DNA of 64,000 nucleotides from Thalassomonas sp. RHCl1 (GTDB taxonomy: Bacteria > Pseudomonadota > Gammaproteobacteria > Enterobacterales > Alteromonadaceae). Where the stretch lies: NCBI RefSeq assembly GCF_947387555.1, contig NZ_CANDNZ010000001.1, forward strand, positions 310,001-374,000, in the 5' to 3' direction. Each line of letters starts with the position of its first letter. Position 1 is the first letter of the stretch. The notes under the pieces are model-generated. The model made no database searches and was not told where the DNA came from. It worked only from the letters and a program-made list of their open reading frames with translations. Both the position numbers and the translations under genes were made by a program. Positions 1 through 64,000 of the stretch are shown here, piece after piece.

Positions 1-1910
1 TTGATGGTTGCCAGGGTGTTAAGGTTAAACTTGCTGCCGGCACATGACGCCAGTTTTAATAATTCCAGGGTGTGCTCTGGCAGTTCCTTTAACTTCGCCA
101 CCATAAAGTTGATGACGTTACTTGTGATATTGGCGGAAGTGATCTTTTTGAGCTCCCATTGCCAGCTTTTTTGTTGCTCATCGAAATTGATGAAATTCTT
201 CCGGTAAAGTTCAGTGATAAATTCCTTGATAAAAAAAGGATTACCTAAGGTTTTCTCCTTGGTTAACCGGGCCAGTTCTGTGATATTTTCTGTTTTGCTA
301 ACCAGGCTATCGGCCAGGAAATGTTTGATATCCTCCAGGGATAGGGGCGGAAGGGAGATGGTCGTTGACTCCGCCTTGTTGGTGTTAAGTTGACTCATCA
401 GGGTGTCTAAAGCATGATTCTCACCAGGCTCAGTTTTTCGGTAGGCGCCGAGTAAGCAGAGATAACCCAGGTTTTTATCCAGCAACAGGGACTGGATTAA
501 TTGGCCTGATGCCATATCCAGCCATTGTAGGTCGTCGATAAAGATGAGCAGCGGATGCTCTGGTTGGCAAAGCACCCGGATAAATTTTTTTAATACCTGT
601 TTGAAGCGGTTTTCATTCTCCCTGGGACCCAGCTCGGGTAGAGGGGGTGGCTCGCCTGTGATCAGTTTCAGTTCAGGTATTAAATTGGTTAATACCTGGC
701 TATTACTGCCCAGGGCATTATTTATCCTGGTTTTCCACCCCAGCAGTTGCTGCCTGGAGCTGCTGAGTAGGATGGTGATCAATTGTTTAAAGGCATAAAT
801 AAAGGCGGAATAGGGAATATTTTTAGTGTATCGGCTGAATTTTCCCCGGATAAAATGTCCCTTAAAGGTGGTCAGGGAGGGACAGGCTTCCTGTATCAGG
901 GTAGTTTTTCCGATGCCAGACTCTCCGCTGACCAACAAAATGGCAACCTGGCCCCGGTTGATGTCTTGCAGTTTCTGCTGCACTTGTTCAATTTGCCGGC
1001 TCCGGCCATATATTTTTTGCGAGATTTGCAGCTGGTGCGGATGATCTTCACCCGCCAGGGAAAAACGCTTAAGGGGTTGTCCTTTGTTAGCCTGTTCAAG
1101 GCATAGCTGCAGATCATGTATGATGCCGCTGGCGGACCGGTATCTTTGTTCTGCATCTTTCGCCAATAGTTTCAAACAGATATCTGAGATGACCTCAGGC
1201 ACGTCTTTATTCACTGAGGTCGGGGGCGGTGGCGGTTTGGCCATATGGCTGTAGATTAACTCCAGCGGATCTTTATCCTCAAAAGGAAGGCGGCCGGTAA
1301 AAAGCAAATAGATGATTCCGCCCAAAGCATAATAATCGCCGCGATAGTCCAGTAAACGGTTCATACGCCCTGACTGTTCCGGTGCCAGATAAGCGAGATT
1401 GCCCGTTAACTGTTCACCGGCTTTTAATGCCGGGGCTTCACGGTTGAACTCAGATGCCATGGAGAAATCAATGATTTTGATTTGCCGTGTCGCGGGATTG
1501 ATCACAACATGATCAGGGCAGAGGGCTTTATGGATAATATTTTGTTCGTGGATATCTGCTAATGCTTTACAGATCTCAAGACAATAGTAGAGCTTGTCCT
1601 GTGTTGAAAAGGAGCGCTGTGCTAACAGGGACTGTAATGAAAGGCCATGAAAGTCTTCTAATACCAGCACAGGTTTTTCCCCGCTGGTGACTAAATCATA
1701 AATAGCGATGACCCGGGAACTTGATAAGTGGCTTAAGGTTTTATATTCCTGCTTATAGCGGGTAAGTGCTTTGGCGCTCGGTAAGTCTTGGTTTAGGAAT
1801 TTAAGGATAACCCCCTGGCGGTCTTTTTTTCTGATAGCGCGAAAGATGAGGGAGCTTGCACTTTGATATATTTGTTCCTGTAACTGATATCCGTTAATTT
1901 CCGCTTTCAT
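1..1910 (-). CDS. Hybrid Ser/Thr kinase-like / AAA ATPase protein, 3' end outside window
   Basis: The gene runs off the left edge; its first 636 codons are visible from ATG at 1910. Residues 1-270 have the fold order of a Hanks-type kinase in the large kinase/AAA ATPase/(sensor kinase) hybrids: the VAIK-type lysine is K37 (VILK), the catalytic loop is at H127 and the Mg loop at D148. The loop reads HKA instead of HRD/HKD, the following Asn is His, and DFG is DFS, so the kinase lobe is probably inactive. Residues 300-636 form an AAA_16/NTPase domain with Walker A GESGIGKT (329-336) and Walker B LLIFIDD (about 454-460). A C-terminal GAF or histidine-kinase part, usual in these hybrids, would lie outside. 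The protein is likely cytoplasmic and regulatory. No partner gene is visible; the next gene is divergent. Confidence 0.8.
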   Translation of the reverse strand, partial: MKAEINGYQLQEQIYQSASSLIFRAIRKKDRQGVILKFLNQDLPSAKALTRYKQEYKTLSHLSSSRVIAIYDLVTSGEKPVLVLEDFHGLSLQSLLAQRSFSTQDKLYYCLEICKALADIHEQNIIHKALCPDHVVINPATRQIKIIDFSMASEFNREAPALKAGEQLTGNLAYLAPEQSGRMNRLLDYRGDYYALGGIIYLLFTGRLPFEDKDPLELIYSHMAKPPPPPTSVNKDVPEVISDICLKLLAKDAEQRYRSASGIIHDLQLCLEQANKGQPLKRFSLAGEDHPHQLQISQKIYGRSRQIEQVQQKLQDINRGQVAILLVSGESGIGKTTLIQEACPSLTTFKGHFIRGKFSRYTKNIPYSAFIYAFKQLITILLSSSRQQLLGWKTRINNALGSNSQVLTNLIPELKLITGEPPPLPELGPRENENRFKQVLKKFIRVLCQPEHPLLIFIDDLQWLDMASGQLIQSLLLDKNLGYLCLLGAYRKTEPGENHALDTLMSQLNTNKAESTTISLPPLSLEDIKHFLADSLVSKTENITELARLTKEKTLGNPFFIKEFITELYRKNFINFDEQQKSWQWELKKITSANITSNVINFMVAKLKELPEHTLELLKLASCAGSKFNLNTLATI

Positions 1911-2134
1911 CCTGGGATCCCTAAGCCGTCACTCATTGAGTATAGAATAGACATTTCTCCTGGATGGGAATATTTTTGATAAAGTCTTAAAAAATAAGTC
2001 ACTTGTTGCTGGCAATGTCATAGAGACAAAGAAGAAAAAACAAAAATATTTCCAGTTCTTTAGTGCCGGATGGCCCTTGTTCTGATAGATTAAATGAGTA
2101 AGTGTCAATCATGAATAACAGCCAGGAGATAAAC

Positions 2135-2683
2135 ATGGCATTTGAAGTTAAATTCGAGTTGGAAGAGTCGGATCTGGAGTACTTTCGTGAAGTAATGAGA
2201 AAGGCACAGGCAGGCACTAAGGCCTTGGATGAAAGTCAGATTTTAAGCAATGCAAAAAACCTTAGTGGTGATGTTAAAGGCAATGTGCCGGAATTTGTCC
2301 GTTTGCGTCTGAAGAAGTTAGAAACCTTAGTGGCCATGATCGAAGACAGCGAATGGAAATTGCCGGAAGAAGAGCGCGCCGATGTGCTGAGTGCTTTGGC
2401 TTATTTCAGTGAGCCCGAAGATTTAGTACCGGATCATATCCCGGTGCTGGGCTTCCTTGATGACGCCATAATGATCGAGCTAGTCGCCGAAGAATTACAG
2501 GACGATATTGACGCCTTTGAAGAGTTTTGCGCTTACCGTGAGCGTGAAGAGGTCAGAGCCGGTGATAATCCGATTACCCGGGAAGAATGGTTGGACTCAA
2601 AACGACGCGAATTACACAGCCGTTTGCGCCACCGTCGCAGCACCAGGCGTTCGGGTCGTTCCTCGTTCCGCTCCATTTTTTAA
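2135..2683 (+). CDS. DUF1232 (YkvA-like) protein with Arg-rich tail
   Basis: This 182-residue protein has a DUF1232/YkvA-type segment around residues 85-130, recognised by the ALAYFSEPEDLVPDHIP stretch followed by a GFLDDA motif. The family has no settled biochemical function. The N-terminal 60 residues are acidic and probably helical. The last 25 residues are strongly basic (about ten Arg mixed with Ser and His), which suggests nucleic-acid, membrane or partner contact. I chose ATG 2135 because an AGGAG sits 8 bases upstream; a GTG at 2102 and an ATG at 2111 are in frame but less well placed. It stands alone, divergent from the kinase/ATPase gene, and is followed at once by a strong hairpin terminator and then a repeat array. 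Confidence 0.75.
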   Translation: MAFEVKFELEESDLEYFREVMRKAQAGTKALDESQILSNAKNLSGDVKGNVPEFVRLRLKKLETLVAMIEDSEWKLPEEERADVLSALAYFSEPEDLVPDHIPVLGFLDDAIMIELVAEELQDDIDAFEEFCAYREREEVRAGDNPITREEWLDSKRRELHSRLRHRRSTRRSGRSSFRSIF

Positions 2684-2701
2684 TGGATAAACGGGAATGA
2701 T

Positions 2702-2729
2702 AAAAAAACGCTCAACAGAGCGTTTTTTT
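2702..2729. terminator. Bidirectional rho-independent terminator
   Basis: A perfect stem AAAAACGCTC / GAGCGTTTTT with a short AACA loop and flanking A and T runs lies 19 bases after the DUF1232 stop. It can work from either side, so it may also end slyD transcripts arriving on the minus strand. Confidence 0.85.
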
Positions 2730-2731
2730 AT

Positions 2732-2971
2732 GTTCAGGACGAACTGTATGCTGTGATGACATGGATGTCAAAGAACAGCAATGTTCAGGACGAACGGTCA
2801 ACTTACATGTTCCTGACGTAAGTTAAGTACCTACAGTCCCTGTAGGCAATGCTGCGGTGACATGGATGTCAAAAAGCAGTGATGTTCAGGACGAAGGGTC
2901 AACTTACATGTTCCTGACGTAAGTTAAGTACCTAGAGTCCCTGTAGACAAAGCTGGGGAGACATGGATGCC
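2732..2971 (+). repeat. GGA-hairpin repeat array, 101-bp period
   Basis: The stretch between the terminator and slyD is a tandem array with a 101-bp period (about 2.4 units). Each unit has GTTCAGGACGAAC (2732, 2783, 2884), TGACATGGATGTCA (2757, 2858; a decayed form at 2960), a longer inverted repeat ACTTAC...GTAAGT (2801-2823, 2902-2924) and CCTACAG TCC CTGTAGG (2830-2846; decayed at 2931). The first two fold as small stems with AGGAC or ATGGAT loops closed by C-G. That is the CAGGA(U/C)G and CANGGANG pattern of CsrA sites, here six times on the plus strand. The two longer palindromes put GGA in their loops on the minus strand instead. The CsrA link is inference. Confidence 0.75.
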
Positions 2972-2986
2972 AACAAGTAGCAAGCA

Positions 2987-3475
2987 TTAATGGCTATGGC
3001 CGCAGCCGCCTTCACCGTGCACATGGCCGTGGCTTAATTCTTCTTCGGTAGCATCTCTGACTTCAAGAATTTCCACATCGAAATTGAGATCTATGCCGGC
3101 TAACGGGTGATTGCCGTCTACGGTGATTTCATCATCACTGATATCGATGACAATAACGGTTTGTTCGCCGTCATCTGTGGTTGCCCGCAGCTGAGTGCCG
3201 ACATCCAGATCTTCTATGCCTTCAAACATAGCTTTAGGAACATTCTGGACAAAGTTATCGTTGCGCTCGCCATAAGCTTGCTCTGCTTTTACCGCCACTT
3301 CAAATTTATCGCCAACCTGGTGATCGAGCAGGGCATCTTCCAATCCAGGGATCAGGTAACCTGTGCCATGAATAACCGCCAAAGGCTGGTGGTCGTATGA
3401 GCTGTCTATTAAAGTGCCTTCACTGTCGGATACGGCATAATGCATGACAACGACTTTGTTGCTACTAATTTTCAT
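2987..3475 (-). CDS. slyD: FKBP-type peptidyl-prolyl isomerase SlyD
   Basis: A 162-residue cytoplasmic FKBP with the SlyD layout: an FKBP half (GTGYLIPGLEDALL around residues 37-50), an inserted-flap chaperone domain in the middle (AYGERNDNFVQNVPK onward), return to FKBP (HPLAGIDLNFDVEI around 123-136), then a short His/Cys metal-binding tail HGHVHGEGGCGHSH. SlyD catalyses prolyl isomerisation, acts as a chaperone and delivers nickel to hydrogenase maturation in relatives. The tail is shorter than in Escherichia coli. An AGGAA lies 6 bases before the ATG. It is convergent with the DUF1232 gene; ygfZ lies just upstream on the same strand. Confidence 0.93.
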   Translation of the reverse strand: MKISSNKVVVMHYAVSDSEGTLIDSSYDHQPLAVIHGTGYLIPGLEDALLDHQVGDKFEVAVKAEQAYGERNDNFVQNVPKAMFEGIEDLDVGTQLRATTDDGEQTVIVIDISDDEITVDGNHPLAGIDLNFDVEILEVRDATEEELSHGHVHGEGGCGHSH

Positions 3476-3520
3476 GTGAATTCCTGGTTTGTTAAGTGGA
3501 TTAAAATATTTGTGTTCTGT

Positions 3521-4486
3521 TTATTTGGCCAACGAATAGGGTAAGGCTGCAACAGACAATGAAGTCTGCGGCTGTTCTTTTATTCTCAGCGGCGTATCGG
3601 CGTCTATATCTGTTGCCAGCACCGCCTGGATATAGGTTTGTCCGCTATCTGCCCGGTAAGCTGTCAAAATATCACCCGCCTTGCGCCAGTTTTCACCCAG
3701 TTGCTGTTCGATAATGTTGCCGGATTGCGCCGAGCCCTGCTGTGTTGTCAGTGAGTATAAGGCGCGCTTATTTTTCCCCAGGTATTGCATTCTGGCAACG
3801 GTTTCTTGTCCCAGATAGCAGCCTTTGGTAAAGCTGATGCCGTTAATGGCTTGCAGGTTCAACATTTGCGGCACATATTCGAGTAGGGCGTGTTGCTCCA
3901 GTATAGGAAATCCTTCGGTTATTTCTATTAAATCCCATAAAGGGGAGGAGTAAAGGGGTAATGCCAGAGGCTCTGTGGCTTTAGTGAGCTGCTCCTGCGG
4001 GCCGATAAGCAAATAGCGTGTGATTTCTCCCGGCAGGTAAACCAAAGTAGTATCGCCGTTTTGTACCACAGGGGTCATGTTGTCCGGCACTTGCGGGTAG
4101 ATTTTTTGGATCTCTGCTTCTGCTTTGTTGCCGGCCAAGGCATAAAAGCTAAGGTCATTACTCTCGTTAATTTCGACCTTGGCAAAAACACCAAATTTTT
4201 GTAATTCCGCCAGCGATGCCGCCAGGCTGCTTTTGGGTTGCAGCAACAGGTGTGCGCCTTTGTGGTTAAGGAGGCGGAACACCGAGAGCACTTTGCCCTT
4301 GGCATTGCAGTGGGCGCCGATTGTCAGGCTATGTTCATGGATTTCGTTGACATCACAGGTCACCTGGCCTTGCAGATATTTACTTTGCTCTTCCCCGGAT
4401 AAGGAGATGGCACTGTAATCGGTTAATGCTATAAGAAAAGCGTCGGGAAGTTGCTCAATGGCCGGCAGGGAAGGATCAATAGTCAT
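3521..4486 (-). CDS. ygfZ: tRNA-modifying / Fe-S folate-binding protein YgfZ
   Basis: A 321-residue member of the GcvT-like folate-binding family. The signature KGCYLGQE with the conserved Cys is present at about residue 220, inside the FTKGCYLGQETVARMQY segment. YgfZ proteins use tetrahydrofolate and support a subset of Fe-S enzymes, including the tRNA methylthiotransferase MiaB. It is divergent from sdhE with a 129-bp gap, a classic gammaproteobacterial arrangement (ygfZ / sdhE-ygfX). The length matches the family and I see no defects. Confidence 0.93.
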   Translation of the reverse strand: MTIDPSLPAIEQLPDAFLIALTDYSAISLSGEEQSKYLQGQVTCDVNEIHEHSLTIGAHCNAKGKVLSVFRLLNHKGAHLLLQPKSSLAASLAELQKFGVFAKVEINESNDLSFYALAGNKAEAEIQKIYPQVPDNMTPVVQNGDTTLVYLPGEITRYLLIGPQEQLTKATEPLALPLYSSPLWDLIEITEGFPILEQHALLEYVPQMLNLQAINGISFTKGCYLGQETVARMQYLGKNKRALYSLTTQQGSAQSGNIIEQQLGENWRKAGDILTAYRADSGQTYIQAVLATDIDADTPLRIKEQPQTSLSVAALPYSLAK

Positions 4487-4615
4487 AGAGTTTTAAAAGC
4501 CTGGAAATTAATTACTATAGCAATGAGGGCAATTAAAAAAAAAACAAGGATCAGCCGCGTTTTTTCTTGGTGAAATTGATAGAATATGGCTAATGTTAAA
4601 CTTTTATGGTGTTTT

Positions 4616-4867
4616 ATGTCGTTGGTTAATAAAAAAGCCCGTTTGAAGTGGGCGTGTCGTCGTGGAATGTTAGAGCTGGATGTGCTGTTTATGCCTTTCG
4701 TGGATGAGGCTTATGATCAACTCTCTGAGCAGGAACAAGTCATTTTTGAGCGCTTGTTAACCTGTGAAGATCCTGAGCTTTTTGCCTGGTTTATGGGACA
4801 TGAAAGTTGTGAAGATCCTGAGCTTAACAGCATGGTGCAGCTTATTCTGAACAGGGTAAAAGTTTAA
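4616..4867 (+). CDS. sdhE: FAD assembly factor SdhE
   Basis: An 83-residue SdhE/YgfY protein. The hallmark RGMLELD (RGxxE) is at about residues 16-22, and the AWFMG segment follows. SdhE helps attach FAD covalently to the succinate dehydrogenase flavoprotein in the cytoplasm. I chose ATG 4616 because it gives the usual MSLVNKKARLKWACRRG N-terminus; an upstream in-frame ATG at 4586 would add ten residues not typical of the family. No strong ribosome-binding site is visible. The ygfX-like gene follows after 33 bases. Confidence 0.9.
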   Translation: MSLVNKKARLKWACRRGMLELDVLFMPFVDEAYDQLSEQEQVIFERLLTCEDPELFAWFMGHESCEDPELNSMVQLILNRVKV

Positions 4868-4900
4868 GTTTTAACTTCGTTGATGGGGGCGGGACTGGCG

Positions 4901-5446
4901 ATGAGTGACAGTTTTGGCCCCTGGAATTGCCTGGTTAATACTCGCTCCCCTTTTGTCATCTCTATTTTTTCTTCCGTTAATCACTACCGCCAATACGCCG
5001 TGATCAGCTTTGTTATTGTTATCCTGCTGTTGCCGGTATCGGCACAAGCCTTGATGTTCACTGCCTTTATTGTCTTTTGTCTGCTCTGCCTGTATGCGTG
5101 TTTTTTATCAGGAAATTTAAAAAAAGATAGCCGCAGGTTAACCTGTTCTTTGATGATATCCGCTGATGGCTATTGCCGTTTTGACCAGGGACCGGTGCTG
5201 AAATTAGCCACTAGCAGCCGGATAGGATTTGCCGGTTGCTGGCTGATTTTAACGGACGAGCTCTTTGAAATTCCCGTTGGGTCAAGCAGGAGAAAGACAG
5301 TGGCAGCTAAGCCTGTTATCAGCAGTTATTTTATCTTTAAAAACCGTGTATCAGCGCAAGACTTTGCCCGCTTAAGCCGCGTGGTCCTGTCATTAAAGCA
5401 GCATCAGGCAAGGGAAAAGGGCCTGGAACGTCAGACCCTGAATTAA
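4901..5446 (+). CDS. YgfX-like membrane protein
   Basis: A 181-residue protein directly after sdhE, where ygfX (cptA) usually sits. It has two adjacent hydrophobic helices (about residues 33-50 and 52-70), then a soluble domain containing a GCWLILTDE segment, which is the YgfX topology. YgfX has been described as an inner-membrane partner of SdhE and proposed as a toxin affecting cytoskeletal proteins; neither role can be shown here. Similarity is mainly topology plus context. The start is uncertain: ATG 4901 has a GGGA 7 bases upstream, but TTG 4880 and ATG 4883 are also in frame. Confidence 0.65.
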   Translation: MSDSFGPWNCLVNTRSPFVISIFSSVNHYRQYAVISFVIVILLLPVSAQALMFTAFIVFCLLCLYACFLSGNLKKDSRRLTCSLMISADGYCRFDQGPVLKLATSSRIGFAGCWLILTDELFEIPVGSSRRKTVAAKPVISSYFIFKNRVSAQDFARLSRVVLSLKQHQAREKGLERQTLN

Positions 5447-5492
5447 CGGTTTGCTGTGCTTTATTGCCTTAGCTGTCTGCTGAGCGATTGGC

Positions 5493-7100
5493 TTACTTGT
5501 TGGCAGACTCCGGGTTTAGTATGGTTGCTTTGGCCTCGGGGCTGAGCTCGGGATAATCTAAGGTATAATGTAAGCCCCGGCTTTCTTTTCGCTGCATCGC
5601 GCTGCGGATAATGAGTTCGGCAACCTGCACTAGGTTTCTTAATTCCAGCAAATTATTGCTGACTTTAAAGTGACGGTAATAGTCACTTATTTCCCTTTGT
5701 AATAACTCTACCCTGTGTAATGCCCGCTCTAAACGTTTTGTGGTCCGGACGATGCCGACATAATCCCACATAAATAACCTTAACTCATGCCAGTTATGCT
5801 GGATCACTACTTCTTCATCTGAGTCTGTGACCCGGCTTTCATCCCAGGGAGGCAGGCACTTGGTGCCATGGCAATGGGGTAAAGACTGGCTGATATCCAG
5901 TGCTGCTGCCCGGGCAAAGACCAGGCATTCAAGCAAAGAGTTGCTGGCCATGCGGTTGGCGCCATGCAGTCCGGTATAGGTGACTTCGCCGATACCGTAG
6001 AGGTTGGCGATATCGGTGCGGCCATGTTTATCCACCATCACACCGCCACAGGTATAGTGGGCCGCCGGTACGATCGGGATCGGTTGTTGGGTCATATCTA
6101 TCCCCAGGGAAAGGGTTTTTTCATAGATGGTCGGGAAGTGTTGTTTGATAAAGTCGGCGGACTTATGGCTGATGTCCAGGTACATGCAGTCGGCGCCTAA
6201 ACGTTTCATCTCATAATCAATTGCCCGGGCCACTATATCCCGCGGTGCCAGCTCGGCCCTTTCATCGAATTCTGGCATAAAGCGGCTACCGTCGGGACGC
6301 CTGAGGATAGCGCCTTCGCCCCTTAAGGCTTCGGTCAGCAGAAAAGTACCGGCATCCGGATGAAACAGGCAAGTGGGGTGGAATTGGTTAAATTCCATAT
6401 TGGCCACCCGGCAGCCGGCGCGCCAGGCCATGGCGACCCCGTCGCCGCTGGCGACATCCGGGTTGGATGTGTATTGATAGACTTTACTGGCACCGCCTGT
6501 GGCAAGTATGGTTTTGTGGGCAAAAACGCTTTCTACCTTTTCACTGTTGCGGTTCCAGATATAGGCACCGATGCAGGATTTTTCTTTGCCTTCTTGGCCC
6601 TGATCTCTGATCAGATCAACGGCATTGTAACGTTCAAAAATGCGGATACGGTTATGCTGGCGCACTTTATCGACTAACGTGGTTTGCACCGCCTGTCCGG
6701 TGGCGTCTGCGGCGTGGAGAATGCGTCTGTGGCTGTGGCCGCCTTCGCGGGTCAGGTGATAACGTATATTACCGTCATGATTTTTTTCCTGATCAAAATC
6801 AACACCTTGCTCTATCAGCCATTCCAGGCAGGCTTTGGCATTTTCTGCGGTATATTTGACCGTGTCGGCTTCACATAAACCGGCGCCGGCGATCAGGGTG
6901 TCTGAAACATGGGAGTCGATGCTGTCATTTTTGTCAAAGACTGCGGCTATGCCTCCCTGGGCATAATAGGTGGAACCTTCATTGATGGGCCCCTTGCATA
7001 ATACGATTACGTCGGCGGTTTTGGCCAGGTGTAATGCCAGGGTTAATCCCGCTGCGCCACTGCCGATAATTAAGACGTCACAATTGTGTTGTTTATTCAT
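5493..7100 (-). CDS. nadB: L-aspartate oxidase
   Basis: A 535-residue flavoprotein of the succinate dehydrogenase/fumarate reductase family. The N-terminal dinucleotide motif is [16 protein letters not shown] (about residues 11-26), the substrate-site stretch [13 protein letters not shown] lies near residue 120, and [10 protein letters not shown] near residue 350. It oxidises aspartate to iminoaspartate, the first step of de novo NAD synthesis with NadA. nadB beside rpoE in divergent orientation is common in gammaproteobacteria. Length and motifs are complete. Confidence 0.96.
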
Positions 7101-7218
7101 ATATCTTTGATTTTCAGGTACCCTATACTTAGTTGGTGAATATTAACGCTTAATCGTCATGCAGAACAGTAATAAAGGGATGATATAAAATAAATTCAAA
7201 TTATTTTTGATTTTATTA

Positions 7219-7245
7219 GAACTTTTTCGCACATGCACAGTCCTA
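7219..7245 (+). promoter_or_regulatory. Candidate sigma-E promoter of rpoE
   Basis: GAACTT at 7219-7224 is separated by 16 bases from TCCTA at 7241-7245. This approximates the sigma-E consensus (GGAACTT, 15-16 bases, TCTGA-like) and lies 65 bases before the rpoE start, so it would give the autoregulation known in relatives. The -10 match is imperfect. Confidence 0.5.
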
Positions 7246-7309
7246 CTTGATGCGTTTGCCATGAGCCAGATGTTATTTATTTTATTGGTTATTAGGAGAT
7301 ATGGCTCGA

Positions 7310-7882
7310 ATGAGCGAACAAAACGTCGACCAGGAACTGGTTGAGCGGGTGCAACGTGGTGATAAAAACGCTTACAACCTGCTAGTGAGAAAATATCAGC
7401 ATAAAGTTGCCAATTTGGTTTCCCGTTATGTCAAAAATCATAGTGATGTAGCGGATATAGTCCAGGAAGCTTTTATTAAAGCGTATCGCGCCTTGCCTAA
7501 TTTTAGAGGGGATAGTGCGTATTACACCTGGCTTTACCGGATTGCGGTAAATTGTGCGAAAAATCATATGGTCGCCAAAGGGCGTAAACCGCCGGGATCA
7601 GATGTCGAAATTGAAGATGCAGAATTTTATGATGGTGGTGAGGCCTTAAGAGAAAATGCTTCACCGGAGAAACTTTTACTAACGCAAGAAATCAAAAAAG
7701 TTATATTCGATACCATAGAGCAATTACCTGAAGATTTGCGCACCGCGATTAATCTCAGGGAACTTGAGGGATTAAGTTATGAAGAAATTGCCACTATTAT
7801 GGAGTGTCCCGTCGGGACGGTAAGATCACGTATTTTCAGGGCGCGTGATGCAATAGATAAAAAAATCCGGCCGCTACTTTAA
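7310..7882 (+). CDS. rpoE: RNA polymerase sigma-E factor
   Basis: A 190-residue ECF sigma factor. Region 2 includes NLLVRKYQHKVANLVSRYV and DIVQEAFIKAYRAL, and region 4 has EGLSYEEIATIMECPVGTVRSRIFRAR. It is close to Escherichia coli RpoE. It directs the cell-envelope stress response and is held by RseA at the inner membrane. I prefer ATG 7310 (MSEQ..., AGGAG 11 bases upstream) over ATG 7301, which sits only 2 bases from the AGGAG; homologues start with MSEQ. It is first in the rpoE-rseA-rseB-rseC operon. Confidence 0.96.
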   Translation: MSEQNVDQELVERVQRGDKNAYNLLVRKYQHKVANLVSRYVKNHSDVADIVQEAFIKAYRALPNFRGDSAYYTWLYRIAVNCAKNHMVAKGRKPPGSDVEIEDAEFYDGGEALRENASPEKLLLTQEIKKVIFDTIEQLPEDLRTAINLRELEGLSYEEIATIMECPVGTVRSRIFRARDAIDKKIRPLL

Positions 7883-7903
7883 GGCTATATTAAAGGTGTA
7901 AAT

Positions 7904-8515
7904 ATGAGTGAAACTAAGTTCGAGTCAGTATCATCGCTTGTTGATAATTATCAGGTAAACGACACTGCACTTGATGATATAGTCAAGGATAAGGAGATGT
8001 CTGACGCCTGGCAGCGTTATCATTTGATCGGTGACATGATCCGTGACGATGTACCGCAAGCGCTGGAGTTGGATTTATCGGATGAGATAGCGGCGGCCAT
8101 CGCGCAAGAGCCGACCGTGTTAGCCCCTAAAGAGTCAGGACAGGTTTTTGCGGCATTAAAAGCCAAAGTCGTGCAGTTTGCCAAGCCTGCCGGTCAAATG
8201 GCGATAGCGGCATCGGCTGCCGGTTTGATGATTTTCGGCGTCGGGCAGCAATCCAATACCGAAGAAGAGCTTATCCCCAGCCAGGTGATCCAGACCGCAC
8301 CTTTTGGCGGTATTGCCAACCCGGTCAGTTATAATACCCACTCAAGCAGCCGTGAGGCCCAGAAGCAGGCTTATGTTGAGCAGCACAGACGTTTTCAGGC
8401 GTTATTGTCGGATCATCAGCAGCAAATTAAATTAAGTGCCACAGGTGTTGATTCAAGCGCTGCAGCACAGCAGGAAAAAAACAAGCAGGATATGGCTGAA
8501 GAAAAAAATAAATGA
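7904..8515 (+). CDS. rseA: Anti-sigma-E factor RseA
   Basis: A 203-residue single-pass inner-membrane protein. The cytoplasmic anti-sigma domain covers residues 1-85 (WQRYHLIGDMIRDDV is typical of RseA). A membrane segment covers about 98-115 (PAGQMAIAASAAGLMIFGVG), and the rest is a Gln- and Ser-rich periplasmic domain cut by DegS and RseP during envelope stress. The gene lies 21 bases after rpoE, and its stop overlaps the rseB start by 4 bases (ATGA), implying coupled translation. Confidence 0.94.
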   Translation: MSETKFESVSSLVDNYQVNDTALDDIVKDKEMSDAWQRYHLIGDMIRDDVPQALELDLSDEIAAAIAQEPTVLAPKESGQVFAALKAKVVQFAKPAGQMAIAASAAGLMIFGVGQQSNTEEELIPSQVIQTAPFGGIANPVSYNTHSSSREAQKQAYVEQHRRFQALLSDHQQQIKLSATGVDSSAAAQQEKNKQDMAEEKNK

Positions 8516-9462
8516 AATTAATCGGTTATTTTATACTTTTGGTGGCGGGCAGCTTGCCCGTGTTCGCCGCCGAAAATGAGCAGGCCATCTCCTGGCTTGA
8601 GCGACTCTCCCAGGCACTGCAACAACGTAACTTCAGCACTTCTTTTGTGGTGGTAAAGAATAATCAGGCAGAGCCCTATCACTGGTTTCATGGTGTCAGC
8701 AGTGAAGGGGTTGAGCTGGAAATCCTGGCGTTATTAAACGGCCCGCGGCGCGATAAATTACGTAAAGGTAATATCGTCAGCTATATTGAGCCCGAGTTGC
8801 CTCCTTATTCGGTGTTATCGACCCAGATAAGCGGCCCTATCCCGGCGATCCTCAGCGGAGATATCCATCAACTAAAAGGTCATTATGATTTTATCTCGGT
8901 AGGGCGAAGCCGGGTATTGGGACGTCCGGCGCAACTGGTGCGCATTGTGCCCAAAGATCAACAAACCTTCGGTCACTGGCTGTGGCTGGATCAGGAAAGT
9001 GGTTTATTGCTTAAGCTTGCCATCATCAGCCGCAAAGGCCAGTTACTGGAACAGGTACAGTTTACCCATCTGGATATCACAGAAAGCCCGTCGGAAAGTT
9101 TGCAGCAGTTGCAGGCGACCGAATTACCGAAAGTTTTAGACATCCCCAAGAGCTCGCAGGATGAAAAGTTTTCTTGGCGGGTCAACTGGTTACCGGCGGG
9201 ATTTGAGCGGGTGAAGGCGAATCGCCACCGCATCCCCGTGACTAAGCAGCCGGTTGAGTTTATGCTGTTTAACGATGGCTTAGTGGATGTTTCTGTTTAT
9301 GTCGGGACTAGCTCTGATAAACAAAGAGCGGTAGAATATGTGATGGACGGCGCTACCGTGATCCTCAATCAGGTGGTTTCGGGCTTTGAGATCAGTGTGG
9401 TGGGTAAAATACCGACCAGTACTGCCAAGGCTATTGCCGACTCCATTGTTTTTACTAACTGA
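8512..9462 (+). CDS. rseB: Sigma-E regulator RseB
   Basis: A 316-residue periplasmic protein with a signal peptide (MKLIGYFILLVAGSLPVFAA, cleavage around 20). It has the two-domain MucB/RseB layout: a lipoprotein-carrier-like N domain (residues 25-210) and a C domain starting near FSWRVNWLPAGFE. RseB binds periplasmic RseA, shields it from proteolysis and senses mislocalised lipopolysaccharide and lipoproteins. It overlaps rseA by 4 bases. Length is normal. Confidence 0.93.
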   Translation: MKLIGYFILLVAGSLPVFAAENEQAISWLERLSQALQQRNFSTSFVVVKNNQAEPYHWFHGVSSEGVELEILALLNGPRRDKLRKGNIVSYIEPELPPYSVLSTQISGPIPAILSGDIHQLKGHYDFISVGRSRVLGRPAQLVRIVPKDQQTFGHWLWLDQESGLLLKLAIISRKGQLLEQVQFTHLDITESPSESLQQLQATELPKVLDIPKSSQDEKFSWRVNWLPAGFERVKANRHRIPVTKQPVEFMLFNDGLVDVSVYVGTSSDKQRAVEYVMDGATVILNQVVSGFEISVVGKIPTSTAKAIADSIVFTN

Positions 9463-9513
9463 TCTTAGTCACTGCTTTCTTGTCGGGAGCGGTGAAGAGT
9501 AATCGAGAGCCGC

Positions 9514-10002
9514 ATGATAGAAGAAATGGCAACTGTGGTTGCCATCAACCAAGATCAAGTCACCCTTGAAAGCCAGGTCAAATCAAGTTGCAGCAGTTGC
9601 CAGCAAGTGGATAACTGTGGCAGCGGCCAGGTGGCCAAAGCTATTCCCTTACAAAAACTCACCCTGGTTGTCTCTTGCAAGCTGCCCCTTAATGTCGGGG
9701 ATACCGTAGTACTGGGCTTACCGGAAAAAGGGCTTTTGCAGGTTGCCGCTCAGGTCTATCTCTTGCCTTTGGCGGGGCTGATTGCTGCTTCTGCGCTGGG
9801 TCAGTTTCTGATGATGCAGGGCATTTTAACTCATGAAATATTTGCTATTTTACTTGGTATTGCCGGCGGCTATGCCGGATACCGGCTGGCAAAATATCGA
9901 CAAAAAAATTCGAAAAATGCCAGGTTATTGCAACCGGAAATTCTGCGCCGTGCCGGGCAGACAATTGCTGTAACAGAAATCCTCCCGACAATTGTTAAGT
10001 AA
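9514..10002 (+). CDS. rseC: RseC/MucC family membrane protein
   Basis: A 162-residue inner-membrane protein. The N-terminal domain carries the four-Cys pattern CSSCQQVDNC (Cys near residues 27, 30, 36 and a preceding Ser-Ser), and two hydrophobic helices lie at about 78-96 and 105-125. RseC homologues modulate sigma-E activity, and the related RsxC/ApbE context links some to redox complexes. It is the last gene of the rpoE-rse operon, 51 bases after rseB and 78 before lepA. The start MIEEMATVV matches the family N-terminus. Confidence 0.92.
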   Translation: MIEEMATVVAINQDQVTLESQVKSSCSSCQQVDNCGSGQVAKAIPLQKLTLVVSCKLPLNVGDTVVLGLPEKGLLQVAAQVYLLPLAGLIAASALGQFLMMQGILTHEIFAILLGIAGGYAGYRLAKYRQKNSKNARLLQPEILRRAGQTIAVTEILPTIVK

Positions 10003-10080
10003 AGATAGCCCCAGCGCGCTAAATTAGCTAAAATCTCGCCATTATTGTTATAACGACCCTATTTATTTGAATTTCAATTT

Positions 10081-11871
10081 ATGAAAAATATCCGAAATTT
10101 TTCGATCATAGCGCATATTGATCATGGTAAATCAACTCTTTCCGACCGCTTAATTCAGTACTGTGGAGGCTTGCAAGATCGTGAAATGGAAGCTCAGGTA
10201 TTGGACTCCATGGATATCGAACGTGAGCGTGGTATTACCATTAAGGCACAAAGTGTGACCTTAAACTATAAAGCCAAAGACGGCGAAACTTACCAGCTAA
10301 ACTTTATCGACACCCCGGGCCATGTGGACTTCTCCTATGAAGTTTCCCGTTCTTTAGCTTCCTGTGAAGGGGCCCTGTTGGTGGTAGATGCCGGTCAGGG
10401 GGTGGAAGCGCAAACCGTGGCCAACTGTTATACCGCGATCGAAATGGATCTGGAAGTCTTGCCTATCCTCAATAAAATCGATTTGCCCCAGGCGGATCCT
10501 GATCGTGTTTGTGAAGAAATTGAAGATATAATCGGCATTGATGCCACCGAAGCCGTGCCGTGTTCGGCAAAAACCGGTATCGGCATCGAAGATGTGCTGG
10601 AAACCATAGTGGCCAATGTGCCGGCTCCTGAGGGAGATCCCGAGGCGAACTTACAGGCCCTGATTGTTGATTCCTGGTTTGATAACTACCAGGGGGTCGT
10701 CTCCCTGGTACGGGTGATGAACGGCGAAATTAAAGCCGGTGATAAAATGCTGGTGATGTCTACCGGGCAAACCCATATTATCGATAAAGTGGGGATTTTC
10801 ACCCCGAAACAAACCGAAACCGGTATTTTGAAAACCGGTGAAGTTGGTTTTGTTATTGCCGGTATCAAAGAAATCCACGGCGCCCCGGTCGGGGATACCC
10901 TGACCATAGCCAAGCAGCAGGCACCTGAGCCTTTACCCGGCTTTAAGAAAGTGCAGCCCCAGGTCTATGCCGGTGTTTTCCCCATCAGCTCGGATGATTA
11001 TGAAAACTTCCGCGATGCCCTGAACAAGTTAAGCCTCAATGATGCCTCGTTATTTTTTGAACCGGAAAACTCCTCAGCCCTTGGTTTTGGTTTCCGTATC
11101 GGCTTTTTGGGTATGCTGCATATGGAAATTATCCAGGAGCGGCTGGCGCGGGAATACGATCTGGATTTGATCACCACGGCGCCGACGGTAAATTATGAAG
11201 TGGCCTGCACCAATGGTAAGATCCTGTCCGTTGATAACCCGGCAGACTTGCCGCCGGTGAATGAAATTGATGAAATTCGCGAGCCGATTGTCCAGGCCAA
11301 TATCCTGGTACCGCAGGAGCATCTGGGTAATGTGATTACCTTGTGTATCGAAAAACGCGGTGTGCAAAAAGATCTGATCTACCACGGCAACCAGGTGGCG
11401 GTAACCTATGAGTTACCTATGGCTGAGGTGGTGATGGACTTCTTTGATAAACTCAAATCCACCAGCCGCGGTTATGCCTCACTGGATTATCATTTTGTCC
11501 GTTTTGAAGCTTCCGACATGGTGCGCGCCGATGTGATGATCAATGGCGACCGGGTGGATGCCCTGGCGATGATCACCCACAGATCCAACTCGGTTGCCCG
11601 GGGACGTATGCTGGTTGAAAAGCTTAAAGAGCTGATCCACCGCCAGATGTTTGATATCGCGATACAGGCGGCAATAGGCAACAACATTATCGCCCGAACC
11701 ACGGTAAAACAATTGCGTAAAAACGTAACCGCGAAATGTTACGGCGGTGATGTCAGCCGTAAGAAGAAATTATTACAGAAGCAAAAAGAAGGTAAAAAGC
11801 GCATGAAGCAGGTGGGGAATGTTGAAGTGCCCCAGGAAGCGTTTTTAGCCGTGTTGAAGTTAGATAAATAA
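10081..11871 (+). CDS. lepA: Elongation factor 4 (LepA)
   Basis: A 596-residue translational GTPase. G1 is AHIDHGKST (residues 10-18), G3 is DTPGH, and G4 is [12 protein letters not shown]-like domains II, III and V follow, and the LepA-specific C-terminal domain ([23 protein letters not shown]) ends the protein. LepA binds ribosomes and affects initiation and back-translocation. It begins the lepA-lepB-rnc-era-recO-pdxJ run; lepB follows after 10 bases. Confidence 0.97.
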
Positions 11872-11881
11872 TAGGGAACTT

Positions 11882-12802
11882 ATGGCTGTTTATTTTTCAA
11901 TATTTTTAGTGATCGTTACCTTAGTCACCGGAATTGTCTGGGTAGCGGATAAATTTTACCTGGCGCCGCAGCGCAGGCTGAAACTCGCCACGGCGCAAAG
12001 CCAGTGTGACGACACCCTGTCCGAGGAAGCCATTGCCAGTATCACAGAGCCGTCGGCGCTGGTGGATACATCGGTACAAATTTTTCCGGTGATCGCTTTT
12101 GTGTTGGTTTTGCGTTCATTTTTGTATGAGCCTTTTCAAATTCCTTCCGGCTCTATGATGCCGACCTTGCTTGACGGTGATTTCATCCTGGTGAATAAAT
12201 ATACCTATGGCTTAAGGGATCCGGTGGCGCGCCAGAAGTTTTTTGAGGTCTCTGAGCCTGAGCGCGGCGATGTGATGGTGTTTAAATACCCGGTAGATCC
12301 GCAAATTGACTTTATCAAGCGCGTGATTGGCTTACCCGGCGACCGTATCATCTACCGCAATAAACAGCTATACATCAAACCTGCCTGCACTGAGGCCGCC
12401 AGCGAATGTCCGGAGTTTGAGCCTGTGGCACAAAACTTCCAGGCAAAAGGGGAGTATGATGACGGTATCTCAGATTTAAGCCGTTATAGCTCGCAAATGC
12501 CGGGTAGAACCCATGAAATCCTGGTTGACGGACAAACCCTGCCGAGAAAGGCCAATTATTTTAAACAGGCGGGGACTGCGGCGGATGAATTTGTCGTCCC
12601 CCAAGGCCAGTATTTTGTGATGGGTGATAACCGGGATAACAGCCTGGACAGCCGTTTTTGGGGCTTTGTGCCGGAAGAAAATATTGTCGGAGAAGCGGTG
12701 GCTATCTGGATGAGCTTTGATTTTGAACGCGGCCCGGACAGCTTCTTACCCAGCTGGATACCTACGGGTGTCCGTTTTGAGCGATTAGGCGGAATTAACT
12801 GA
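11882..12802 (+). CDS. lepB: Signal peptidase I
   Basis: A 306-residue inner-membrane endopeptidase that removes signal peptides from exported proteins. A membrane helix lies at 3-22 and a second near 65-80. The nucleophile is S91 in PSGSMMP and the general base is K146 in [12 protein letters not shown], the same numbering as the Escherichia coli enzyme. The conserved box [14 protein letters not shown] lies near residue 250. It sits between lepA and rnc with gaps of 10 and 5 bases, indicating one transcript. Confidence 0.97.
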
Positions 12803-12807
12803 TAGTG

Positions 12808-13494
12808 ATGAAGAATGCCCTGGCCATGAACCGGCTGATGAAAAGGATCAGTTATCAATTTAAGCAACCTGAGTTGTTGACCCAGGCGCTGACGCACCGC
12901 AGCGCCAAAGGGGCCCACAATGAACGCCTGGAGTTCCTTGGCGACTCCATTCTCGGTTTTGTGATAGCTGAAGCCTTATATGATAAATTTCCGAAAAACA
13001 ATGAAGGCGATCTCACCCGGATGCGCTCTAGCCTGGTAAAGGGAGTGACACTGGCGGAAATTGCCAAAGATTTTCAGCTTGGCGATCACCTGATTTTAGG
13101 GCCGGGTGAGTTAAAAAGCGGCGGCCATCGCCGGGAATCTATTCTCGAAGATGCGGTGGAGGCCATTATCGGCGCCGTCTATCTGGACTCGGATATCGGC
13201 ACCTGCCGTACCCTGATTTTGACCTGGTTCGCCAAACGCCTGGCGCAAATCAAACCCGGCCATGAACAAAAAGATCCTAAAACCCGTTTACAGGAATTTT
13301 TACAGGGACGAAAAATCGAATTGCCTTTGTATGAAGTGATCCATACCAGCGGTCAGTCCCATAACCAGGAATTTACCGTGCGCTGTACCACCAGTGTCCT
13401 GGAAAATGAAGTTATTACCAAAGGTACCAGCCGCCGCAAAGCGGAGCAAGCGGCTGCTCAGCAAGTGTTGGAGTTGATCGCACATGACAAATGA
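12808..13494 (+). CDS. rnc: Ribonuclease III
   Basis: A roughly 228-residue double-stranded-RNA endonuclease for rRNA and mRNA processing. The catalytic signature [10 protein letters not shown] lies near residue 37, the second acidic motif is [14 protein letters not shown], and a double-stranded RNA-binding domain fills the C-terminal 70 residues. The start could be GTG 12805, ATG 12808 or ATG 12826; the last gives the N-terminus most like relatives. It overlaps era by 11 bases, so translation is probably coupled. Confidence 0.95.
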
Positions 13495-14395
13495 TGAAAC
13501 AAATTGCGGCCTGATTGCTATTGTCGGCCGCCCCAATGTCGGTAAGTCTACCTTGCTTAACAGTTTGCTCGGCCAGAAAGTCAGCATTACTTCCCGCAAA
13601 CCGCAAACCACCCGGCACCGCATCTTAGGTATTTTAACCGAAGAAAACCAACAAGCCATTTTAGTGGATACTCCCGGTTTGCATACCGAAGAGAAGCGGG
13701 CGATTAACCGTTTGATGAACCGTGCCGCCAGCAGCTCGATTGCCGAGGTGGAACTGGTGGTGTTCCTGGTAGAAGGCACCCACTGGACCACGGATGACGA
13801 ATTGGTGCTGAATAAAATCAAGCAAACCAAGGTACCTTGTATCCTGGTGGTCAATAAAATTGACAATGTCCAGGATAAGGAAGCCCTGTTGCCCCATTTG
13901 CAAAAATTAGGGGCCCTGTATGATTTTCAGGAAATCGTGCCGATCTCCGCTTCTAAAGGGGATAATGTCGACAAGATAAAGTCCCTGTGCCTGGACGCTT
14001 TGCCTGAGGGGGAGTTCTGGTTCCCGGAAGATTATATTACCGATCGTTCCAGCCGTTTTATGGCATCGGAAATTATCCGGGAAAAGCTGATCCGCTTTAC
14101 CGGGGATGAGCTGCCTTATTCTACCACGGTAGAAATTGAGCAGTTTAAAGTCGATAACAAAGGGGTATTACATATCAATGCCCTGGTGCTGGTGGAGCGT
14201 AACAGCCAGAAGCGCATGATTATCGGCAATAAAGGAGAAAAGTTGAAAGTCATAGGCCAGGAATCCCGCCGGGATATGGAAGCCTTGTTTGACCGGCAGG
14301 TGTTTCTTGAAACCTGGGTCAAGGTAAAATCCGGTTGGGCCGATGACGAACGTGCCCTGCGTAGCCTGGGATACGGTGACGATTATTCGGGTTAA
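13484..14395 (+). CDS. era: GTPase Era
   Basis: A 303-residue GTPase. G1 is GRPNVGKST (about residues 15-23), G3 DTPG, G4 NKID, and the C-terminal KH domain includes [14 protein letters not shown]. Era binds the 3' end of 16S rRNA and helps assemble the 30S subunit. It starts inside rnc (11-base overlap) and is followed by recO after 9 bases. Confidence 0.97.
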
Positions 14396-14404
14396 CCGCC
14401 AACT

Positions 14405-15100
14405 ATGATAGCGCAAGAGCAGCGGGCTTTTTTACTGCACAGCCGTCCTTTTAAGGACAGTCAGCACCTGGTGGAGTTGCTGACGGAAAACGACGGTAAA
14501 GTCGCTGCACTTGTCTATATGAACAAATCTTCAAAAGCCAGTAAAAGTGGCTTATTACAGCCTTTTACTCCGATAAGGGTTGTGCTTAAAGGGCGCAGCA
14601 GCCTGAAAAGACTCAGCCGGGTTGAGGCCTCAGCCAAATCTTATCCTTTAAGCGGTGATAACCTCTACAGCGCCATGTATTTAAATGAACTGCTGGTCCG
14701 TTTGCTGGCCGAGCATGTGCCCTGCGAAGAATTATACCTGAACTATCACGCCAGTCTCGAGGCGTTAACTACAGCTTCTCCCATTGAGCTTATCTTAAGA
14801 AAGTTTGAACTGGCTCTCCTGGAGGAACTGGGGATTCCGCTGGATTTTACCCCTGTGATGGAAGTTGCCAGCGGCTATTTTTATTATCAACCTGAGCTGG
14901 GTTTTGTTCCCTCACAAGATCAGAAGCTTTACCCTAATTATCACCAGGGGGCGTTACAGGCGATAGCCAGGCAGGACTTTACTGCTAAAGAAACCTTACT
15001 TTGTTTTAAACGCTTAATGCGCCAGGTGTTGTCTGAGTTACTCGGCGCTAAACCTTTACATAGCCGGAAACTGTTTATAAAAAGAGAAACCATGTCATGA
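14405..15100 (+). CDS. recO: DNA repair protein RecO
   Basis: A 231-residue RecO protein. The N-terminal OB fold begins with the family signature [21 protein letters not shown], and a helical C domain follows. It loads RecA onto SSB-covered single-stranded DNA together with RecR. The zinc-finger cysteines of some RecO proteins are absent, as in Escherichia coli. Its stop overlaps the pdxJ start by 4 bases (ATGA). Confidence 0.95.
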
Positions 15101-15834
15101 ATGAAATTTTACTCGGTGTTAATGTTGATCATATCGCTACCTTACGTGAGGCCCGGGGCACGAACTACCCGGATCCCGTTTATGCCGCCTCTGTAGCCGA
15201 ACATGCCGGCGCCGACGGTATCACGGTGCATTTACGTGAAGACAGACGCCATATACAAGATCGGGATATTTATGTGCTGAAACAAACCCTGCACACCCGG
15301 ATGAACCTGGAAATGGCCGTGACCGAGGAAATGCTGGCGATTGCCTGTGAGGTTAAACCGGTATTCTGTTGCCTGGTGCCGGAAAAGCGCGAAGAATTAA
15401 CCACCGAAGGTGGCCTGGATGTTGCGGGACAAGTGGATAAGATCAGCGATGCCGTCGCCAGGTTAACGGCGACGGGTATCCAGACCAGTTTGTTCATCGA
15501 TGCCGACATGAAACAAATAGATGCTGCAGTGGCAAGCAAGGCCCCTTATATTGAAATTCATACCGGGCATTATGCCGATGCTACTACCGAGCAGGAGCAA
15601 ATGGCGGAATTAGAACGTTTAAAACAAGGGATCAAATATGCCCACGAGCAGGGGCTTAAAGTTAATGCCGGGCACGGATTGAATTACTTTAATGTAAAGC
15701 CTGTCGCTGCAATCGAAGAAATTATTGAATTGAATATTGGCCATGCCATCATAGCAAGAGCGGCTATCGACGGCCTGGATAAAGCTGTGCGCGACATGAA
15801 GCGGTTGATGCTGGAAGCAAGAAACCAGGCCTAA
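15097..15834 (+). CDS. pdxJ: Pyridoxine 5'-phosphate synthase
   Basis: A 245-residue TIM-barrel enzyme that condenses 1-deoxyxylulose 5-phosphate with aminoacetone phosphate to give pyridoxine phosphate. [19 protein letters not shown] (residues 9-27), [13 protein letters not shown] and [10 protein letters not shown] are all present. The last 27 codons (from 15754) are the first copy of a 142-bp tandem repeat. Those downstream copies read RNRA where the gene reads RNQA, so this copy has one difference from them. acpS, usually next in this operon in relatives, is not here. Confidence 0.96.
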
Positions 15835-16259
15835 GTCATAGCGTTTTCGGGGAGTGTTGGGCTCGATACCGGCCATGCATTCCCCATATTACAGCGCAAG
15901 AGCGGCTATCGACGGCCTGGATAAAGCTGTGCGCGACATGAAGCGGTTGATGCTGGAAGCAAGAAACCGGGCCTAAGTCATAGCGTTTTCGGGGAGTGTT
16001 GGGCTCGATACCGGCCATGCATTCCCCATATTACAGCGCAAGAGCGGCTATCGACGGCCTGGATAAAGCTGTGCGCGACATGAAGCGGTTGATGCTGGAA
16101 GCAAGAAACCGGGCCTAAGTCATAGCGTTTTCGGGGAGTGTTGGGCTCGATACCGGCCATGCATTCCCCATATTACAGCGCAAGAGCGGCTATCGACAGC
16201 CTGGACAAGGCGGTGCGCGACATGAGGCGGTTGATGCTGGAAGCAAGAAACCGGGCCTG
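15754..16259 (+). repeat. Tandem 142-bp repeat of the pdxJ 3' end
   Basis: Units start at 15754 (inside pdxJ), 15896, 16038 and 16180. Each contains the last 81 bases of pdxJ including the stop, then a 61-base spacer. Units 2 and 3 appear identical. Unit 4 holds only the pdxJ-like part, with five differences; three are third-position silent changes, and its stop codon is TGG instead of TAA. 142 is not a multiple of 3 and the copies have no start or ribosome-binding site, so they are not expressed genes. The rest of the gap (16260-16460) has no feature I can support. Confidence 0.92.
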
Positions 16260-16460
16260 GGGTTGTTTGTCTATGCGATAGACTATTTCGGGCGTTGCGG
16301 ATGTTCTATCTGCTCCCGTCCTCACCATGACATGCTTTAAAATTCGCCTCCACGGCCATTTAAGTATGCTCTTGCCTTTATAATTAGCTAGTTTAATTTG
16401 CGTTATTGTTCGACTATAGTTAAAGATGAAGGTGTCTGAATTCTTCAGTCGGAGTATGTT

Positions 16461-16715
16461 ATGCCCTCGCAAAAGCAACATGAACTTGAAAGGAGAAAAG
16501 AGCCGCCGGAGCAGTCGATTTGGTGGTCAAAGTTGTCTCTAGCCCAGAAATTCTCGGCCAGCAGCCTGGGAAAGTTTGGTTATGAGCTGCTTTTTATTCG
16601 CAACGAAGAGGGGCGCAGTATTGCCGTGCTGCAGTGTAATGCCGGTATAGCCGCTATCACAGAAGATGGAGAAATTAATACTTCCCCGGAGATTGAGTTA
16701 AGAGCTCTGGGTTAG
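16461..16715 (+). CDS. Small conserved-looking protein, function unknown
   Basis: An 84-residue protein I do not recognise. The first 35 residues are charged and hydrophilic with two Trp; the second half looks like a small beta sheet (FGYELLFIRNEEGRSIAVLQCN, then AGIAAITEDGEIN). No membrane segment or signal is present. The start is supported by a GGAG 8 bases upstream of ATG 16461, and a strong terminator lies just after the stop. It is convergent with barA and sits between the pdxJ repeats and barA. Confidence 0.6.
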   Translation: MPSQKQHELERRKEPPEQSIWWSKLSLAQKFSASSLGKFGYELLFIRNEEGRSIAVLQCNAGIAAITEDGEINTSPEIELRALG

Positions 16716-16740
16716 ATTCTTTCATAAATCTTCCACTTTG

Positions 16741-16768
16741 ATCCGGCTTTTTAGCCGGATTTTAATTT
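16741..16768. terminator. Rho-independent terminator
   Basis: Stem ATCCGGCT / AGCCGGAT with a TTTT loop is followed by TTTAATTT. It lies between the small unknown gene and barA, which converge. Confidence 0.8.
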
Positions 16769-16807
16769 CTAATCCCACATTTTATTTTCGGTTATAGATT
16801 CCGAGCA

Positions 16808-19681
16808 TTAAGATTCACTGAGTATTTTCAAGGTTTGCGGTGCCTGGTGCAAAACCTTATCCAGATGTTCGAAAAACTCAAAAAATTCCGGTTCCAGCGC
16901 TTCCGCGCTTTCCCCGTTCTTCAATGCCGTCTCAATTTGATGGGTTATTTTCCCCAGGTTGGGTACCCCGGTATAACAGCAGGCACCGTTTAATTTGTGG
17001 ATCAGGGTTTTTAAACGCTCGGTATCCTGGTTATTGAGGGCATATTCAATATTGACCTTAGTTTCCGGTAAACTCTGCAGTAAGCCATCAAGCATTTCTT
17101 TGGCTAATTCGCTGTTATTGCCGGTGCGTTGCAGGGCCAGTGACCAGTTGATCACTTCTATTGAGCCAAAATCATAAGGGTTTGCTTCTGCCTGCATTGG
17201 CTCGGGGGTGATCACATCAATCACTTCCGGGGGCGTTTCTGCCCTTAGCTGGATGTCACTGCTTTGTGAAAGCTTATCATCTGATGATGCTTCATCGGGG
17301 CGAAGAGCAAAAAGTTCCAGGTTGCCGTACTCGTATAAGGTATGGCGCAACATGGTTTCATCCAGGGGTTTAGTGATGTAGGAGTCAAAGCCTTCCACCA
17401 GCAATTTTTCTTTTTCACTGCTTAAGGCATGGGCGGTGACGGCGATAATGGCGGTATCTTCATTAAAAGTATTGCTTCTGATGGCCTTTAATGCGGTAAC
17501 CCCGTCCATGACCGGCATTTGGATATCCATAAAGATCAAGGCAAACTTTTCATTCTGACATAAAGTGACTGCCTCCTGGCCGTTGCTGGCGGTGATAACC
17601 TCGCTAACCTGCTCAAGCAGCAGCGCCTTGATCAGTTTTAAGTTGGCGTCATTATCATCTACCGCCAATACCTTGATAGGGATTTTTTTACTTGCTACTT
17701 CTGGCAGCAGTTTAACGCCGTGAGCCGGTTGTGGCAGCAGGACTTTGCATAATCGGCTGGGGGTAATAGGTTTGCTTAAACAGCTGACGGCGCCATTGGC
17801 AATCAGGGCTTCCTGCAAATTAGGGGAGTTGCTGTTGATGGCTAAATGTATTGCCGAAATCTGCGGCTTCACGGATGCAATCAATTTTTTCAGATCCGTT
17901 AATGCGCTCGGGGTGACATCATGGCCGATCAGGGCAAAGTCATAACAGTTGTTCTGCGCCAAAGCATTGCTGAACTGCTCAAGGCTGGTCACAGGTGTGA
18001 CCTTCATTTTCCAGCCGGCCAATATTTCACTGGTGGCCATACGGCTGTGGGTGATGGGCTCGTAATAGAGGATATTCTTGTCTACCAGGGCCTTGGTATC
18101 GAGCATGGAAGTCATCGGCAGGGGGTTGACCTCACACTGGAAGGAGAACCAGAAGGTGGAGCCACGGTTTTCTTCGGTGATAAAGCCGATATCGCCGTGC
18201 ATTTCCCGGGCAAGGCGTTGCGAGATCACTAAGCCTAAGCCAGTGCCGCCGTATAGGCGGGTGATGCTCTTATCTGCCTGGCCGAAGGCTTCAAAAATAC
18301 TCTTTTGCTGCTCGCTGTTCATGCCGATGCCGGTATCTGTGACCGTGATTTTAAAAACCGCTAATTTTTCATCGATATGCTCGCTGTCGATATCGATGGA
18401 GACCAGGCCTTTTTCGGTAAACTTAATCGCGTTATTGGCCAGGTTAATGATGACCTGTTTGATCCTCATGGCATCGCCGATCAGGAAATCAGGCAGCTGC
18501 TGGGCAATACGCAGTGACAGTTCCAGGTTTTTCTGGTGGGCAATAGGCGCCAGCAAGGTCAGGGTCTCTTCCACGCTGTCCCTTAAGGAAAACGGGATAT
18601 TTTCAATGATCATTTTATCGGCATCGAGTTTGGAAAAATCGAGAATGTCATTGATGATGGCCAGTAAGCTGTTGGCGGATCTTTCTATGGTTTGCAGATA
18701 ATCCCGCTGGGTTTCGCTTAACGGGGTTTTCAGCACCTGACGGGTAAAACCGATCACGCCATTTAGGGGAGTGCGTAATTCATGACTCATATTGGCCAAA
18801 AACTCGGATTTTACCCGGTTGGCGTCTTGTGCCTTACGTTTGGAAATATCCAGTTCAACGTTTTGGATTTCAAATTGCTCCAGGCTTTCCCGTAAATCTA
18901 TGGTGGCCTGATCTATGCTCCTTTGCATTTCGTCATGGTAATCCCCTAAGGATTGGGCCATGGCGTTGATGCCGTTTTTTAAAAAGTTGAGCTCGCCGAT
19001 CAACTGGCCGCTGACCCGGCTTTCCAGTTTTCCTTCCCGGATGCGGTCAACGGCGTTGACCATGGAAGTGACCGGGCGGGTCACATTTTTGATCAGCTGA
19101 AAAGCAAAGATCGCACTGAGCAGGGAGCCGAAAATCACGATGGAAAAAGCGATTAAAAACTGGCTTTGTTGCCTGTATTTGATTTTATCCCGGTCGATTT
19201 GCATGGCAATATAACCGACAACTGTCGGGTTGCCCTTTAATTCTTCAAGGTTTTTTACCTGATGGGTTTCATCTATGATCGGGGTGCGGAAAATCAGGTA
19301 ATTATCCAGTTTTTCCAAATGGGTATTTTGCGGGATATTTTTCCCGGCTTTAATGCGCATGACATTGGTATCACCATGATAGGCGCTGGTGACAAATATC
19401 TGGTTGTCTTTGGTGAAAACGGCGATGCTTTTTACTATATTGGCATGGCTTCTGTGGGCAAAGCCTATCAGGTGGCGTAATTTTTCCCTGTCTTTATTGA
19501 TAATAGGATCGGCACTGGCAATGGCGATAGGTTCAATAATGCTTTGTGAGCGTAAGGTGAGAAACTCTTCCAGTTCAACATAACGGCTATATGAAAAGTA
19601 ACCGGCTATTCCTAAGCCAATTAATGTCGTCGGTATTATTGTAAGCAGAACTACCCAGTCCTTTAGACTTATTTTATGCAT
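16808..19681 (-). CDS. barA: Hybrid sensor histidine kinase BarA
   Basis: A 957-residue tripartite sensor. An N-terminal membrane helix (about 10-30), a periplasmic sensor region and a second helix (about 170-195) lead to HAMP (about 195-250), the H box SHELRTPLNG with H300, and an ATPase domain (NLANNAIKF, TGIGM, GGTGLGL). A degenerate receiver-like part follows, then a true receiver with phospho-Asp D719 in FMDIQMPVMDG and an HPt domain with H895 in IHKLNGA. In relatives BarA phosphorylates UvrY/GacA/SirA, which drives CsrB-type RNAs that titrate CsrA. It is divergent from rlmD, as in Vibrio and Escherichia coli. This matters because possible CsrA-binding repeats occur in the window. Confidence 0.93.
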   Translation of the reverse strand: MHKISLKDWVVLLTIIPTTLIGLGIAGYFSYSRYVELEEFLTLRSQSIIEPIAIASADPIINKDREKLRHLIGFAHRSHANIVKSIAVFTKDNQIFVTSAYHGDTNVMRIKAGKNIPQNTHLEKLDNYLIFRTPIIDETHQVKNLEELKGNPTVVGYIAMQIDRDKIKYRQQSQFLIAFSIVIFGSLLSAIFAFQLIKNVTRPVTSMVNAVDRIREGKLESRVSGQLIGELNFLKNGINAMAQSLGDYHDEMQRSIDQATIDLRESLEQFEIQNVELDISKRKAQDANRVKSEFLANMSHELRTPLNGVIGFTRQVLKTPLSETQRDYLQTIERSANSLLAIINDILDFSKLDADKMIIENIPFSLRDSVEETLTLLAPIAHQKNLELSLRIAQQLPDFLIGDAMRIKQVIINLANNAIKFTEKGLVSIDIDSEHIDEKLAVFKITVTDTGIGMNSEQQKSIFEAFGQADKSITRLYGGTGLGLVISQRLAREMHGDIGFITEENRGSTFWFSFQCEVNPLPMTSMLDTKALVDKNILYYEPITHSRMATSEILAGWKMKVTPVTSLEQFSNALAQNNCYDFALIGHDVTPSALTDLKKLIASVKPQISAIHLAINSNSPNLQEALIANGAVSCLSKPITPSRLCKVLLPQPAHGVKLLPEVASKKIPIKVLAVDDNDANLKLIKALLLEQVSEVITASNGQEAVTLCQNEKFALIFMDIQMPVMDGVTALKAIRSNTFNEDTAIIAVTAHALSSEKEKLLVEGFDSYITKPLDETMLRHTLYEYGNLELFALRPDEASSDDKLSQSSDIQLRAETPPEVIDVITPEPMQAEANPYDFGSIEVINWSLALQRTGNNSELAKEMLDGLLQSLPETKVNIEYALNNQDTERLKTLIHKLNGACCYTGVPNLGKITHQIETALKNGESAEALEPEFFEFFEHLDKVLHQAPQTLKILSES

Positions 19682-19781
19682 ATTTCCGTTTTTACTTAGT
19701 GTAAAATCCGATTCTAATTACGCTTATGATGGCATATAGCGGCGAAAATATATAGCGTTCGGATTTTGGTTACCTCAAATC

Positions 19782-21101
19782 ATGGCAAATTTCTTTAAAG
19801 CAAGTACAAAAAAACATGCTCTCGGGCAAAAAATCACGGTGCAGATAGAGCGTCTGGATTTAAATGGTTGCGGGGTGGGGCATTATCAAAAGAAACCGGT
19901 TTTTGTCGCCGGTGCCCTGGTGGGGGAAAAGGCCCGGGTGCGGGTAGTTGAGCAAAAAAGTAAATATCTGCGCGGACAATTATTGGCGCTGGAGAACGAA
20001 AGTGAGCACAGGGTAGCGCCCTTTTGCCGCCATTATCAAAAATGCGGCGGCTGCGACCTCCAGCATCTGGCTTATCCGCAGCAGCTTAGCTTTAAGCAGG
20101 AAAAAGTGATGCAGCTTTTCGCCCGCAACCAGATCAACACCCCTTTACCCTGGCAGCCGCCGCTATTGGCGGGAGAAAAACATTATCGCCGAAAAGCACG
20201 TATCGGGGTGCAATATGCCAAAGACGGCAGCGCCACCATAGGTTTTCGCCAAAAAGCGACCAACGATCTGGTTGCCCTTGATGCCTGCCCTGTGCTGGTA
20301 GAGCCGGCTACCGGTATTTTTGCCTTGCTAAAACCCTTGCTGGCGGGTTTATCGGTAAAGCGGGCAATAGGGCATATCGAAGTCTTGGTGACCGGTCATA
20401 CCACCCTGATTGTTCGCCAGTTAAAACCTTTAACCGATGAAGATAAGGCCTTGTGGTTGCAGGCGGCAAAAGACCATGGTTGGCAAATCCTGCTGGATAA
20501 CGGCAAGGACCTGCTGCCCCTGACTCAGGTGGAGCCCCTCAGTTATGCCCTCTCGGACGCACTGACCATCAGCTTCACCGGCAAGGACTTTATCCAGGTC
20601 AATCACGAGATGAATGTGCAGATGGTTGACCAGGCGCTGGACTGGCTGGCGCTTGAGCCCGGCGATAAAGTATTGGATTTATTTTGCGGCCTGGGCAACT
20701 TCAGTCTGCCGGTGGCGGCCCGGGTGCAGCAGCTGACAGGTGTGGAAGGGGTACAGGACATGGTCGAGCGGGCACAAAAAAATGCCCGGGATAACGGCCT
20801 GGAAAATTGTGCTTTTTATCAGGCGGATTTAAACAGTTCCTGGCAGGATTTGCCGTGGGCGCAGGAACGTTTTGATAAAGCTCTGCTCGATCCGGCAAGG
20901 GCCGGCGCCTTAGAAGCAATAGAGCAGCTGCTGAAGTTCAAAATCGCGACCTTGCTTTATGTCAGCTGCGATCCGGCCACCCTGGCCAGGGACAGCAAAG
21001 TTTTATTGGCCGCCGGCTATAAAATTGAAAAAATCGCGATAATGGATATGTTTTCCCAGACCAAGCATGTTGAAACTATGGTATTGTTTAGTTACCCATA
21101 G
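19782..21101 (+). CDS. rlmD: 23S rRNA (uracil-1939-C5)-methyltransferase
   Basis: A 439-residue RlmD (RumA). An N-terminal TRAM domain covers about residues 10-75, then come Fe-S cysteines in CRHYQKCGGCDLQH. The SAM site is VLDLFCGLGNFSLP (about 295-308), and the nucleophile is C396 in SCDPATLARD. It methylates U1939 in 23S rRNA. It is divergent from barA and followed by relA, the conserved barA/rlmD-relA-mazG neighbourhood. Confidence 0.96.
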   Translation: MANFFKASTKKHALGQKITVQIERLDLNGCGVGHYQKKPVFVAGALVGEKARVRVVEQKSKYLRGQLLALENESEHRVAPFCRHYQKCGGCDLQHLAYPQQLSFKQEKVMQLFARNQINTPLPWQPPLLAGEKHYRRKARIGVQYAKDGSATIGFRQKATNDLVALDACPVLVEPATGIFALLKPLLAGLSVKRAIGHIEVLVTGHTTLIVRQLKPLTDEDKALWLQAAKDHGWQILLDNGKDLLPLTQVEPLSYALSDALTISFTGKDFIQVNHEMNVQMVDQALDWLALEPGDKVLDLFCGLGNFSLPVAARVQQLTGVEGVQDMVERAQKNARDNGLENCAFYQADLNSSWQDLPWAQERFDKALLDPARAGALEAIEQLLKFKIATLLYVSCDPATLARDSKVLLAAGYKIEKIAIMDMFSQTKHVETMVLFSYP

Positions 21102-21170
21102 CCGGAGCGTTGGCGCCGGATCGGCTGGTCGGTTTATCTACTTTTTCATTTATTTAACTGTAAGGAAACT

Positions 21171-23366
21171 ATGATGGTTTCAGTGCGTAAGTCTCATCAC
21201 ATGACAGAGACAAATTTTGAGTTATGGTTGGCTTCGCTGGAATTAACGCCAGCGAAAAACCAGGCTTTAGAAGCCCTTTGGCATCAGGTAAAAGAGTATT
21301 TTACCGATCAGGGGGAATGTGAAAGTAAATCATTTGAGATGGTGGAAATCCTGGCGGCGTTAAACCTGGATAAAGACTCCCTGGTGGCGGCCTTTTTATG
21401 CCCCCTTTATGAATACAACTGCCTGAGCATGGAGTACATAGAAGAGCACTTCAACCGGCAGGTTTTCCTGTTATGTAAAGGGGTCTGCCAGATGGAGGCG
21501 ATCAAGGCGCTGCAGCAAACCCAGTCCAATCCGCTGGCGGTCAACCAGATTGACAATATCCGGCGCATGTTGCTGGCCATGGTGGAAGATGTCAGGGCGG
21601 TGGTGATCAAACTGGCCGAGCGCTTATGTTATTTACGTATCGTGAAAAACGCCGATGAAGAGTTGCGGGTGCTGGCAGCCAAGGAAACTGCCAACATCTA
21701 TGCGCCGCTGGCCAACCGTTTAGGCATAGGCCAGTTGAAGTGGGAGCTTGAAGACATTGCCTTTCGTTATCTGCACCCGGATGTCTACAGCAAGATCGCC
21801 AAGTTGCTGGATGAAAAACGTCTCGATCGTGAACGTTACATGGTGGAATTTGTCGGCGATCTTAACCAGAAAATTAAGGATGCCGGCATCAGCGGCACGG
21901 TTTACGGCCGTCCCAAGCATATCTACAGCATCTGGAAAAAAATGCAGCAAAAGGAGCTGGATTTCGATCAGTTATTTGATGTCCGTGCGGTGCGGGTGAT
22001 CGTCGATCAGCTGCAGGATTGTTACGGTGCCCTGGGGATCGTGCATACCAACTGGAAGCATTTGGCCAATGAATTTGACGATTATGTTGCCACGCCGAAA
22101 CCTAACGGCTACCAGTCTATCCATACCGTGGTCCTGGGGCCGGAAGGAAAATCGATAGAAGTGCAGATCCGCACCCAGCAAATGCATGATGATGCCGAAC
22201 TTGGGGTGGCGGCCCACTGGCGTTATAAAGAAGGCAGCGCCGGCGGTAAAGGCGGCGGTTTTGATGAGAAAATCGGTTGGCTGAGAAAGATCCTGCAATG
22301 GCAGGAAGACATCAGTGAAAGCGGCGAACTTATCGAAGAGCTGCGCAGCCAGGTATTTGAAGACCGTATTTATGTCTTTACCCCGAACGGCGATGTTATC
22401 GACCTGCCGGCGGGGGCGACGCCGCTGGATTTTGCCTATTATATCCATTCCAATGTCGGCCATTGCTGCATCGGCGCCAAGGTCTTTGGCCGTATTGTAC
22501 CCTTTACCCATAAGCTGCAAACCGGGGACCAGGTAGAAGTGCTGACCAGCAAAAAACCGAATCCCAGCCGGGACTGGTTAAACCCGAGTTTAAATTACAT
22601 TCATAGTGCCCGGGCGCGGGCCAAAGTGCAGCATTTCTTTAAATCCCAGGACAGGGACAAGCATGTGCTGCAGGGTAAAGAGCTGCTCGATAGCGAGCTG
22701 GCGAAACTCCAGCTGAGTAAAGTAGATCTTAAAGAGGCGGCGAAACGTTTTAATGTCACCCATGTGGAAGACTTATATGCGGCCTTAGGTTCAGGCAATG
22801 CCAGGTTGCAGCAGGTGATTAATTACCTTACCCAGCAGGATGAAAAAAATCAGCCCCTCGCCGATATCGATCCCCAGAGCCTGGTTAAGCCGGAAAGTAC
22901 CGCAAAACCCGCGGTAGACAGCAATGGTATTACCGTGTCCGGGGTGGGTAATTTATTGACCCATATCGCCAAGTGCTGCCATCCGGTGCCGGGGGATGAA
23001 ATTTCCGGCTTTATCACCCAGGGACGCGGAATTTCCGTGCACAGGGCGGATTGCGAGCAATTAAAAAATGCCTTTAAGCAGCAGCCTGAACGTGAAGTTG
23101 AAGTGCAGTGGGGAGATCAAAGCAAGCAAAGTTATCAAGTGGGGGTACAGGTAGTCGCCAGTGACCGCCAGGGGCTGGTGCGGGATATTTCCACCATTAT
23201 TGCCAATGAAAGGGTGAGTATTGTCGGTTTGGAAAGCCACTCCGACAGCCGTCAGCAAACTACCAGTATGTCGATAAAAATGGAGATCGGCAATAGCGAA
23301 GTGTTGACCCGGTTAATGAGTAAGTTGTTGCAGCTGGATGACGTCCATGACGTTAAACGTCTTTAG
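21171..23366 (+). CDS. relA: GTP pyrophosphokinase RelA
   Basis: A 731-residue ribosome-associated (p)ppGpp synthetase. The N-terminal hydrolase-like domain lacks the HDxxED site (FLCPLYEYN where relatives with hydrolase activity have it), as in other gammaproteobacterial RelA. The synthetase has DLFDVRAVRVIV and GYQSIHTVV. TGS (VFTPNGDVIDLPAGATPLDFAY), a zinc-finger region with CCHPVPGD and a C-terminal ACT domain complete the usual order. It makes the stringent-response alarmone on amino-acid starvation. ATG 21171 has AAGGA 5 bases upstream; ATG 21201 is an alternative. Confidence 0.96.
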   Translation: MMVSVRKSHHMTETNFELWLASLELTPAKNQALEALWHQVKEYFTDQGECESKSFEMVEILAALNLDKDSLVAAFLCPLYEYNCLSMEYIEEHFNRQVFLLCKGVCQMEAIKALQQTQSNPLAVNQIDNIRRMLLAMVEDVRAVVIKLAERLCYLRIVKNADEELRVLAAKETANIYAPLANRLGIGQLKWELEDIAFRYLHPDVYSKIAKLLDEKRLDRERYMVEFVGDLNQKIKDAGISGTVYGRPKHIYSIWKKMQQKELDFDQLFDVRAVRVIVDQLQDCYGALGIVHTNWKHLANEFDDYVATPKPNGYQSIHTVVLGPEGKSIEVQIRTQQMHDDAELGVAAHWRYKEGSAGGKGGGFDEKIGWLRKILQWQEDISESGELIEELRSQVFEDRIYVFTPNGDVIDLPAGATPLDFAYYIHSNVGHCCIGAKVFGRIVPFTHKLQTGDQVEVLTSKKPNPSRDWLNPSLNYIHSARARAKVQHFFKSQDRDKHVLQGKELLDSELAKLQLSKVDLKEAAKRFNVTHVEDLYAALGSGNARLQQVINYLTQQDEKNQPLADIDPQSLVKPESTAKPAVDSNGITVSGVGNLLTHIAKCCHPVPGDEISGFITQGRGISVHRADCEQLKNAFKQQPEREVEVQWGDQSKQSYQVGVQVVASDRQGLVRDISTIIANERVSIVGLESHSDSRQQTTSMSIKMEIGNSEVLTRLMSKLLQLDDVHDVKRL

Positions 23367-23457
23367 CCGACAAGGTCTTAGCTGCCAGAGCCCTTGGCTG
23401 TAAAAACAAAGATAAACTGTTGAAAATAAAGAATACCATAAAGAAGTAGATAAAATT

Positions 23458-24258
23458 ATGTTAGCGATGAAACCTTCGATGGAGAAGCTGCGCTGGATCA
23501 TGGAGCAGCTCAGGGATCCTGTGACCGGCTGCCCCTGGGATATCAAACAAGACTTTGCCTCTATCGTGCCCCATACCCTGGAAGAAGCCTATGAAGTAGC
23601 GGACGCGATAGAGCAGGGGGATTTTCGCGAGCTGGAAAAAGAGCTCGGTGATCTGCTGTTTCAGGTGGTGTTTTACAGCCAGCTGGGTAAAGAAGAAAAG
23701 CTTTTTGATTTTGACTCTGTGGTAGCCGCCATTTGTGAAAAACTGATCCGTCGTCATCCCCATGTTTTCGCCAAAACTGAATTTTCTTCTGAGGCGCAAA
23801 TAAAAGCTAATTGGGAAAATGAGAAAATAAAGGAGCGGCAGGAAAAAAATGACCGTCAGTCGTTGAGTATTTTGGCGGATATCCCTAAGTCTTTACCTGC
23901 CTTATCCCAGGCGGCAAAAATCCAGAAACGCTGTGCCCACGTTGGTTTCGACTGGCATCAGATCGATGATGTTTTTGCCAAGGTCGCCGAAGAGGTAGAG
24001 GAAGTGCGGGAGCATTTACATGGCGACAGCCAGGAATTAACGGCTGAGCTGGGAGATCTGATGTTTGCCGTGGTGAATTTATGTCGTCACGCCAAACAAG
24101 ATCCCGAAGCGGTCTTGCGCCAGGCGAACCAGAAATTTACCAAACGTTTTCATGGGGTTGAATCGAAAGTAGCGTCCTCGGGACAAGGCTTTGAACAGCA
24201 CAGCCTGGAGCAGTTGGAAGATTACTGGCAAGAGATCAAGGCGGATGAACAGCCCTGA
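23458..24258 (+). CDS. mazG: Nucleoside triphosphate pyrophosphohydrolase MazG
   Basis: A 266-residue tandem MazG protein. The first domain has the metal-binding helix pattern LEEAYEVADAI with ELGDLLFQVVFY; the second has EEVEEVREHL with ELGDLMFAVVNL. In Escherichia coli MazG hydrolyses NTPs and lowers ppGpp; relA-mazG linkage is conserved. ATG 23458 matches the usual N-terminus closely enough. The stop codon lies in the first copy of a short 17-bp direct repeat. Confidence 0.95.
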   Translation: MLAMKPSMEKLRWIMEQLRDPVTGCPWDIKQDFASIVPHTLEEAYEVADAIEQGDFRELEKELGDLLFQVVFYSQLGKEEKLFDFDSVVAAICEKLIRRHPHVFAKTEFSSEAQIKANWENEKIKERQEKNDRQSLSILADIPKSLPALSQAAKIQKRCAHVGFDWHQIDDVFAKVAEEVEEVREHLHGDSQELTAELGDLMFAVVNLCRHAKQDPEAVLRQANQKFTKRFHGVESKVASSGQGFEQHSLEQLEDYWQEIKADEQP

Positions 24259-24306
24259 GCCAATAAAAGCCCTGAGCCAAAGAAAACCTTGAGCCAAAGA
24301 AAGCCC
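24253..24306 (+). repeat. 17-bp direct repeat, three copies
   Basis: CCCTGAGCCAAWRAAAR-type units begin at 24253, 24270 and 24287, and a partial unit at 24304. The first contains the mazG stop codon (CCC TGA). It looks like replication slippage at the gene end; no function is apparent. Confidence 0.7.
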
Positions 24307-24378
24307 AAAGCCCGCTTATTTTCACCTAAAGGCATAACTTGCCCAGGATAACTCCCATTAACTTGGTAATTAATTGAA

Positions 24379-24936
24379 ATGAATGATGTAAAAGCTGCTA
24401 AAAAGCAGAGCCCCAAAGTGAGCATAGGTTTAACGGACCCGAAAAGTCCGTCCAATGTCGGTGCCGTGATGCGCGCCGCCGGTTGTTATCAGGTGGATGC
24501 GGTATATTATACCGGACAGCGTTATGCCCGCGCCGCGAAATTTAATACTGATACCAAAAATGTCGCCGCCAATATTCCGTTAACCCAGTGTGATTCTTTA
24601 GTGGAGCAGGCAGGGCAAGGGGTGAAACTTGTCTGTGTTGAGCTGGTGGAAGGGGCAACCCCGTTGCCGGCTTTTAACCACCCGGAGCGGGCCTGTTATA
24701 TTTTTGGTCCCGAAGACGGCACCTTGTCCCAGCAAGTGATCGACCAGTCAGATGCGGTGGTTTATGTGCCCACCACTGGCTGCATGAATCTTGCTGCCAC
24801 CGTCAATGTCCTGCTTTATGATCGCCTGGCTAAATCCGAAGATATGGCGGCCGGTGATGAGCTGATCCGGCAAAGCCGTGATACTAACAATAAAGTGAAA
24901 GTAAAATCCGGGGAAGCGGCTCTGCTTGAGGGCTAA
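24379..24936 (+). CDS. SpoU/TrmH-family RNA methyltransferase
   Basis: A 185-residue SPOUT methyltransferase. The three family motifs are present: SNVGAVMRAAG (about residues 27-37), FGPEDGTLSQ (near 115) and MNLAATVNVLLYDRL (about 139-153), which form the knotted SAM site. The target RNA cannot be told from sequence. It lacks the extra N-terminal substrate domain of RlmB, so it is a minimal SpoU enzyme. It stands alone downstream of mazG. Confidence 0.88.
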   Translation: MNDVKAAKKQSPKVSIGLTDPKSPSNVGAVMRAAGCYQVDAVYYTGQRYARAAKFNTDTKNVAANIPLTQCDSLVEQAGQGVKLVCVELVEGATPLPAFNHPERACYIFGPEDGTLSQQVIDQSDAVVYVPTTGCMNLAATVNVLLYDRLAKSEDMAAGDELIRQSRDTNNKVKVKSGEAALLEG

Positions 24937-24967
24937 AAGCTTATTATAAAGGGCTGGGCACAGGACC

Positions 24968-25180
24968 TTATTCGCTTTGTGCCTGCGCTTTTGTTGCTTG
25001 TTTTACTTGTTCCTCTTTTGTTTCTGCCGTTTGCATTTCGCCTTGCTCGGCAGCCAAAGCTAACTTCTCCCGCTCGGCTTTGCTGATATATCTGGGTTTA
25101 TTGCTTTTATGCAGTTTGGCATTTGCCTTTTTGGCTTTTTTCTTCAGGGTTTCTTTGATTTTTTTCTTTCGATTCATCAT
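24968..25180 (-). CDS. DUF2986 small basic protein
   Basis: A 70-residue protein with a very Lys-rich N-terminal half (MNRKKKIKETLKKKAKKANA, then SNKPRYISKAEREKLA) typical of DUF2986, and a Gln/Glu/Ala tail. Function is unknown; the charge suggests RNA or ribosome contact, which is inference. Two adjacent ATG codons (25180 and 25177) could start it. It converges with the SpoU methyltransferase gene. Confidence 0.8.
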   Translation of the reverse strand: MMNRKKKIKETLKKKAKKANAKLHKSNKPRYISKAEREKLALAAEQGEMQTAETKEEQVKQATKAQAQSE

Positions 25181-25550
25181 TACTTTCTGCGAAATGCGAT
25201 TGATAGCCGGCTATTGTAAACGTTAACAGGCGCTCTATAAATAAGGAAAGCCAAGTGCCGGTGGGTTTAAGTTCACCACATAAAGACTATACTGGGGGAA
25301 GTACCGGTGAACGCATTTGGGGTTAACCAATAAACTATGATAGAATCAGATACTTAAATCTTAATCTTCGGGTAAAGTTCCAGCCTGGGCGGCTGTGACT
25401 GCTAAGGTTTAGCTAAAGTTAGCGAATGAAAACTTTTAACAAACATTTTACTATTTATAATAGTGAAGATAAACTTTTCTCATTGAACTGTTAAATAACT
25501 ATATTCAGGTGAGTTGTCCGAATGCTTAATATCTTTTTTACAGGGATGTC
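25181..25550. other. Intergenic region, no gene seen
   Basis: A 370-base AT-rich gap that must hold the promoters of the DUF2986 gene and the PstS-like/barrel/GGDEF-EAL operon. A loose inverted repeat GTTCACC...GGTGAAC spans about 25270-25314. I see no open reading frame with a ribosome-binding site and cannot assign a regulator. Confidence 0.5.
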
Positions 25551-25997
25551 ATGAAAGTGAAAATCAAACAGTGGCTGCGGTTAGCGCCATTTTGTTGTTT
25601 TTTATATTTTCCTTACTTTGAAGCGCATTCGGTTCAAGTGATCGTCAACTCCTCTGTCCCGCAAAAGCAGTTATCGGCTTCCCATCTAAGACGAATTTTC
25701 ACCGTGCGCCACAGGCAGTGGGCAAATGATTTACCTATTAAAGTCTTTGTTTTAGCAAAAAATAATGTCACTCATAAGAATTTCTGCCTGCAAAAGCTTG
25801 AGGTTTTTCCCTACCAGCTGGAAAAAATCTGGGGCAAATTGCTGTTTTCCGGTTTAGGGGAGCCGCCTCTGGTATTAACCGATGAAAAGCAAATGATTGA
25901 AATGGTCAGGAAAACACCGGGCGCGATAGGTTACGTGGATAGCCTGCCACAAGATAGCGGAGTAGAAATAATGACAATGGAAAGCAGTGATGACTAA
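25551..25997 (+). CDS. Small PstS-like periplasmic protein
   Basis: A 148-residue protein with a signal peptide (hydrophobic residues 8-25) and a single-lobe PBP-like domain of the phosphate-binding (PstS-like) superfamily. It resembles the protein at 62708-63133 in order and spacing of motifs: L-x-x-IF near the start, then F..., a W-K-L-x-F-x-G-x-G-x-P stretch, and a terminal IGYVD. It is shorter than true PstS (about 320), so transport of phosphate is doubtful; ligand sensing is a possibility. AGGGA lies 5 bases upstream of ATG 25551. Its end overlaps the barrel gene by 8 bases, the first step of a three-gene operon. Confidence 0.7.
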   Translation: MKVKIKQWLRLAPFCCFLYFPYFEAHSVQVIVNSSVPQKQLSASHLRRIFTVRHRQWANDLPIKVFVLAKNNVTHKNFCLQKLEVFPYQLEKIWGKLLFSGLGEPPLVLTDEKQMIEMVRKTPGAIGYVDSLPQDSGVEIMTMESSDD

Positions 25998-27183
25998 GCT
26001 GATAAATGTTTCTTTGAAGACGGGCTTGTTGACATGTCTTGCTCTTTTTCAGCTGACAGCTTTTGCCAGCCAGGACTGGGCCATTCATGGTTTTGCTTCC
26101 CAGGGCATTATTCAGGCGGAAGATAATAATTTTGTCAGTCGCGATGCCGACGATGATATCTCTTTTGATTTAACAGAAATCGGCATCAATGCTTCATATC
26201 AGTGGCAGCCGGATATCCGCTTTGCCGGGCAACTGGTGTATATTAACGGCGGCAACCGCTATGAAGAAGGGGCGCGGGTCGATTATTTATTGATGGACTG
26301 GACGCTGGCCAGTGATATCGATTGGCAGTTAAACCTTTATCTGGGGCGTTATAAAAACCAGCACTGGTTATACTCCAGCACCCGGGATGTGCCCCATACC
26401 CGGCCGTCGGCCATACTTCCCCAGTCTGTGTATTATGATATCTTCCGGGATGTTGCCCTGGGCAGTGACGGTGCGAGCTTATCCTATACCCGGTTAACGG
26501 ATATCGGTGAGTTTGATCTCTTGTGGAGTTACGGCACCTCCCCGATCAGCGACAGTGCCACCACCTTATTGCTCAGCACCACAGCTGGCGGTGATATAGA
26601 TCAGGACTTTACCCATCAGGCCAGTATTTTCTACCGTCCCGAGGGGACTTCCTGGCAATACGGCATCAGCTTGCTCGACTCGGATTTTAAATACAGTGCC
26701 GACGCCAATGAAGGCTACTTTGATGCCGATGCCACCTCGCAGCGGGTGATGTTGAATCTGTTGTATAATAGTCAGCAGTGGGAATTTGCCGCCGAGCTGT
26801 TTCAAGAGCGTTTTTTCTTTGACGGCTTTTTCACCCCTGACTGGAGCCATGATCAGAAGGCCCAGGGCTTCTATGCCCAGGGGCGCTACTTTTTCGATGA
26901 GCAGCTGACCTTCATGTTGCGTTATGACAGGTTTGATGCCAACAAGGATGACCGTAAAGGGACTGAGCTTGAAAGAAATACCCGTATACCGGCGTATTTT
27001 GGTTATATGTACGACACCACGGTAGGCTTGACCTACAGGTTTGAGTCGAACTGGCAAATTCAGGCGGAATATCACTGGCTGGAAGGCACGGCACGGTTAG
27101 CACCGGCGGTGGTGCCCGATGTATGGACCAATGACAGCAAAAACTGGCAGTTGTGGGCACTTCAATTAATGTACTGGTTTTAA
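25990..27183 (+). CDS. Outer-membrane beta-barrel (porin-like) protein
   Basis: A 397-residue exported protein: a signal peptide (TGLLTCLALFQLTAFAS, cleavage about 27), then many alternating-residue strands and a terminal aromatic (MYWF), as expected for an outer-membrane barrel. It resembles the barrel at 61552-62697: an N-terminal GFxSxG-like strand, an LGRxK/R strand near residue 117, and a DV-x(5)-P-x(3)-P-x(2)-Y segment after it. Substrate is unknown. ATG 25990 overlaps the PstS-like gene by 8 bases, and the GGDEF-EAL gene starts 4 bases after its stop, so the three are co-expressed. Confidence 0.8.
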   Translation: MTKLINVSLKTGLLTCLALFQLTAFASQDWAIHGFASQGIIQAEDNNFVSRDADDDISFDLTEIGINASYQWQPDIRFAGQLVYINGGNRYEEGARVDYLLMDWTLASDIDWQLNLYLGRYKNQHWLYSSTRDVPHTRPSAILPQSVYYDIFRDVALGSDGASLSYTRLTDIGEFDLLWSYGTSPISDSATTLLLSTTAGGDIDQDFTHQASIFYRPEGTSWQYGISLLDSDFKYSADANEGYFDADATSQRVMLNLLYNSQQWEFAAELFQERFFFDGFFTPDWSHDQKAQGFYAQGRYFFDEQLTFMLRYDRFDANKDDRKGTELERNTRIPAYFGYMYDTTVGLTYRFESNWQIQAEYHWLEGTARLAPAVVPDVWTNDSKNWQLWALQLMYWF

Positions 27184-27187
27184 TGCT

Positions 27188-29665
27188 TTGCGTAAGTTTA
27201 TAAGTTTACCCTGGAAGGCGATAACGCTGACACTAGGTGCCATGCTGGTTATTACCCTGACCTTGACGATTTTTTCGGTGCTCCAGCTGCAGGAGGAGTT
27301 CGACCAGCGTCAGCAGGAAAAAAAGTCCGCCGCTAAGCTGATTTACAGTTATCTGCAAAAAATTTCCAATGACAAACGTATCTTATGGCTGACCACGTTA
27401 AGCTCCCAACACCTGGTGAAAAATAATGATTACCGGGCGTTTGATCAGGCGGTGCAGCATCAGTTTGATTTAGACGAGTTGCGTATTGACTCCGTTTGGG
27501 TCTTAGATGAGCAGGGGCAGCAAGTATATGCCAGCAGCGCAGAAGCCAACGGCGAGGTCAGGCAAGTGGCCAGGCAGGTGTTTGAGCAGCAGTCGGTGGC
27601 TGAACTGATTTATTGCGAGCAGGAAAAAAGCAATTGTTACCATATCGTTGCTATGCCGGTGATGACCTCTGCCAATGAAATGACGGCCTTGATCAGCCGG
27701 GCCAATCTCAGCGATCTCCTGTTTACTTTTTTAGCGCTAAATGAAAATACCCGCCTGGCGATTGTCAATGTGCCCCTGGTTAACAGCGAGCAGCACACCA
27801 ACTTAAAGGCGATGTCGATTTTAACCCGCTCAAACGATGATAAAATCGTGCCGATAATCGAGTCACTGGCGCAGGAACTGACTTTAAGTGCATTGAAAAA
27901 GAGCGTCAGTACAGAGTTTGGTGAGGAGCATTTCTCCATCAGCCTGTTTGAACTCCAACCCGGCAGCAAAGACGGCAACTATGTGATGCTGATTGATGAT
28001 ATCACCCAGTACCGGCAAACAAACGAAGCGTTTCAGCGGGCGATTGTGATAATTGCCACCATCATTTTTGTGTTGATTGCGGTCGTGGTTTTTGTACTGA
28101 CCCGGCGCTCGAGCCAACGTTTGCTTAAACTGGCGGCGGATTTACCGTTACTGGCGGAAAAGCGCTTTGATGAATTTCGCCGGCGTAAATTTTCCGGGTT
28201 CAGGTTAACCAGCGATGAACTGGATATTTTACACAGCTCCGCCTCGGATCTGGCGGATCAACTTGAAGAATTGCATTTTAAAATTGAGCAAAATACCCGG
28301 GAGCTGGAAAATATCGCCATGTATGATCTGCTTACCGGTTTACCCAACCGTAATATGCTCAATTTCCAGCTGAAAAAGAATCTGGCCACCTTATCCCGCA
28401 GCCAGGATTATGTCGCGTTATTATTCCTTGACCTCGATGACTTTAAAAAAGTGAATGACAGTCATGGCCATAATATGGGGGACTTTTTGCTGGAAGAGGC
28501 CGCCCGCCGTTTGCGTATGTCTATCCGCGATACCGATATAGCTTGTCGTTTTGGTGGCGATGAATTTGTTATCGTGCTGCCCCAGGTACAAAAGTGGGAA
28601 GATGTTGAGCGGGTTGCGGACAAGTTGCTGCAGGCCTTTAAACAGCCGATCCAAATTGAAGACCACCGCTTTTATGTGTCTACCAGTATCGGCGGTGCGC
28701 TGGCCAAAGACAACAGCATCACGGCGGAAGACTTGATCCGTAACGCCGACATGGCCATGTATGAAGCCAAAGATAACGGCGGTAACTGTTACCAGATTTA
28801 TGATGCCGGCATGTACCAGCGGGTTGCCCATAAGGTATTGCTGGAAACCGAGGTCAGGGAGGCTATTGTCCAGGGGCAGTTCAGTTTGAGCCTGCAGCCC
28901 CAGGTAGAGATCAATAGTGGACGTTTATTTGGTTTTGAAGCCCTGCTGCGCTGGAATCACCCCAAGCGCGGCCTGGTATCTCCGGATGAATTTATTCCGG
29001 TACTGGAAAATTCCAAGCATATGATCGAGCTGGGGTACTGGGTAATACGTCACAGCATTGAATTATTAAAACAGCTTAATGAAGCCGGTTATACCGGGAT
29101 CAGTATCGCGATTAACCTTTCTGCCGGACAATTTGTCGACCCCGGCCTTTACCGCTTTTTAGTGGAACAGGCGGAAGCTTTTGGTGTTGACGCCGGCGCG
29201 ATAGAGCTGGAACTCACCGAACGCACTTTAGTAGAAGACATAGATAAAACGCTGGAAACCATGCATAAATTGCGTGACCGAGGTTTTTCATTTTCTATCG
29301 ACGATTTCGGCACCGGTTATTCATCGTTAAGCTACCTGAAAAAAATGCCGGTGGATTGCATAAAAATTGATAAGTGTTTTGTTTCCGGCATGCTTGATAA
29401 CCAGGCAGATATGCAAATTGTGATGTCGACCATCGCCATGGTGCGTAACTTAGGAATGAAGGTGATTGCCGAAGGGGTGGAAAACCGGGCGCAGCTAAGG
29501 TTCTTAAAAAGCGAACAATGTGATCTGGTGCAGGGGTATTTATTCAGCCGCCCCATCTGTGAAACGGTGTTGATGGAAGAGTTAAAAACCAAGGTTAGCC
29601 GCGGGGTTTGGCTCGAAGCGGCGGAGATGAGTAAACAGCACCTGTTAGAGTCCGGCCATAACTAA
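27188..29665 (+). CDS. Membrane GGDEF-EAL cyclic-di-GMP enzyme
   Basis: An 825-residue protein with helices at about 10-32 and 285-305 flanking a periplasmic sensor of about 250 residues, then a HAMP-like linker, GGDEF (G456-F460) and EAL (E584-L586). Both catalytic sites look intact: the inhibitory-site RDTD lies five residues before GGDEF, and the EAL part keeps NLSAGQF, ELTERT, IDDFGTGYSSL and EGVEN. It could make or degrade cyclic-di-GMP. The start must be TTG 27188 (an ATG at 27184 is out of frame and stops at once), 4 bases after the barrel stop; translation is probably coupled. The periplasmic domain may read the state of the two preceding products. Confidence 0.9.
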   Translation: MRKFISLPWKAITLTLGAMLVITLTLTIFSVLQLQEEFDQRQQEKKSAAKLIYSYLQKISNDKRILWLTTLSSQHLVKNNDYRAFDQAVQHQFDLDELRIDSVWVLDEQGQQVYASSAEANGEVRQVARQVFEQQSVAELIYCEQEKSNCYHIVAMPVMTSANEMTALISRANLSDLLFTFLALNENTRLAIVNVPLVNSEQHTNLKAMSILTRSNDDKIVPIIESLAQELTLSALKKSVSTEFGEEHFSISLFELQPGSKDGNYVMLIDDITQYRQTNEAFQRAIVIIATIIFVLIAVVVFVLTRRSSQRLLKLAADLPLLAEKRFDEFRRRKFSGFRLTSDELDILHSSASDLADQLEELHFKIEQNTRELENIAMYDLLTGLPNRNMLNFQLKKNLATLSRSQDYVALLFLDLDDFKKVNDSHGHNMGDFLLEEAARRLRMSIRDTDIACRFGGDEFVIVLPQVQKWEDVERVADKLLQAFKQPIQIEDHRFYVSTSIGGALAKDNSITAEDLIRNADMAMYEAKDNGGNCYQIYDAGMYQRVAHKVLLETEVREAIVQGQFSLSLQPQVEINSGRLFGFEALLRWNHPKRGLVSPDEFIPVLENSKHMIELGYWVIRHSIELLKQLNEAGYTGISIAINLSAGQFVDPGLYRFLVEQAEAFGVDAGAIELELTERTLVEDIDKTLETMHKLRDRGFSFSIDDFGTGYSSLSYLKKMPVDCIKIDKCFVSGMLDNQADMQIVMSTIAMVRNLGMKVIAEGVENRAQLRFLKSEQCDLVQGYLFSRPICETVLMEELKTKVSRGVWLEAAEMSKQHLLESGHN

Positions 29666-29685
29666 CCGGACTTATATATACAGGA

Positions 29686-29815
29686 TGTATGGTATTTAGC
29701 GGGTTCATGGACGAACAGGAGCTTATATACAGGATGCATGGTCAGCTTGCCGGCTCCCGGAGCAAGCTAAGTACTTGCATCCTGGCAAACAATGTAGCGG
29801 ATTCATGGACGGGCA
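29686..29815 (+). repeat. GGA-hairpin array in 3' region of the GGDEF-EAL gene
   Basis: Four hairpin-like motifs of the same family as the arrays at 2732 and 50914: ATACAGGATGTAT (29688-29700), GTTCATGGACGAAC (29703-29716), CAGGATG (29730-29736) and CATGGACG (29804-29811). Between them lies AGCTTGC...GCAAGCT, another stem. Nothing resembling a terminator lies between the GGDEF-EAL stop and the array; a likely one follows at 29831. So the array is in the 3' untranslated part of that message. CsrA binding is inference. Confidence 0.7.
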
Positions 29816-29830
29816 AGAGCAAGGATATAA

Positions 29831-29859
29831 CGGCAGAAAAAACGGTCCGCTTTCTGCCG
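29831..29859. terminator. Possible convergent terminator
   Basis: CGGCAGAAA pairs with TTTCTGCCG around an 11-base loop between the GGDEF-EAL gene and the convergent DUF4202 gene. The U-run after it is short (CTATTTGTTCT). Confidence 0.5.
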
Positions 29860-29879
29860 CTATTTGTTCTCACCCGGTT

Positions 29880-30479
29880 TTAATCAGGGGCCAGGGCTTT
29901 TTCTACCAGGGTAGCCAAGTGCTCGGGTAAGCTTAGGGTCAGGGCGATATCTTGCGCCTTACCCGACATCTTTTTCCAGGTTTTCTGTAAAATGCGGACG
30001 ATTTTTTCTTCGCTGTGCTTGGCGGCAAAATCATCAAAATAATATTGCAGAAATACCAGGCAGGCAACGTCTTCCAGGGCCTGGCTATCGCTATTGCTTC
30101 TGAGCTTTTCTTTGCGGATAATCGCGGCGGTTTGTGTCGCTTCTTCGTCGTTATAACCGTTAGCCAGCATAAGCTCAGAGGTTAGCCGGGCGTGATATTT
30201 TCCCTGCTCTTTACGCCAGGCCAGGTAACCGGCTTTTCCCGCTTCAAACTCGGTGCGCTTTAAAAACCAACGTTTGATATGTTGGGCGCGGACGGCAATT
30301 TGTAAATATTCACTCGCCTCTGGCCAATATTGCTGTTGGCATTCGCTCATTTGCCGGCCGTAAATCAATTCTTTCGGCTGTGTCTGCCCGTCAAAGCTGA
30401 TGTTATTGGGATCCTGGCTGTTGATATCGTCGATGGCGGATAATACTGAATCTAAACGTGACAAGGTGATAGGGTCCAA
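29880..30479 (-). CDS. DUF4202 protein
   Basis: A 199-residue protein matching DUF4202: PKELIYGRQMSE near residue 35, ASEYLQIAVRAQHIKRW about 55-71, and GYLAWRKEQGKYHA about 83-96. The conserved His pairs suggest an HD-like metal fold, but the activity is unknown. It is alone, convergent with the GGDEF-EAL gene and divergent from pyrG. Confidence 0.85.
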   Translation of the reverse strand: MDPITLSRLDSVLSAIDDINSQDPNNISFDGQTQPKELIYGRQMSECQQQYWPEASEYLQIAVRAQHIKRWFLKRTEFEAGKAGYLAWRKEQGKYHARLTSELMLANGYNDEEATQTAAIIRKEKLRSNSDSQALEDVACLVFLQYYFDDFAAKHSEEKIVRILQKTWKKMSGKAQDIALTLSLPEHLATLVEKALAPD

Positions 30480-30651
30480 AGATATAAAGGGTAACCCATC
30501 TTAACGGCTTTGAGATTATTTACAATTTTTCTGAAAAAGCGCAGTCAAGCGCAGAAATGCGAAAATTAGTTTATTTTATAAACATGCGCTTATTGTTGTT
30601 ATTGTCGCCTTTGGGTATAATACTTTCCCGTCCTGCTTCATTCGACTATAA

Positions 30652-32349
<1,698 letters not shown>

Positions 32350-32364
32350 GGGATAACGACAAGA

Positions 32365-32392
32365 AACCGTAGCGATTTGCTGCGGTTTTTTA
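32365..32392 (+). terminator. pyrG terminator
   Basis: Stem AACCGTAGC / GCTGCGGTT (one G-U pair) with a GATTT loop and a T run, 15 bases after the pyrG stop. Confidence 0.85.
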
Positions 32393-32440
32393 TTTCTGAA
32401 ATAAAACCAAGCCAAGGTGTTGTAGTAAGTCTGATTGCAG

Positions 32441-32518
32441 CTAGGCAGGCTGTTGATACAACTGCTTCACCTCGGTAACTGTCTGCTTCAGCAGGCCAAT
32501 AAGATTAATAAAATTCAT
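32441..32518 (-). CDS. Possible 25-residue microprotein
   Basis: On the minus strand between pyrG and eno, ATG 32518 opens a 25-codon frame (MNFINLIGLLKQTVTEVKQL then YQQPA) ending at TAG. An AAGGG lies about 7 bases upstream. The sequence is amphipathic and looks more protein-like than its surroundings, so it is either a real small peptide or the tail of a lost gene. Nothing independent supports it. Confidence 0.25.
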   Translation of the reverse strand: MNFINLIGLLKQTVTEVKQLYQQPA

Positions 32519-32605
32519 TGCTTTACCCTTGTTTTTGCGATGAAGACCCTAACAATAGTATTTTAGTTTTCACCCACCCCTAAGGGTGAATGTTACAGAG
32601 GATAA

Positions 32606-33901
<1,296 letters not shown>

Positions 33902-34244
33902 CAAACCTGATGCTTGCAGCAGCTTATTCGCTGCTGTGGGCGGCTTTGTTAATTGCTTTACGACAAGCAAAAAAACCAGCGAACCCTCGCTGGTTTTTAC
34001 TTTTTAAGGAGCCAGAATCCTGTCTCTTTAGCTCCCGGTAATAAGAGCCGGTTATGTTTGTTAACTTATCGTTAGTTAATATCCAGCCACTTGCTGCTTT
34101 ATCTCGCCTTTTTTTATCTTAATGTTAACGAAATGTTTAATTTTTATTCGTAAAGTTGAAATTTTCCACTAGGCTTAATCTGGCATCCGGCTAATGTGTC
34201 TTGGCCTGGTTGCCGACAATAATACGAAATTAAAGGACTAAACA
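33902..34244. other. Intergenic region between eno and the M14 peptidase gene
   Basis: Holds the eno terminator (33971-33998) and presumably the promoter of the peptidase gene, which has AAAGGA 7 bases before ATG 34245. Otherwise AT-rich, with nothing I can identify. Confidence 0.5.
33971..33999. terminator. eno terminator
   Basis: AAAAACCAGCGA pairs with TCGCTGGTTTTT around an ACCC loop: a strong bidirectional hairpin with A and T runs. Confidence 0.9.
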
Positions 34245-36677
34245 ATGAGAAAAGTATCAAAACTATCAAGCCTGGTAGCCTTGGCGCTTGGCGGTGTACT
34301 GCCGGCATCCCAGGCGGGTAACCATCAGTTGGAGCAAACCCTGGACGGCATCACGCAGGAAATGGCGGTGACCAATATTTACCGGGCGTATTTTCCCAAT
34401 GAAGAGATTGCCCGCAAAACGGCGATCAGCTTTCACAGCAATTTGCTTGAATCCCACCTCAGTGAAGGTTATTTAATCCTTGAGCTGAGCGAAGAGGAAA
34501 TGGCGAAACTGAAACCTTTCGGCTATAAATTCGAGCAGGCGCAAGCCTTTATCAAACAAAGAGATCAGCGTCTGTTACGTCTTGAGCAGCAAATGCTGGA
34601 AAAAAAGCGAACATTGACTGATACCCCTCAAGCATTGCAGGCACTGCCGGAAATTCAGTCGATCCCCGGCTATAGCTGTTACCAGACGGTGGAAGAAACC
34701 TTTACCCAGGCGGAAGCCATGGTTGCAAACAATACCAACCTGGCAGAGCTTATCGATGTCGGTGACTCCTGGATGAAAACCCAGAACCAGGGGGGATACG
34801 ATATCCGGGTACTCAAACTTACCAATAAGAATACCAGCGGTGATAAACCTATCTTATTTATCAACACCGCCATCCATGCCCGGGAATATACTACCGCGCC
34901 GCTGATCATGGAATTTGCCAACTGGTTGCTTAATGGCTACGGCACCGATGCAGATGCCACCTGGCTGCTCGATGCCCATGAGATTCACTGGATGATGCAA
35001 ACGAATCCCGACGGCCGCAAGCAAGCGGAAACCGGGTTATCTTGGCGTAAAAACACCAATGAGAATTACTGCGGTACGACTTCCAGCAGTCGTGGCGCGG
35101 ACTTAAACCGTAACTTCACCTTCAGCTGGAACTCCACCAACGGCCAGGGCTCGAGCGGCAACCAGTGCAGCAGTACCTACCGCGGACCGACGGCCGGTTC
35201 TGAACCGGAAATCCAGGCGCTGGAAAATTATGTCCGCTCTATCTTCCCCGACCGGCGCGGCACCGGCAGCAATGATGCCGCCCCTGCAGATACCCAGGGC
35301 ATACATCTGGATATCCACAGTTACAGTGAGCTGATTTTATGGCCCTGGGGGGATACCAGCCAGGCGGCGCCTAACGGCACCGCTTTGCAGACGCTGGGCA
35401 GGAAGCTGGCGGATTTTAACGGGTATATGCCGCAGCAATCGGTTGGTTTATATCCCACCGACGGCACCAGTGACAATGTCAGTTATGGCGAATTAGGGGT
35501 GGCGGCTTTTACCTTTGAGCTCGGCACCAGCTTTTTCCAAAGCTGCTCTGTCTTTGAAAATACCATAGTGCCGGATAACCTGCCGGCGCTGGTGTATGCG
35601 GCGAAAGTGGTCGGTGCCCCCTATATTACCCCGGGTGGACCGGATATTACCGCCCTGACCATTAACGGCAGCAGCAACAGCGGTACTATCCCGCCAAACA
35701 GCAGCGGTACTTTGGCGGCTACCGCCAGCGATGATCGTTTCAGCTCCCGTAACGGCACCGAATCAACCCAGAATATCAGTGCGATAGAATATTACCTGGA
35801 TACCCCGCCCTGGGAAAACGGCGCGGTGGCCATCAGCTTGTCCGCCAGCGACGGCAGCTTTAACAGTAAAACCGAAAGCGGTGATGTCACTATCGATACT
35901 ACCGGCTTAGCGGCCGGCCAGCACACGGTTTACTTAAGGGCACAGGATGCTGGCGGTACCTGGGGGGCGGTTTCGGCGATGTTCCTGCAGGTCTCCGACG
36001 ATGTGGTGATCCCCGATCCCGATAACCAGCTGGAAAACGGCGTCGCGAAAACCGGATTGAGTGGCGCAAGAGGAGAGGATAGTTACTTCACCATGGAAGT
36101 GCCGGCGGATGCCAACTCATTGAGTTTTGTCATGACCGGCGGCAGCGGTGATGCCGATCTTTATGTCAAATTTAATGCCGATCCGGCCAATGGCTATGAT
36201 TGTCGTCCCTATAAAAACGGCAATGAGGAAACCTGTACCATCACTAATATCCAGGCAGGCACCTACCAGGTGATGCTCAGGGGATATAGTGCCTATAGCG
36301 GCGTGAGCCTGACCGGTACTTATACCACGGGCACGGTATCCGGCTATGAAAATACCACGGATGTGGCAATTCCGGATAACAGCACTGTCGGTGCCAGCAG
36401 TACCATCAATGTTGACCGCAGCGGTGCGTCCGGCACTGTCAGTGTTGAGGTCGATATTATCCATACCTATATCGGTGACTTGACTGTGGATGTTATTGCC
36501 CCCGATGGCAGCAGCTTTAACCTCCATAATCGCACCGGTAATGGTAGCAATAACATCAGCCAGACCTACAGCGTGGATGTCGGTGCTATCAATTCCCAGG
36601 GCACCTGGACCCTCAAGGTGGTAGATAATGCCAATATTGATACCGGCAATATCGATCGCTGGAAAATCAGCTTTTAA
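34245..36677 (+). CDS. Secreted M14 zinc carboxypeptidase with PPC and P domains
   Basis: An 810-residue exported peptidase. A signal peptide (LVALALGGVLPASQA, about 25 residues) and a pro-region to about residue 140 precede an M14 domain with zinc ligands H211 and E214 (HARE) and H358 (DIHSYSE), and the catalytic E425 (FTFELG). An Ig-like linker follows (about 460-585), then a PPC domain (about 595-685) and a P/Homo-B domain (about 700-810) of the proprotein-convertase type, both common on secreted peptidases of marine gammaproteobacteria. It probably degrades peptides outside the cell. It is monocistronic, with a terminator-like palindrome following. Confidence 0.9.
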   Translation: MRKVSKLSSLVALALGGVLPASQAGNHQLEQTLDGITQEMAVTNIYRAYFPNEEIARKTAISFHSNLLESHLSEGYLILELSEEEMAKLKPFGYKFEQAQAFIKQRDQRLLRLEQQMLEKKRTLTDTPQALQALPEIQSIPGYSCYQTVEETFTQAEAMVANNTNLAELIDVGDSWMKTQNQGGYDIRVLKLTNKNTSGDKPILFINTAIHAREYTTAPLIMEFANWLLNGYGTDADATWLLDAHEIHWMMQTNPDGRKQAETGLSWRKNTNENYCGTTSSSRGADLNRNFTFSWNSTNGQGSSGNQCSSTYRGPTAGSEPEIQALENYVRSIFPDRRGTGSNDAAPADTQGIHLDIHSYSELILWPWGDTSQAAPNGTALQTLGRKLADFNGYMPQQSVGLYPTDGTSDNVSYGELGVAAFTFELGTSFFQSCSVFENTIVPDNLPALVYAAKVVGAPYITPGGPDITALTINGSSNSGTIPPNSSGTLAATASDDRFSSRNGTESTQNISAIEYYLDTPPWENGAVAISLSASDGSFNSKTESGDVTIDTTGLAAGQHTVYLRAQDAGGTWGAVSAMFLQVSDDVVIPDPDNQLENGVAKTGLSGARGEDSYFTMEVPADANSLSFVMTGGSGDADLYVKFNADPANGYDCRPYKNGNEETCTITNIQAGTYQVMLRGYSAYSGVSLTGTYTTGTVSGYENTTDVAIPDNSTVGASSTINVDRSGASGTVSVEVDIIHTYIGDLTVDVIAPDGSSFNLHNRTGNGSNNISQTYSVDVGAINSQGTWTLKVVDNANIDTGNIDRWKISF

Positions 36678-36694
36678 TCTTGCCTGAGTCGCCT

Positions 36695-36737
36695 GGCCCC
36701 TTAAGTTAATACGTTATGTTAGTGCTTAAGGGGCCTT
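36695..36737. terminator. Palindrome, probable terminator
   Basis: GGCCCCTTAAG pairs perfectly with CTTAAGGGGCC around a 19-base loop, 18 bases after the peptidase stop. There is no clear T run, so rho-independence is uncertain. Confidence 0.6.
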
Positions 36738-36936
36738 ATCAATCTTTCCAACCCTTGCTTGCCTGTTAGTAAAAACGGCGGATAAAACCATCATTGTAAG
36801 TCTCTAACCCTGCTCTCTTTTTTTAACTCATTGCAATTATTGAGTAAAACCAAGTATGCTAAGTTAGGGGAGGCAGTCCAGGCACTGGCCTGATGCTGAT
36901 ATTGCAAGGAATTGTCCTGAGAAAGTACGCACGCTT

Positions 36937-37548
36937 ATGACTCAAACATCAATTTGGCAAGATGACCAGCACACGGCACAATATGCCGAATTGTGTAATG
37001 CCCTTTATGAGCGGGAGTTAGCCATTTTGGCCCAGGCCGAGTTAACTAGTGCCGCTGCTATCCAGCACAGGATCAAAAGCCTGCCGTATTATATCAAGCG
37101 CACCGCCCATGCCATGATCCAAAGCCAGTGCCCGCTGGACTTAGATACGGTTAACGGCAGCTGGTCTGCCAAGCAGGGGACAAAAATGCCGTTATCCGGA
37201 CAGGATGAATCGGCTATCTGGCAATGGTACCAAACGAGCAAGCCGCGCCCTGGCCTGGTGGTGCCGGTTGCTTTGGCCGATCGTATTATTCTTGACTGTA
37301 TCGATCGCCTCGATAAACAGGGACAGGGTTTTCGCACCAATGTCTGTGGCTGGTTCAGGGAAGAAAGCAAGGCTCAGGCGCAAACTTTCCAATTGTTAAA
37401 ACCGAATAAAAAAGTAATGATGGCCGCCTGCTGCGGACACAGCTGGCAAAACAATAAAAAAGTCCAGCCTGTGATGCCAACTTTGCGGGAACTTTTGCTG
37501 TCATGTGCGATAAACTGGCAAAACTTCAAGCAATCCCTGTTTATTTAG
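36937..37548 (+). CDS. Protein of unknown function
   Basis: A 203-residue protein with no domain I recognise. It is soluble, with no signal or membrane segment. Notable are a helical N-terminal third rich in Ala and Gln, a YYIKRTAHAMIQSQCPLDLD stretch (about 48-67) and a Cys-Gly motif ACCGHSW near residue 165. Stop-free length and codon use like its neighbours make it a real gene. No strong ribosome-binding site is visible. It lies alone upstream of ftsB. Confidence 0.6.
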   Translation: MTQTSIWQDDQHTAQYAELCNALYERELAILAQAELTSAAAIQHRIKSLPYYIKRTAHAMIQSQCPLDLDTVNGSWSAKQGTKMPLSGQDESAIWQWYQTSKPRPGLVVPVALADRIILDCIDRLDKQGQGFRTNVCGWFREESKAQAQTFQLLKPNKKVMMAACCGHSWQNNKKVQPVMPTLRELLLSCAINWQNFKQSLFI

Positions 37549-37669
37549 CCTGACCCCCTTATTTAATCGTCAATTTTATTTACAGCAGCAGGCACGCAAT
37601 TATAATGGGTGCTTTATTTCTTTATGCTTTTTTTGGCTTTCTTTAGGCTTAGGTTGAGGCTTTTACGCT

Positions 37670-37969
37670 ATGCGGGTGATCACTGCTGTTTTACTGGTGT
37701 TTTTGCTGTTATTGCAATACCGCCTTTGGTTCGGGAAAAACAGTGTGCCCGACTACCTGGCGCTGGAAGAGGAAGTGGTCCGGCAAAAGCTCGACAACGA
37801 CAAGCTTACCCAAAGAAATAAATTATTATATGCCGACACCGATGATCTCAAATCCGGGGTCGAAGCCATTGAAGAGCGTGCCCGCAACGAATTGGGCATG
37901 ATCAAAAGCGGTGAAACCTTTTTCCGCATTATTCCCAAAGATAAAAACGCCACGCAGGAAAGCCGTTAA
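37670..37969 (+). CDS. ftsB: Cell division protein FtsB
   Basis: A 99-residue single-pass inner-membrane protein. The hydrophobic helix is at 3-16, the coiled coil (EEEVVRQKLDNDKLTQRNKLLYADTDDLK) runs to about 60, and the ERARNELGMIKSGETFFRI ending is the FtsB signature. It forms a complex with FtsL and FtsQ in the divisome. The stop overlaps ispD by one base (TAATG), the usual ftsB-ispD-ispF order. Confidence 0.94.
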   Translation: MRVITAVLLVFLLLLQYRLWFGKNSVPDYLALEEEVVRQKLDNDKLTQRNKLLYADTDDLKSGVEAIEERARNELGMIKSGETFFRIIPKDKNATQESR

Positions 37970-38688
37970 TGACGTTAAACACAGCTGCCACAGATAAAGC
38001 TTTAGTGGCAATAGTCCCGGCTGCCGGGGTCGGTAAGCGGATGTTATCGGCTTGTCCGAAACAATATCTGCAACTTGATGGCCTGACTATTTTAGAGCAT
38101 ACCGTAAACCGTTTGTTGTCGGTGGCAGATATAAAACATGTGGTGATCGCCATCAGCCCACAAGACGGTTATTTTCATGAGACCGGCCTGGCGGGGCATC
38201 CGGATGTGACTACCGTTTTTGGCGGCAAGGAGCGGGTAGATTCGGTGCTGGCAGGATTAAAAGCCATCGACAGCTCTTGTTATCCCTGGGTGCTGGTGCA
38301 CGATGCCGCCCGCCCCTGTGTGCCGGGACAAGATATTGATGCCCTGATCAAGCGTTGCCGGGAAAGTGGCGAAGGCGGCTTATTGGCTTATCCGGTCAGG
38401 GATACCATGAAACGCAGTGATGCTTCGGACCAGGTGCTGGAAACCGTAGAGCGTGAAGCCTTATGGCATGCGCTGACACCGCAGATGTATCCGGCTGCCA
38501 AGCTGAAAGCGGCAATAGAAAAGGCCCTTGAAGATAACATCCAGATCACCGATGAATCTTCGGCGATGGAGTATGTTAACCACACCAGTGTTTTGGTGGC
38601 GGGCAGCAGTGAGAACCTGAAAATTACCCGCCCCGACGACTTGGCGATGGCGGAGTTTATTCTTCTTCGGCAGCAAGCAAACGACTAA
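37969..38688 (+). CDS. ispD: 2-C-methyl-D-erythritol 4-phosphate cytidylyltransferase
   Basis: A 239-residue enzyme of the non-mevalonate isoprenoid pathway, adding CMP to methylerythritol phosphate. The nucleotide-binding signature VPAAGVGKRM (about residues 17-26) and VLVHDAARPC (about 105-114) are present. ftsB precedes it and ispF follows after 48 bases. Confidence 0.96.
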   Translation: MTLNTAATDKALVAIVPAAGVGKRMLSACPKQYLQLDGLTILEHTVNRLLSVADIKHVVIAISPQDGYFHETGLAGHPDVTTVFGGKERVDSVLAGLKAIDSSCYPWVLVHDAARPCVPGQDIDALIKRCRESGEGGLLAYPVRDTMKRSDASDQVLETVEREALWHALTPQMYPAAKLKAAIEKALEDNIQITDESSAMEYVNHTSVLVAGSSENLKITRPDDLAMAEFILLRQQAND

Positions 38689-38736
38689 GCCAAAAGGCGG
38701 TCACCAATAATAAAACAGGAAAAAACAGGAAAAGAT

Positions 38737-39210
38737 ATGCGCATAGGTCATGGTTATGACGTACATAAATTTGGCGGTCCGGGCCCCCTGGTTTTGGCCG
38801 GGGTGGAAGTGGAGTATGAGCAAGGTTTTATTGCCCACTCAGACGGTGACGTTGCCATTCATGCCTTATGTGATGCTATCTTAGGCGCGCTGGCTCTCGG
38901 GGATATCGGTAACCATTTTCCCGATACCGAGGCGCAATATGAAAATATTTCCAGCCGTATTTTATTGCGTCATGTGGTCGGCCTGATGGTGGCAAAAGGC
39001 TATCAAATCGGTAATGCCGATGTCACTATAGTCGCGCAGGCCCCTAAAATGGCGCCGCATCTGTTGGCAATGCGCCAATGCCTGGCACAGGATTTAAACT
39101 GCGATGTCGACCAGGTGAATGTCAAAGCCACCACCACAGAAAAATTGGGTTTTGCCGGGCGCAAGGAAGGCATCGAAGTCCATGCGGTTACCCTGCTGGA
39201 AAAAGTTTAA
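38737..39210 (+). CDS. ispF: 2-C-methyl-D-erythritol 2,4-cyclodiphosphate synthase
   Basis: A 157-residue trimeric zinc enzyme two steps after IspD. Zinc ligands are in GHGYDVHKF (residues 4-12) and [14 protein letters not shown] (about 34-47); [16 protein letters not shown] lies near the C-terminus. AGGAAAAGAT precedes the ATG. Confidence 0.97.
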
Positions 39211-39306
39211 CCCGGCATCTGGCACCATTTTTAAAGAAGAGACCTGCTGATCTGCCCTTAGGGTAAAGAACAGCTAAACCGATAGATATAAGGCAACTGA
39301 GCAATA

Positions 39307-40395
39307 ATGACAACCGATGTAGTTTCCCAACTCGCTTATTTCCATGGCAAACCTCAATCCAGGGGTGAGCTGAGAGCACAAATGAGCGACTTTAAAGTAT
39401 TTGAACAGCTGCCTTTTTCTCCCTGCGGAGAAGGTGAGCACCTGCTTATCCATATCCGTAAAACCGGCGCCAATACCGTTTATGTCGCCAGGCAGTTGGC
39501 CAAATACTTTAAGGTCAAAGAAGCCCTGGTTTCTTATGCCGGGTTAAAAGACAGGTTTGCGGTGACCGAGCAGTGGTTCGGGGTACATGTGCCCGGAAAA
39601 CAGGTTTATGATCTCAGCGATCTGGTTATTGACGGGGTCGAAGTGCTCTCATATGCCCGCCACAATAAAAAACTCAAGACCGGTGCCTTAACCGGTAACC
39701 GCTTTGAAATTACCTTGCGCAATGTCACCAATATTGAGAGCTTAAAGCAAAAGTGGCAGCAAATTGTTGCCCACGGTGTGCCCAATTATTTTGGCGAACA
39801 GCGTTTTGGCATCGACGGCGGCAATATTGCCAGGGCCGAAGAGCTCTTTGCCGGTACTAAGGTGAAAGACAAGAAAAAGCGCGGTATCTATTTATCGGCG
39901 GCACGCTCTTATTTGTTTAATAAGGTGGTCAGCCAAAGGATTGAGGATAACACCTTTGATGTCCTGGCGCCGGGCGATGTTTGTATGCTGGCAGGCACGC
40001 AATCGGTATTTTTAGCCGAGGAAATCGACGAGGTGTTAACAGGGCGCTTGAGTGACAAGGATATCGATATTACCGCGCCCATGTGGGGAGCGGGAGAGCT
40101 GAAAACCACCGGCTCGGTGTTGGCTTTTGAGCAAGCGCTGATGGCGCAGCACCCGGACTTTTGTCAGGGGTTGCCCAAGTTTGGTTTAAAACAGGAAAGG
40201 CGACGTATTCGTTTAAATGTTGCCGGCACAAATATCAGCACAGCACAAGACAGCGTGACCTTAACTTTCTCCCTGCCGTCGGGCTGTTATGCCACGACCA
40301 TTTTAAGGGAATTAGTTGATTATACCGATCTCACCGAGCGGGCCGTCGGGCGCAACCAAGCCAGCGCGGATGAAACAAAACCTGCGGCCGGTTAA
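39307..40395 (+). CDS. truD: tRNA pseudouridine(13) synthase
   Basis: A 362-residue TruD. The catalytic Asp lies in YAGLKDRFAVTEQWFGV (about residues 78-94), and the TruD-specific domain includes PNYFGEQRFGIDGGN (about 159-173). It makes pseudouridine-13 in tRNA-Glu. It sits between ispF and surE as in Escherichia coli and Vibrio. Confidence 0.96.
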   Translation: MTTDVVSQLAYFHGKPQSRGELRAQMSDFKVFEQLPFSPCGEGEHLLIHIRKTGANTVYVARQLAKYFKVKEALVSYAGLKDRFAVTEQWFGVHVPGKQVYDLSDLVIDGVEVLSYARHNKKLKTGALTGNRFEITLRNVTNIESLKQKWQQIVAHGVPNYFGEQRFGIDGGNIARAEELFAGTKVKDKKKRGIYLSAARSYLFNKVVSQRIEDNTFDVLAPGDVCMLAGTQSVFLAEEIDEVLTGRLSDKDIDITAPMWGAGELKTTGSVLAFEQALMAQHPDFCQGLPKFGLKQERRRIRLNVAGTNISTAQDSVTLTFSLPSGCYATTILRELVDYTDLTERAVGRNQASADETKPAAG

Positions 40396-40427
40396 CCCCA
40401 AAGCGGTCTTTTTAAATGGATAACAAG

Positions 40428-41180
40428 ATGAATATTTTATTAAGCAATGATGATGGTGTGCATGCCTTAGGTATCAAGGTACTGCACCAGGAGCTGGTGA
40501 AATTTGCCGGGGTAAAGGTTATTGCCCCCGACAGAAATTGCAGCGGCGCCAGTAACTCCCTGACCTTATTAAATCCTTTGCGGGCGCAAACGCTGGATAA
40601 CGGCTTTATTTCCGTTAACGGTACGCCGACCGACTCGGTGCATCTTGGTATCAGCCAGTTGATGGATCCTCTGCCGGATCTGGTGGTGGCGGGGATCAAT
40701 AACGGCGCCAACTTAGGCGATGATGTGCTTTACTCCGGTACGGTGGCCGCCGCCACCGAAGGCCGTCATATGGGGATGCCGGCGATTGCCGTTTCCCTGG
40801 TGGGCAAACATGAGCAACATTACCAAACGGCAGCCATAGTGGCTGCCCAGCTGATTAAGCGTTTACAGCAGCATCCGCTGCCGGCGGATCAAATCATCAA
40901 TTTAAATGTTCCCGATGTTGCCATTGAAGACTTAAAAGGCATTAAGGTGACCCGCTTGGGCAACCGCCATAAAGCGGAAACCATGGAAAAAACACAAGAT
41001 CCCTGGCGCCGCGATATTTACTGGTATGGCTCGTTAGGCCGGGAGCAGGATGCCGGCGAAGGCACTGATTTTCACGCGGTCGCCAATGGTTATGCCTCGG
41101 TTACGCCGTTAACCGTGGATATGACCGCCTATAAAAGCATGGAGCAAATGACCGAGTGGATGAGTGAATTGACGCTATGA
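40428..41180 (+). CDS. surE: 5'-nucleotidase SurE
   Basis: A 250-residue acid phosphatase family nucleotidase. Metal ligands are in [12 protein letters not shown] (residues 4-15), with RNCSGASNS and [19 protein letters not shown] further on. It dephosphorylates nucleotides and is linked to survival in stationary phase. ATG 40428 gives the standard [10 protein letters not shown] start; ATG 40416 is in frame 12 bases upstream. The end overlaps pcm by 4 bases (ATGA). Confidence 0.95.
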
Positions 41181-41848
41181 CTTTAAACAAGAGCAGAGTA
41201 CACAGCAATATCGGCGGCAAGTCCGGGCGCAGCGGAGAAATTCTTGCGCAAAAACTCTTTGCTGAAGGTATTCAAAACCAGCAGGTATTACAAGCCATTG
41301 CCCGCAGCCCGCGCCATATTTTCGTGCCGGAAATACTGGCCCATAAGGCCTATGACAATACCGCGCTGCCGATAGGCCAGGGACAAACCATCTCTCAGCC
41401 TTATATTGTCGCCAAAATGTCTGAGTTATTGCTGGCCGGGGGAACGCCCGGCAGCATTTTGGAAATCGGCACCGGCTCCGGCTATCAGACCTCGATCCTG
41501 GCGCAGTTAACCAACCGGGTATTTTCGGTGGAGCGCATTAAATCGCTGCAATGGCAGGCGAAAAGACGATTGCAGGCCATGGATCTGCACAATGTGTCGA
41601 TGAAACACGGCGATGGCTGGCAGGGCTGGGCCAGTAAGGCGCCGTTTGAAGCCATAATCGTTACCGCCGCTCCCAACCAGGTACCGCAGGCCCTGCTTGA
41701 ACAACTGAGCGACAACGGCCGTTTGGTGATCCCGGTGGGGGAGCAGCAGCAGGTATTAAAAATCATCACCCGCAAGGGTGATCAGTTTCACGAACAACAG
41801 GTAGAGGCGGTGCGTTTTGTTCCCCTGGTACCGGGAACCCTATTATGA
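41177..41848 (+). CDS. pcm: Protein-L-isoaspartate O-methyltransferase
   Basis: A 223-residue SAM-dependent methyltransferase that repairs isoaspartyl residues. [17 protein letters not shown] (about 67-83) and the SAM motif [16 protein letters not shown] (about 98-113) are present. It overlaps surE upstream and the yqaA-like gene downstream by 4 bases each, so the three are translationally coupled, as is common upstream of nlpD-rpoS. Confidence 0.95.
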
Positions 41849-42423
41849 GAATTTTTTCCGCCCTATATGAGTGGACCATGCGCTGGGCCGAGCATAAGCT
41901 GGCGCCGAAAGCCCTGGCAGTATTAACCTTTGCCGAGTCGGTATTTTTTCCTATTCCCCCGGATGTCTTGCTTGCCCCTATGGTGCTGGCGAAGCCGAAA
42001 AAAGCCTGGTCGCTGGCAGCGTTGACCACAGTCTCGTCTGTGATCGGTGGTATTGTCGGTTATGTATTGGGTTATCTGATGTTTGAACCCTGGATTCAGC
42101 CGGTGATCACTGAGCTGGGTTATCAGGCGCGTTTTGATCAAGTCACCGACTGGTTTACCCGCTGGGGCTTTTGGGTGGTGTTTTTAGCGGGCTTTACCCC
42201 GATCCCCTATAAGTTATTCACCGTCAGCGCCGGTTTCCTGCAAATGGCCTTTTTGCCGTTTTTATTTGCCTCGGCGGTGGGGCGCGGCATGCGCTTTTTC
42301 CTGGTAGCGGGCCTTATTCAGTGGGGCGGCGAAAAAATGGAGCAAAAACTGAGGCAATGGGTGGATGCCCTGGGCTGGGGTGTAGTGATATTGGCGATCA
42401 TGGCATACTTCCTCAGCCGCTGA
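41845..42423 (+). CDS. YqaA-family DedA-like membrane protein
   Basis: A 192-residue inner-membrane protein of the SNARE-associated/DedA superfamily. A re-entrant segment [21 protein letters not shown] (about 29-49), helices near 60-78 and 150-165, and the [18 protein letters not shown] motif (about 112-129) are typical of YqaA. DedA relatives are lipid-carrier flippases or affect proton-motive force; the role of YqaA is unknown. It overlaps pcm by 4 bases and precedes nlpD. Confidence 0.88.
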
Positions 42424-42534
42424 TGTTTTTTGAAAGTTTGTCTTACAGATTTAATCTTGATAAGCATTTTTAACGGCGTTATCTTTGAACCGGGTTTTTA
42501 AGTGTTTTTTATCGTGGCAAATAATGGCAATAAG

Positions 42535-43401
42535 ATGACTGATATTATTAAGGAAATATTAAATTTTAACCGTGGCAGTGCCGCGGTTTTCTTTTGTTGT
42601 TTGCTGTTATCCGCCTGTAGCAGCCGGCAGACCCCGGCGCCGGTTGGCGATGTCCACGGCAGCGTGCCTTTGAAAAAGCGGGTCAAAAACAGTATCAGCG
42701 CCACCGAATATACGGTGAAGAAAGGCGAAACCTTATATTCTATTGCCTGGCGTGCCAATCTTGATGTCAGGAAGCTGGCGAAAATAAACAGCATAAATGC
42801 CCCCTATCGGATCTTCCCCGGTCAAAAATTAACCTTGACGCCAAAAGTGGCGAAAGCGAGTAAAGTCGCTGCCTCCGCTAAAAAATCGACTAAAAACTCT
42901 GGTAAGACCATTGCTAAAGTAGTGAAGAAACCAGTTGCACCGATTAAAAAGCAAGCGTATGGTAAGAGTGCAAGTGAACAAAAATTAAGCAAAAAATCAA
43001 CTTTACCCCAGGACAACTATTCACAAAAAATTCGTGAATGGCAGTGGCCGGCGGCGGGAAAGGTAATTGCGAAATTTTCAACTGCACCCCAAGGCAACAA
43101 AGGAATAGATATTGCCGGTCGTCGGGGCAACGCGGTTAAAGCCGCCGCAGCGGGTAAAGTCGTGTATGCGGGCAACGCGTTAAGGGGATATGGAAATTTA
43201 ATTATCGTCAAACATAACGATGATTATTTAAGTGCCTACGCCCACAATGACCAGATTAAAGTGAAAGAGCAGCAACTTGTTAAAGCAGGTGATGTTATCG
43301 CCAACATGGGAGATACCGAATCCGAAAGAGTCATGCTTCATTTTGAAGTTCGCTTTCGGGGCAAGTCGGTCAATCCACTGAAGTACTTACCAAAAAAATA
43401 A
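42535..43401 (+). CDS. nlpD: Murein hydrolase activator NlpD
   Basis: A 288-residue lipoprotein. The lipobox LLSAC is at about residues 26-30. LysM (YTVKKGETLYSIAWRANLD) follows at about 60-105, a Lys/Ser-rich linker continues to about 165, and an M23/LytM domain ends it. As in NlpD, zinc ligands are missing (NKGIDIAG for GHxGxD; MLHFEVR for HxH), so it activates an amidase instead of cutting peptidoglycan. I start it at ATG 42535; GTG 42502 would add 11 residues before the signal. rpoS follows, as in relatives. Confidence 0.92.
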   Translation: MTDIIKEILNFNRGSAAVFFCCLLLSACSSRQTPAPVGDVHGSVPLKKRVKNSISATEYTVKKGETLYSIAWRANLDVRKLAKINSINAPYRIFPGQKLTLTPKVAKASKVAASAKKSTKNSGKTIAKVVKKPVAPIKKQAYGKSASEQKLSKKSTLPQDNYSQKIREWQWPAAGKVIAKFSTAPQGNKGIDIAGRRGNAVKAAAAGKVVYAGNALRGYGNLIIVKHNDDYLSAYAHNDQIKVKEQQLVKAGDVIANMGDTESERVMLHFEVRFRGKSVNPLKYLPKK

Positions 43402-43484
43402 TAATATCTATAAACGGATTATTGGAGCCAACGTGAATATTTAATCAGTATTTTTAAGCTTTGCTAAATTATGGGAGATATAGC

Positions 43485-44411
43485 ATGGGCAAACAAAAAG
43501 AACTAAATGAAGTTGTTATTGATGATAAGAGCAGCGAACAGGAGGTCTCATTAAAGGCTCAGGATGAGGTTTCGGCGAACTTGGATGCAACCCAGTTGTA
43601 TTTGAGTGAAATTGGTTTTTCCCCGTTACTGACCGCAGAAGAGGAAGTTTATTTTTCTCGTCTGGCACTTAAAGGTGACGAACCATCCCGTAAACGCATG
43701 ATCGAAAGCAATCTAAGGTTAGTGGTTAAAATAGCGCGGCGCTATAACAACCGAGGTTTGCCGTTACTGGATTTAGTCGAAGAAGGAAATTTAGGACTGA
43801 TCCGCGCCGTAGAAAAATTTGATCCCGAACGGGGCTTCCGCTTTTCCACCTACGCCACCTGGTGGATACGACAGACGATCGAACGGGCGATCATGAACCA
43901 GACCCGTACCATACGTTTACCTATCCATGTTGTCAAAGAGCTTAATATCTACTTACGTGCCGCCCGAGAGCTGGTGCAAAAACTTGACCATGAACCGACA
44001 GCCGAAGAAATAGCAGCAGCGCTTGATAAGCCGGTGGCGGATGTCAGCAAAATGCTCAGGCTCAACGAGCGTATTACCTCCGTCGACTCTCCCTTTAGCG
44101 GCGATACCGAAAAAGCCCTGCTGGATGTGATCCCCGATGAAAAAAGCGGTGGCCCGGAAGGGGACCTGCAGTCGGAAGATATGAACAATAATATTATCCA
44201 CTGGCTGAATGAGCTTAACTCCAAGCAGCGGGAAGTACTGGCGCGCCGTTTTGGTTTAATGGGATATGAAGCGGCCACCTTGGAAGATGTTGGCGTGGAA
44301 ATTGGGCTGACTCGGGAGCGGGTAAGACAAATTCAGGTAGAAGCATTGAAACGCCTGCGCGATATTTTAAGTCAGCAAAACTTGTCGATAGAAGCAATTT
44401 TCCAAAACTAA
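43485..44411 (+). CDS. rpoS: RNA polymerase sigma-S factor
   Basis: A 308-residue group 2 sigma factor for stationary phase and general stress. Region 2 includes [22 protein letters not shown] and [16 protein letters not shown], and region 4 has [24 protein letters not shown] 43485 has GGGAG 7 bases upstream; an in-frame start at 43461 adds MLNYGRYS, which homologues lack. It is in the nlpD-rpoS pair and ends in a strong terminator. A decayed copy of the recA-side repeat follows the terminator. Confidence 0.96.
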
Positions 44412-44456
44412 CGATAGATACCTTAGCGGTAAGTATCAGTACACTCTGTAGTTTTT

Positions 44457-44490
44457 AAGCCTTGTCGCCTTTGGCGGTGAGGCTTTTTTA
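44457..44490 (+). terminator. rpoS terminator
   Basis: AAGCCTTGTCGCC pairs with GGCGGTGAGGCTT (TG/TG mismatch in the middle) and is followed by six T residues. Confidence 0.85.
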
Positions 44491-44536
44491 TGTATGAAGG
44501 CTTGGTATTAAGTGGCTTTATGGATACCGAGAAACT
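44491..44536 (+). repeat. Decayed copy of the 49-bp GGA-hairpin repeat
   Basis: GGTAT..AGTGGCTT.ATGGAT...GA..AACT (44504-44536) aligns to part of the recA-side unit with about 8 differences in 33 bases. The ATGGAT loop is kept, while the pairing arms have decayed (TTTATGGATACC). It directly follows the rpoS terminator, matching the placement of the array after recA. Confidence 0.6.
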
Positions 44537-44702
44537 TCGCCCTGAAAATACGAATGCAGGGAACATGTTTATTAAATGCAGCGTCAGTAGTTTATACCCG
44601 ATAGAGAATAAGGGAGGGTTTTAAGCCGGGTGGGCCATCAACATAGCTGGCGATTGCCTGTGTTAGCTCACCTAAATCTTTTCCTCATCACCAAACCGAT
44701 AG

Positions 44703-44990
44703 TTAAACCGGTTGTTCAGGCTTTAGATCGCGCAATCCCTGGAGGATCTTATTCATTTTATCCCGGTAGTCCCTGATCTGCATTTTCAAACGATAGCATA
44801 CATACCAGATACCTTCACTAGTTGGCGGGGTGATGCATTCGGGCTCGCGGGCCACTGCGGCGAAGGCATCACAGAGAAAGGAGCATTCATCGCTAAACCT
44901 GCTAAAGTCGTCACAAAGCTCAAGACACTCACTTGATAGCTGTTTTCGCTTAGCTTCGTAATTAGTATTTGGGCTAGTTGATTCAGACAT
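44703..44990 (-). CDS. Small cytoplasmic protein, function unknown
   Basis: A 95-residue protein with a very good ribosome-binding site (AGGAGG, 8 bases before ATG 44990), so it is a real gene. The sequence is mostly helical, with four Cys in the first half (ECLELCDDF, ECSFLCDAF) and a central PPTSEGIWYVCYRLKMQIRDY stretch. I do not recognise a family. A shorter gene overlaps its start by 8 bases (44983-45147), which implies coupled expression. It is convergent with rpoS. Confidence 0.65.
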   Translation of the reverse strand: MSESTSPNTNYEAKRKQLSSECLELCDDFSRFSDECSFLCDAFAAVAREPECITPPTSEGIWYVCYRLKMQIRDYRDKMNKILQGLRDLKPEQPV

Positions 44991-45147
44991 GATACTGCCC
45001 TCCTATGATGCTTGGTTGTACACAGTAACGGGCAAGCTTGCTACAGGTTATTGGCAGTTGCCTGGGGTGAGGTATAAGGTTAGGTATATCTTCTGTTAAA
45101 GAAACTTTAACCGCGTGAAACTCTGGCATATCATTAGAGTTAGCCAT
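44983..45147 (-). CDS. 54-residue protein coupled to the next small gene
   Basis: ATG 45147 opens 54 codons (MANSNDMPEFHAVKVSLTED at the start, QYHV at the end) with AAGG about 9 bases upstream. The stop TGA lies within the first codons of the 95-residue gene, an 8-base overlap typical of translational coupling. A Pro-rich centre (IPNLIPHPRQLPITC) is the only distinguishing stretch. Function is unknown; a two-gene unit of regulator and partner or toxin-antitoxin type is possible but unproven. Confidence 0.5.
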   Translation of the reverse strand: MANSNDMPEFHAVKVSLTEDIPNLIPHPRQLPITCSKLARYCVQPSIIGGQYHV

Positions 45148-45610
45148 GATGGATACCTTCTTTATCTGTTGTGGTTAGCTTCCTCTGAGTGTTGCTATCA
45201 CTTAGGGGGAGCGCTTGGTTTATCTGTTAGTTCTCTTTGTTAAGCACCTCCGCTGGTGAATTATTCACCTATTAGTCATAGTACAAAAGGCTGTAAAAAT
45301 CAACAGTGATGGCTGGTTCTTGGTTATAAAGTGAAATAGCTTTTTAGTTTTTTCAGCAGCAGTGAGTGAGGTTTTTTTGGGGAGATTTAGAAAATCACTT
45401 GTCATCAATTATATTTCGAAACACTTTCCCGCATTTTGCCTCGACTACAACATAAATTCATTAAGCACTAAGGGGGTGAAGTGTGCAAATCGGATAAAAG
45501 TCACTAATTTTTATTTGAGCCCGTTTTCTTCCCCAAGCCGCTAATTTACTGCAGAAACCCGTCTATACTTAGCTGCGAAGTACCCACTCATAAAAACCGA
45601 GGACATATTC
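45148..45610. other. Intergenic region, no gene seen
   Basis: A 463-base AT-rich gap between divergent units (the small unknown genes and the porin gene). It should hold both promoters. No ribosome-binding-site-backed frame or recognisable operator was found. Confidence 0.5.
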
Positions 45611-46771
45611 ATGGACAGGAAAATAAGTTGCTCGTTAGTAGTCGGATTCGCCGTTTTAATCTCTCCCGTAAGCAATGCAGAAAACCTCCCCAGTGCGGAG
45701 GAAATGTGGCAGGCAATACAAGATTTACAAGCAGAAAACAAACGATTGCGTAAGGTACTAAGTTCATCCCCCGGCAATAAGGTTCAAGCATCTGGGCATG
45801 ATAAAAATACTGAGACTCAGGTAAAGGAGGATAGTGGATTTAGCTTTAAATTTGGCCGGTTTATCCGTGCCGATGCCGGGCATGGTGATCGTTACGGCGA
45901 TGGCCATGGTGATGATCGGCTAGGCATCACTAAGGCGGCACTTGCCATCACCAGTGAATATGAGAATATCACTGGCGTGTTTGTGGTCGGTACCGAAATA
46001 ACCAGTCTTGACGATCCCAATGAAGATGGCGATGTTGATATTAAAGATGCCTTCATTGTCATTAAAGATTTTGGCTGGCAAGGCTTTGATGTCACTATGG
46101 GGGCGCAACCCCTGTTGATAGGTTTAAAGCCTGAAGGCTATCCGGGAGACCATAGTATTCAAGGCAGTATCGAGTATGGCGCCGGTGATGCTTTTGCTTT
46201 TTCCAATCAGGCCGGTCCGGCATTAACCGCCGATTGGCGCTATAGTGATACCCAGCGCATCAGAGTGGGGGTCTTTGATCAAAAAGACTATTTCAACTCG
46301 GGCTCTGTCGATGTCACCCTTGCCGAAGAGGGCTCTGATATCTCAGATAATTATTATTTGCAGTGGACCGGGAGCAGCCTGTTTGGCTCCGGCTTTTATG
46401 CCAACCTGGTTTATGAGTCACGCTATCTGGGGGGCATGATAAATAATAATGAAGATATATGGGCAGCCGGTTTGGGCTGGCAACAAGGAGCGGTTGATTT
46501 ATCTTTGGAATATGTTTCTTTGGATAAAGCCTTTAATGCTACCTTAAAGGATGAGAGCTACCTTATTGCCGAGTCTTCTTATGCTGTGAGTGAAAAAACC
46601 GGTATCTACTTTGATTATTCGGCGGCCGATGAACTTGATTTGAAAACCTACCGTCTCGGTTTGAATTATTTTTATAATCCACACACCACCTTTTCCGTTG
46701 AATATAGTGAAGATGACTTACCCGGTGAGGATCTGGAGAGTTTAGATTTACGGGTTAGTTTGCATTATTAA
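45611..46771 (+). CDS. Porin-like outer-membrane protein with coiled coil
   Basis: A 386-residue exported protein: a signal peptide (LVVGFAVLISPVSNA, about 23 residues), a short coiled coil (SAEEMWQAIQDLQAENKRLR, about 28-47) as in phosphate-selective-type (OprO/OprP-like) trimeric porins, a polar linker, then barrel strands to a terminal Tyr (LRVSLHY). GDGHGDD-type acidic turns may bind calcium. The solute is unknown. It is not clearly related in detail to the two barrels paired with PstS-like genes. It is monocistronic and convergent with mutS. Confidence 0.75.
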   Translation: MDRKISCSLVVGFAVLISPVSNAENLPSAEEMWQAIQDLQAENKRLRKVLSSSPGNKVQASGHDKNTETQVKEDSGFSFKFGRFIRADAGHGDRYGDGHGDDRLGITKAALAITSEYENITGVFVVGTEITSLDDPNEDGDVDIKDAFIVIKDFGWQGFDVTMGAQPLLIGLKPEGYPGDHSIQGSIEYGAGDAFAFSNQAGPALTADWRYSDTQRIRVGVFDQKDYFNSGSVDVTLAEEGSDISDNYYLQWTGSSLFGSGFYANLVYESRYLGGMINNNEDIWAAGLGWQQGAVDLSLEYVSLDKAFNATLKDESYLIAESSYAVSEKTGIYFDYSAADELDLKTYRLGLNYFYNPHTTFSVEYSEDDLPGEDLESLDLRVSLHY

Positions 46772-46845
46772 CCTGCATTATCGGTTTATACAAGGGCTGG
46801 TTAAAGATTGAATATTCGCCCTTGTTTTCCGTGTTTTAAAAAATA

Positions 46846-46887
46846 GAAATCCCGCCGCAGAAGTTTTATTATCTGTGACGGGGTTTC
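46846..46887. terminator. Convergent terminator between porin and mutS
   Basis: GAAATCCCGCCGCAG pairs, with a G-U and one mismatch, to CTGTGACGGGGTTTC around a T-rich loop. It lies between the two convergent genes. Confidence 0.65.
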
Positions 46888-46915
46888 ATGTTTACAAGTC
46901 AGTCATCTGCTGGTG

Positions 46916-49477
46916 TTACAGCTGTTCCTTGAGGTTAAAGAGTAAATCCAGTGCCTGTCTGGGGCTTAAGTCATTAATATCTGTGGCGGCTAAAGTATCG
47001 ATCACCGGGTGGTTATTATCCATCAGCGGCAGCTGCTCGAAGCTGGCCTCGGTTGCGGGCAATATCGAGGGCGCCTGCTGATTTTCCAGTTCGCTCAATC
47101 TTTGTTTCGCCCTGTGGATCACGGTTTTCGGCACCCCGGCAAGCTGAGCTACCTGCAAGCCGAAACTCTTGCTGGCGGCCCCTTCCTGCACTGCATGCAT
47201 AAAAATAATATTGTCGTTATGTTCAACCGCATCCAGGTGCACATTGGCCAGGCTGGGGATTTGTTCGGCCAGCAGGGTCAGTTCGAAATAATGGCTGGCA
47301 AACAGGGTAAAGGCGCGGGTTTTATTGGCGAGCATTTCGGCGCAGGCCCAGGCCAGGGATAAACCGTCATAGGTACTGGTGCCGCGGCCGATTTCATCGA
47401 GCAAGACCAGGCTTTTATCTGTGGCATTATGGAGAATATTGGCGGTTTCCGTCATTTCTACCATAAAGGTCGAGCGGCCGCTGGCGAGATCGTCGGAGGC
47501 GCCGATACGGGTGAAAATGCGATCCACCATGCCGATTTTGGCCGTGCTGGCCGGTACATAACAGCCGATATGGGCCAAGAGTACGATTAAGGCGGTTTGG
47601 CGCATATAGGTTGATTTACCGCCCATGTTCGGGCCGGTAATGATCAGCATTTTCCTGTCCTGGTTTAAGGCAACCGGGTTGGCGATAAAGGCATCTTCCG
47701 TCATTTGCTCTACTACCGGGTGGCGGCCGGCTTCTATTTCGACCCCGGGTTTGTCGCTTAAGACAGGTTTGACATAATTTAAGGTTTCCGCTCTTTCGGC
47801 GAAGGTATTAAGGACGTCCAGCTCTGCCAGGCCCTGGGCCAGCTGTTGTAATTGCGCCAGTTCCGGCAAGACTTTGTCGAAAAGCTCGTCGTATAAGCGT
47901 TTTTCCAGCGCCAGGAATTTACTCTGGGCGCTGAGTACGGTTTCTTCGTGCTGCTTCAGCTCTTCGGTAATATAACGTTCGTTGTTTTTCAGGGTCTGGC
48001 GGCGGATATATTCCGGCGGCACATCGCCGGAGGAGGCGCGGCCCACTTCGATAAAGAAGCCGTGCACCTTGTTATAGCCGACTTTCAGGCTGTGGATGCC
48101 GGTGCGGGCTTTTTCCCTTTCCTCTATTTGGGCGAGGAAGTCGGTGGCGCCGTCGCTTAAATCCCTTAACCTGTCCAGCTCCTGGTGATAACCGGGAGCA
48201 ATTACGCCGCCGTCGCGGATCAGTACCGGCGGATTGTCGACTATCGCCTGTTCCAGCAAGTGCTGGATTTGCGGCATAGGCTTAGTATCCCGTGCCAGTT
48301 GCAATAAATAATCTTTCGGGCTGACCGCCAATACCTGTTGTATTTCATCCAGTTGCTGCAGGGCATTACGCAAGCGGGCGAAATCCCGCGGCCGGGCGGA
48401 TCTTAACGCAATACGGGAGACGATACGCTCAACATCCCCTAAAGGTTTGAGCAAGTCGAAAAGCTCTTCCTGCAGGTCTTGCGCTAAGATATCGCTGATG
48501 GCATTTTGCCTGTTAGTCAGGGTACGCAGCTCCCTCAGCGGGAAGTGCAACCAGCGTTTTAACAGCCGTGATCCCATGGGGGTGGCGCTTTTATCCAAAA
48601 TGGCTGCCAGGGTATTTTCCTGGCCGCCGGAGAGATTGATGGTTAATTCCAGGTTACGCCGGGTGGCGGCATCGAGCACTACCCCGGTGGCGGAAGACTC
48701 GCTGATAATGGCGCGGATATGGGGCAGGGCGGTGCGCTGGCTGTCTTTGACATATTGGAACAGGCAGCCGGCGGCGGCCAGGCCACGGGTTTGCTCGCTC
48801 ACGCCAAAACCCGATAGTTCCTTGGTGCCAAATTGTTTGTTGAGTAATTTTACCGCGGTATCGAGATCGTATTCCCAGTCGGGGCGACGGCGCAGGCCCT
48901 TTCTGTGGTCGATTAACGCCATTTCGGAGAAAGACTCGGGATAAAGCAATTCTGCCGGCGATAAACGTTGTAATTCTGCCTGTAACTGTTCGCTGCTTCT
49001 GGGCTCGGTTAAGACAAAGCGACCGCTGGTCATGTCGAGATAAGCTAAACCAAAGCCCTGAGCCGTTTCGGCGATGGCGACAATCAGGTTATCCTGCCGG
49101 TCCGATAATAATGCCTCGTCGCTGACGGTACCCGGGGTGACGACTTTTACTACTTTACGCTCTACCGGGCCTTTGCTGGTAGCGGGATCGCCAATTTGCT
49201 CACAAAGGGCCACCGACTCACCCAGCTGGACTAATTTTGCCAGATAAGTTTCCACCGCATGATAAGGTACCCCCGCCATAGGGATGGCATTGCCGCCGGA
49301 TTTGCCCCGGGCGGTGAGGGAGATATCTAATAAATCCGAGGCTTTTTTGGCATCGTCGAAAAACAACTCATAAAAATCTCCCATGCGGTAGAACACCAAT
49401 ATATGGGGAAACTCAGCTTTAATGGTCAGATACTGGCGCATCATCGGGGTATGGGAGGAAAAATCTGTCGTCGTCAT
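46916..49477 (-). CDS. mutS: DNA mismatch repair protein MutS
   Basis: An 853-residue mismatch-recognition ATPase. The mismatch-binding Phe-X-Glu is in [13 protein letters not shown] near residue 35; Walker A is [13 protein letters not shown] (about 615-627), with [12 protein letters not shown] as Walker B/D loop. The helix-turn-helix end [17 protein letters not shown] matches the family. It is divergent from recA, with the SOS box between them, a common gammaproteobacterial layout. Confidence 0.97.
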
Positions 49478-49745
49478 TGCTCTTGGATTATTTGTTAACT
49501 GGCATTAAATATGCGGGAAATTATTTGCCGGGAATTATGCCACAGCCTCAGGGGAGAATCTTTAGTTATTACCAGGCAGATTGCCTTAAATTATTTATCC
49601 AGTAAAAACACCTGTATAAAAACACTGTGGCTGTGTTATCAACAAGAGGGGAGTCATTAAAAGATGAAAATAATTTTACTTTATTAACAGCGCGTTAGTT
49701 CGGTTTTGCCCACTAAGGATGAATTTAAATCACGAAAGGACTTGA

Positions 49746-49765
49746 TACTGTACGACTATACAGTA
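49746..49765 (+). promoter_or_regulatory. LexA (SOS) box of recA
   Basis: TACTGTACGACTATACAGTA is an almost ideal LexA operator (TACTG-N10-CAGTA), 51 bases before recA. It indicates LexA-controlled recA and lies within the mutS-recA gap. Confidence 0.92.
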
Positions 49766-49815
49766 TACTGGCGTCATTGAAACAGATTAAACCTATCGTA
49801 ATTGTGGAGCGATAA

Positions 49816-50844
49816 ATGGACGATAACAAAGAAAAAGCACTTTCAGCAGCGTTAAGCCAGATTGAACGTCAGTTTGGTAAAGGCTCAATCATGAAACTGG
49901 GTGAAAACCGCAGCATGGAAGTCGAAACTATTTCTACCGGATCCCTGGGTCTGGATGTCGCCTTAGGTGCCGGTGGCTTGCCTTTAGGACGTGTTGTTGA
50001 AATTTACGGTCCGGAATCAAGTGGTAAAACCACGTTAACCCTGGAAGTGATTGCCGAAGCCCAGCGTAACGGTAAAATTTGTGCTTTCGTTGATGCCGAA
50101 CACGCCCTTGACCCGATTTATGCTGAAAAACTCGGTGTTAACATCAATGATCTTTTAGTGTCTCAGCCGGATACCGGTGAGCAGGCTCTAGAGATTTGTG
50201 ACATGTTAACCCGCTCCGGTGCTATCGATGTTATCGTGGTCGACTCGGTGGCGGCTTTAACGCCGAAAGCGGAAATCGAAGGAGACATGGGTGACTCTCA
50301 CATGGGTTTACAGGCCCGTATGTTATCCCAGGCGATGCGTAAGTTAACCGGTAACCTGAAGCAGTCAAATACTATGCTGATCTTCATCAACCAAATCCGG
50401 ATGAAAATTGGTGTGATGTTCGGTAGCCCGGAAACCACCACAGGTGGTAATGCCTTGAAATTCTATGCTTCGGTTCGTTTAGATATCCGTCGTATCGGTG
50501 CGGTGAAAAGCGGCGATGAAATTGTCGGTAACGAAACCCGGGTTAAGGTGGTTAAAAACAAAATTGCGCCGCCGTTTAAACAAGTGGAATTCCAAATCCT
50601 TTACGGTGAAGGCATCAACAACCTGGGCGAATTAATCGACCTGGGCGTACAGCACAAAATGGTAGAAAAAGCCGGTGCCTGGTACAGCTATAACGGTGAG
50701 CGTATTGGTCAGGGTAAAGCAAATGCCACTAAATATTTGGATCAGCACCCGGAAATGGCCCAGGAAATTGACGGCCGCCTGCGCGAGTTGTTGTTAACCA
50801 GACCTGTTGACAGCGAAGCTCAGGAAGAAAACGCTACTGAGTAA
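49816..50844 (+). CDS. recA: Recombinase RecA
   Basis: A 342-residue RecA. Walker A is GPESSGKTT (about residues 67-75), loop L2 lies in the [17 protein letters not shown] region, and the C-terminal acidic tail is short ([10 protein letters not shown]). It promotes strand exchange and LexA self-cleavage. A LexA box precedes it and a terminator follows; recX, its usual neighbour in Escherichia coli and Vibrio, is not next to it. A 49-bp repeat array starts right after the terminator. Confidence 0.98.
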
Positions 50845-50885
50845 TCTAGTTGGCTGTTAAGTCAGGTAGACTAAAGCTTAATATT

Positions 50886-50912
50886 AAACCACTGCCCCGG
50901 CAGTGGTTTTTT
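50886..50912 (+). terminator. recA terminator
   Basis: AAACCACTGCC pairs with GGCAGTGGTTT around a tight C-rich loop, followed by T residues. Confidence 0.88.
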
Positions 50913-50913
50913 A

Positions 50914-51100
50914 TATACAGGATGTATGGTATGCAGTGGCTTCATGGATGAAGAAGAACTGCTATACAGGATGTATGGTATGCAGTGGCTTCATGGATGA
51001 AGAAGAACTGCTATACAGGATGTATGGCATGCAGTGGCTTCATGGATGAAGAAGAACTGCTATACAGGATGTATGGTATGCAGTGGCTTTAAGGATGCAG
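50914..51100 (+). repeat. 49-bp GGA-hairpin tandem array after recA
   Basis: Units start at 50914, 50963, 51012 and 51061 with an exact 49-bp period; the fourth is partly decayed. Each has TATACAGGATGTAT (a GGA loop on a 5-bp stem) and CTTCATGGATGAAG (a perfect 4-bp stem with ATGGAT loop closed by C-G), the latter inside an outer GCAGT...ACTGC stem. This gives four CAGGATG and three CATGGATG motifs on the recA strand. These are exact CsrB-repeat and CANGGANG forms. No dedicated promoter or terminator was found. Protein-binding is inference. Confidence 0.85.
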
Positions 51101-51210
51101 AAGCATTTTGATGGCCTGAATTTACCGGTCCTGACCCGCGACATTTAATCCTCCATTTCCTATGCTGATTTATAATTTATCTAACAGTAAGAGAATAAAA
51201 TAACTTATTT

Positions 51211-51242
51211 GGACGTCTAAACGTTTAGATGTTGACATTTCT
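51211..51242 (+). promoter_or_regulatory. MetJ operator (tandem met boxes) upstream of metA
   Basis: Consecutive 8-bp boxes GGACGTCT, AAACGTTT, AGATGTTG and ACATTTCT match the MetJ consensus AGACGTCT with decreasing quality. The site lies 60-91 bases before the metA start, so MetJ with S-adenosylmethionine should repress metA and the linked metH. Confidence 0.82.
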
Positions 51243-51301
51243 AGAGTTCCAAGTCACATTAGACACTTTATATCTTAGTGTTCTTGTTTAGGTTGATAGT
51301 T

Positions 51302-52243
51302 ATGCCCATTAAAATTCCGGATCAGTTACCTGCTTTGTCCATTCTTGATAATGAGAATATCTTTGTGATGTCAGAGCACAGGGCGGTAAACCAGGATATC
51401 CGTCCGATGGAAGTGGCGATACTCAACCTGATGCCGAATAAAATCGCCACCGAAGTACAAATTCTGCGTATGCTGGCCAATACCCCGTTGCAGATCAATG
51501 TTGAATTTGTCCGCATCCATGCCGACGAGTCCAGACATACCCCTAAGGAACATCTGGATAATTTCTACCGCCTGTTTGATGATATCAAGGACAAGCAATA
51601 CGATGGCCTGATCATCACCGGGGCGCCGCTGGCGCTGCTGGATTATCAGCAAGTAACTTTCTGGGACAAGATTTGCGAGGTTTTTGACTGGGCGGAGAAA
51701 AATGTTACTTCCACCATGTTTTCCTGCTGGGCCGCCCATGCCGCCCTGTATCACCATTACGGCATTAATCGCCACCTGCGTGAGCATAAGCTTTCCGGGG
51801 TTTATAACCATAGTCCGCTGGATGCCAGGGAGCAGTTGACCCGGGGGTTTGATGAAAGTTTCAAAGTGCCGCATTCCCGCTATGGTTATATCAGCAAAGA
51901 AGACTATCTTTCCATTCCGGGGTTGAAAATCCTGGCAGAATCAGATGCTGCCGGCGTCTACCTGGCGGCCAGTGAAAACAAGCAGCAGGTTTATCTGACC
52001 GGGCACCCGGAATATGATGCCAGCACTTTGGCTGAGGAATATCAAAGGGATCTGCAGGCGGATTTAGCGCCAACAATACCTGAGTTTTATTTCCCGGAAA
52101 ATGATCCCGGCAAGTCGCCGCAGAGCACCTGGCGCAGTCACGGCAGTTTACTGTTTACCAACTGGCTCAATTACTACGTTTATCAAATTACACCTTATAA
52201 ATTGGATGCCGATAATATCCAGGCCATCCACCCGGGAGTTTAA
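51302..52243 (+). CDS. metA: Homoserine O-succinyltransferase (MetA)
   Basis: A 313-residue homoserine acyltransferase, first step of methionine synthesis from homoserine. The nucleophile is C142 in [10 protein letters not shown], and [13 protein letters not shown] carries further active-site residues. Whether the acyl group is succinyl or acetyl cannot be read safely, although gammaproteobacterial MetA is usually succinyl. [11 protein letters not shown] from ATG 51302 is the normal start. It forms a two-gene operon with metH under the MetJ site. Confidence 0.93.
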
Positions 52244-52244
52244 T

Positions 52245-55200
52245 ATGAAGCAGTCTGACTCTTTTGATTTATTTTCACAGCAACTAAGCAGCAGGATTTT
52301 AATTCTCGATGGCGCCATGGGCACTATGATCCAGGCGTATAAGCTCGAAGAGCAGGATTACCGCGGCCAGCGCTTTGCCGACTGGCACTGTGACGTTAAG
52401 GGCAATAATGATCTGCTGGTACTCACCCAGCCGGACATTATCCGGGATATTCACCGCGAATACCTGGAAGCCGGGGCGGATATCCTGGAAACCAATACCT
52501 TTAATGCCACCACAATCGCCATGGATGATTATGAGATGGCGGATATCAGCGCAGAAATCAATAAGGTGGCGGCGCAGCTGGCGCGAGAGGTGGCGGATGA
52601 GTATAACCGCAAGACTCCGGATAAGCCCAGGTTTGTCGCCGGGGTGCTCGGGCCGACCAACCGTACCTGCTCAATATCGCCGGATGTTAACGATCCCGCT
52701 TTTCGTAATGTCACCTTTGAGCAGTTAAAAGCCGCTTATATAGAATCTACCCTGGCCCTGATTGAAGGGGGCAGTGATATTATTCTTATCGAAACCATCT
52801 TCGATACTCTTAATGCCAAGGCGGCTATTTTTGCGGTGGAAGAAGCCTTTGAGCAGCTGAACCTGCGCCTGCCGGTGATGATTTCCGGCACTATTACCGA
52901 TGCATCCGGCCGGACCCTGTCCGGGCAAACCACGGAAGCTTTTTATAACTCCCTGCGCCATGCCAAGCCGATTTCTTTTGGCCTGAACTGTGCCTTGGGG
53001 CCGGTGGAATTACGTCAGTATGTTGAAGAGCTCAGCCGCATCAGCGATGTTGCGGTTTCTGCCCACCCCAATGCCGGTTTGCCCAATGCCTTTGGCGAAT
53101 ATGATTTCTCGGTTGAGGACATGAACAATCATGTCAAAGAATGGGCGCAGTCGGGGTTTTTAAACATTATCGGCGGCTGCTGCGGCACCACACCCGAGCA
53201 TATTAAAGGCATGCTGGAATCGGTAGAGGGCATGAAACCCAGAGAAATCAAAGCCCGTGATATTAGCTGTCGCCTTTCCGGTCTGGAAGCCTTAAACATT
53301 GCCGGCGACAGCTTATTCGTCAATGTCGGCGAGCGTACCAATGTTACCGGCTCGGCGATTTTTAAACGTTTGATCACCGAAGAAAATTATGACCAGGCCA
53401 TAGCCGTGGCGCTGCAGCAGGTGGAAAACGGCGCCCAGATCATAGATATCAATATGGATGAAGGCATGCTGGACTCAAAAGCGGCCATGGTGCGTTTCTT
53501 GAACTTGATCGCCGGTGAGCCGGATATCGCCAAGGTGCCGATCATGATCGACTCTTCCAAATGGGATATCCTCGAAGCGGGGCTGCAATGCATTCAGGGT
53601 AAGGGCATAGTGAACTCCATCAGCCTAAAAGAAGGTGAAGAAATCTTCCGCAGGCAGGCGAAACTATTACGCCGTTACGGTGCTGCCGTGATTGTGATGG
53701 CTTTTGATGAAGTCGGCCAGGCGGATACCCGGGTGCGTAAGTTTGAAATTTGCCAGCGCGCCTATCATATCCTGGTGGATGAGATTGGTTTCCCGCCGGA
53801 AGATATTATTTTCGACCCCAACATTTTTGCCGTGGCCACAGGCATCGAAGAGCATAATAACTATGCCCTCGACTTTATCGAAGCGGTGGCAGATATTAAA
53901 GAAAACCTGCCTCATGCCATGATCTCCGGCGGTGTTTCCAATGTCTCTTTCTCTTTTCGGGGCAATAACCCGGTACGTGAAGCCATACATGCGGTATTTT
54001 TATATCATGCCATTAAAAACGGCATGGATATGGGCATAGTTAATGCCGGCCAGCTCGCCATCTATTCTGATATTCCGGATAACCTGCGCCTGGCGGTAGA
54101 AGATGTTATTCAAAACAGCGATGACGGTGCAACCGAACGCCTGTTGGAAGTAGCGGAAGCTTTCCGCGGTCAGGGGGGCAGTAAAAGCTCGGCGGTGGAT
54201 TTAAGCTGGCGGGAATTGCCGGTTAATAAGCGTTTGGAACATGCCCTGGTTAAAGGCATCAATGAATTCATCGTGGAAGATACCGAAGCGGCCCGCCTTG
54301 AAGCCGACCGGCCTTTGGATGTAATTGAAGGGCCGCTGATGGATGGTATGAATATCGTCGGCGACCTGTTTGGTGCCGGGGAAATGTTTTTGCCCCAGGT
54401 GGTGAAATCCGCCCGGGTGATGAAGCAGGCGGTGGCTTATCTTAATCCCTTTATTGAGGCGGAGAAAACCGAAGTCAGCTCCAACGGTAAAGTACTGCTG
54501 GCCACGGTGAAAGGGGATGTGCACGATATCGGTAAGAATATTGTCGGCGTGGTGCTGCAGTGTAATAACTATGACATTATCGATCTCGGGGTGATGGTCT
54601 CCTGTGAAGAGATTTTACGGGTGGCCCGTGAGGAGAAGGTTGATATCATCGGCCTGTCCGGCTTGATCACCCCGTCACTGGATGAAATGGTGCATGTTGC
54701 CAAAGAGATGAAGCGCCAGGACTTTAACCTGCCGCTGTTAATTGGCGGGGCCACCACCTCAAAGGCCCATACCGCGGTGAAAATTGAGCCCCAATACCAG
54801 CACCCTGTGGTGTATGTGCCGAATGCCTCGCGCTCGGTTTCCGTGGTTACCAGCTTATTGTCGGATGAATTACGGCCGGCATTTATGGCGCGCCAGACGG
54901 ATGAATATCAGCGGGTGCGTGAGCGCCATTATAAAAAAGGCCCGCGCTCGAGTTTAGTGTCGCTGGAACAGGCGCGGGAGAATGCGACGCCGCTCAGCTT
55001 TGAGCAGTATCAGCCGAAAACCCCGAATAAGCTTGGCGTTACCGTACTCGATGAACTGGACTTAACCGAGATCCGAAATTTTATCGACTGGACGCCGTTT
55101 TTTATGACCTGGCAGCTCTCAGGTAAATATCCGAAAATTCTTGAGCATGAGCTTATCGGTGAAGAAGCCAGGAAACTCTTTAACGATGCCAATGCCATGC

Positions 55201-55937
55201 TTGATGATTTGATCAATAACAGCAAGGTTAAAGCCAAAGCGGTTTTTGGTTTATTCCCGGCGTTACGGGAGCAAGATGATTTAATTCTGTATCAGGATGA
55301 TAGCCGCTCAGAGCAGCTGATGAGATTACATCAATTGCGCCAGCAAAGTAAGAAACCGGCCGGCCAATACAATCGCTGCTTATCGGATTATGTGGCCGAT
55401 AAAACCTCAGGTATTAACGATTATGTCGGCGCTTTTGCGGTTTCTGCCGGTTTTGGTGTCGATGAACTGGTGAAGGTCTATGATGAGAACCATGATGCCT
55501 ATAACAGTATTTTGCTAAAAGCGGTAGCGGATCGCCTGGCTGAAGCCAGTGCCGAATATCTGCATATGAAGATACGCACCGAGTACTGGGGTTATGCGCC
55601 GGATGAAGCTTTGGATAATGAAGCGCTTATTCGTGAGCAATACCAGGGCATACGCCCGGCGCCGGGTTATCCTGCCTGCCCCGAGCATACCGAAAAAGGC
55701 CTGTTATGGGAGCTGCTCAATGTCGAAGAAAATATCGGCATGCAACTTACCTCAAGTTATGCCATGTGGCCGGGGGCTGCAGTGAGCGGCTGGTACTTTG
55801 CCCATCCGGATGCCAAATACTTTGCGGTGGCCAAAGTGGCCAAAGACCAGGTACTCGATTATGCGGCGCGTAAAGAGATGACCTTGCCGCAAGCCGAGCG
55901 CTGGCTGGCGGCGAATCTGGATTATGAACCTGAGTAG
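52245..55937 (+). CDS. metH: Cobalamin-dependent methionine synthase
   Basis: A 1230-residue four-module enzyme. The homocysteine domain has zinc cysteines in GLNCALGP and [10 protein letters not shown] (about 250-320). The folate domain includes [11 protein letters not shown] (about 350), the B12 domain has [15 protein letters not shown] with the axial His (about 757-771), and a SAM-activation domain ends it. It methylates homocysteine using methyltetrahydrofolate. The ATG lies one base after the metA stop with GGGAG 8 bases upstream, so it is in the metA operon and needs vitamin B12; no cobalamin riboswitch was seen. Confidence 0.96.
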
Positions 55938-55990
55938 CTGCTTTGAATAAGCCTGGCTTGAGCATAACAGGCAAATAACTTGAGATAAAA

Positions 55991-56025
55991 AATAACCCGG
56001 TGACTTGATAAGTGACCGGGTTATT
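55991..56025. terminator. Convergent terminator between metH and the DPP gene
   Basis: AATAACCCGGT pairs perfectly with ACCGGGTTATT around a 13-base loop that can extend with ACTT/AAGT. It lies between convergent genes. Confidence 0.85.
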
Positions 56026-56048
56026 TATTGCTTATTTATTTTGGCAGT

Positions 56049-58364
56049 TTAACGGCCTGTACTTGCACTGGCTTCACTGCTACTGGCAGCATTTTTACTT
56101 TCATCTTTGCTGTCCGTTTCTGCGATCGCCGGAGTGACATTAAAGTGGCGGTTAAAGAAGCCCATAATGGTATTGTTTAAATGTACTTTGACTTTTTTAC
56201 CGCGCATACTGTGTTTGCTGCCGGGATAGGTCATGAGTTCAAACACCTTGTTTTCATCCTGTAAGCTCTTGATAAGCTTAGTGGTGTTGGTAAAGAGTAC
56301 GTTGTCGTCCGCCATGCCGTGGTACACCATCAGCGGTCCCTGCAGGCCGCCAACATAAGGGAATACGCTGCTTTGCTGGTAACCGAAAGCATTGCTTTGC
56401 GGGTGGCTCAGGTAACGTTCGGTATAGTGGGTGTCATACAATAACCAGTCGGTGACCGGCGCACCGGAAACCCCGGCTTTAAAGTATTCGCCCGCTTTAA
56501 ACATGGTCATCAACGCCATATAACCGCCGTAGGAATGGCCAAAAATTCCGATGCGCTCTTTATCGACATAAGGTAAGGTATGCAGGAATTTGACCCCGGT
56601 GATCTGATCGGCAACCTCTACCACCCCTAAGTTTTCATAGATGGGGAATTCAAATGCCGTACCCCGGTAGTTTGAGCCGCGGTTATCCAGCTGATAAACA
56701 ATATAACCCTGCTGCACCATATACTGGCTCATGGCAGCCCCTTGCCATTTGTTGGTTACCCTTTGTGCGTGCGGGCCGCCGTAGACATTGACAATGACCG
56801 GGTATTTCTTCCCCGGCACCATGTTTTTAGGTTTGAATAATTTGTAATACAGGGTGGCCTTGTCGTCGTCGGATTTTAGCGAGCCAAATTCCGGCATCAC
56901 AATATCGTCGTAATAAGGTTTGATCGGGTGGCTGTCTGTTACCTGGTTTTGCTCTAGCCAGGTAATGTGCTCACCGTTGACCTGGTGTAAACTCACCTGC
57001 TGTGGTGTCTGGATATTGGAAAACTTGTCGATATAACTGCGGTTATCCCGTGAAAATACTATGCTGTGGAAACCATTGCGTTTGGTGACCCGTACCACGT
57101 GTTCAGGGGCTTTGCCGTCCAGCGGCACCTTATATAAATGTCTTTCCAGCGGGGTATCCGCGCGACCGGTAAAATATACCCAGCCATTTTCTTCATCGAC
57201 ACTTTTTAGGGAATCCACTACCCAGTCGCCTTTGCTGAGCTGGGCGATAAGCTCCCCTTTGATATTGAAGTGATAAAGGTGTTTAAAACCGTCACGCTCC
57301 GAGGCCCAGATAAAAGATTTGGCATCTTTTAAAAATTTCAGGTCGTGGTGCAGGTTTATCCAGTGATCTGAGGTTTCCGTTAACAAGGTTTTTTGTTTGC
57401 GGCTTTTCAGATTATAGAGGTTAAGCTTAAGGGTCTTCTGATCCCGGCTTTGCCACTGGTAGGACAGGCTTTTACTGTTAGGCAGCCACTTTACCCGCGG
57501 CAGGTAAATGTTTTGTTCTTTACCTGTGTCGATAAAGCGGATGTCCTGATCTTCCAAGTCTACCGTTGCCAGTTGGATCTTGACATTGTTGCTGCCGGTG
57601 GCGGGATATCTTTGTTCGATCAGTTTAATTTCTTCGGCATAAATCTCATTGCGGATCACGGTTTGTACCGGAGATTCGTCTACCCGTAAAAAAGCGATAT
57701 GCTTTTCATTCGGTGACCACCAGTAGCCGGTCATACGGTCCATTTCTTCCTGGGCAACAAATTCTGCCATGCCGTTTTTAATGGTGTCTTTGCCGTCTTT
57801 GGTCAGGCGGATTTCTTTGCCGCTTTTGATATTGATGGCATAAATATTCTGCTCGCGGATAAAAGAGACGTAATTGCCCTTGGGAGAGAATTTGACATCG
57901 GTTTCAAATGCCGCGGTTTTGGTCAGCCGTTTTGAGGTTTTGCTGGCCAGATCGTAATGATAAATATCACCGTTAAGGGGGAACAATAAGGCAGTGCCGT
58001 CTTTTGAGAAAGTATACTCCATGATCCCCTGACCATAGATGCGCTGGCGCTCACGCCGGGCTTTTTCTTCATCGGAAAGCACTTCCTCACCGCTGAATAA
58101 TTCCTGGGAATCCACCAGTAATTTATTTTCCTTACTGGTCAGGTTATATTCCCAGAGATCATAACGGTTTAAATCTTCGGTTTTTCCCTGAAGGTAAGTG
58201 ACCCGGTTGCCGTCGGGAGAAAAACTTAATGATTTCGGGCTTGGACCGTCTAATGACGGTGAGCTGTAGATCCTTTCTATGCTTAACTGTTCCGCATGCA
58301 GACTTTGCATACCGGCGAGGGATAAAGTCGACGCGATTAAAGCCGTTTTTAGTATATTTTTCAT
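56049..58364 (-). CDS. Secreted dipeptidyl-peptidase IV-like S9 peptidase
   Basis: A 771-residue exported serine peptidase. A signal peptide (LIASTLSLAGMQSLHA, about 24 residues), a beta-propeller (about 40-500) with the DPP-IV Glu segment EEMDRMTGYWWSPN (near 200), then an alpha/beta-hydrolase with S611 in GHSYGGY, Asp in HGMADDNVLF and H718 in SKHSMRG. It should release dipeptides from peptides after a Pro or Ala in position 2, in periplasm or outside. The C-terminal 25 residues are Ser/Ala/Lys-rich. It is monocistronic and convergent with metH. Confidence 0.92.
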   Translation of the reverse strand: MKNILKTALIASTLSLAGMQSLHAEQLSIERIYSSPSLDGPSPKSLSFSPDGNRVTYLQGKTEDLNRYDLWEYNLTSKENKLLVDSQELFSGEEVLSDEEKARRERQRIYGQGIMEYTFSKDGTALLFPLNGDIYHYDLASKTSKRLTKTAAFETDVKFSPKGNYVSFIREQNIYAINIKSGKEIRLTKDGKDTIKNGMAEFVAQEEMDRMTGYWWSPNEKHIAFLRVDESPVQTVIRNEIYAEEIKLIEQRYPATGSNNVKIQLATVDLEDQDIRFIDTGKEQNIYLPRVKWLPNSKSLSYQWQSRDQKTLKLNLYNLKSRKQKTLLTETSDHWINLHHDLKFLKDAKSFIWASERDGFKHLYHFNIKGELIAQLSKGDWVVDSLKSVDEENGWVYFTGRADTPLERHLYKVPLDGKAPEHVVRVTKRNGFHSIVFSRDNRSYIDKFSNIQTPQQVSLHQVNGEHITWLEQNQVTDSHPIKPYYDDIVMPEFGSLKSDDDKATLYYKLFKPKNMVPGKKYPVIVNVYGGPHAQRVTNKWQGAAMSQYMVQQGYIVYQLDNRGSNYRGTAFEFPIYENLGVVEVADQITGVKFLHTLPYVDKERIGIFGHSYGGYMALMTMFKAGEYFKAGVSGAPVTDWLLYDTHYTERYLSHPQSNAFGYQQSSVFPYVGGLQGPLMVYHGMADDNVLFTNTTKLIKSLQDENKVFELMTYPGSKHSMRGKKVKVHLNNTIMGFFNRHFNVTPAIAETDSKDESKNAASSSEASASTGR

Positions 58365-58870
58365 GTATAAACCGTAATTGGGGTTCTGATTTGCCAGCGG
58401 CTTGCCTGTGTCGGGAACAGGCAGGGCAAAAATTATTTTTTAAATTCCTTAAATAGTAACAAAAACTGCCGCCAATAGCAGTGATCAAGAATGTAAATTT
58501 GTTGCAAGATATAACTTTTTACGGCAAAGGCCTTTTGCGAATGATGAAGATATAAATGTCTCCCGGTTGTTGTCGTGACAGCGTCAAGAATTTGAACCTT
58601 ATGCTGTTGGCTCATATTAAACGAAAGAAAACAGGAGAAAGTGATTGTTTTTTATGGCTGTTTTGCTGAAGGGCAAAGCGCTCAGGCTTGCTGGCCAAGG
58701 CTGCTGCGAGGGGGGCTGTATAGTGAAATAACCTTTGCTATTATTTAACTAAAAGGGCGTAAAAATTGCTTAGCTTTATTTTGCTTACTTTTTAACGAAT
58801 CAAATTATAATTAGTTTATGGTGTTAACCTGAATAAGCATTTGTTCCATTATGATGATATATAAGCGTAA
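58365..58870. other. Intergenic region, no gene seen
   Basis: A 506-base AT-rich gap between divergent genes (the DPP-IV-like and PilZ genes). Short frames are present (for example 35 codons from GTG 58641 close to an AGGAG), but spacing and composition do not support them. Both promoters should be here. Confidence 0.5.
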
Positions 58871-61339
58871 ATGACTAAAGATTTCTCTCAGTATCAAAAT
58901 ATAATTAGCCAGTTTCGCGGCCGGGTGGCAAATGCCAGCTTTGAGGCAGAGTTTAATGCGGCCACCGAGCACCTGGCAAAGACTGAAAAGTTTCTGCTGA
59001 AAATGGAATTAAAGCGCCTGGCAACCCCCTGTACCCGTTTGATTGACTTGCGCGGCCATGTTGACGGCGATTGCCGTCCTTATGAACATGATGGCAGTGT
59101 CCATTTTTTAGATGCCATCGCAATTAAGGTGTTTGAAGAGAACCTGGGCTTTTACGGCGCTTATACCCTGGCGGTTTATGAAGCGGTGAATAATACCGAA
59201 AACAATTTTCGGGTGATCTACCAAAAAGAAAAAGCGCAGTTGCAGTTGGCGAAGAGCCAGGGGGAAACTAAGGGGCTTGAAAAAAATCAATATCCGGCAA
59301 CCTTATACCGTTTAGGGGAATACCATAACCGGCGCGAAGAGAGAATGAACTTTGCGGTGCCGTTGCTGGTGATCTTAGACGATGATACTGAGCTTGAGTC
59401 TACCAGCTCGGATATCAGTGTGCATGGCTGTAAATTTCGTTTACCTGCGGTGTGTGTGCTTAATGTCGGCCAGGTGGTTGGCATACGTTTTGTCGGCCTG
59501 GAGCAAGAGTTCCAGTTTGGCTTTGAAAACAGCTTTAACTATGAAATCCTGCAGGTTCAGGAAGAGAATAATCAGCTGCTGGTGTCCGTGAAAAGGGTTG
59601 ATGCTCCTGCCGATGACAGCTTTATCAAGTTCCTGCGCGGCTTTATTCAGGGCAATAAAAGACGCTATAAAATCAATCTGGATAATACCATTAACGCGCT
59701 CCAGGCGCGCAGCATGGAGCAGTTTGTTTTACCTAAATCCAATGAATTGCCGGTTTTTGTCGAAGAAAACCAGGGGCAGCTGGTACCGCGTTATGTGCTG
59801 ACTTCCGGTAATAATCGGCCCTGTTATCAGTATTGGCAGGATGAAAAACACCAGGTGACCTTACATTGTTTGATCAACAAAGACAGGATCGAGCGATTAC
59901 AGAAAAAACGCCTGCTGGAAAATTCTTTACTGGTTTATAGCTTTATTCATTACAACCAGGGCAAGTCCTATTTTTATAGCGCAGACGAAGAGCAGTTAAA
60001 AGACGATAAAGACTTTATGAAGCGTTTTTTGGGGTTTGCCGCCGCAAGAGATTCTTTTGCCATCACAGAGTTAAGCTTTTTTGAGCTCGATGCCAGCCGG
60101 GCGTATTCTCCCTTTACCCTGTCCGACTCCCTGACCAAAAAAGATGAATATTTAAACTTGCCGCCTTCTCAGGAAGTGTTCGGCATTTTAGGGAAGTTAC
60201 CCTATATTGTGGTGGCGAATAATATTACCGATGAGCGTTTGGTAGAAGACTATCGCTTGATTTCCTATGAAGGCATAGACATCAACCAGCTGAAAAACTT
60301 CGGCCATAAGCGTTTGAGCAAGCCTTATCCGGTGGATGAACTGGGGATCAATTACCGCAACCAGCGCCAGGAGCCGAGATTTAATTATAAAACGCCGGTG
60401 ATCATTGAAAGCGAAGGCGTGAGCTGGCAAGGGGTTTCCCATGACTTTTCCGTGTCGGGGTTAATGATAGAGCTGGATAAACCGGCGGTGCTAAAAAAAG
60501 GCGATATCGTTCATCTTAGTTTTCCCAAATTACAGAAAATCACCTCTACTTTTGATCTGAAGTCGCTGCCTTATGAAACCGTGTGTATCAATAAAAAGAA
60601 GACCATCATTAACCTGCGGGTCTATGTTGAGCAGCACCAGCATATCGGCCGCAGCTTTTTTAAATTGTTGATCGAAAAAAACCGCGATAAGTTAACGGCG
60701 GATGAATATGCCATGATAGTGCCGGGATTAAGCAAAGCGCTGCGAAATGTCTACAGCCATAGCCTGAATATTTCCTCTTTGGTGGTACAAACCAGCGGCA
60801 GCCGTTATAAGATAGAGGCAATTGCCTGCAGCGCAGAAAACAACGAATTACTGTCTTTGATGCGCAGGTTAAGCGACCGCCAGCAGTATTATAATTTATA
60901 TCCGCTGCTGAGTAATTTGCAGGCGACTAACATCATGAATAACAGTTTGAAAAAAATGCAAACCGGCGATGAACCGATCACTGAAATTTTATATGTTGCC
61001 ATAAACCATGATGTTGAAATGGTCGAAAAAGCGGTGATGACTAAGCTTGCCAGCGAATTAAAATCCACCGACGATAGAAAAAACTTTATCCGCGATGCGT
61101 TAAAAGCCGGCAGCTTTTATTGTGTCCAGGTGAAGTTGTCACGGGCGGATGAGCCGGATATGGATTACTTAAATCCCGAGCTCAGTTATATCGGCTCTTA
61201 TGCCATCCACAGGGGCAAGCAAATTGAACAGGAAATCTGGAGTGTTGCCGGCATCATCCAGTTGCTCGATATTACCCACGAGGCGATGATCCGCTATAAC
61301 TTTGTGCCTGAAGGGGTGCATTCCTCTACCCTTTTATAA
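58871..61339 (+). CDS. Large protein with two PilZ domains
   Basis: An 822-residue soluble protein with two cyclic-di-GMP-binding PilZ modules, each with the ligand motifs. PilZ 1 has RREER (R154-R158) and DISVHG (D181-G186); PilZ 2 has RQEPR (R499-R503) and DFSVSG (D525-G530). The N-terminal 150 residues and the C-terminal 270 residues match no domain I know. No signal peptide or membrane helix is evident, so it is likely a cytoplasmic effector. It is followed after 212 bases by a barrel gene and a PstS-like gene; a shared job is inferred only from position. Confidence 0.85.
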   Translation: MTKDFSQYQNIISQFRGRVANASFEAEFNAATEHLAKTEKFLLKMELKRLATPCTRLIDLRGHVDGDCRPYEHDGSVHFLDAIAIKVFEENLGFYGAYTLAVYEAVNNTENNFRVIYQKEKAQLQLAKSQGETKGLEKNQYPATLYRLGEYHNRREERMNFAVPLLVILDDDTELESTSSDISVHGCKFRLPAVCVLNVGQVVGIRFVGLEQEFQFGFENSFNYEILQVQEENNQLLVSVKRVDAPADDSFIKFLRGFIQGNKRRYKINLDNTINALQARSMEQFVLPKSNELPVFVEENQGQLVPRYVLTSGNNRPCYQYWQDEKHQVTLHCLINKDRIERLQKKRLLENSLLVYSFIHYNQGKSYFYSADEEQLKDDKDFMKRFLGFAAARDSFAITELSFFELDASRAYSPFTLSDSLTKKDEYLNLPPSQEVFGILGKLPYIVVANNITDERLVEDYRLISYEGIDINQLKNFGHKRLSKPYPVDELGINYRNQRQEPRFNYKTPVIIESEGVSWQGVSHDFSVSGLMIELDKPAVLKKGDIVHLSFPKLQKITSTFDLKSLPYETVCINKKKTIINLRVYVEQHQHIGRSFFKLLIEKNRDKLTADEYAMIVPGLSKALRNVYSHSLNISSLVVQTSGSRYKIEAIACSAENNELLSLMRRLSDRQQYYNLYPLLSNLQATNIMNNSLKKMQTGDEPITEILYVAINHDVEMVEKAVMTKLASELKSTDDRKNFIRDALKAGSFYCVQVKLSRADEPDMDYLNPELSYIGSYAIHRGKQIEQEIWSVAGIIQLLDITHEAMIRYNFVPEGVHSSTLL

Positions 61340-61551
61340 CAGGTGTATTGCCGGCTGCCTCAGCGGCTTTTGCCTGGCTAAGGGAGCATTGACCTTTTCT
61401 CTGATAAAAGGTGACACTTTTGGTTTTTCATGCCGATAAGCGGCTTGCCCGGTCGCTTAAACCCTGTTATTTCACCGCCTGCGCGCTTTTATTTGCATAA
61501 ATAAAGAAGTTGACTAACGTTAGATGTGATATCAGCAACTTGAGAATCACA

Positions 61552-62697
61552 ATGAAAAAAATTCTTTTTATATTGTATTTATTGCTAATGAGTTTTCCTT
61601 CACTGGCGGAAGTTTCTATAAATGGATTTGGTTCAATAGTGGCAGCGAAGCTGACTTCAGGTGATGGTTATATTGCCGAATATCCCAACGTGGCAATTTA
61701 TGAAGGGAGCTCGGTAGATTTTTCCAAAGAAACCCGTTTAGGCATACAGATCAGTGCCGATATAAACGAAAAAACCAGTGTAACTTCACAGCTTATTATG
61801 CGTTCGGCCAATGATTATGATGTTGAGCTCTCCTGGTTATTTCTGTCTTATCAAATTGATAATGATAAAAAAGTACAACTTGGCAGGTTAAGGCTTCCCG
61901 TGTATCACTTTTCAGAATACATGGATGTCGGTTATGCCTACCCCTGGTTGCGTATTCCTTCTGATACTTACTCGCTCGATGTGACCAACTACAATGGCGT
62001 TCGCTATAAGCAATCCTTTCAAATCTCCGATTATGTTTTAGAAGCTACCGCCTTATTCGGACGGGAGAAAGATGAGGATTCAGAACTGATCAGCTATTTA
62101 TTTCCTAAACAAATCGATCGGGAATTTAAAAACCTCTATGGCGCTGTGCTTAATTTTGATATGGATACGTTTGTGATAAGAAGCTCATATGTCGAGGGAA
62201 ACCTTGAAGAAACCCGGCACCTGCAGGGCTGGTTAGCTACAGCGTTAGGGTTTGAGAATACTTATATCAGTGATTTAGGTAAGGTTGATGAAAATGGCGA
62301 CCCTTTAGTGGCTGCCGATACCGAGTACGATATTTCGTTTTTTGATGTGTCCGTGCAGTGGCATCTTGATAATTTTCATTTTTTTGCCGAATACAATAAA
62401 TTCAAGCCTTTTTATAAATCCTATTTTGGCAGTATCAGTTATTCTTTTGATGAGTTTGAACCTTACCTGCTATGGTCTAAGTTTGATCTGGAAGAGGCTT
62501 GGGAATCTCACGACACCACCGCAATTGGCGTGCGTTATAACTTTATGCCCGGCATGGCGTTAAAATTTGATGTCAGCCGCTTTGATGATACCGGCTATAA
62601 CCCTTTTACCCGCGAGCCTAACCCTGTCTATAAAGCGGATGATGATGGTGACGGGGATGTAACCATAGTGTCGATGGCGATAGACTTTGTTTTCTAG
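61552..62697 (+). CDS. Outer-membrane beta-barrel (porin-like) protein
   Basis: A 381-residue exported protein. The signal peptide is MKKILFILYLLLMSFPSLA, the strands alternate hydrophobic residues, and the C-terminus is Phe (IDFVF), consistent with BAM-dependent assembly. It resembles the barrel at 25990-27183: a GFGSI-type first strand, LGRLRLP, and DVxxxYPWLRIPSDTY after it. ATG 61552 gives a normal signal peptide; the frame opens upstream at 61510. The PstS-like gene follows 10 bases later, so they form a pair. Confidence 0.82.
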   Translation: MKKILFILYLLLMSFPSLAEVSINGFGSIVAAKLTSGDGYIAEYPNVAIYEGSSVDFSKETRLGIQISADINEKTSVTSQLIMRSANDYDVELSWLFLSYQIDNDKKVQLGRLRLPVYHFSEYMDVGYAYPWLRIPSDTYSLDVTNYNGVRYKQSFQISDYVLEATALFGREKDEDSELISYLFPKQIDREFKNLYGAVLNFDMDTFVIRSSYVEGNLEETRHLQGWLATALGFENTYISDLGKVDENGDPLVAADTEYDISFFDVSVQWHLDNFHFFAEYNKFKPFYKSYFGSISYSFDEFEPYLLWSKFDLEEAWESHDTTAIGVRYNFMPGMALKFDVSRFDDTGYNPFTREPNPVYKADDDGDGDVTIVSMAIDFVF

Positions 62698-62707
62698 GGG
62701 ATTGACG

Positions 62708-63133
62708 ATGAAAAGATCATTTTTTGCACCGGTTTTACTGGCTTTGGCCATGTTAACCAATAGTTGGAGTGTTATGGCTGAAGTTGCTGTTATCGCTCAT
62801 CCTTCCAATGAAAACTCCCCGAATAAAGCTCAGCTTATTAAAATTTTTCTTAAAAAGAATAAAGCGTTTGGCGACGGCTCTCCGGCGAAACCGATTTACC
62901 AGAAGAGCGGACAGGACATCAGTAAGGAATTTTACACTAAGGTGCTGCATAAGTCGGCGTCACAATTAAAATCCTACTGGACTAAGCTGATGTTTACCGG
63001 CAACGGTTCGGCGCCAAAAGAAGTCAAGGGAGCCGATGAAGTGATTGAACTGATCGCTAATAACCCGAGTTTTATCGGTTATATTGATGCAAGCAAGGTG
63101 ACCGGCGAGGTAAAAGTGATTGCCAAGTTTTAA
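62708..63133 (+). CDS. Small PstS-like periplasmic protein
   Basis: A 141-residue exported protein (signal PVLLALAMLTNSWSVMA, about 24 residues) with the same small PBP-like fold as the protein at 25551-25997: LIKIFLKKN, then FYTKVLHKS, YWTKLMFTGNGSAPK and a final FIGYIDA. Such proteins are related to phosphate-binding PstS but lack its second lobe. ATG 62708 is preceded by AGGGG 8 bases upstream. Role unknown; pairing with a barrel suggests uptake or sensing at the cell envelope. Confidence 0.75.
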   Translation: MKRSFFAPVLLALAMLTNSWSVMAEVAVIAHPSNENSPNKAQLIKIFLKKNKAFGDGSPAKPIYQKSGQDISKEFYTKVLHKSASQLKSYWTKLMFTGNGSAPKEVKGADEVIELIANNPSFIGYIDASKVTGEVKVIAKF

Positions 63134-63319
63134 GTGCTGAGCTTGTATCTGTTTTAGCAATTGCTGCTGGTTTTCTGGTGAGTTCTTTCCGGGGCCAGCG
63201 CAAGACCTGAAGTGACAGCTATGCATCCTCTCTTGCAATAAATACACAGGGGAGAGGATGACTTTGGCCATTGCCGGTTTATTTCAGGCTGTTTATTCCA
63301 GGCTTTTATTTAAGGCTTT

Positions 63320-64000
63320 TTATTTAAGGTAATGTAATAAACAGTCCAGGCCGCTGTGGTTAATGCTGACATCGGCCTGTTCCAATACCAGGGGTTTAGC
63401 TTTAAAGGCCACCCCCAGGGCGGCACTGTTCATCATCATCAGATCATTGGCGCCATCTCCCATGGCCACGGTTTGCCTGTGGTCGAGCTCAAACTTATCA
63501 CTGAGTACTTTCAGGGTCTGGGCCTTAACTTTAGCATCGACGATGTCACCGGTGACTTTGCCGGTGAGCTTGCCGTTTATGATTTCCAGTTCATTGGCAA
63601 AGGCGCCGTCGAGTTCCAGCAGCTGACACAGGTGATCGGCAAAATAAGTAAAGCCGCCGGAGGCGATGGCGACCCGCCATTGATGCTGTTTCAGGACGCT
63701 CACCAGGGTTTTCAGCCCGGGCATTAAAGGGATATCCCGGGCTACTTCTGCCAGGATGGATTCCGGGGCGCCGCTTAGCCGGGCAACTCTTTGTACTAAG
63801 CTCTGGACAAAATCGAGCTTGCCCTGCATTGCCAGTTCGGTCACTTCCGCTACCTGCTGGCCGACACCGGCAAGGGCGGCGATTTCATCAATGCACTCGA
63901 TTTCTATGGTGGTGGAGTCCATATCCATCACCAGCAACCCCGGCTCACTTAAGCTGGGGGCATCTTTGATGAGGGCAGCTTCGATTTTATGTTTTAATGA
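63320..64000 (-). CDS. serB: Phosphoserine phosphatase, 5' end outside window
   Basis: The C-terminal 226 residues of SerB are visible; the start lies beyond the right edge. The HAD nucleophile motif is MDMDSTTIE (motif I), GGFTYFADHL is motif II, and GDGANDLMMM is motif III with its Asp. It hydrolyses phosphoserine to serine, the last step of serine synthesis. The N-terminal ACT-like domain, if present, is outside the window. The gene faces away from the PstS-like gene. Confidence 0.93.
   Translation of the reverse strand, partial: SLKHKIEAALIKDAPSLSEPGLLVMDMDSTTIEIECIDEIAALAGVGQQVAEVTELAMQGKLDFVQSLVQRVARLSGAPESILAEVARDIPLMPGLKTLVSVLKQHQWRVAIASGGFTYFADHLCQLLELDGAFANELEIINGKLTGKVTGDIVDAKVKAQTLKVLSDKFELDHRQTVAMGDGANDLMMMNSAALGVAFKAKPLVLEQADVSINHSGLDCLLHYLK

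Follow-up and report, generated by a model that had tools for sequence, protein, structure and literature searches.

The three arrays of GGA-loop hairpins downstream of recA, a GGDEF-EAL gene, and a DUF1232 gene in Thalassomonas sp. RHCl1 belong to a family of repeats whose unit folds into a defined structure, whose GGA loops are conserved while the arms covary, and whose first units mostly lie directly 3′ of intrinsic terminators. The terminator-adjacent placement of this repeat family is new here. The repeat unit is ~50 nt long and consists of a first hairpin (hp1, loop CAGGANG), a GTAT linker, and a second hairpin (hp2, loop CANGGANG) that stands upon an outer stem. We consider the chances about even that these are terminator-attached repeats whose read-through RNA would bind CsrA and serve as a dispersed decoy; the transcription, the binding, and the decoy role are all predicted.

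When a stem of four or more Watson-Crick pairs and a C-A(N)GGAN-G loop were required, the window, i.e., the whole 64,000-nt stretch of DNA that was analyzed, gave 14 GGA-loop hairpins from the + strand and none from the − strand. The same hairpins, counted on both strands of 40 first-order shuffles, numbered 0.9 on average (SD 0.9, maximum 3). When stems of at least 3 pairs were allowed, 17 hairpins were found in the window versus 3.5 in shuffles (maximum 7). One of the 14, at 55290–55302, lies within an open reading frame outside any array, which leaves 13 array hairpins. An earlier sequence-only reading had reported arrays at these three places, and all three were recovered. Besides the shuffled counts, a genome-wide motif search was run: TTCATGGAYGAA occurs at 24 sites versus 1 for the reversed control, and TACAGGAYGTA occurs at 63 sites versus 4 for the control. 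Together, these counts rule out chance hairpins. In the intergenic part of C1:1–454000, a region that contains the window, the most frequent 5- to 6-nt hairpin loops at stems of at least 4 pairs are CATGGATG (9) and CAGGATG (7); at a minimum of 5 or 6 pairs they no longer rank among the most frequent because the stems of the family end at four pairs. No Rfam model scored above its own cutoff in the window.

All features described below are on the + strand. Array 1 begins immediately 3′ of the intrinsic terminator of the DUF1232 gene (2707–2729; stem AACGCTC/GAGCGTT and a T-run; gene assigned by Pfam). This terminator was found in the sequence by a stem script and is absent from the list of a simpler terminator scan. 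Unit 1 (2732–2782) is composed of hp1 at 2732–2744 (GTTCAGGACGAAC), a GTAT-containing linker, the outer stem at 2750–2754/2775–2779, and hp2 at 2757–2770 (TGACATGGATGTCA); it was matched by the R2 model, in which loops are masked while the C-G closure of the training rows is kept, at 2724–2785 with 62.3 bits. Unit 2 (2783–2883) is a long form, with hp1 at 2783–2795 and hp2 at 2858–2871, and its R2 match is weak (2823–2886). Within it, at about 2799–2849, lies an inserted module of inverted GGA hairpins. Of the periods of 49 and 101 bp noted earlier, the longer one reflects the short unit of array 1 plus this ~50-bp insert, whose hairpins bear GGA on the opposite strand; TCC is present in 14 of 15 loops of the module. 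The third unit (2884–2971) is long and degenerate.

Before array 2, a stem (AGTCCGG/CCGGACT, 29649–29672) spans the GGDEF-EAL stop codon. It is atypical as a terminator because only a weak T-run follows it, and both terminator scans were negative there. Array 2 itself (29678–29815) has one intact unit (hp1 29678–29690, hp2 29703–29716) followed by a decayed long unit. Array 3 (50915–51100) follows the intrinsic terminator of recA (50886–50909), whose stem is the same in G001 and G003, two genomes of the genus without an intact array at this place. It consists of three 49-bp units (hp1 starting at 50915, 50964, and 51013 and hp2 at 50940, 50989, and 51038) and a fourth, decaying unit with hp1 at 51062–51074; R2 matched it at 50907–50968 and 51012–51066, and the CsrB model also matched it weakly. 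The RNA of array 3 would be unusually stable (z of −3.6), its minimum-energy fold pairing different units together, while that of array 1 is unremarkable (z of −1.2). A further copy, at 44491–44536 after a T-run behind a sigma-70 family gene, had been read as decayed. By eye it does look like a possible decayed single unit, but neither R2 (E ≤ 1) nor R1 (E ≤ 0.1) recovered it.

The genome holds at least 131 model matches (E ≤ 0.1) in 72 arrays, with up to 12 hairpins (stem of at least 4) within one array. Match counts are lower bounds, as 150 first-look candidates were scored in this genome and 91 per genome elsewhere. The family is present in 22 of 59 genomes, this one included, and also, among the matches listed, in other marine Gammaproteobacteria. 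The remaining 37 genomes gave no match under stricter filters; CsrA is nevertheless present in those tested. A CsrA match was obtained in all nine genomes tested, with only a divergent one in G027.

The folded unit was assessed in alignment A1 (20 units), where 97.7% of 260 cells are paired and 70 cells show double changes, versus 19 in shuffles. The rows of A1 were drawn from 22 candidate arrays picked for GGA loops and for hp1 and hp2 stems of at least 3 pairs, so the pairing of hp1 and hp2 in it is partly selected. A1 also omits two off-register rows (C1_782169 and C4_362512), and for the C14 array the second copy (14532) stands in for the first (14580), in which 4 of 5 outer-helix positions are paired. 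The result stands in a recount of the outer helix on all 22 first units, none omitted or swapped: 104 of 110 cells are paired with 42 double changes, compared to at most 78 and 21 in 500 shuffles. The outer stem played no part in choosing these units. In 117 genome_contigs units picked by the hp1 side only, 455 of 585 outer-helix cells are paired with 112 double changes (at most 384 and 55 in shuffles). The outer helix is the fair test of structure, and the arm changes are compensatory.

The earlier claim that arms diverge while loops are kept is borne out by the loop-masked model. In relatives (60 stretches hand-picked from listed R2 matches), GGA is retained in 64 of 67 hp1 loops and 64 of 67 hp2 loops, and hp2 arms vary widely while the GGA loops persist. 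Of the 117 distinct genome_contigs units, whose choice did not involve hp2, 90 have CANGGANG in register. The GTAT linker is conserved in 67 of 67 units of relatives, and the internal loop is conserved too; neither is a component of a CsrA site. A kink-turn (5′ GG or GA versus 3′ ANGA in the internal loop) was weighed by visual inspection and rejected, since GG predominates on the 5′ side. A pattern of two CATGGA loops 20 bases apart gave zero matches.

The loops agree with the CsrA consensus, as had been proposed. CsrB sites are described as CAGGA(U/A/C)G and the SELEX consensus as RUACARGGAUGU, mostly with four or fewer pairs, and CsrA bridges sites 10 to 63 nt apart (PMC7652899); in flaA, CANGGANG hexaloops are 21 nt apart (PMC4894983). 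In the repeat family, GGA lies in a hairpin loop with C-G closure on a short stem, which has four Watson-Crick pairs in 29 of 37 hp1 and 28 of 37 hp2 of this genome. The distance between the hp1 and hp2 loops is 25 nt in 43 of 46 pairs, a set rich in tandem copies, and lies within the range bridged by a dimer. Loop, four-pair stem, closure, and spacing thus agree with published CsrA sites, and binding is predicted from this agreement. The strand of the working form is suggested by wobble pairs: in the outer helix of the 90 genome_contigs units with CANGGANG in register, G-U exceeds A-C (24 versus 7, P = 0.003), which would favor RNA of the GGA strand. Almost no excess was seen in units of this genome (8 versus 7), and the hp2 arms gave 4 versus 3; G-U pairs are few, and strand-biased mutation could equally yield the excess.

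The arrays are not CsrB paralogues. The Rfam CsrB model (RF00018) gave weak matches on three arrays (E of 8.2e-6, 2.1e-5, and 7.6e-4), which reach at most 29.2 bits against a gathering score of 71, while the two csrB candidates of the genome score 69 and 64. Many GGA hairpin loops in one RNA, as in CsrB/RsmB including Pf1 to Pf3 of Pseudoalteromonas fuliginea (PMC11882849), would be shared if an array were transcribed as one RNA. CsrB is a dedicated small RNA with a promoter and a terminator. The family described here instead comprises 72 arrays scattered over the genome, mostly behind terminators, and on the GGA strand of the three window arrays no promoter-like site was revealed by a sigma-70 consensus scan, a simple scan and a weak test.

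The terminator as the usual upstream neighbor of the arrays had been overlooked by the sequence-only reading. The initial terminator scan was too permissive, accepting 100 of 242 intergenic control sites, and it was therefore rerun more strictly with element sites removed from the control. In this analysis, 84 to 86% of first units are directly 3′ of an intrinsic terminator, versus 9% of control sites. Since the T-run ahead of hp1 is part of R1 and R2, and TTTTAT is part of the genome_contigs pattern, the T-run is partly selected, while the preceding terminator stem is not. The motifs had been said always to share the strand of the gene upstream. This holds in the window, and genome-wide there is a bias (58 of 65 decidable arrays), but the remaining 7 of 65 are antisense to both neighbors. 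A plain 3′ untranslated region decoy therefore does not account for the family: most arrays are 3′ of a terminator and would be transcribed only upon read-through, and some face against both neighboring genes. The nearby BarA-like domain order (16808–19681), earlier taken as support, is uninformative, since this is a single place and the genome has 72 arrays. Overall, the earlier interpretation is partly supported.

The antisense cases and the exact sharing of units by unrelated loci suggest that the repeat disperses. In G027, 50-nt units are identical between loci L187 and L188 and between L184 and L185. In favor of the RNA reading, array 1 is retained in all four genus genomes, with compensatory changes in the arms and GGA in most loops (one hp1 copy in G002 reads CAAGACG). 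Array 2 is found only in this one of the four and is absent from G001 to G003; array 3 is missing in G001 and near recA in G002, with a different gene downstream in the latter, and is decayed in G003, whose recA relic has lost GGA. The identical units, together with the absence or decay of two of the three window arrays in the other genomes of the genus, add weight to a DNA-level role, which the earlier reading had left open. The identical units and the missing or decayed arrays would suit a selfish MITE- or REP-like DNA repeat that enters terminator T-tracts, with a transposase reading the hairpins as single-stranded DNA and the likeness to CsrA sites being chance or secondary. So would the position behind terminators, antisense ones included, the patchy distribution (37 of 59 genomes without a match), the conserved GTAT linker, the inverted module, and an array located directly behind the sdsR RNA in G008. 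We regard this explanation as possible but rather unlikely, as it leaves unexplained the CsrA-consensus loops, with their free N, four-pair stem, and C-G closure, and the G-U excess of the genome_contigs sample. PF01797 (Y1_Tnp, RAYT), the one transposase family searched, had no match in six element-bearing genomes (G002, G003, G007, G008, G010, and G027) and one match, with an internal stop, in the genome studied. Its counts do not track element counts, and a RAYT/REP origin was rejected on this basis.

The typical site 3′ of terminators, the strand bias toward the upstream gene, and the location of 35 of 65 arrays between convergent genes (versus 34 of 186 baseline intergenic gaps) would also be expected of a local RNA element, on which CsrA or another protein would alter termination, decay, or neighbor expression rather than be titrated. 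This is improbable in our view: the upstream genes in the window are functionally unrelated according to Pfam, and close relatives differ in whether they have two of the three window arrays. Tandem copies inside an array are often near-identical, so slippage or homogenization acts on them. Functionless palindromes, made symmetric by template switching and expanded by slippage, would have this property, but symmetry alone would not fix loops and the GTAT linker across orders with arms varying, and we give this reading, already disfavored, hardly any credence.

The decoy account is as follows. The arrays would be copies of a dispersed, partly mobile repeat, mostly directly 3′ of intrinsic terminators, and RNA of the GGA strand would be the working form. 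With loops fixed 25 nt apart, hp1 and hp2 may present a pair of sites to one CsrA dimer, and an array of tandem copies would offer several such pairs. RNA polymerase passing the terminator would produce the array RNA, CsrA would bind it, and the many loci jointly may act as a spread-out, low-level CsrA decoy beside the two CsrB-like RNAs. Against this account speak the position behind terminators with no promoter revealed in the window arrays, the antisense arrays, the inverted module, the patchy distribution, the conservation of the GTAT linker and the internal loop, the scarcity of G-U pairs, the loss of GGA in the G002 copy and the G003 relic, and the unremarkable stability of array 1 RNA. 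A bolder and more doubtful version is that a mobile family of marine Gammaproteobacteria homes on intrinsic terminators with ready-made CsrA docking pairs, each insertion converting the leaky termination of one gene into a CsrA-sponge RNA, so that free CsrA would sense read-through over dozens of genes.

Several known systems share parts of this proposal. TwoAYGGAY (RF01731), a predicted CsrA sponge, has two hairpins with AYGGAY loops (PMC4333381). The hp2 loop of the family, AUGGAU, fits, but the hp1 loop AGGAN, at 5 nt, is one base shorter, and the RF01731 model gave no match up to E of 5 (9 loci) or 10 (array 3; 4 loci). The E. coli RrA, RrB, and RrF RNAs bind CsrA and are produced by read-through of the first terminator, as proposed here; they number three, are located between two terminators in rRNA operons (PMC8144298), and do not form a dispersed repeat family. 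A CsrA sponge inside another transcript is also known from the mRNA leaders of Salmonella fimAICDHF and Campylobacter flaA, the latter with two adjacent GGA hexaloops; these are 5′ leaders of single genes (PMC4894983), unlike repeats behind terminators. REP/BIME elements with RAYT transposases are interspersed intergenic palindromes near gene 3′ ends, in tandem and inverted units. The arrays resemble them in these respects and differ in that the six element-bearing genomes had no RAYT match and in that the arms covary. We found no description of the repeat family in the open-access literature searched, subscription journals being mostly outside the search.

Even if the family acts at the DNA level, a terminator-tied family with compensatory arms and fixed GGA loops would call for an explanation. 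If read-through RNA of the arrays binds CsrA, titration would extend beyond dedicated CsrB-type RNAs to many small, dispersed, movable sponges, and the Csr network would be tied both to transposable repeats and to the termination of transcription.

Sequence inspection and shuffles placed the three arrays of the sequence-only reading beyond chance: array 1 at 2732-2971, array 2 at 29678-29815, and array 3, behind recA, at 50915-51100, all on the + strand of the window. This strand carries 14 GGA-loop hairpins with ≥4 stem pairs (13 in arrays and 1 inside an ORF), and the − strand carries 0; the chance level is 0.9 for both strands together. Throughout the 7.56-Mb, 39-contig genome, patterns for single hairpins gave 24 versus 1 and 63 versus 4 control matches. 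Among intergenic hairpins in the 454-kb run of contig C1 that includes the window (C1:310001-374000), CATGGATG (9) and CAGGATG (7) are the top 5- to 6-nt loops at stems of ≥4, each hairpin being counted once on the opposite strand as well; at stems of ≥5, they are no longer the top loops. Scoring of 150 of 2434 first-look candidates yielded at least 131 model matches at E ≤ 0.1, forming at least 72 arrays. The biggest of these by model matches, at C24:9278-9650, C23:18110-18462, C10:109019-109334, and C1:1121797-1122113, have six to seven tandem units each and are a place for studying copy-number change.

The order of elements in the ~50-nt unit is as follows: terminator T-run (often TTTTTTAT), hairpin 1 (4-pair stem and loop CAGGANG), a GTAT linker, the 5′ side of an outer stem, GG/GA, hairpin 2 (4-pair stem and loop CANGGANG), ANGA, and the 3′ side of the outer stem. 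Of 46 hairpin pairs, many of them tandem copies, 43 have a distance of 25 nt between the C residues of the two loops; the tandem period is mostly 49 to 52 bp. The long form (~100 bp) is a unit with an extra module inserted after hairpin 1, usually with a pair of hairpins that carry GGA on the strand not used by hairpins 1 and 2; the second hairpin had TCC in 14 of the 15 cases where it formed (19 modules found). A ~50-bp module CAGCTTAC..GTTCC..GTAAGCTAAGTACCTGCATCCATGCAGGCAAT, with GGA on the opposite strand, lies at about 2799-2849 of the window, and similar ones are found in stretches L399, L402, L404, L075, L054, L072, and L074. Two units of another genome, G053 (L229 1277-1366 and L230 1279-1368), contain ~28-nt insertions in the hairpin 2 loop (CATGGCACCC...TAATG), as though the loop had received one more hairpin.

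Across 20 units drawn from as many arrays, pairing holds in 97.7% of 260 cells, compared to 24 to 54% in slid controls, with 70 double-change cells versus 19.3 in shuffles. Because units were partly selected for pairing in hairpins 1 and 2, a fair test of structure has to use the outer helix. When all 22 first units were taken and none dropped, 104 of 110 outer-helix cells paired and 42 were double changes, while 500 shuffles reached at most 78 and 21, respectively. The exact hairpin 1–side pattern matched at least 119 stretches in a contig collection, genome_contigs; the 117 distinct units among the matches listed, chosen solely by sequence from the T-run to the linker, showed 455 of 585 pairing cells and 112 double changes, against at most 384 and 55 in shuffles, and although shuffles of the outer helix ignore the relatedness of units, observed and shuffled sizes are far apart. 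Four or more of the five outer pairs are kept in 78 of these units, 75 of which have GGA in the hairpin 2 loop; the other 39 are broken or deviate by a shortened outer stem, a module insertion, or a 5-nt hairpin 2 loop. The covariance of arms around conserved GGA that the earlier reading proposed to look for in relatives is present.

To remove the GGA bias, a family model, R2, was built with the loops masked by N. Matches were found in 11 of 12 genomes searched, and 60 stretches from eight genomes, taken from the listed R2 matches, gave 67 units. GGA was present in 64 of 67 hairpin 1 loops and 64 of 67 hairpin 2 loops, while one hairpin 2 arm position was near random (0.05 bits), in line with the proposal that arms diverge while loops stay.

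At the array 1 locus, an array follows a nearly identical terminator in all four genus genomes. Its arms co-changed from TGACATGGATGTCA to TGGCATGGATGCCA and its outer stem from GCTGT/ACAGC to ACTGC/GCAGT, with GCTGC/GCAGT (one G-U) also seen; most loops retain GGA, one hairpin 1 copy in G002 being CAAGACG. The remaining genus genomes, G001 to G003, all lack array 2. Array 3 is absent from G001 and from G002, where the downstream gene differs, and by eye is a relic with the GGA loop lost in G003. An element-rich metagenome bin, G027, contains two pairs of identical 50-nt units in different flanks (L187/L188 and L184/L185). Copies are thus gained, lost, and homogenized, and some have spread recently. 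RAYT transposases do not explain the element: PF01797 (Y1_Tnp) had no match in six genomes that carry it (G002, G003, G007, G008, G010, and G027).

ORFs, called by a simple longest-ORF rule, overlap 4 of the 67 own-genome arrays examined (of at least 72). A stem of ≥7 lies directly before the T-run in 56 of the 67 and in 101 of 118 genome_contigs units among the matches listed; control TTTTAT sites have one in 21 of 238 intergenic and 20 of 646 coding cases. In a further genome, G008, the terminator of an sdsR/ryeB sRNA gene (57.3 bits; L204 1180-1480, − strand) is immediately followed by a unit, which shows that RNA genes can also supply the host terminator. The usual neighbor is therefore a terminator, except at array 2, where the T-run after the preceding stem is weak. 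Individual gene assignments may be wrong in the orientation counts, which for the 65 own arrays with both neighbors called were 35 convergent, 23 tandem sense, 7 tandem antisense, and 0 divergent (baseline gaps of ≥100 bp in C1:1-454000: 34 convergent, 101 tandem, and 51 divergent) and for the listed genome_contigs units 49 convergent, 38 tandem sense, 5 tandem antisense, 6 divergent, and 21 undecided.

Selection of the GGA strand as RNA would be expected to leave more G-U than A-C pairs. Of the 117 genome_contigs units, 90 have CANGGANG in register, and their outer helix gave 24 to 7 (P = 0.003), or 23 to 7 over 47 distinct patterns; hairpin 2 arms gave 4 to 3. Model matches gave 19 to 13 in the own genome and 21 to 7 in relatives for all three helices, and 8 to 7 and 12 to 4, respectively, for the outer helix. 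This excess is modest and could also arise from strand-biased mutation. Array 3 RNA is more stable than shuffles (z = −3.6). Against the RNA reading, however, array 3 is predicted to fold into one long hairpin of paired units rather than a row of hairpins, array 1 RNA is no more stable than shuffles (z = −1.2), 7 of the 65 own arrays are antisense, a simple consensus scan for sigma-70 promoters on the GGA strand of the three window arrays found none, and the arrays lie after terminators.

A review describes CAGGA(U/A/C)G repeats in CsrB, a CsrA SELEX consensus RUACARGGAUGU, sites mostly with ≤4 pairs and six-nt loops, and bridging of sites over 10 to 63 nt (PMC7652899). In the repeats, stems end at four Watson-Crick pairs in 29 of 37 hairpins 1 and 28 of 37 hairpins 2. 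At the fifth position, the 67 units of relatives have a Watson-Crick pair in only 3 hairpins 1, where U-G wobble prevails (55 of 67), and in 1 hairpin 2, where G-A or A-A predominates; the free consensus position is also free in hairpin 1 (T 40, A 10, C 9, and G 6). The element agrees with the sequence-visible features of a CsrA double site. The GTAT linker, invariant in all 67 units, counts against this reading; it is not known to have a role in CsrA binding. The element also lacks a match in many relatives, yet CsrA was found in every one tested. At E ≤ 0.01, under stricter filters with 91 candidates scored per genome, at least 22 of 59 genomes (own included) had a match and 37 had none; the four genus genomes have at least 80 to 93 matches each and other positive genomes 1 to 51. 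Record titles among the matches listed include Colwellia, Cognaticolwellia, Bowmanella, Neiella, Psychrobium, Marinobacterium, Amphritea, Bermanella, Reinekea, and Dasania, as well as metagenome bins with other labels. In G027, the only CsrA match is a divergent 65–amino acid protein (27 bits; L396 624-821, − strand); its usual csrA gene may have been replaced or may be absent from the assembly.

The own genome has one CsrA match and two CsrB-like RNAs (Rfam model, 69 and 64 bits, slightly below the cutoff of 71) at C4:155532-155864 (+) and C3:401421-401768 (−), extracted as L025 and L026. A weaker candidate (30 bits) at C4:438858-439127 (−) is not one of the arrays. The same model weakly matches three of the arrays in the genome, array 3 among them (29.2, 27.8, and 22.7 bits). 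The BarA-like hybrid kinase that the sequence-only reading pointed to, at 16808-19681 (−) with sCache_4, HAMP, HisKA, HATPase, receiver, and Hpt domains in this order, showed no special link to the arrays. Campylobacter CsrA is reported to be titrated by an mRNA with CANGGANG hexaloops at 21-nt spacing (PMC4894983), E. coli RrB is a CsrA-binding RNA from terminator read-through (PMC8144298), and TwoAYGGAY, a family first listed in PMC2864571, was proposed as a CsrA sponge from a motif match (PMC4333381).

Overall, the arrays belong to a widespread family of repeats that are attached to terminators and consist of twin GGA hairpins. Their paired structure is conserved, their loops are of the CsrA type, and our Rfam searches did not find the family in that database. 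CsrA likely binds the GGA-strand RNA of the repeats. This RNA may titrate CsrA or may act locally; alternatively, the loops may serve the spread of the repeat itself.
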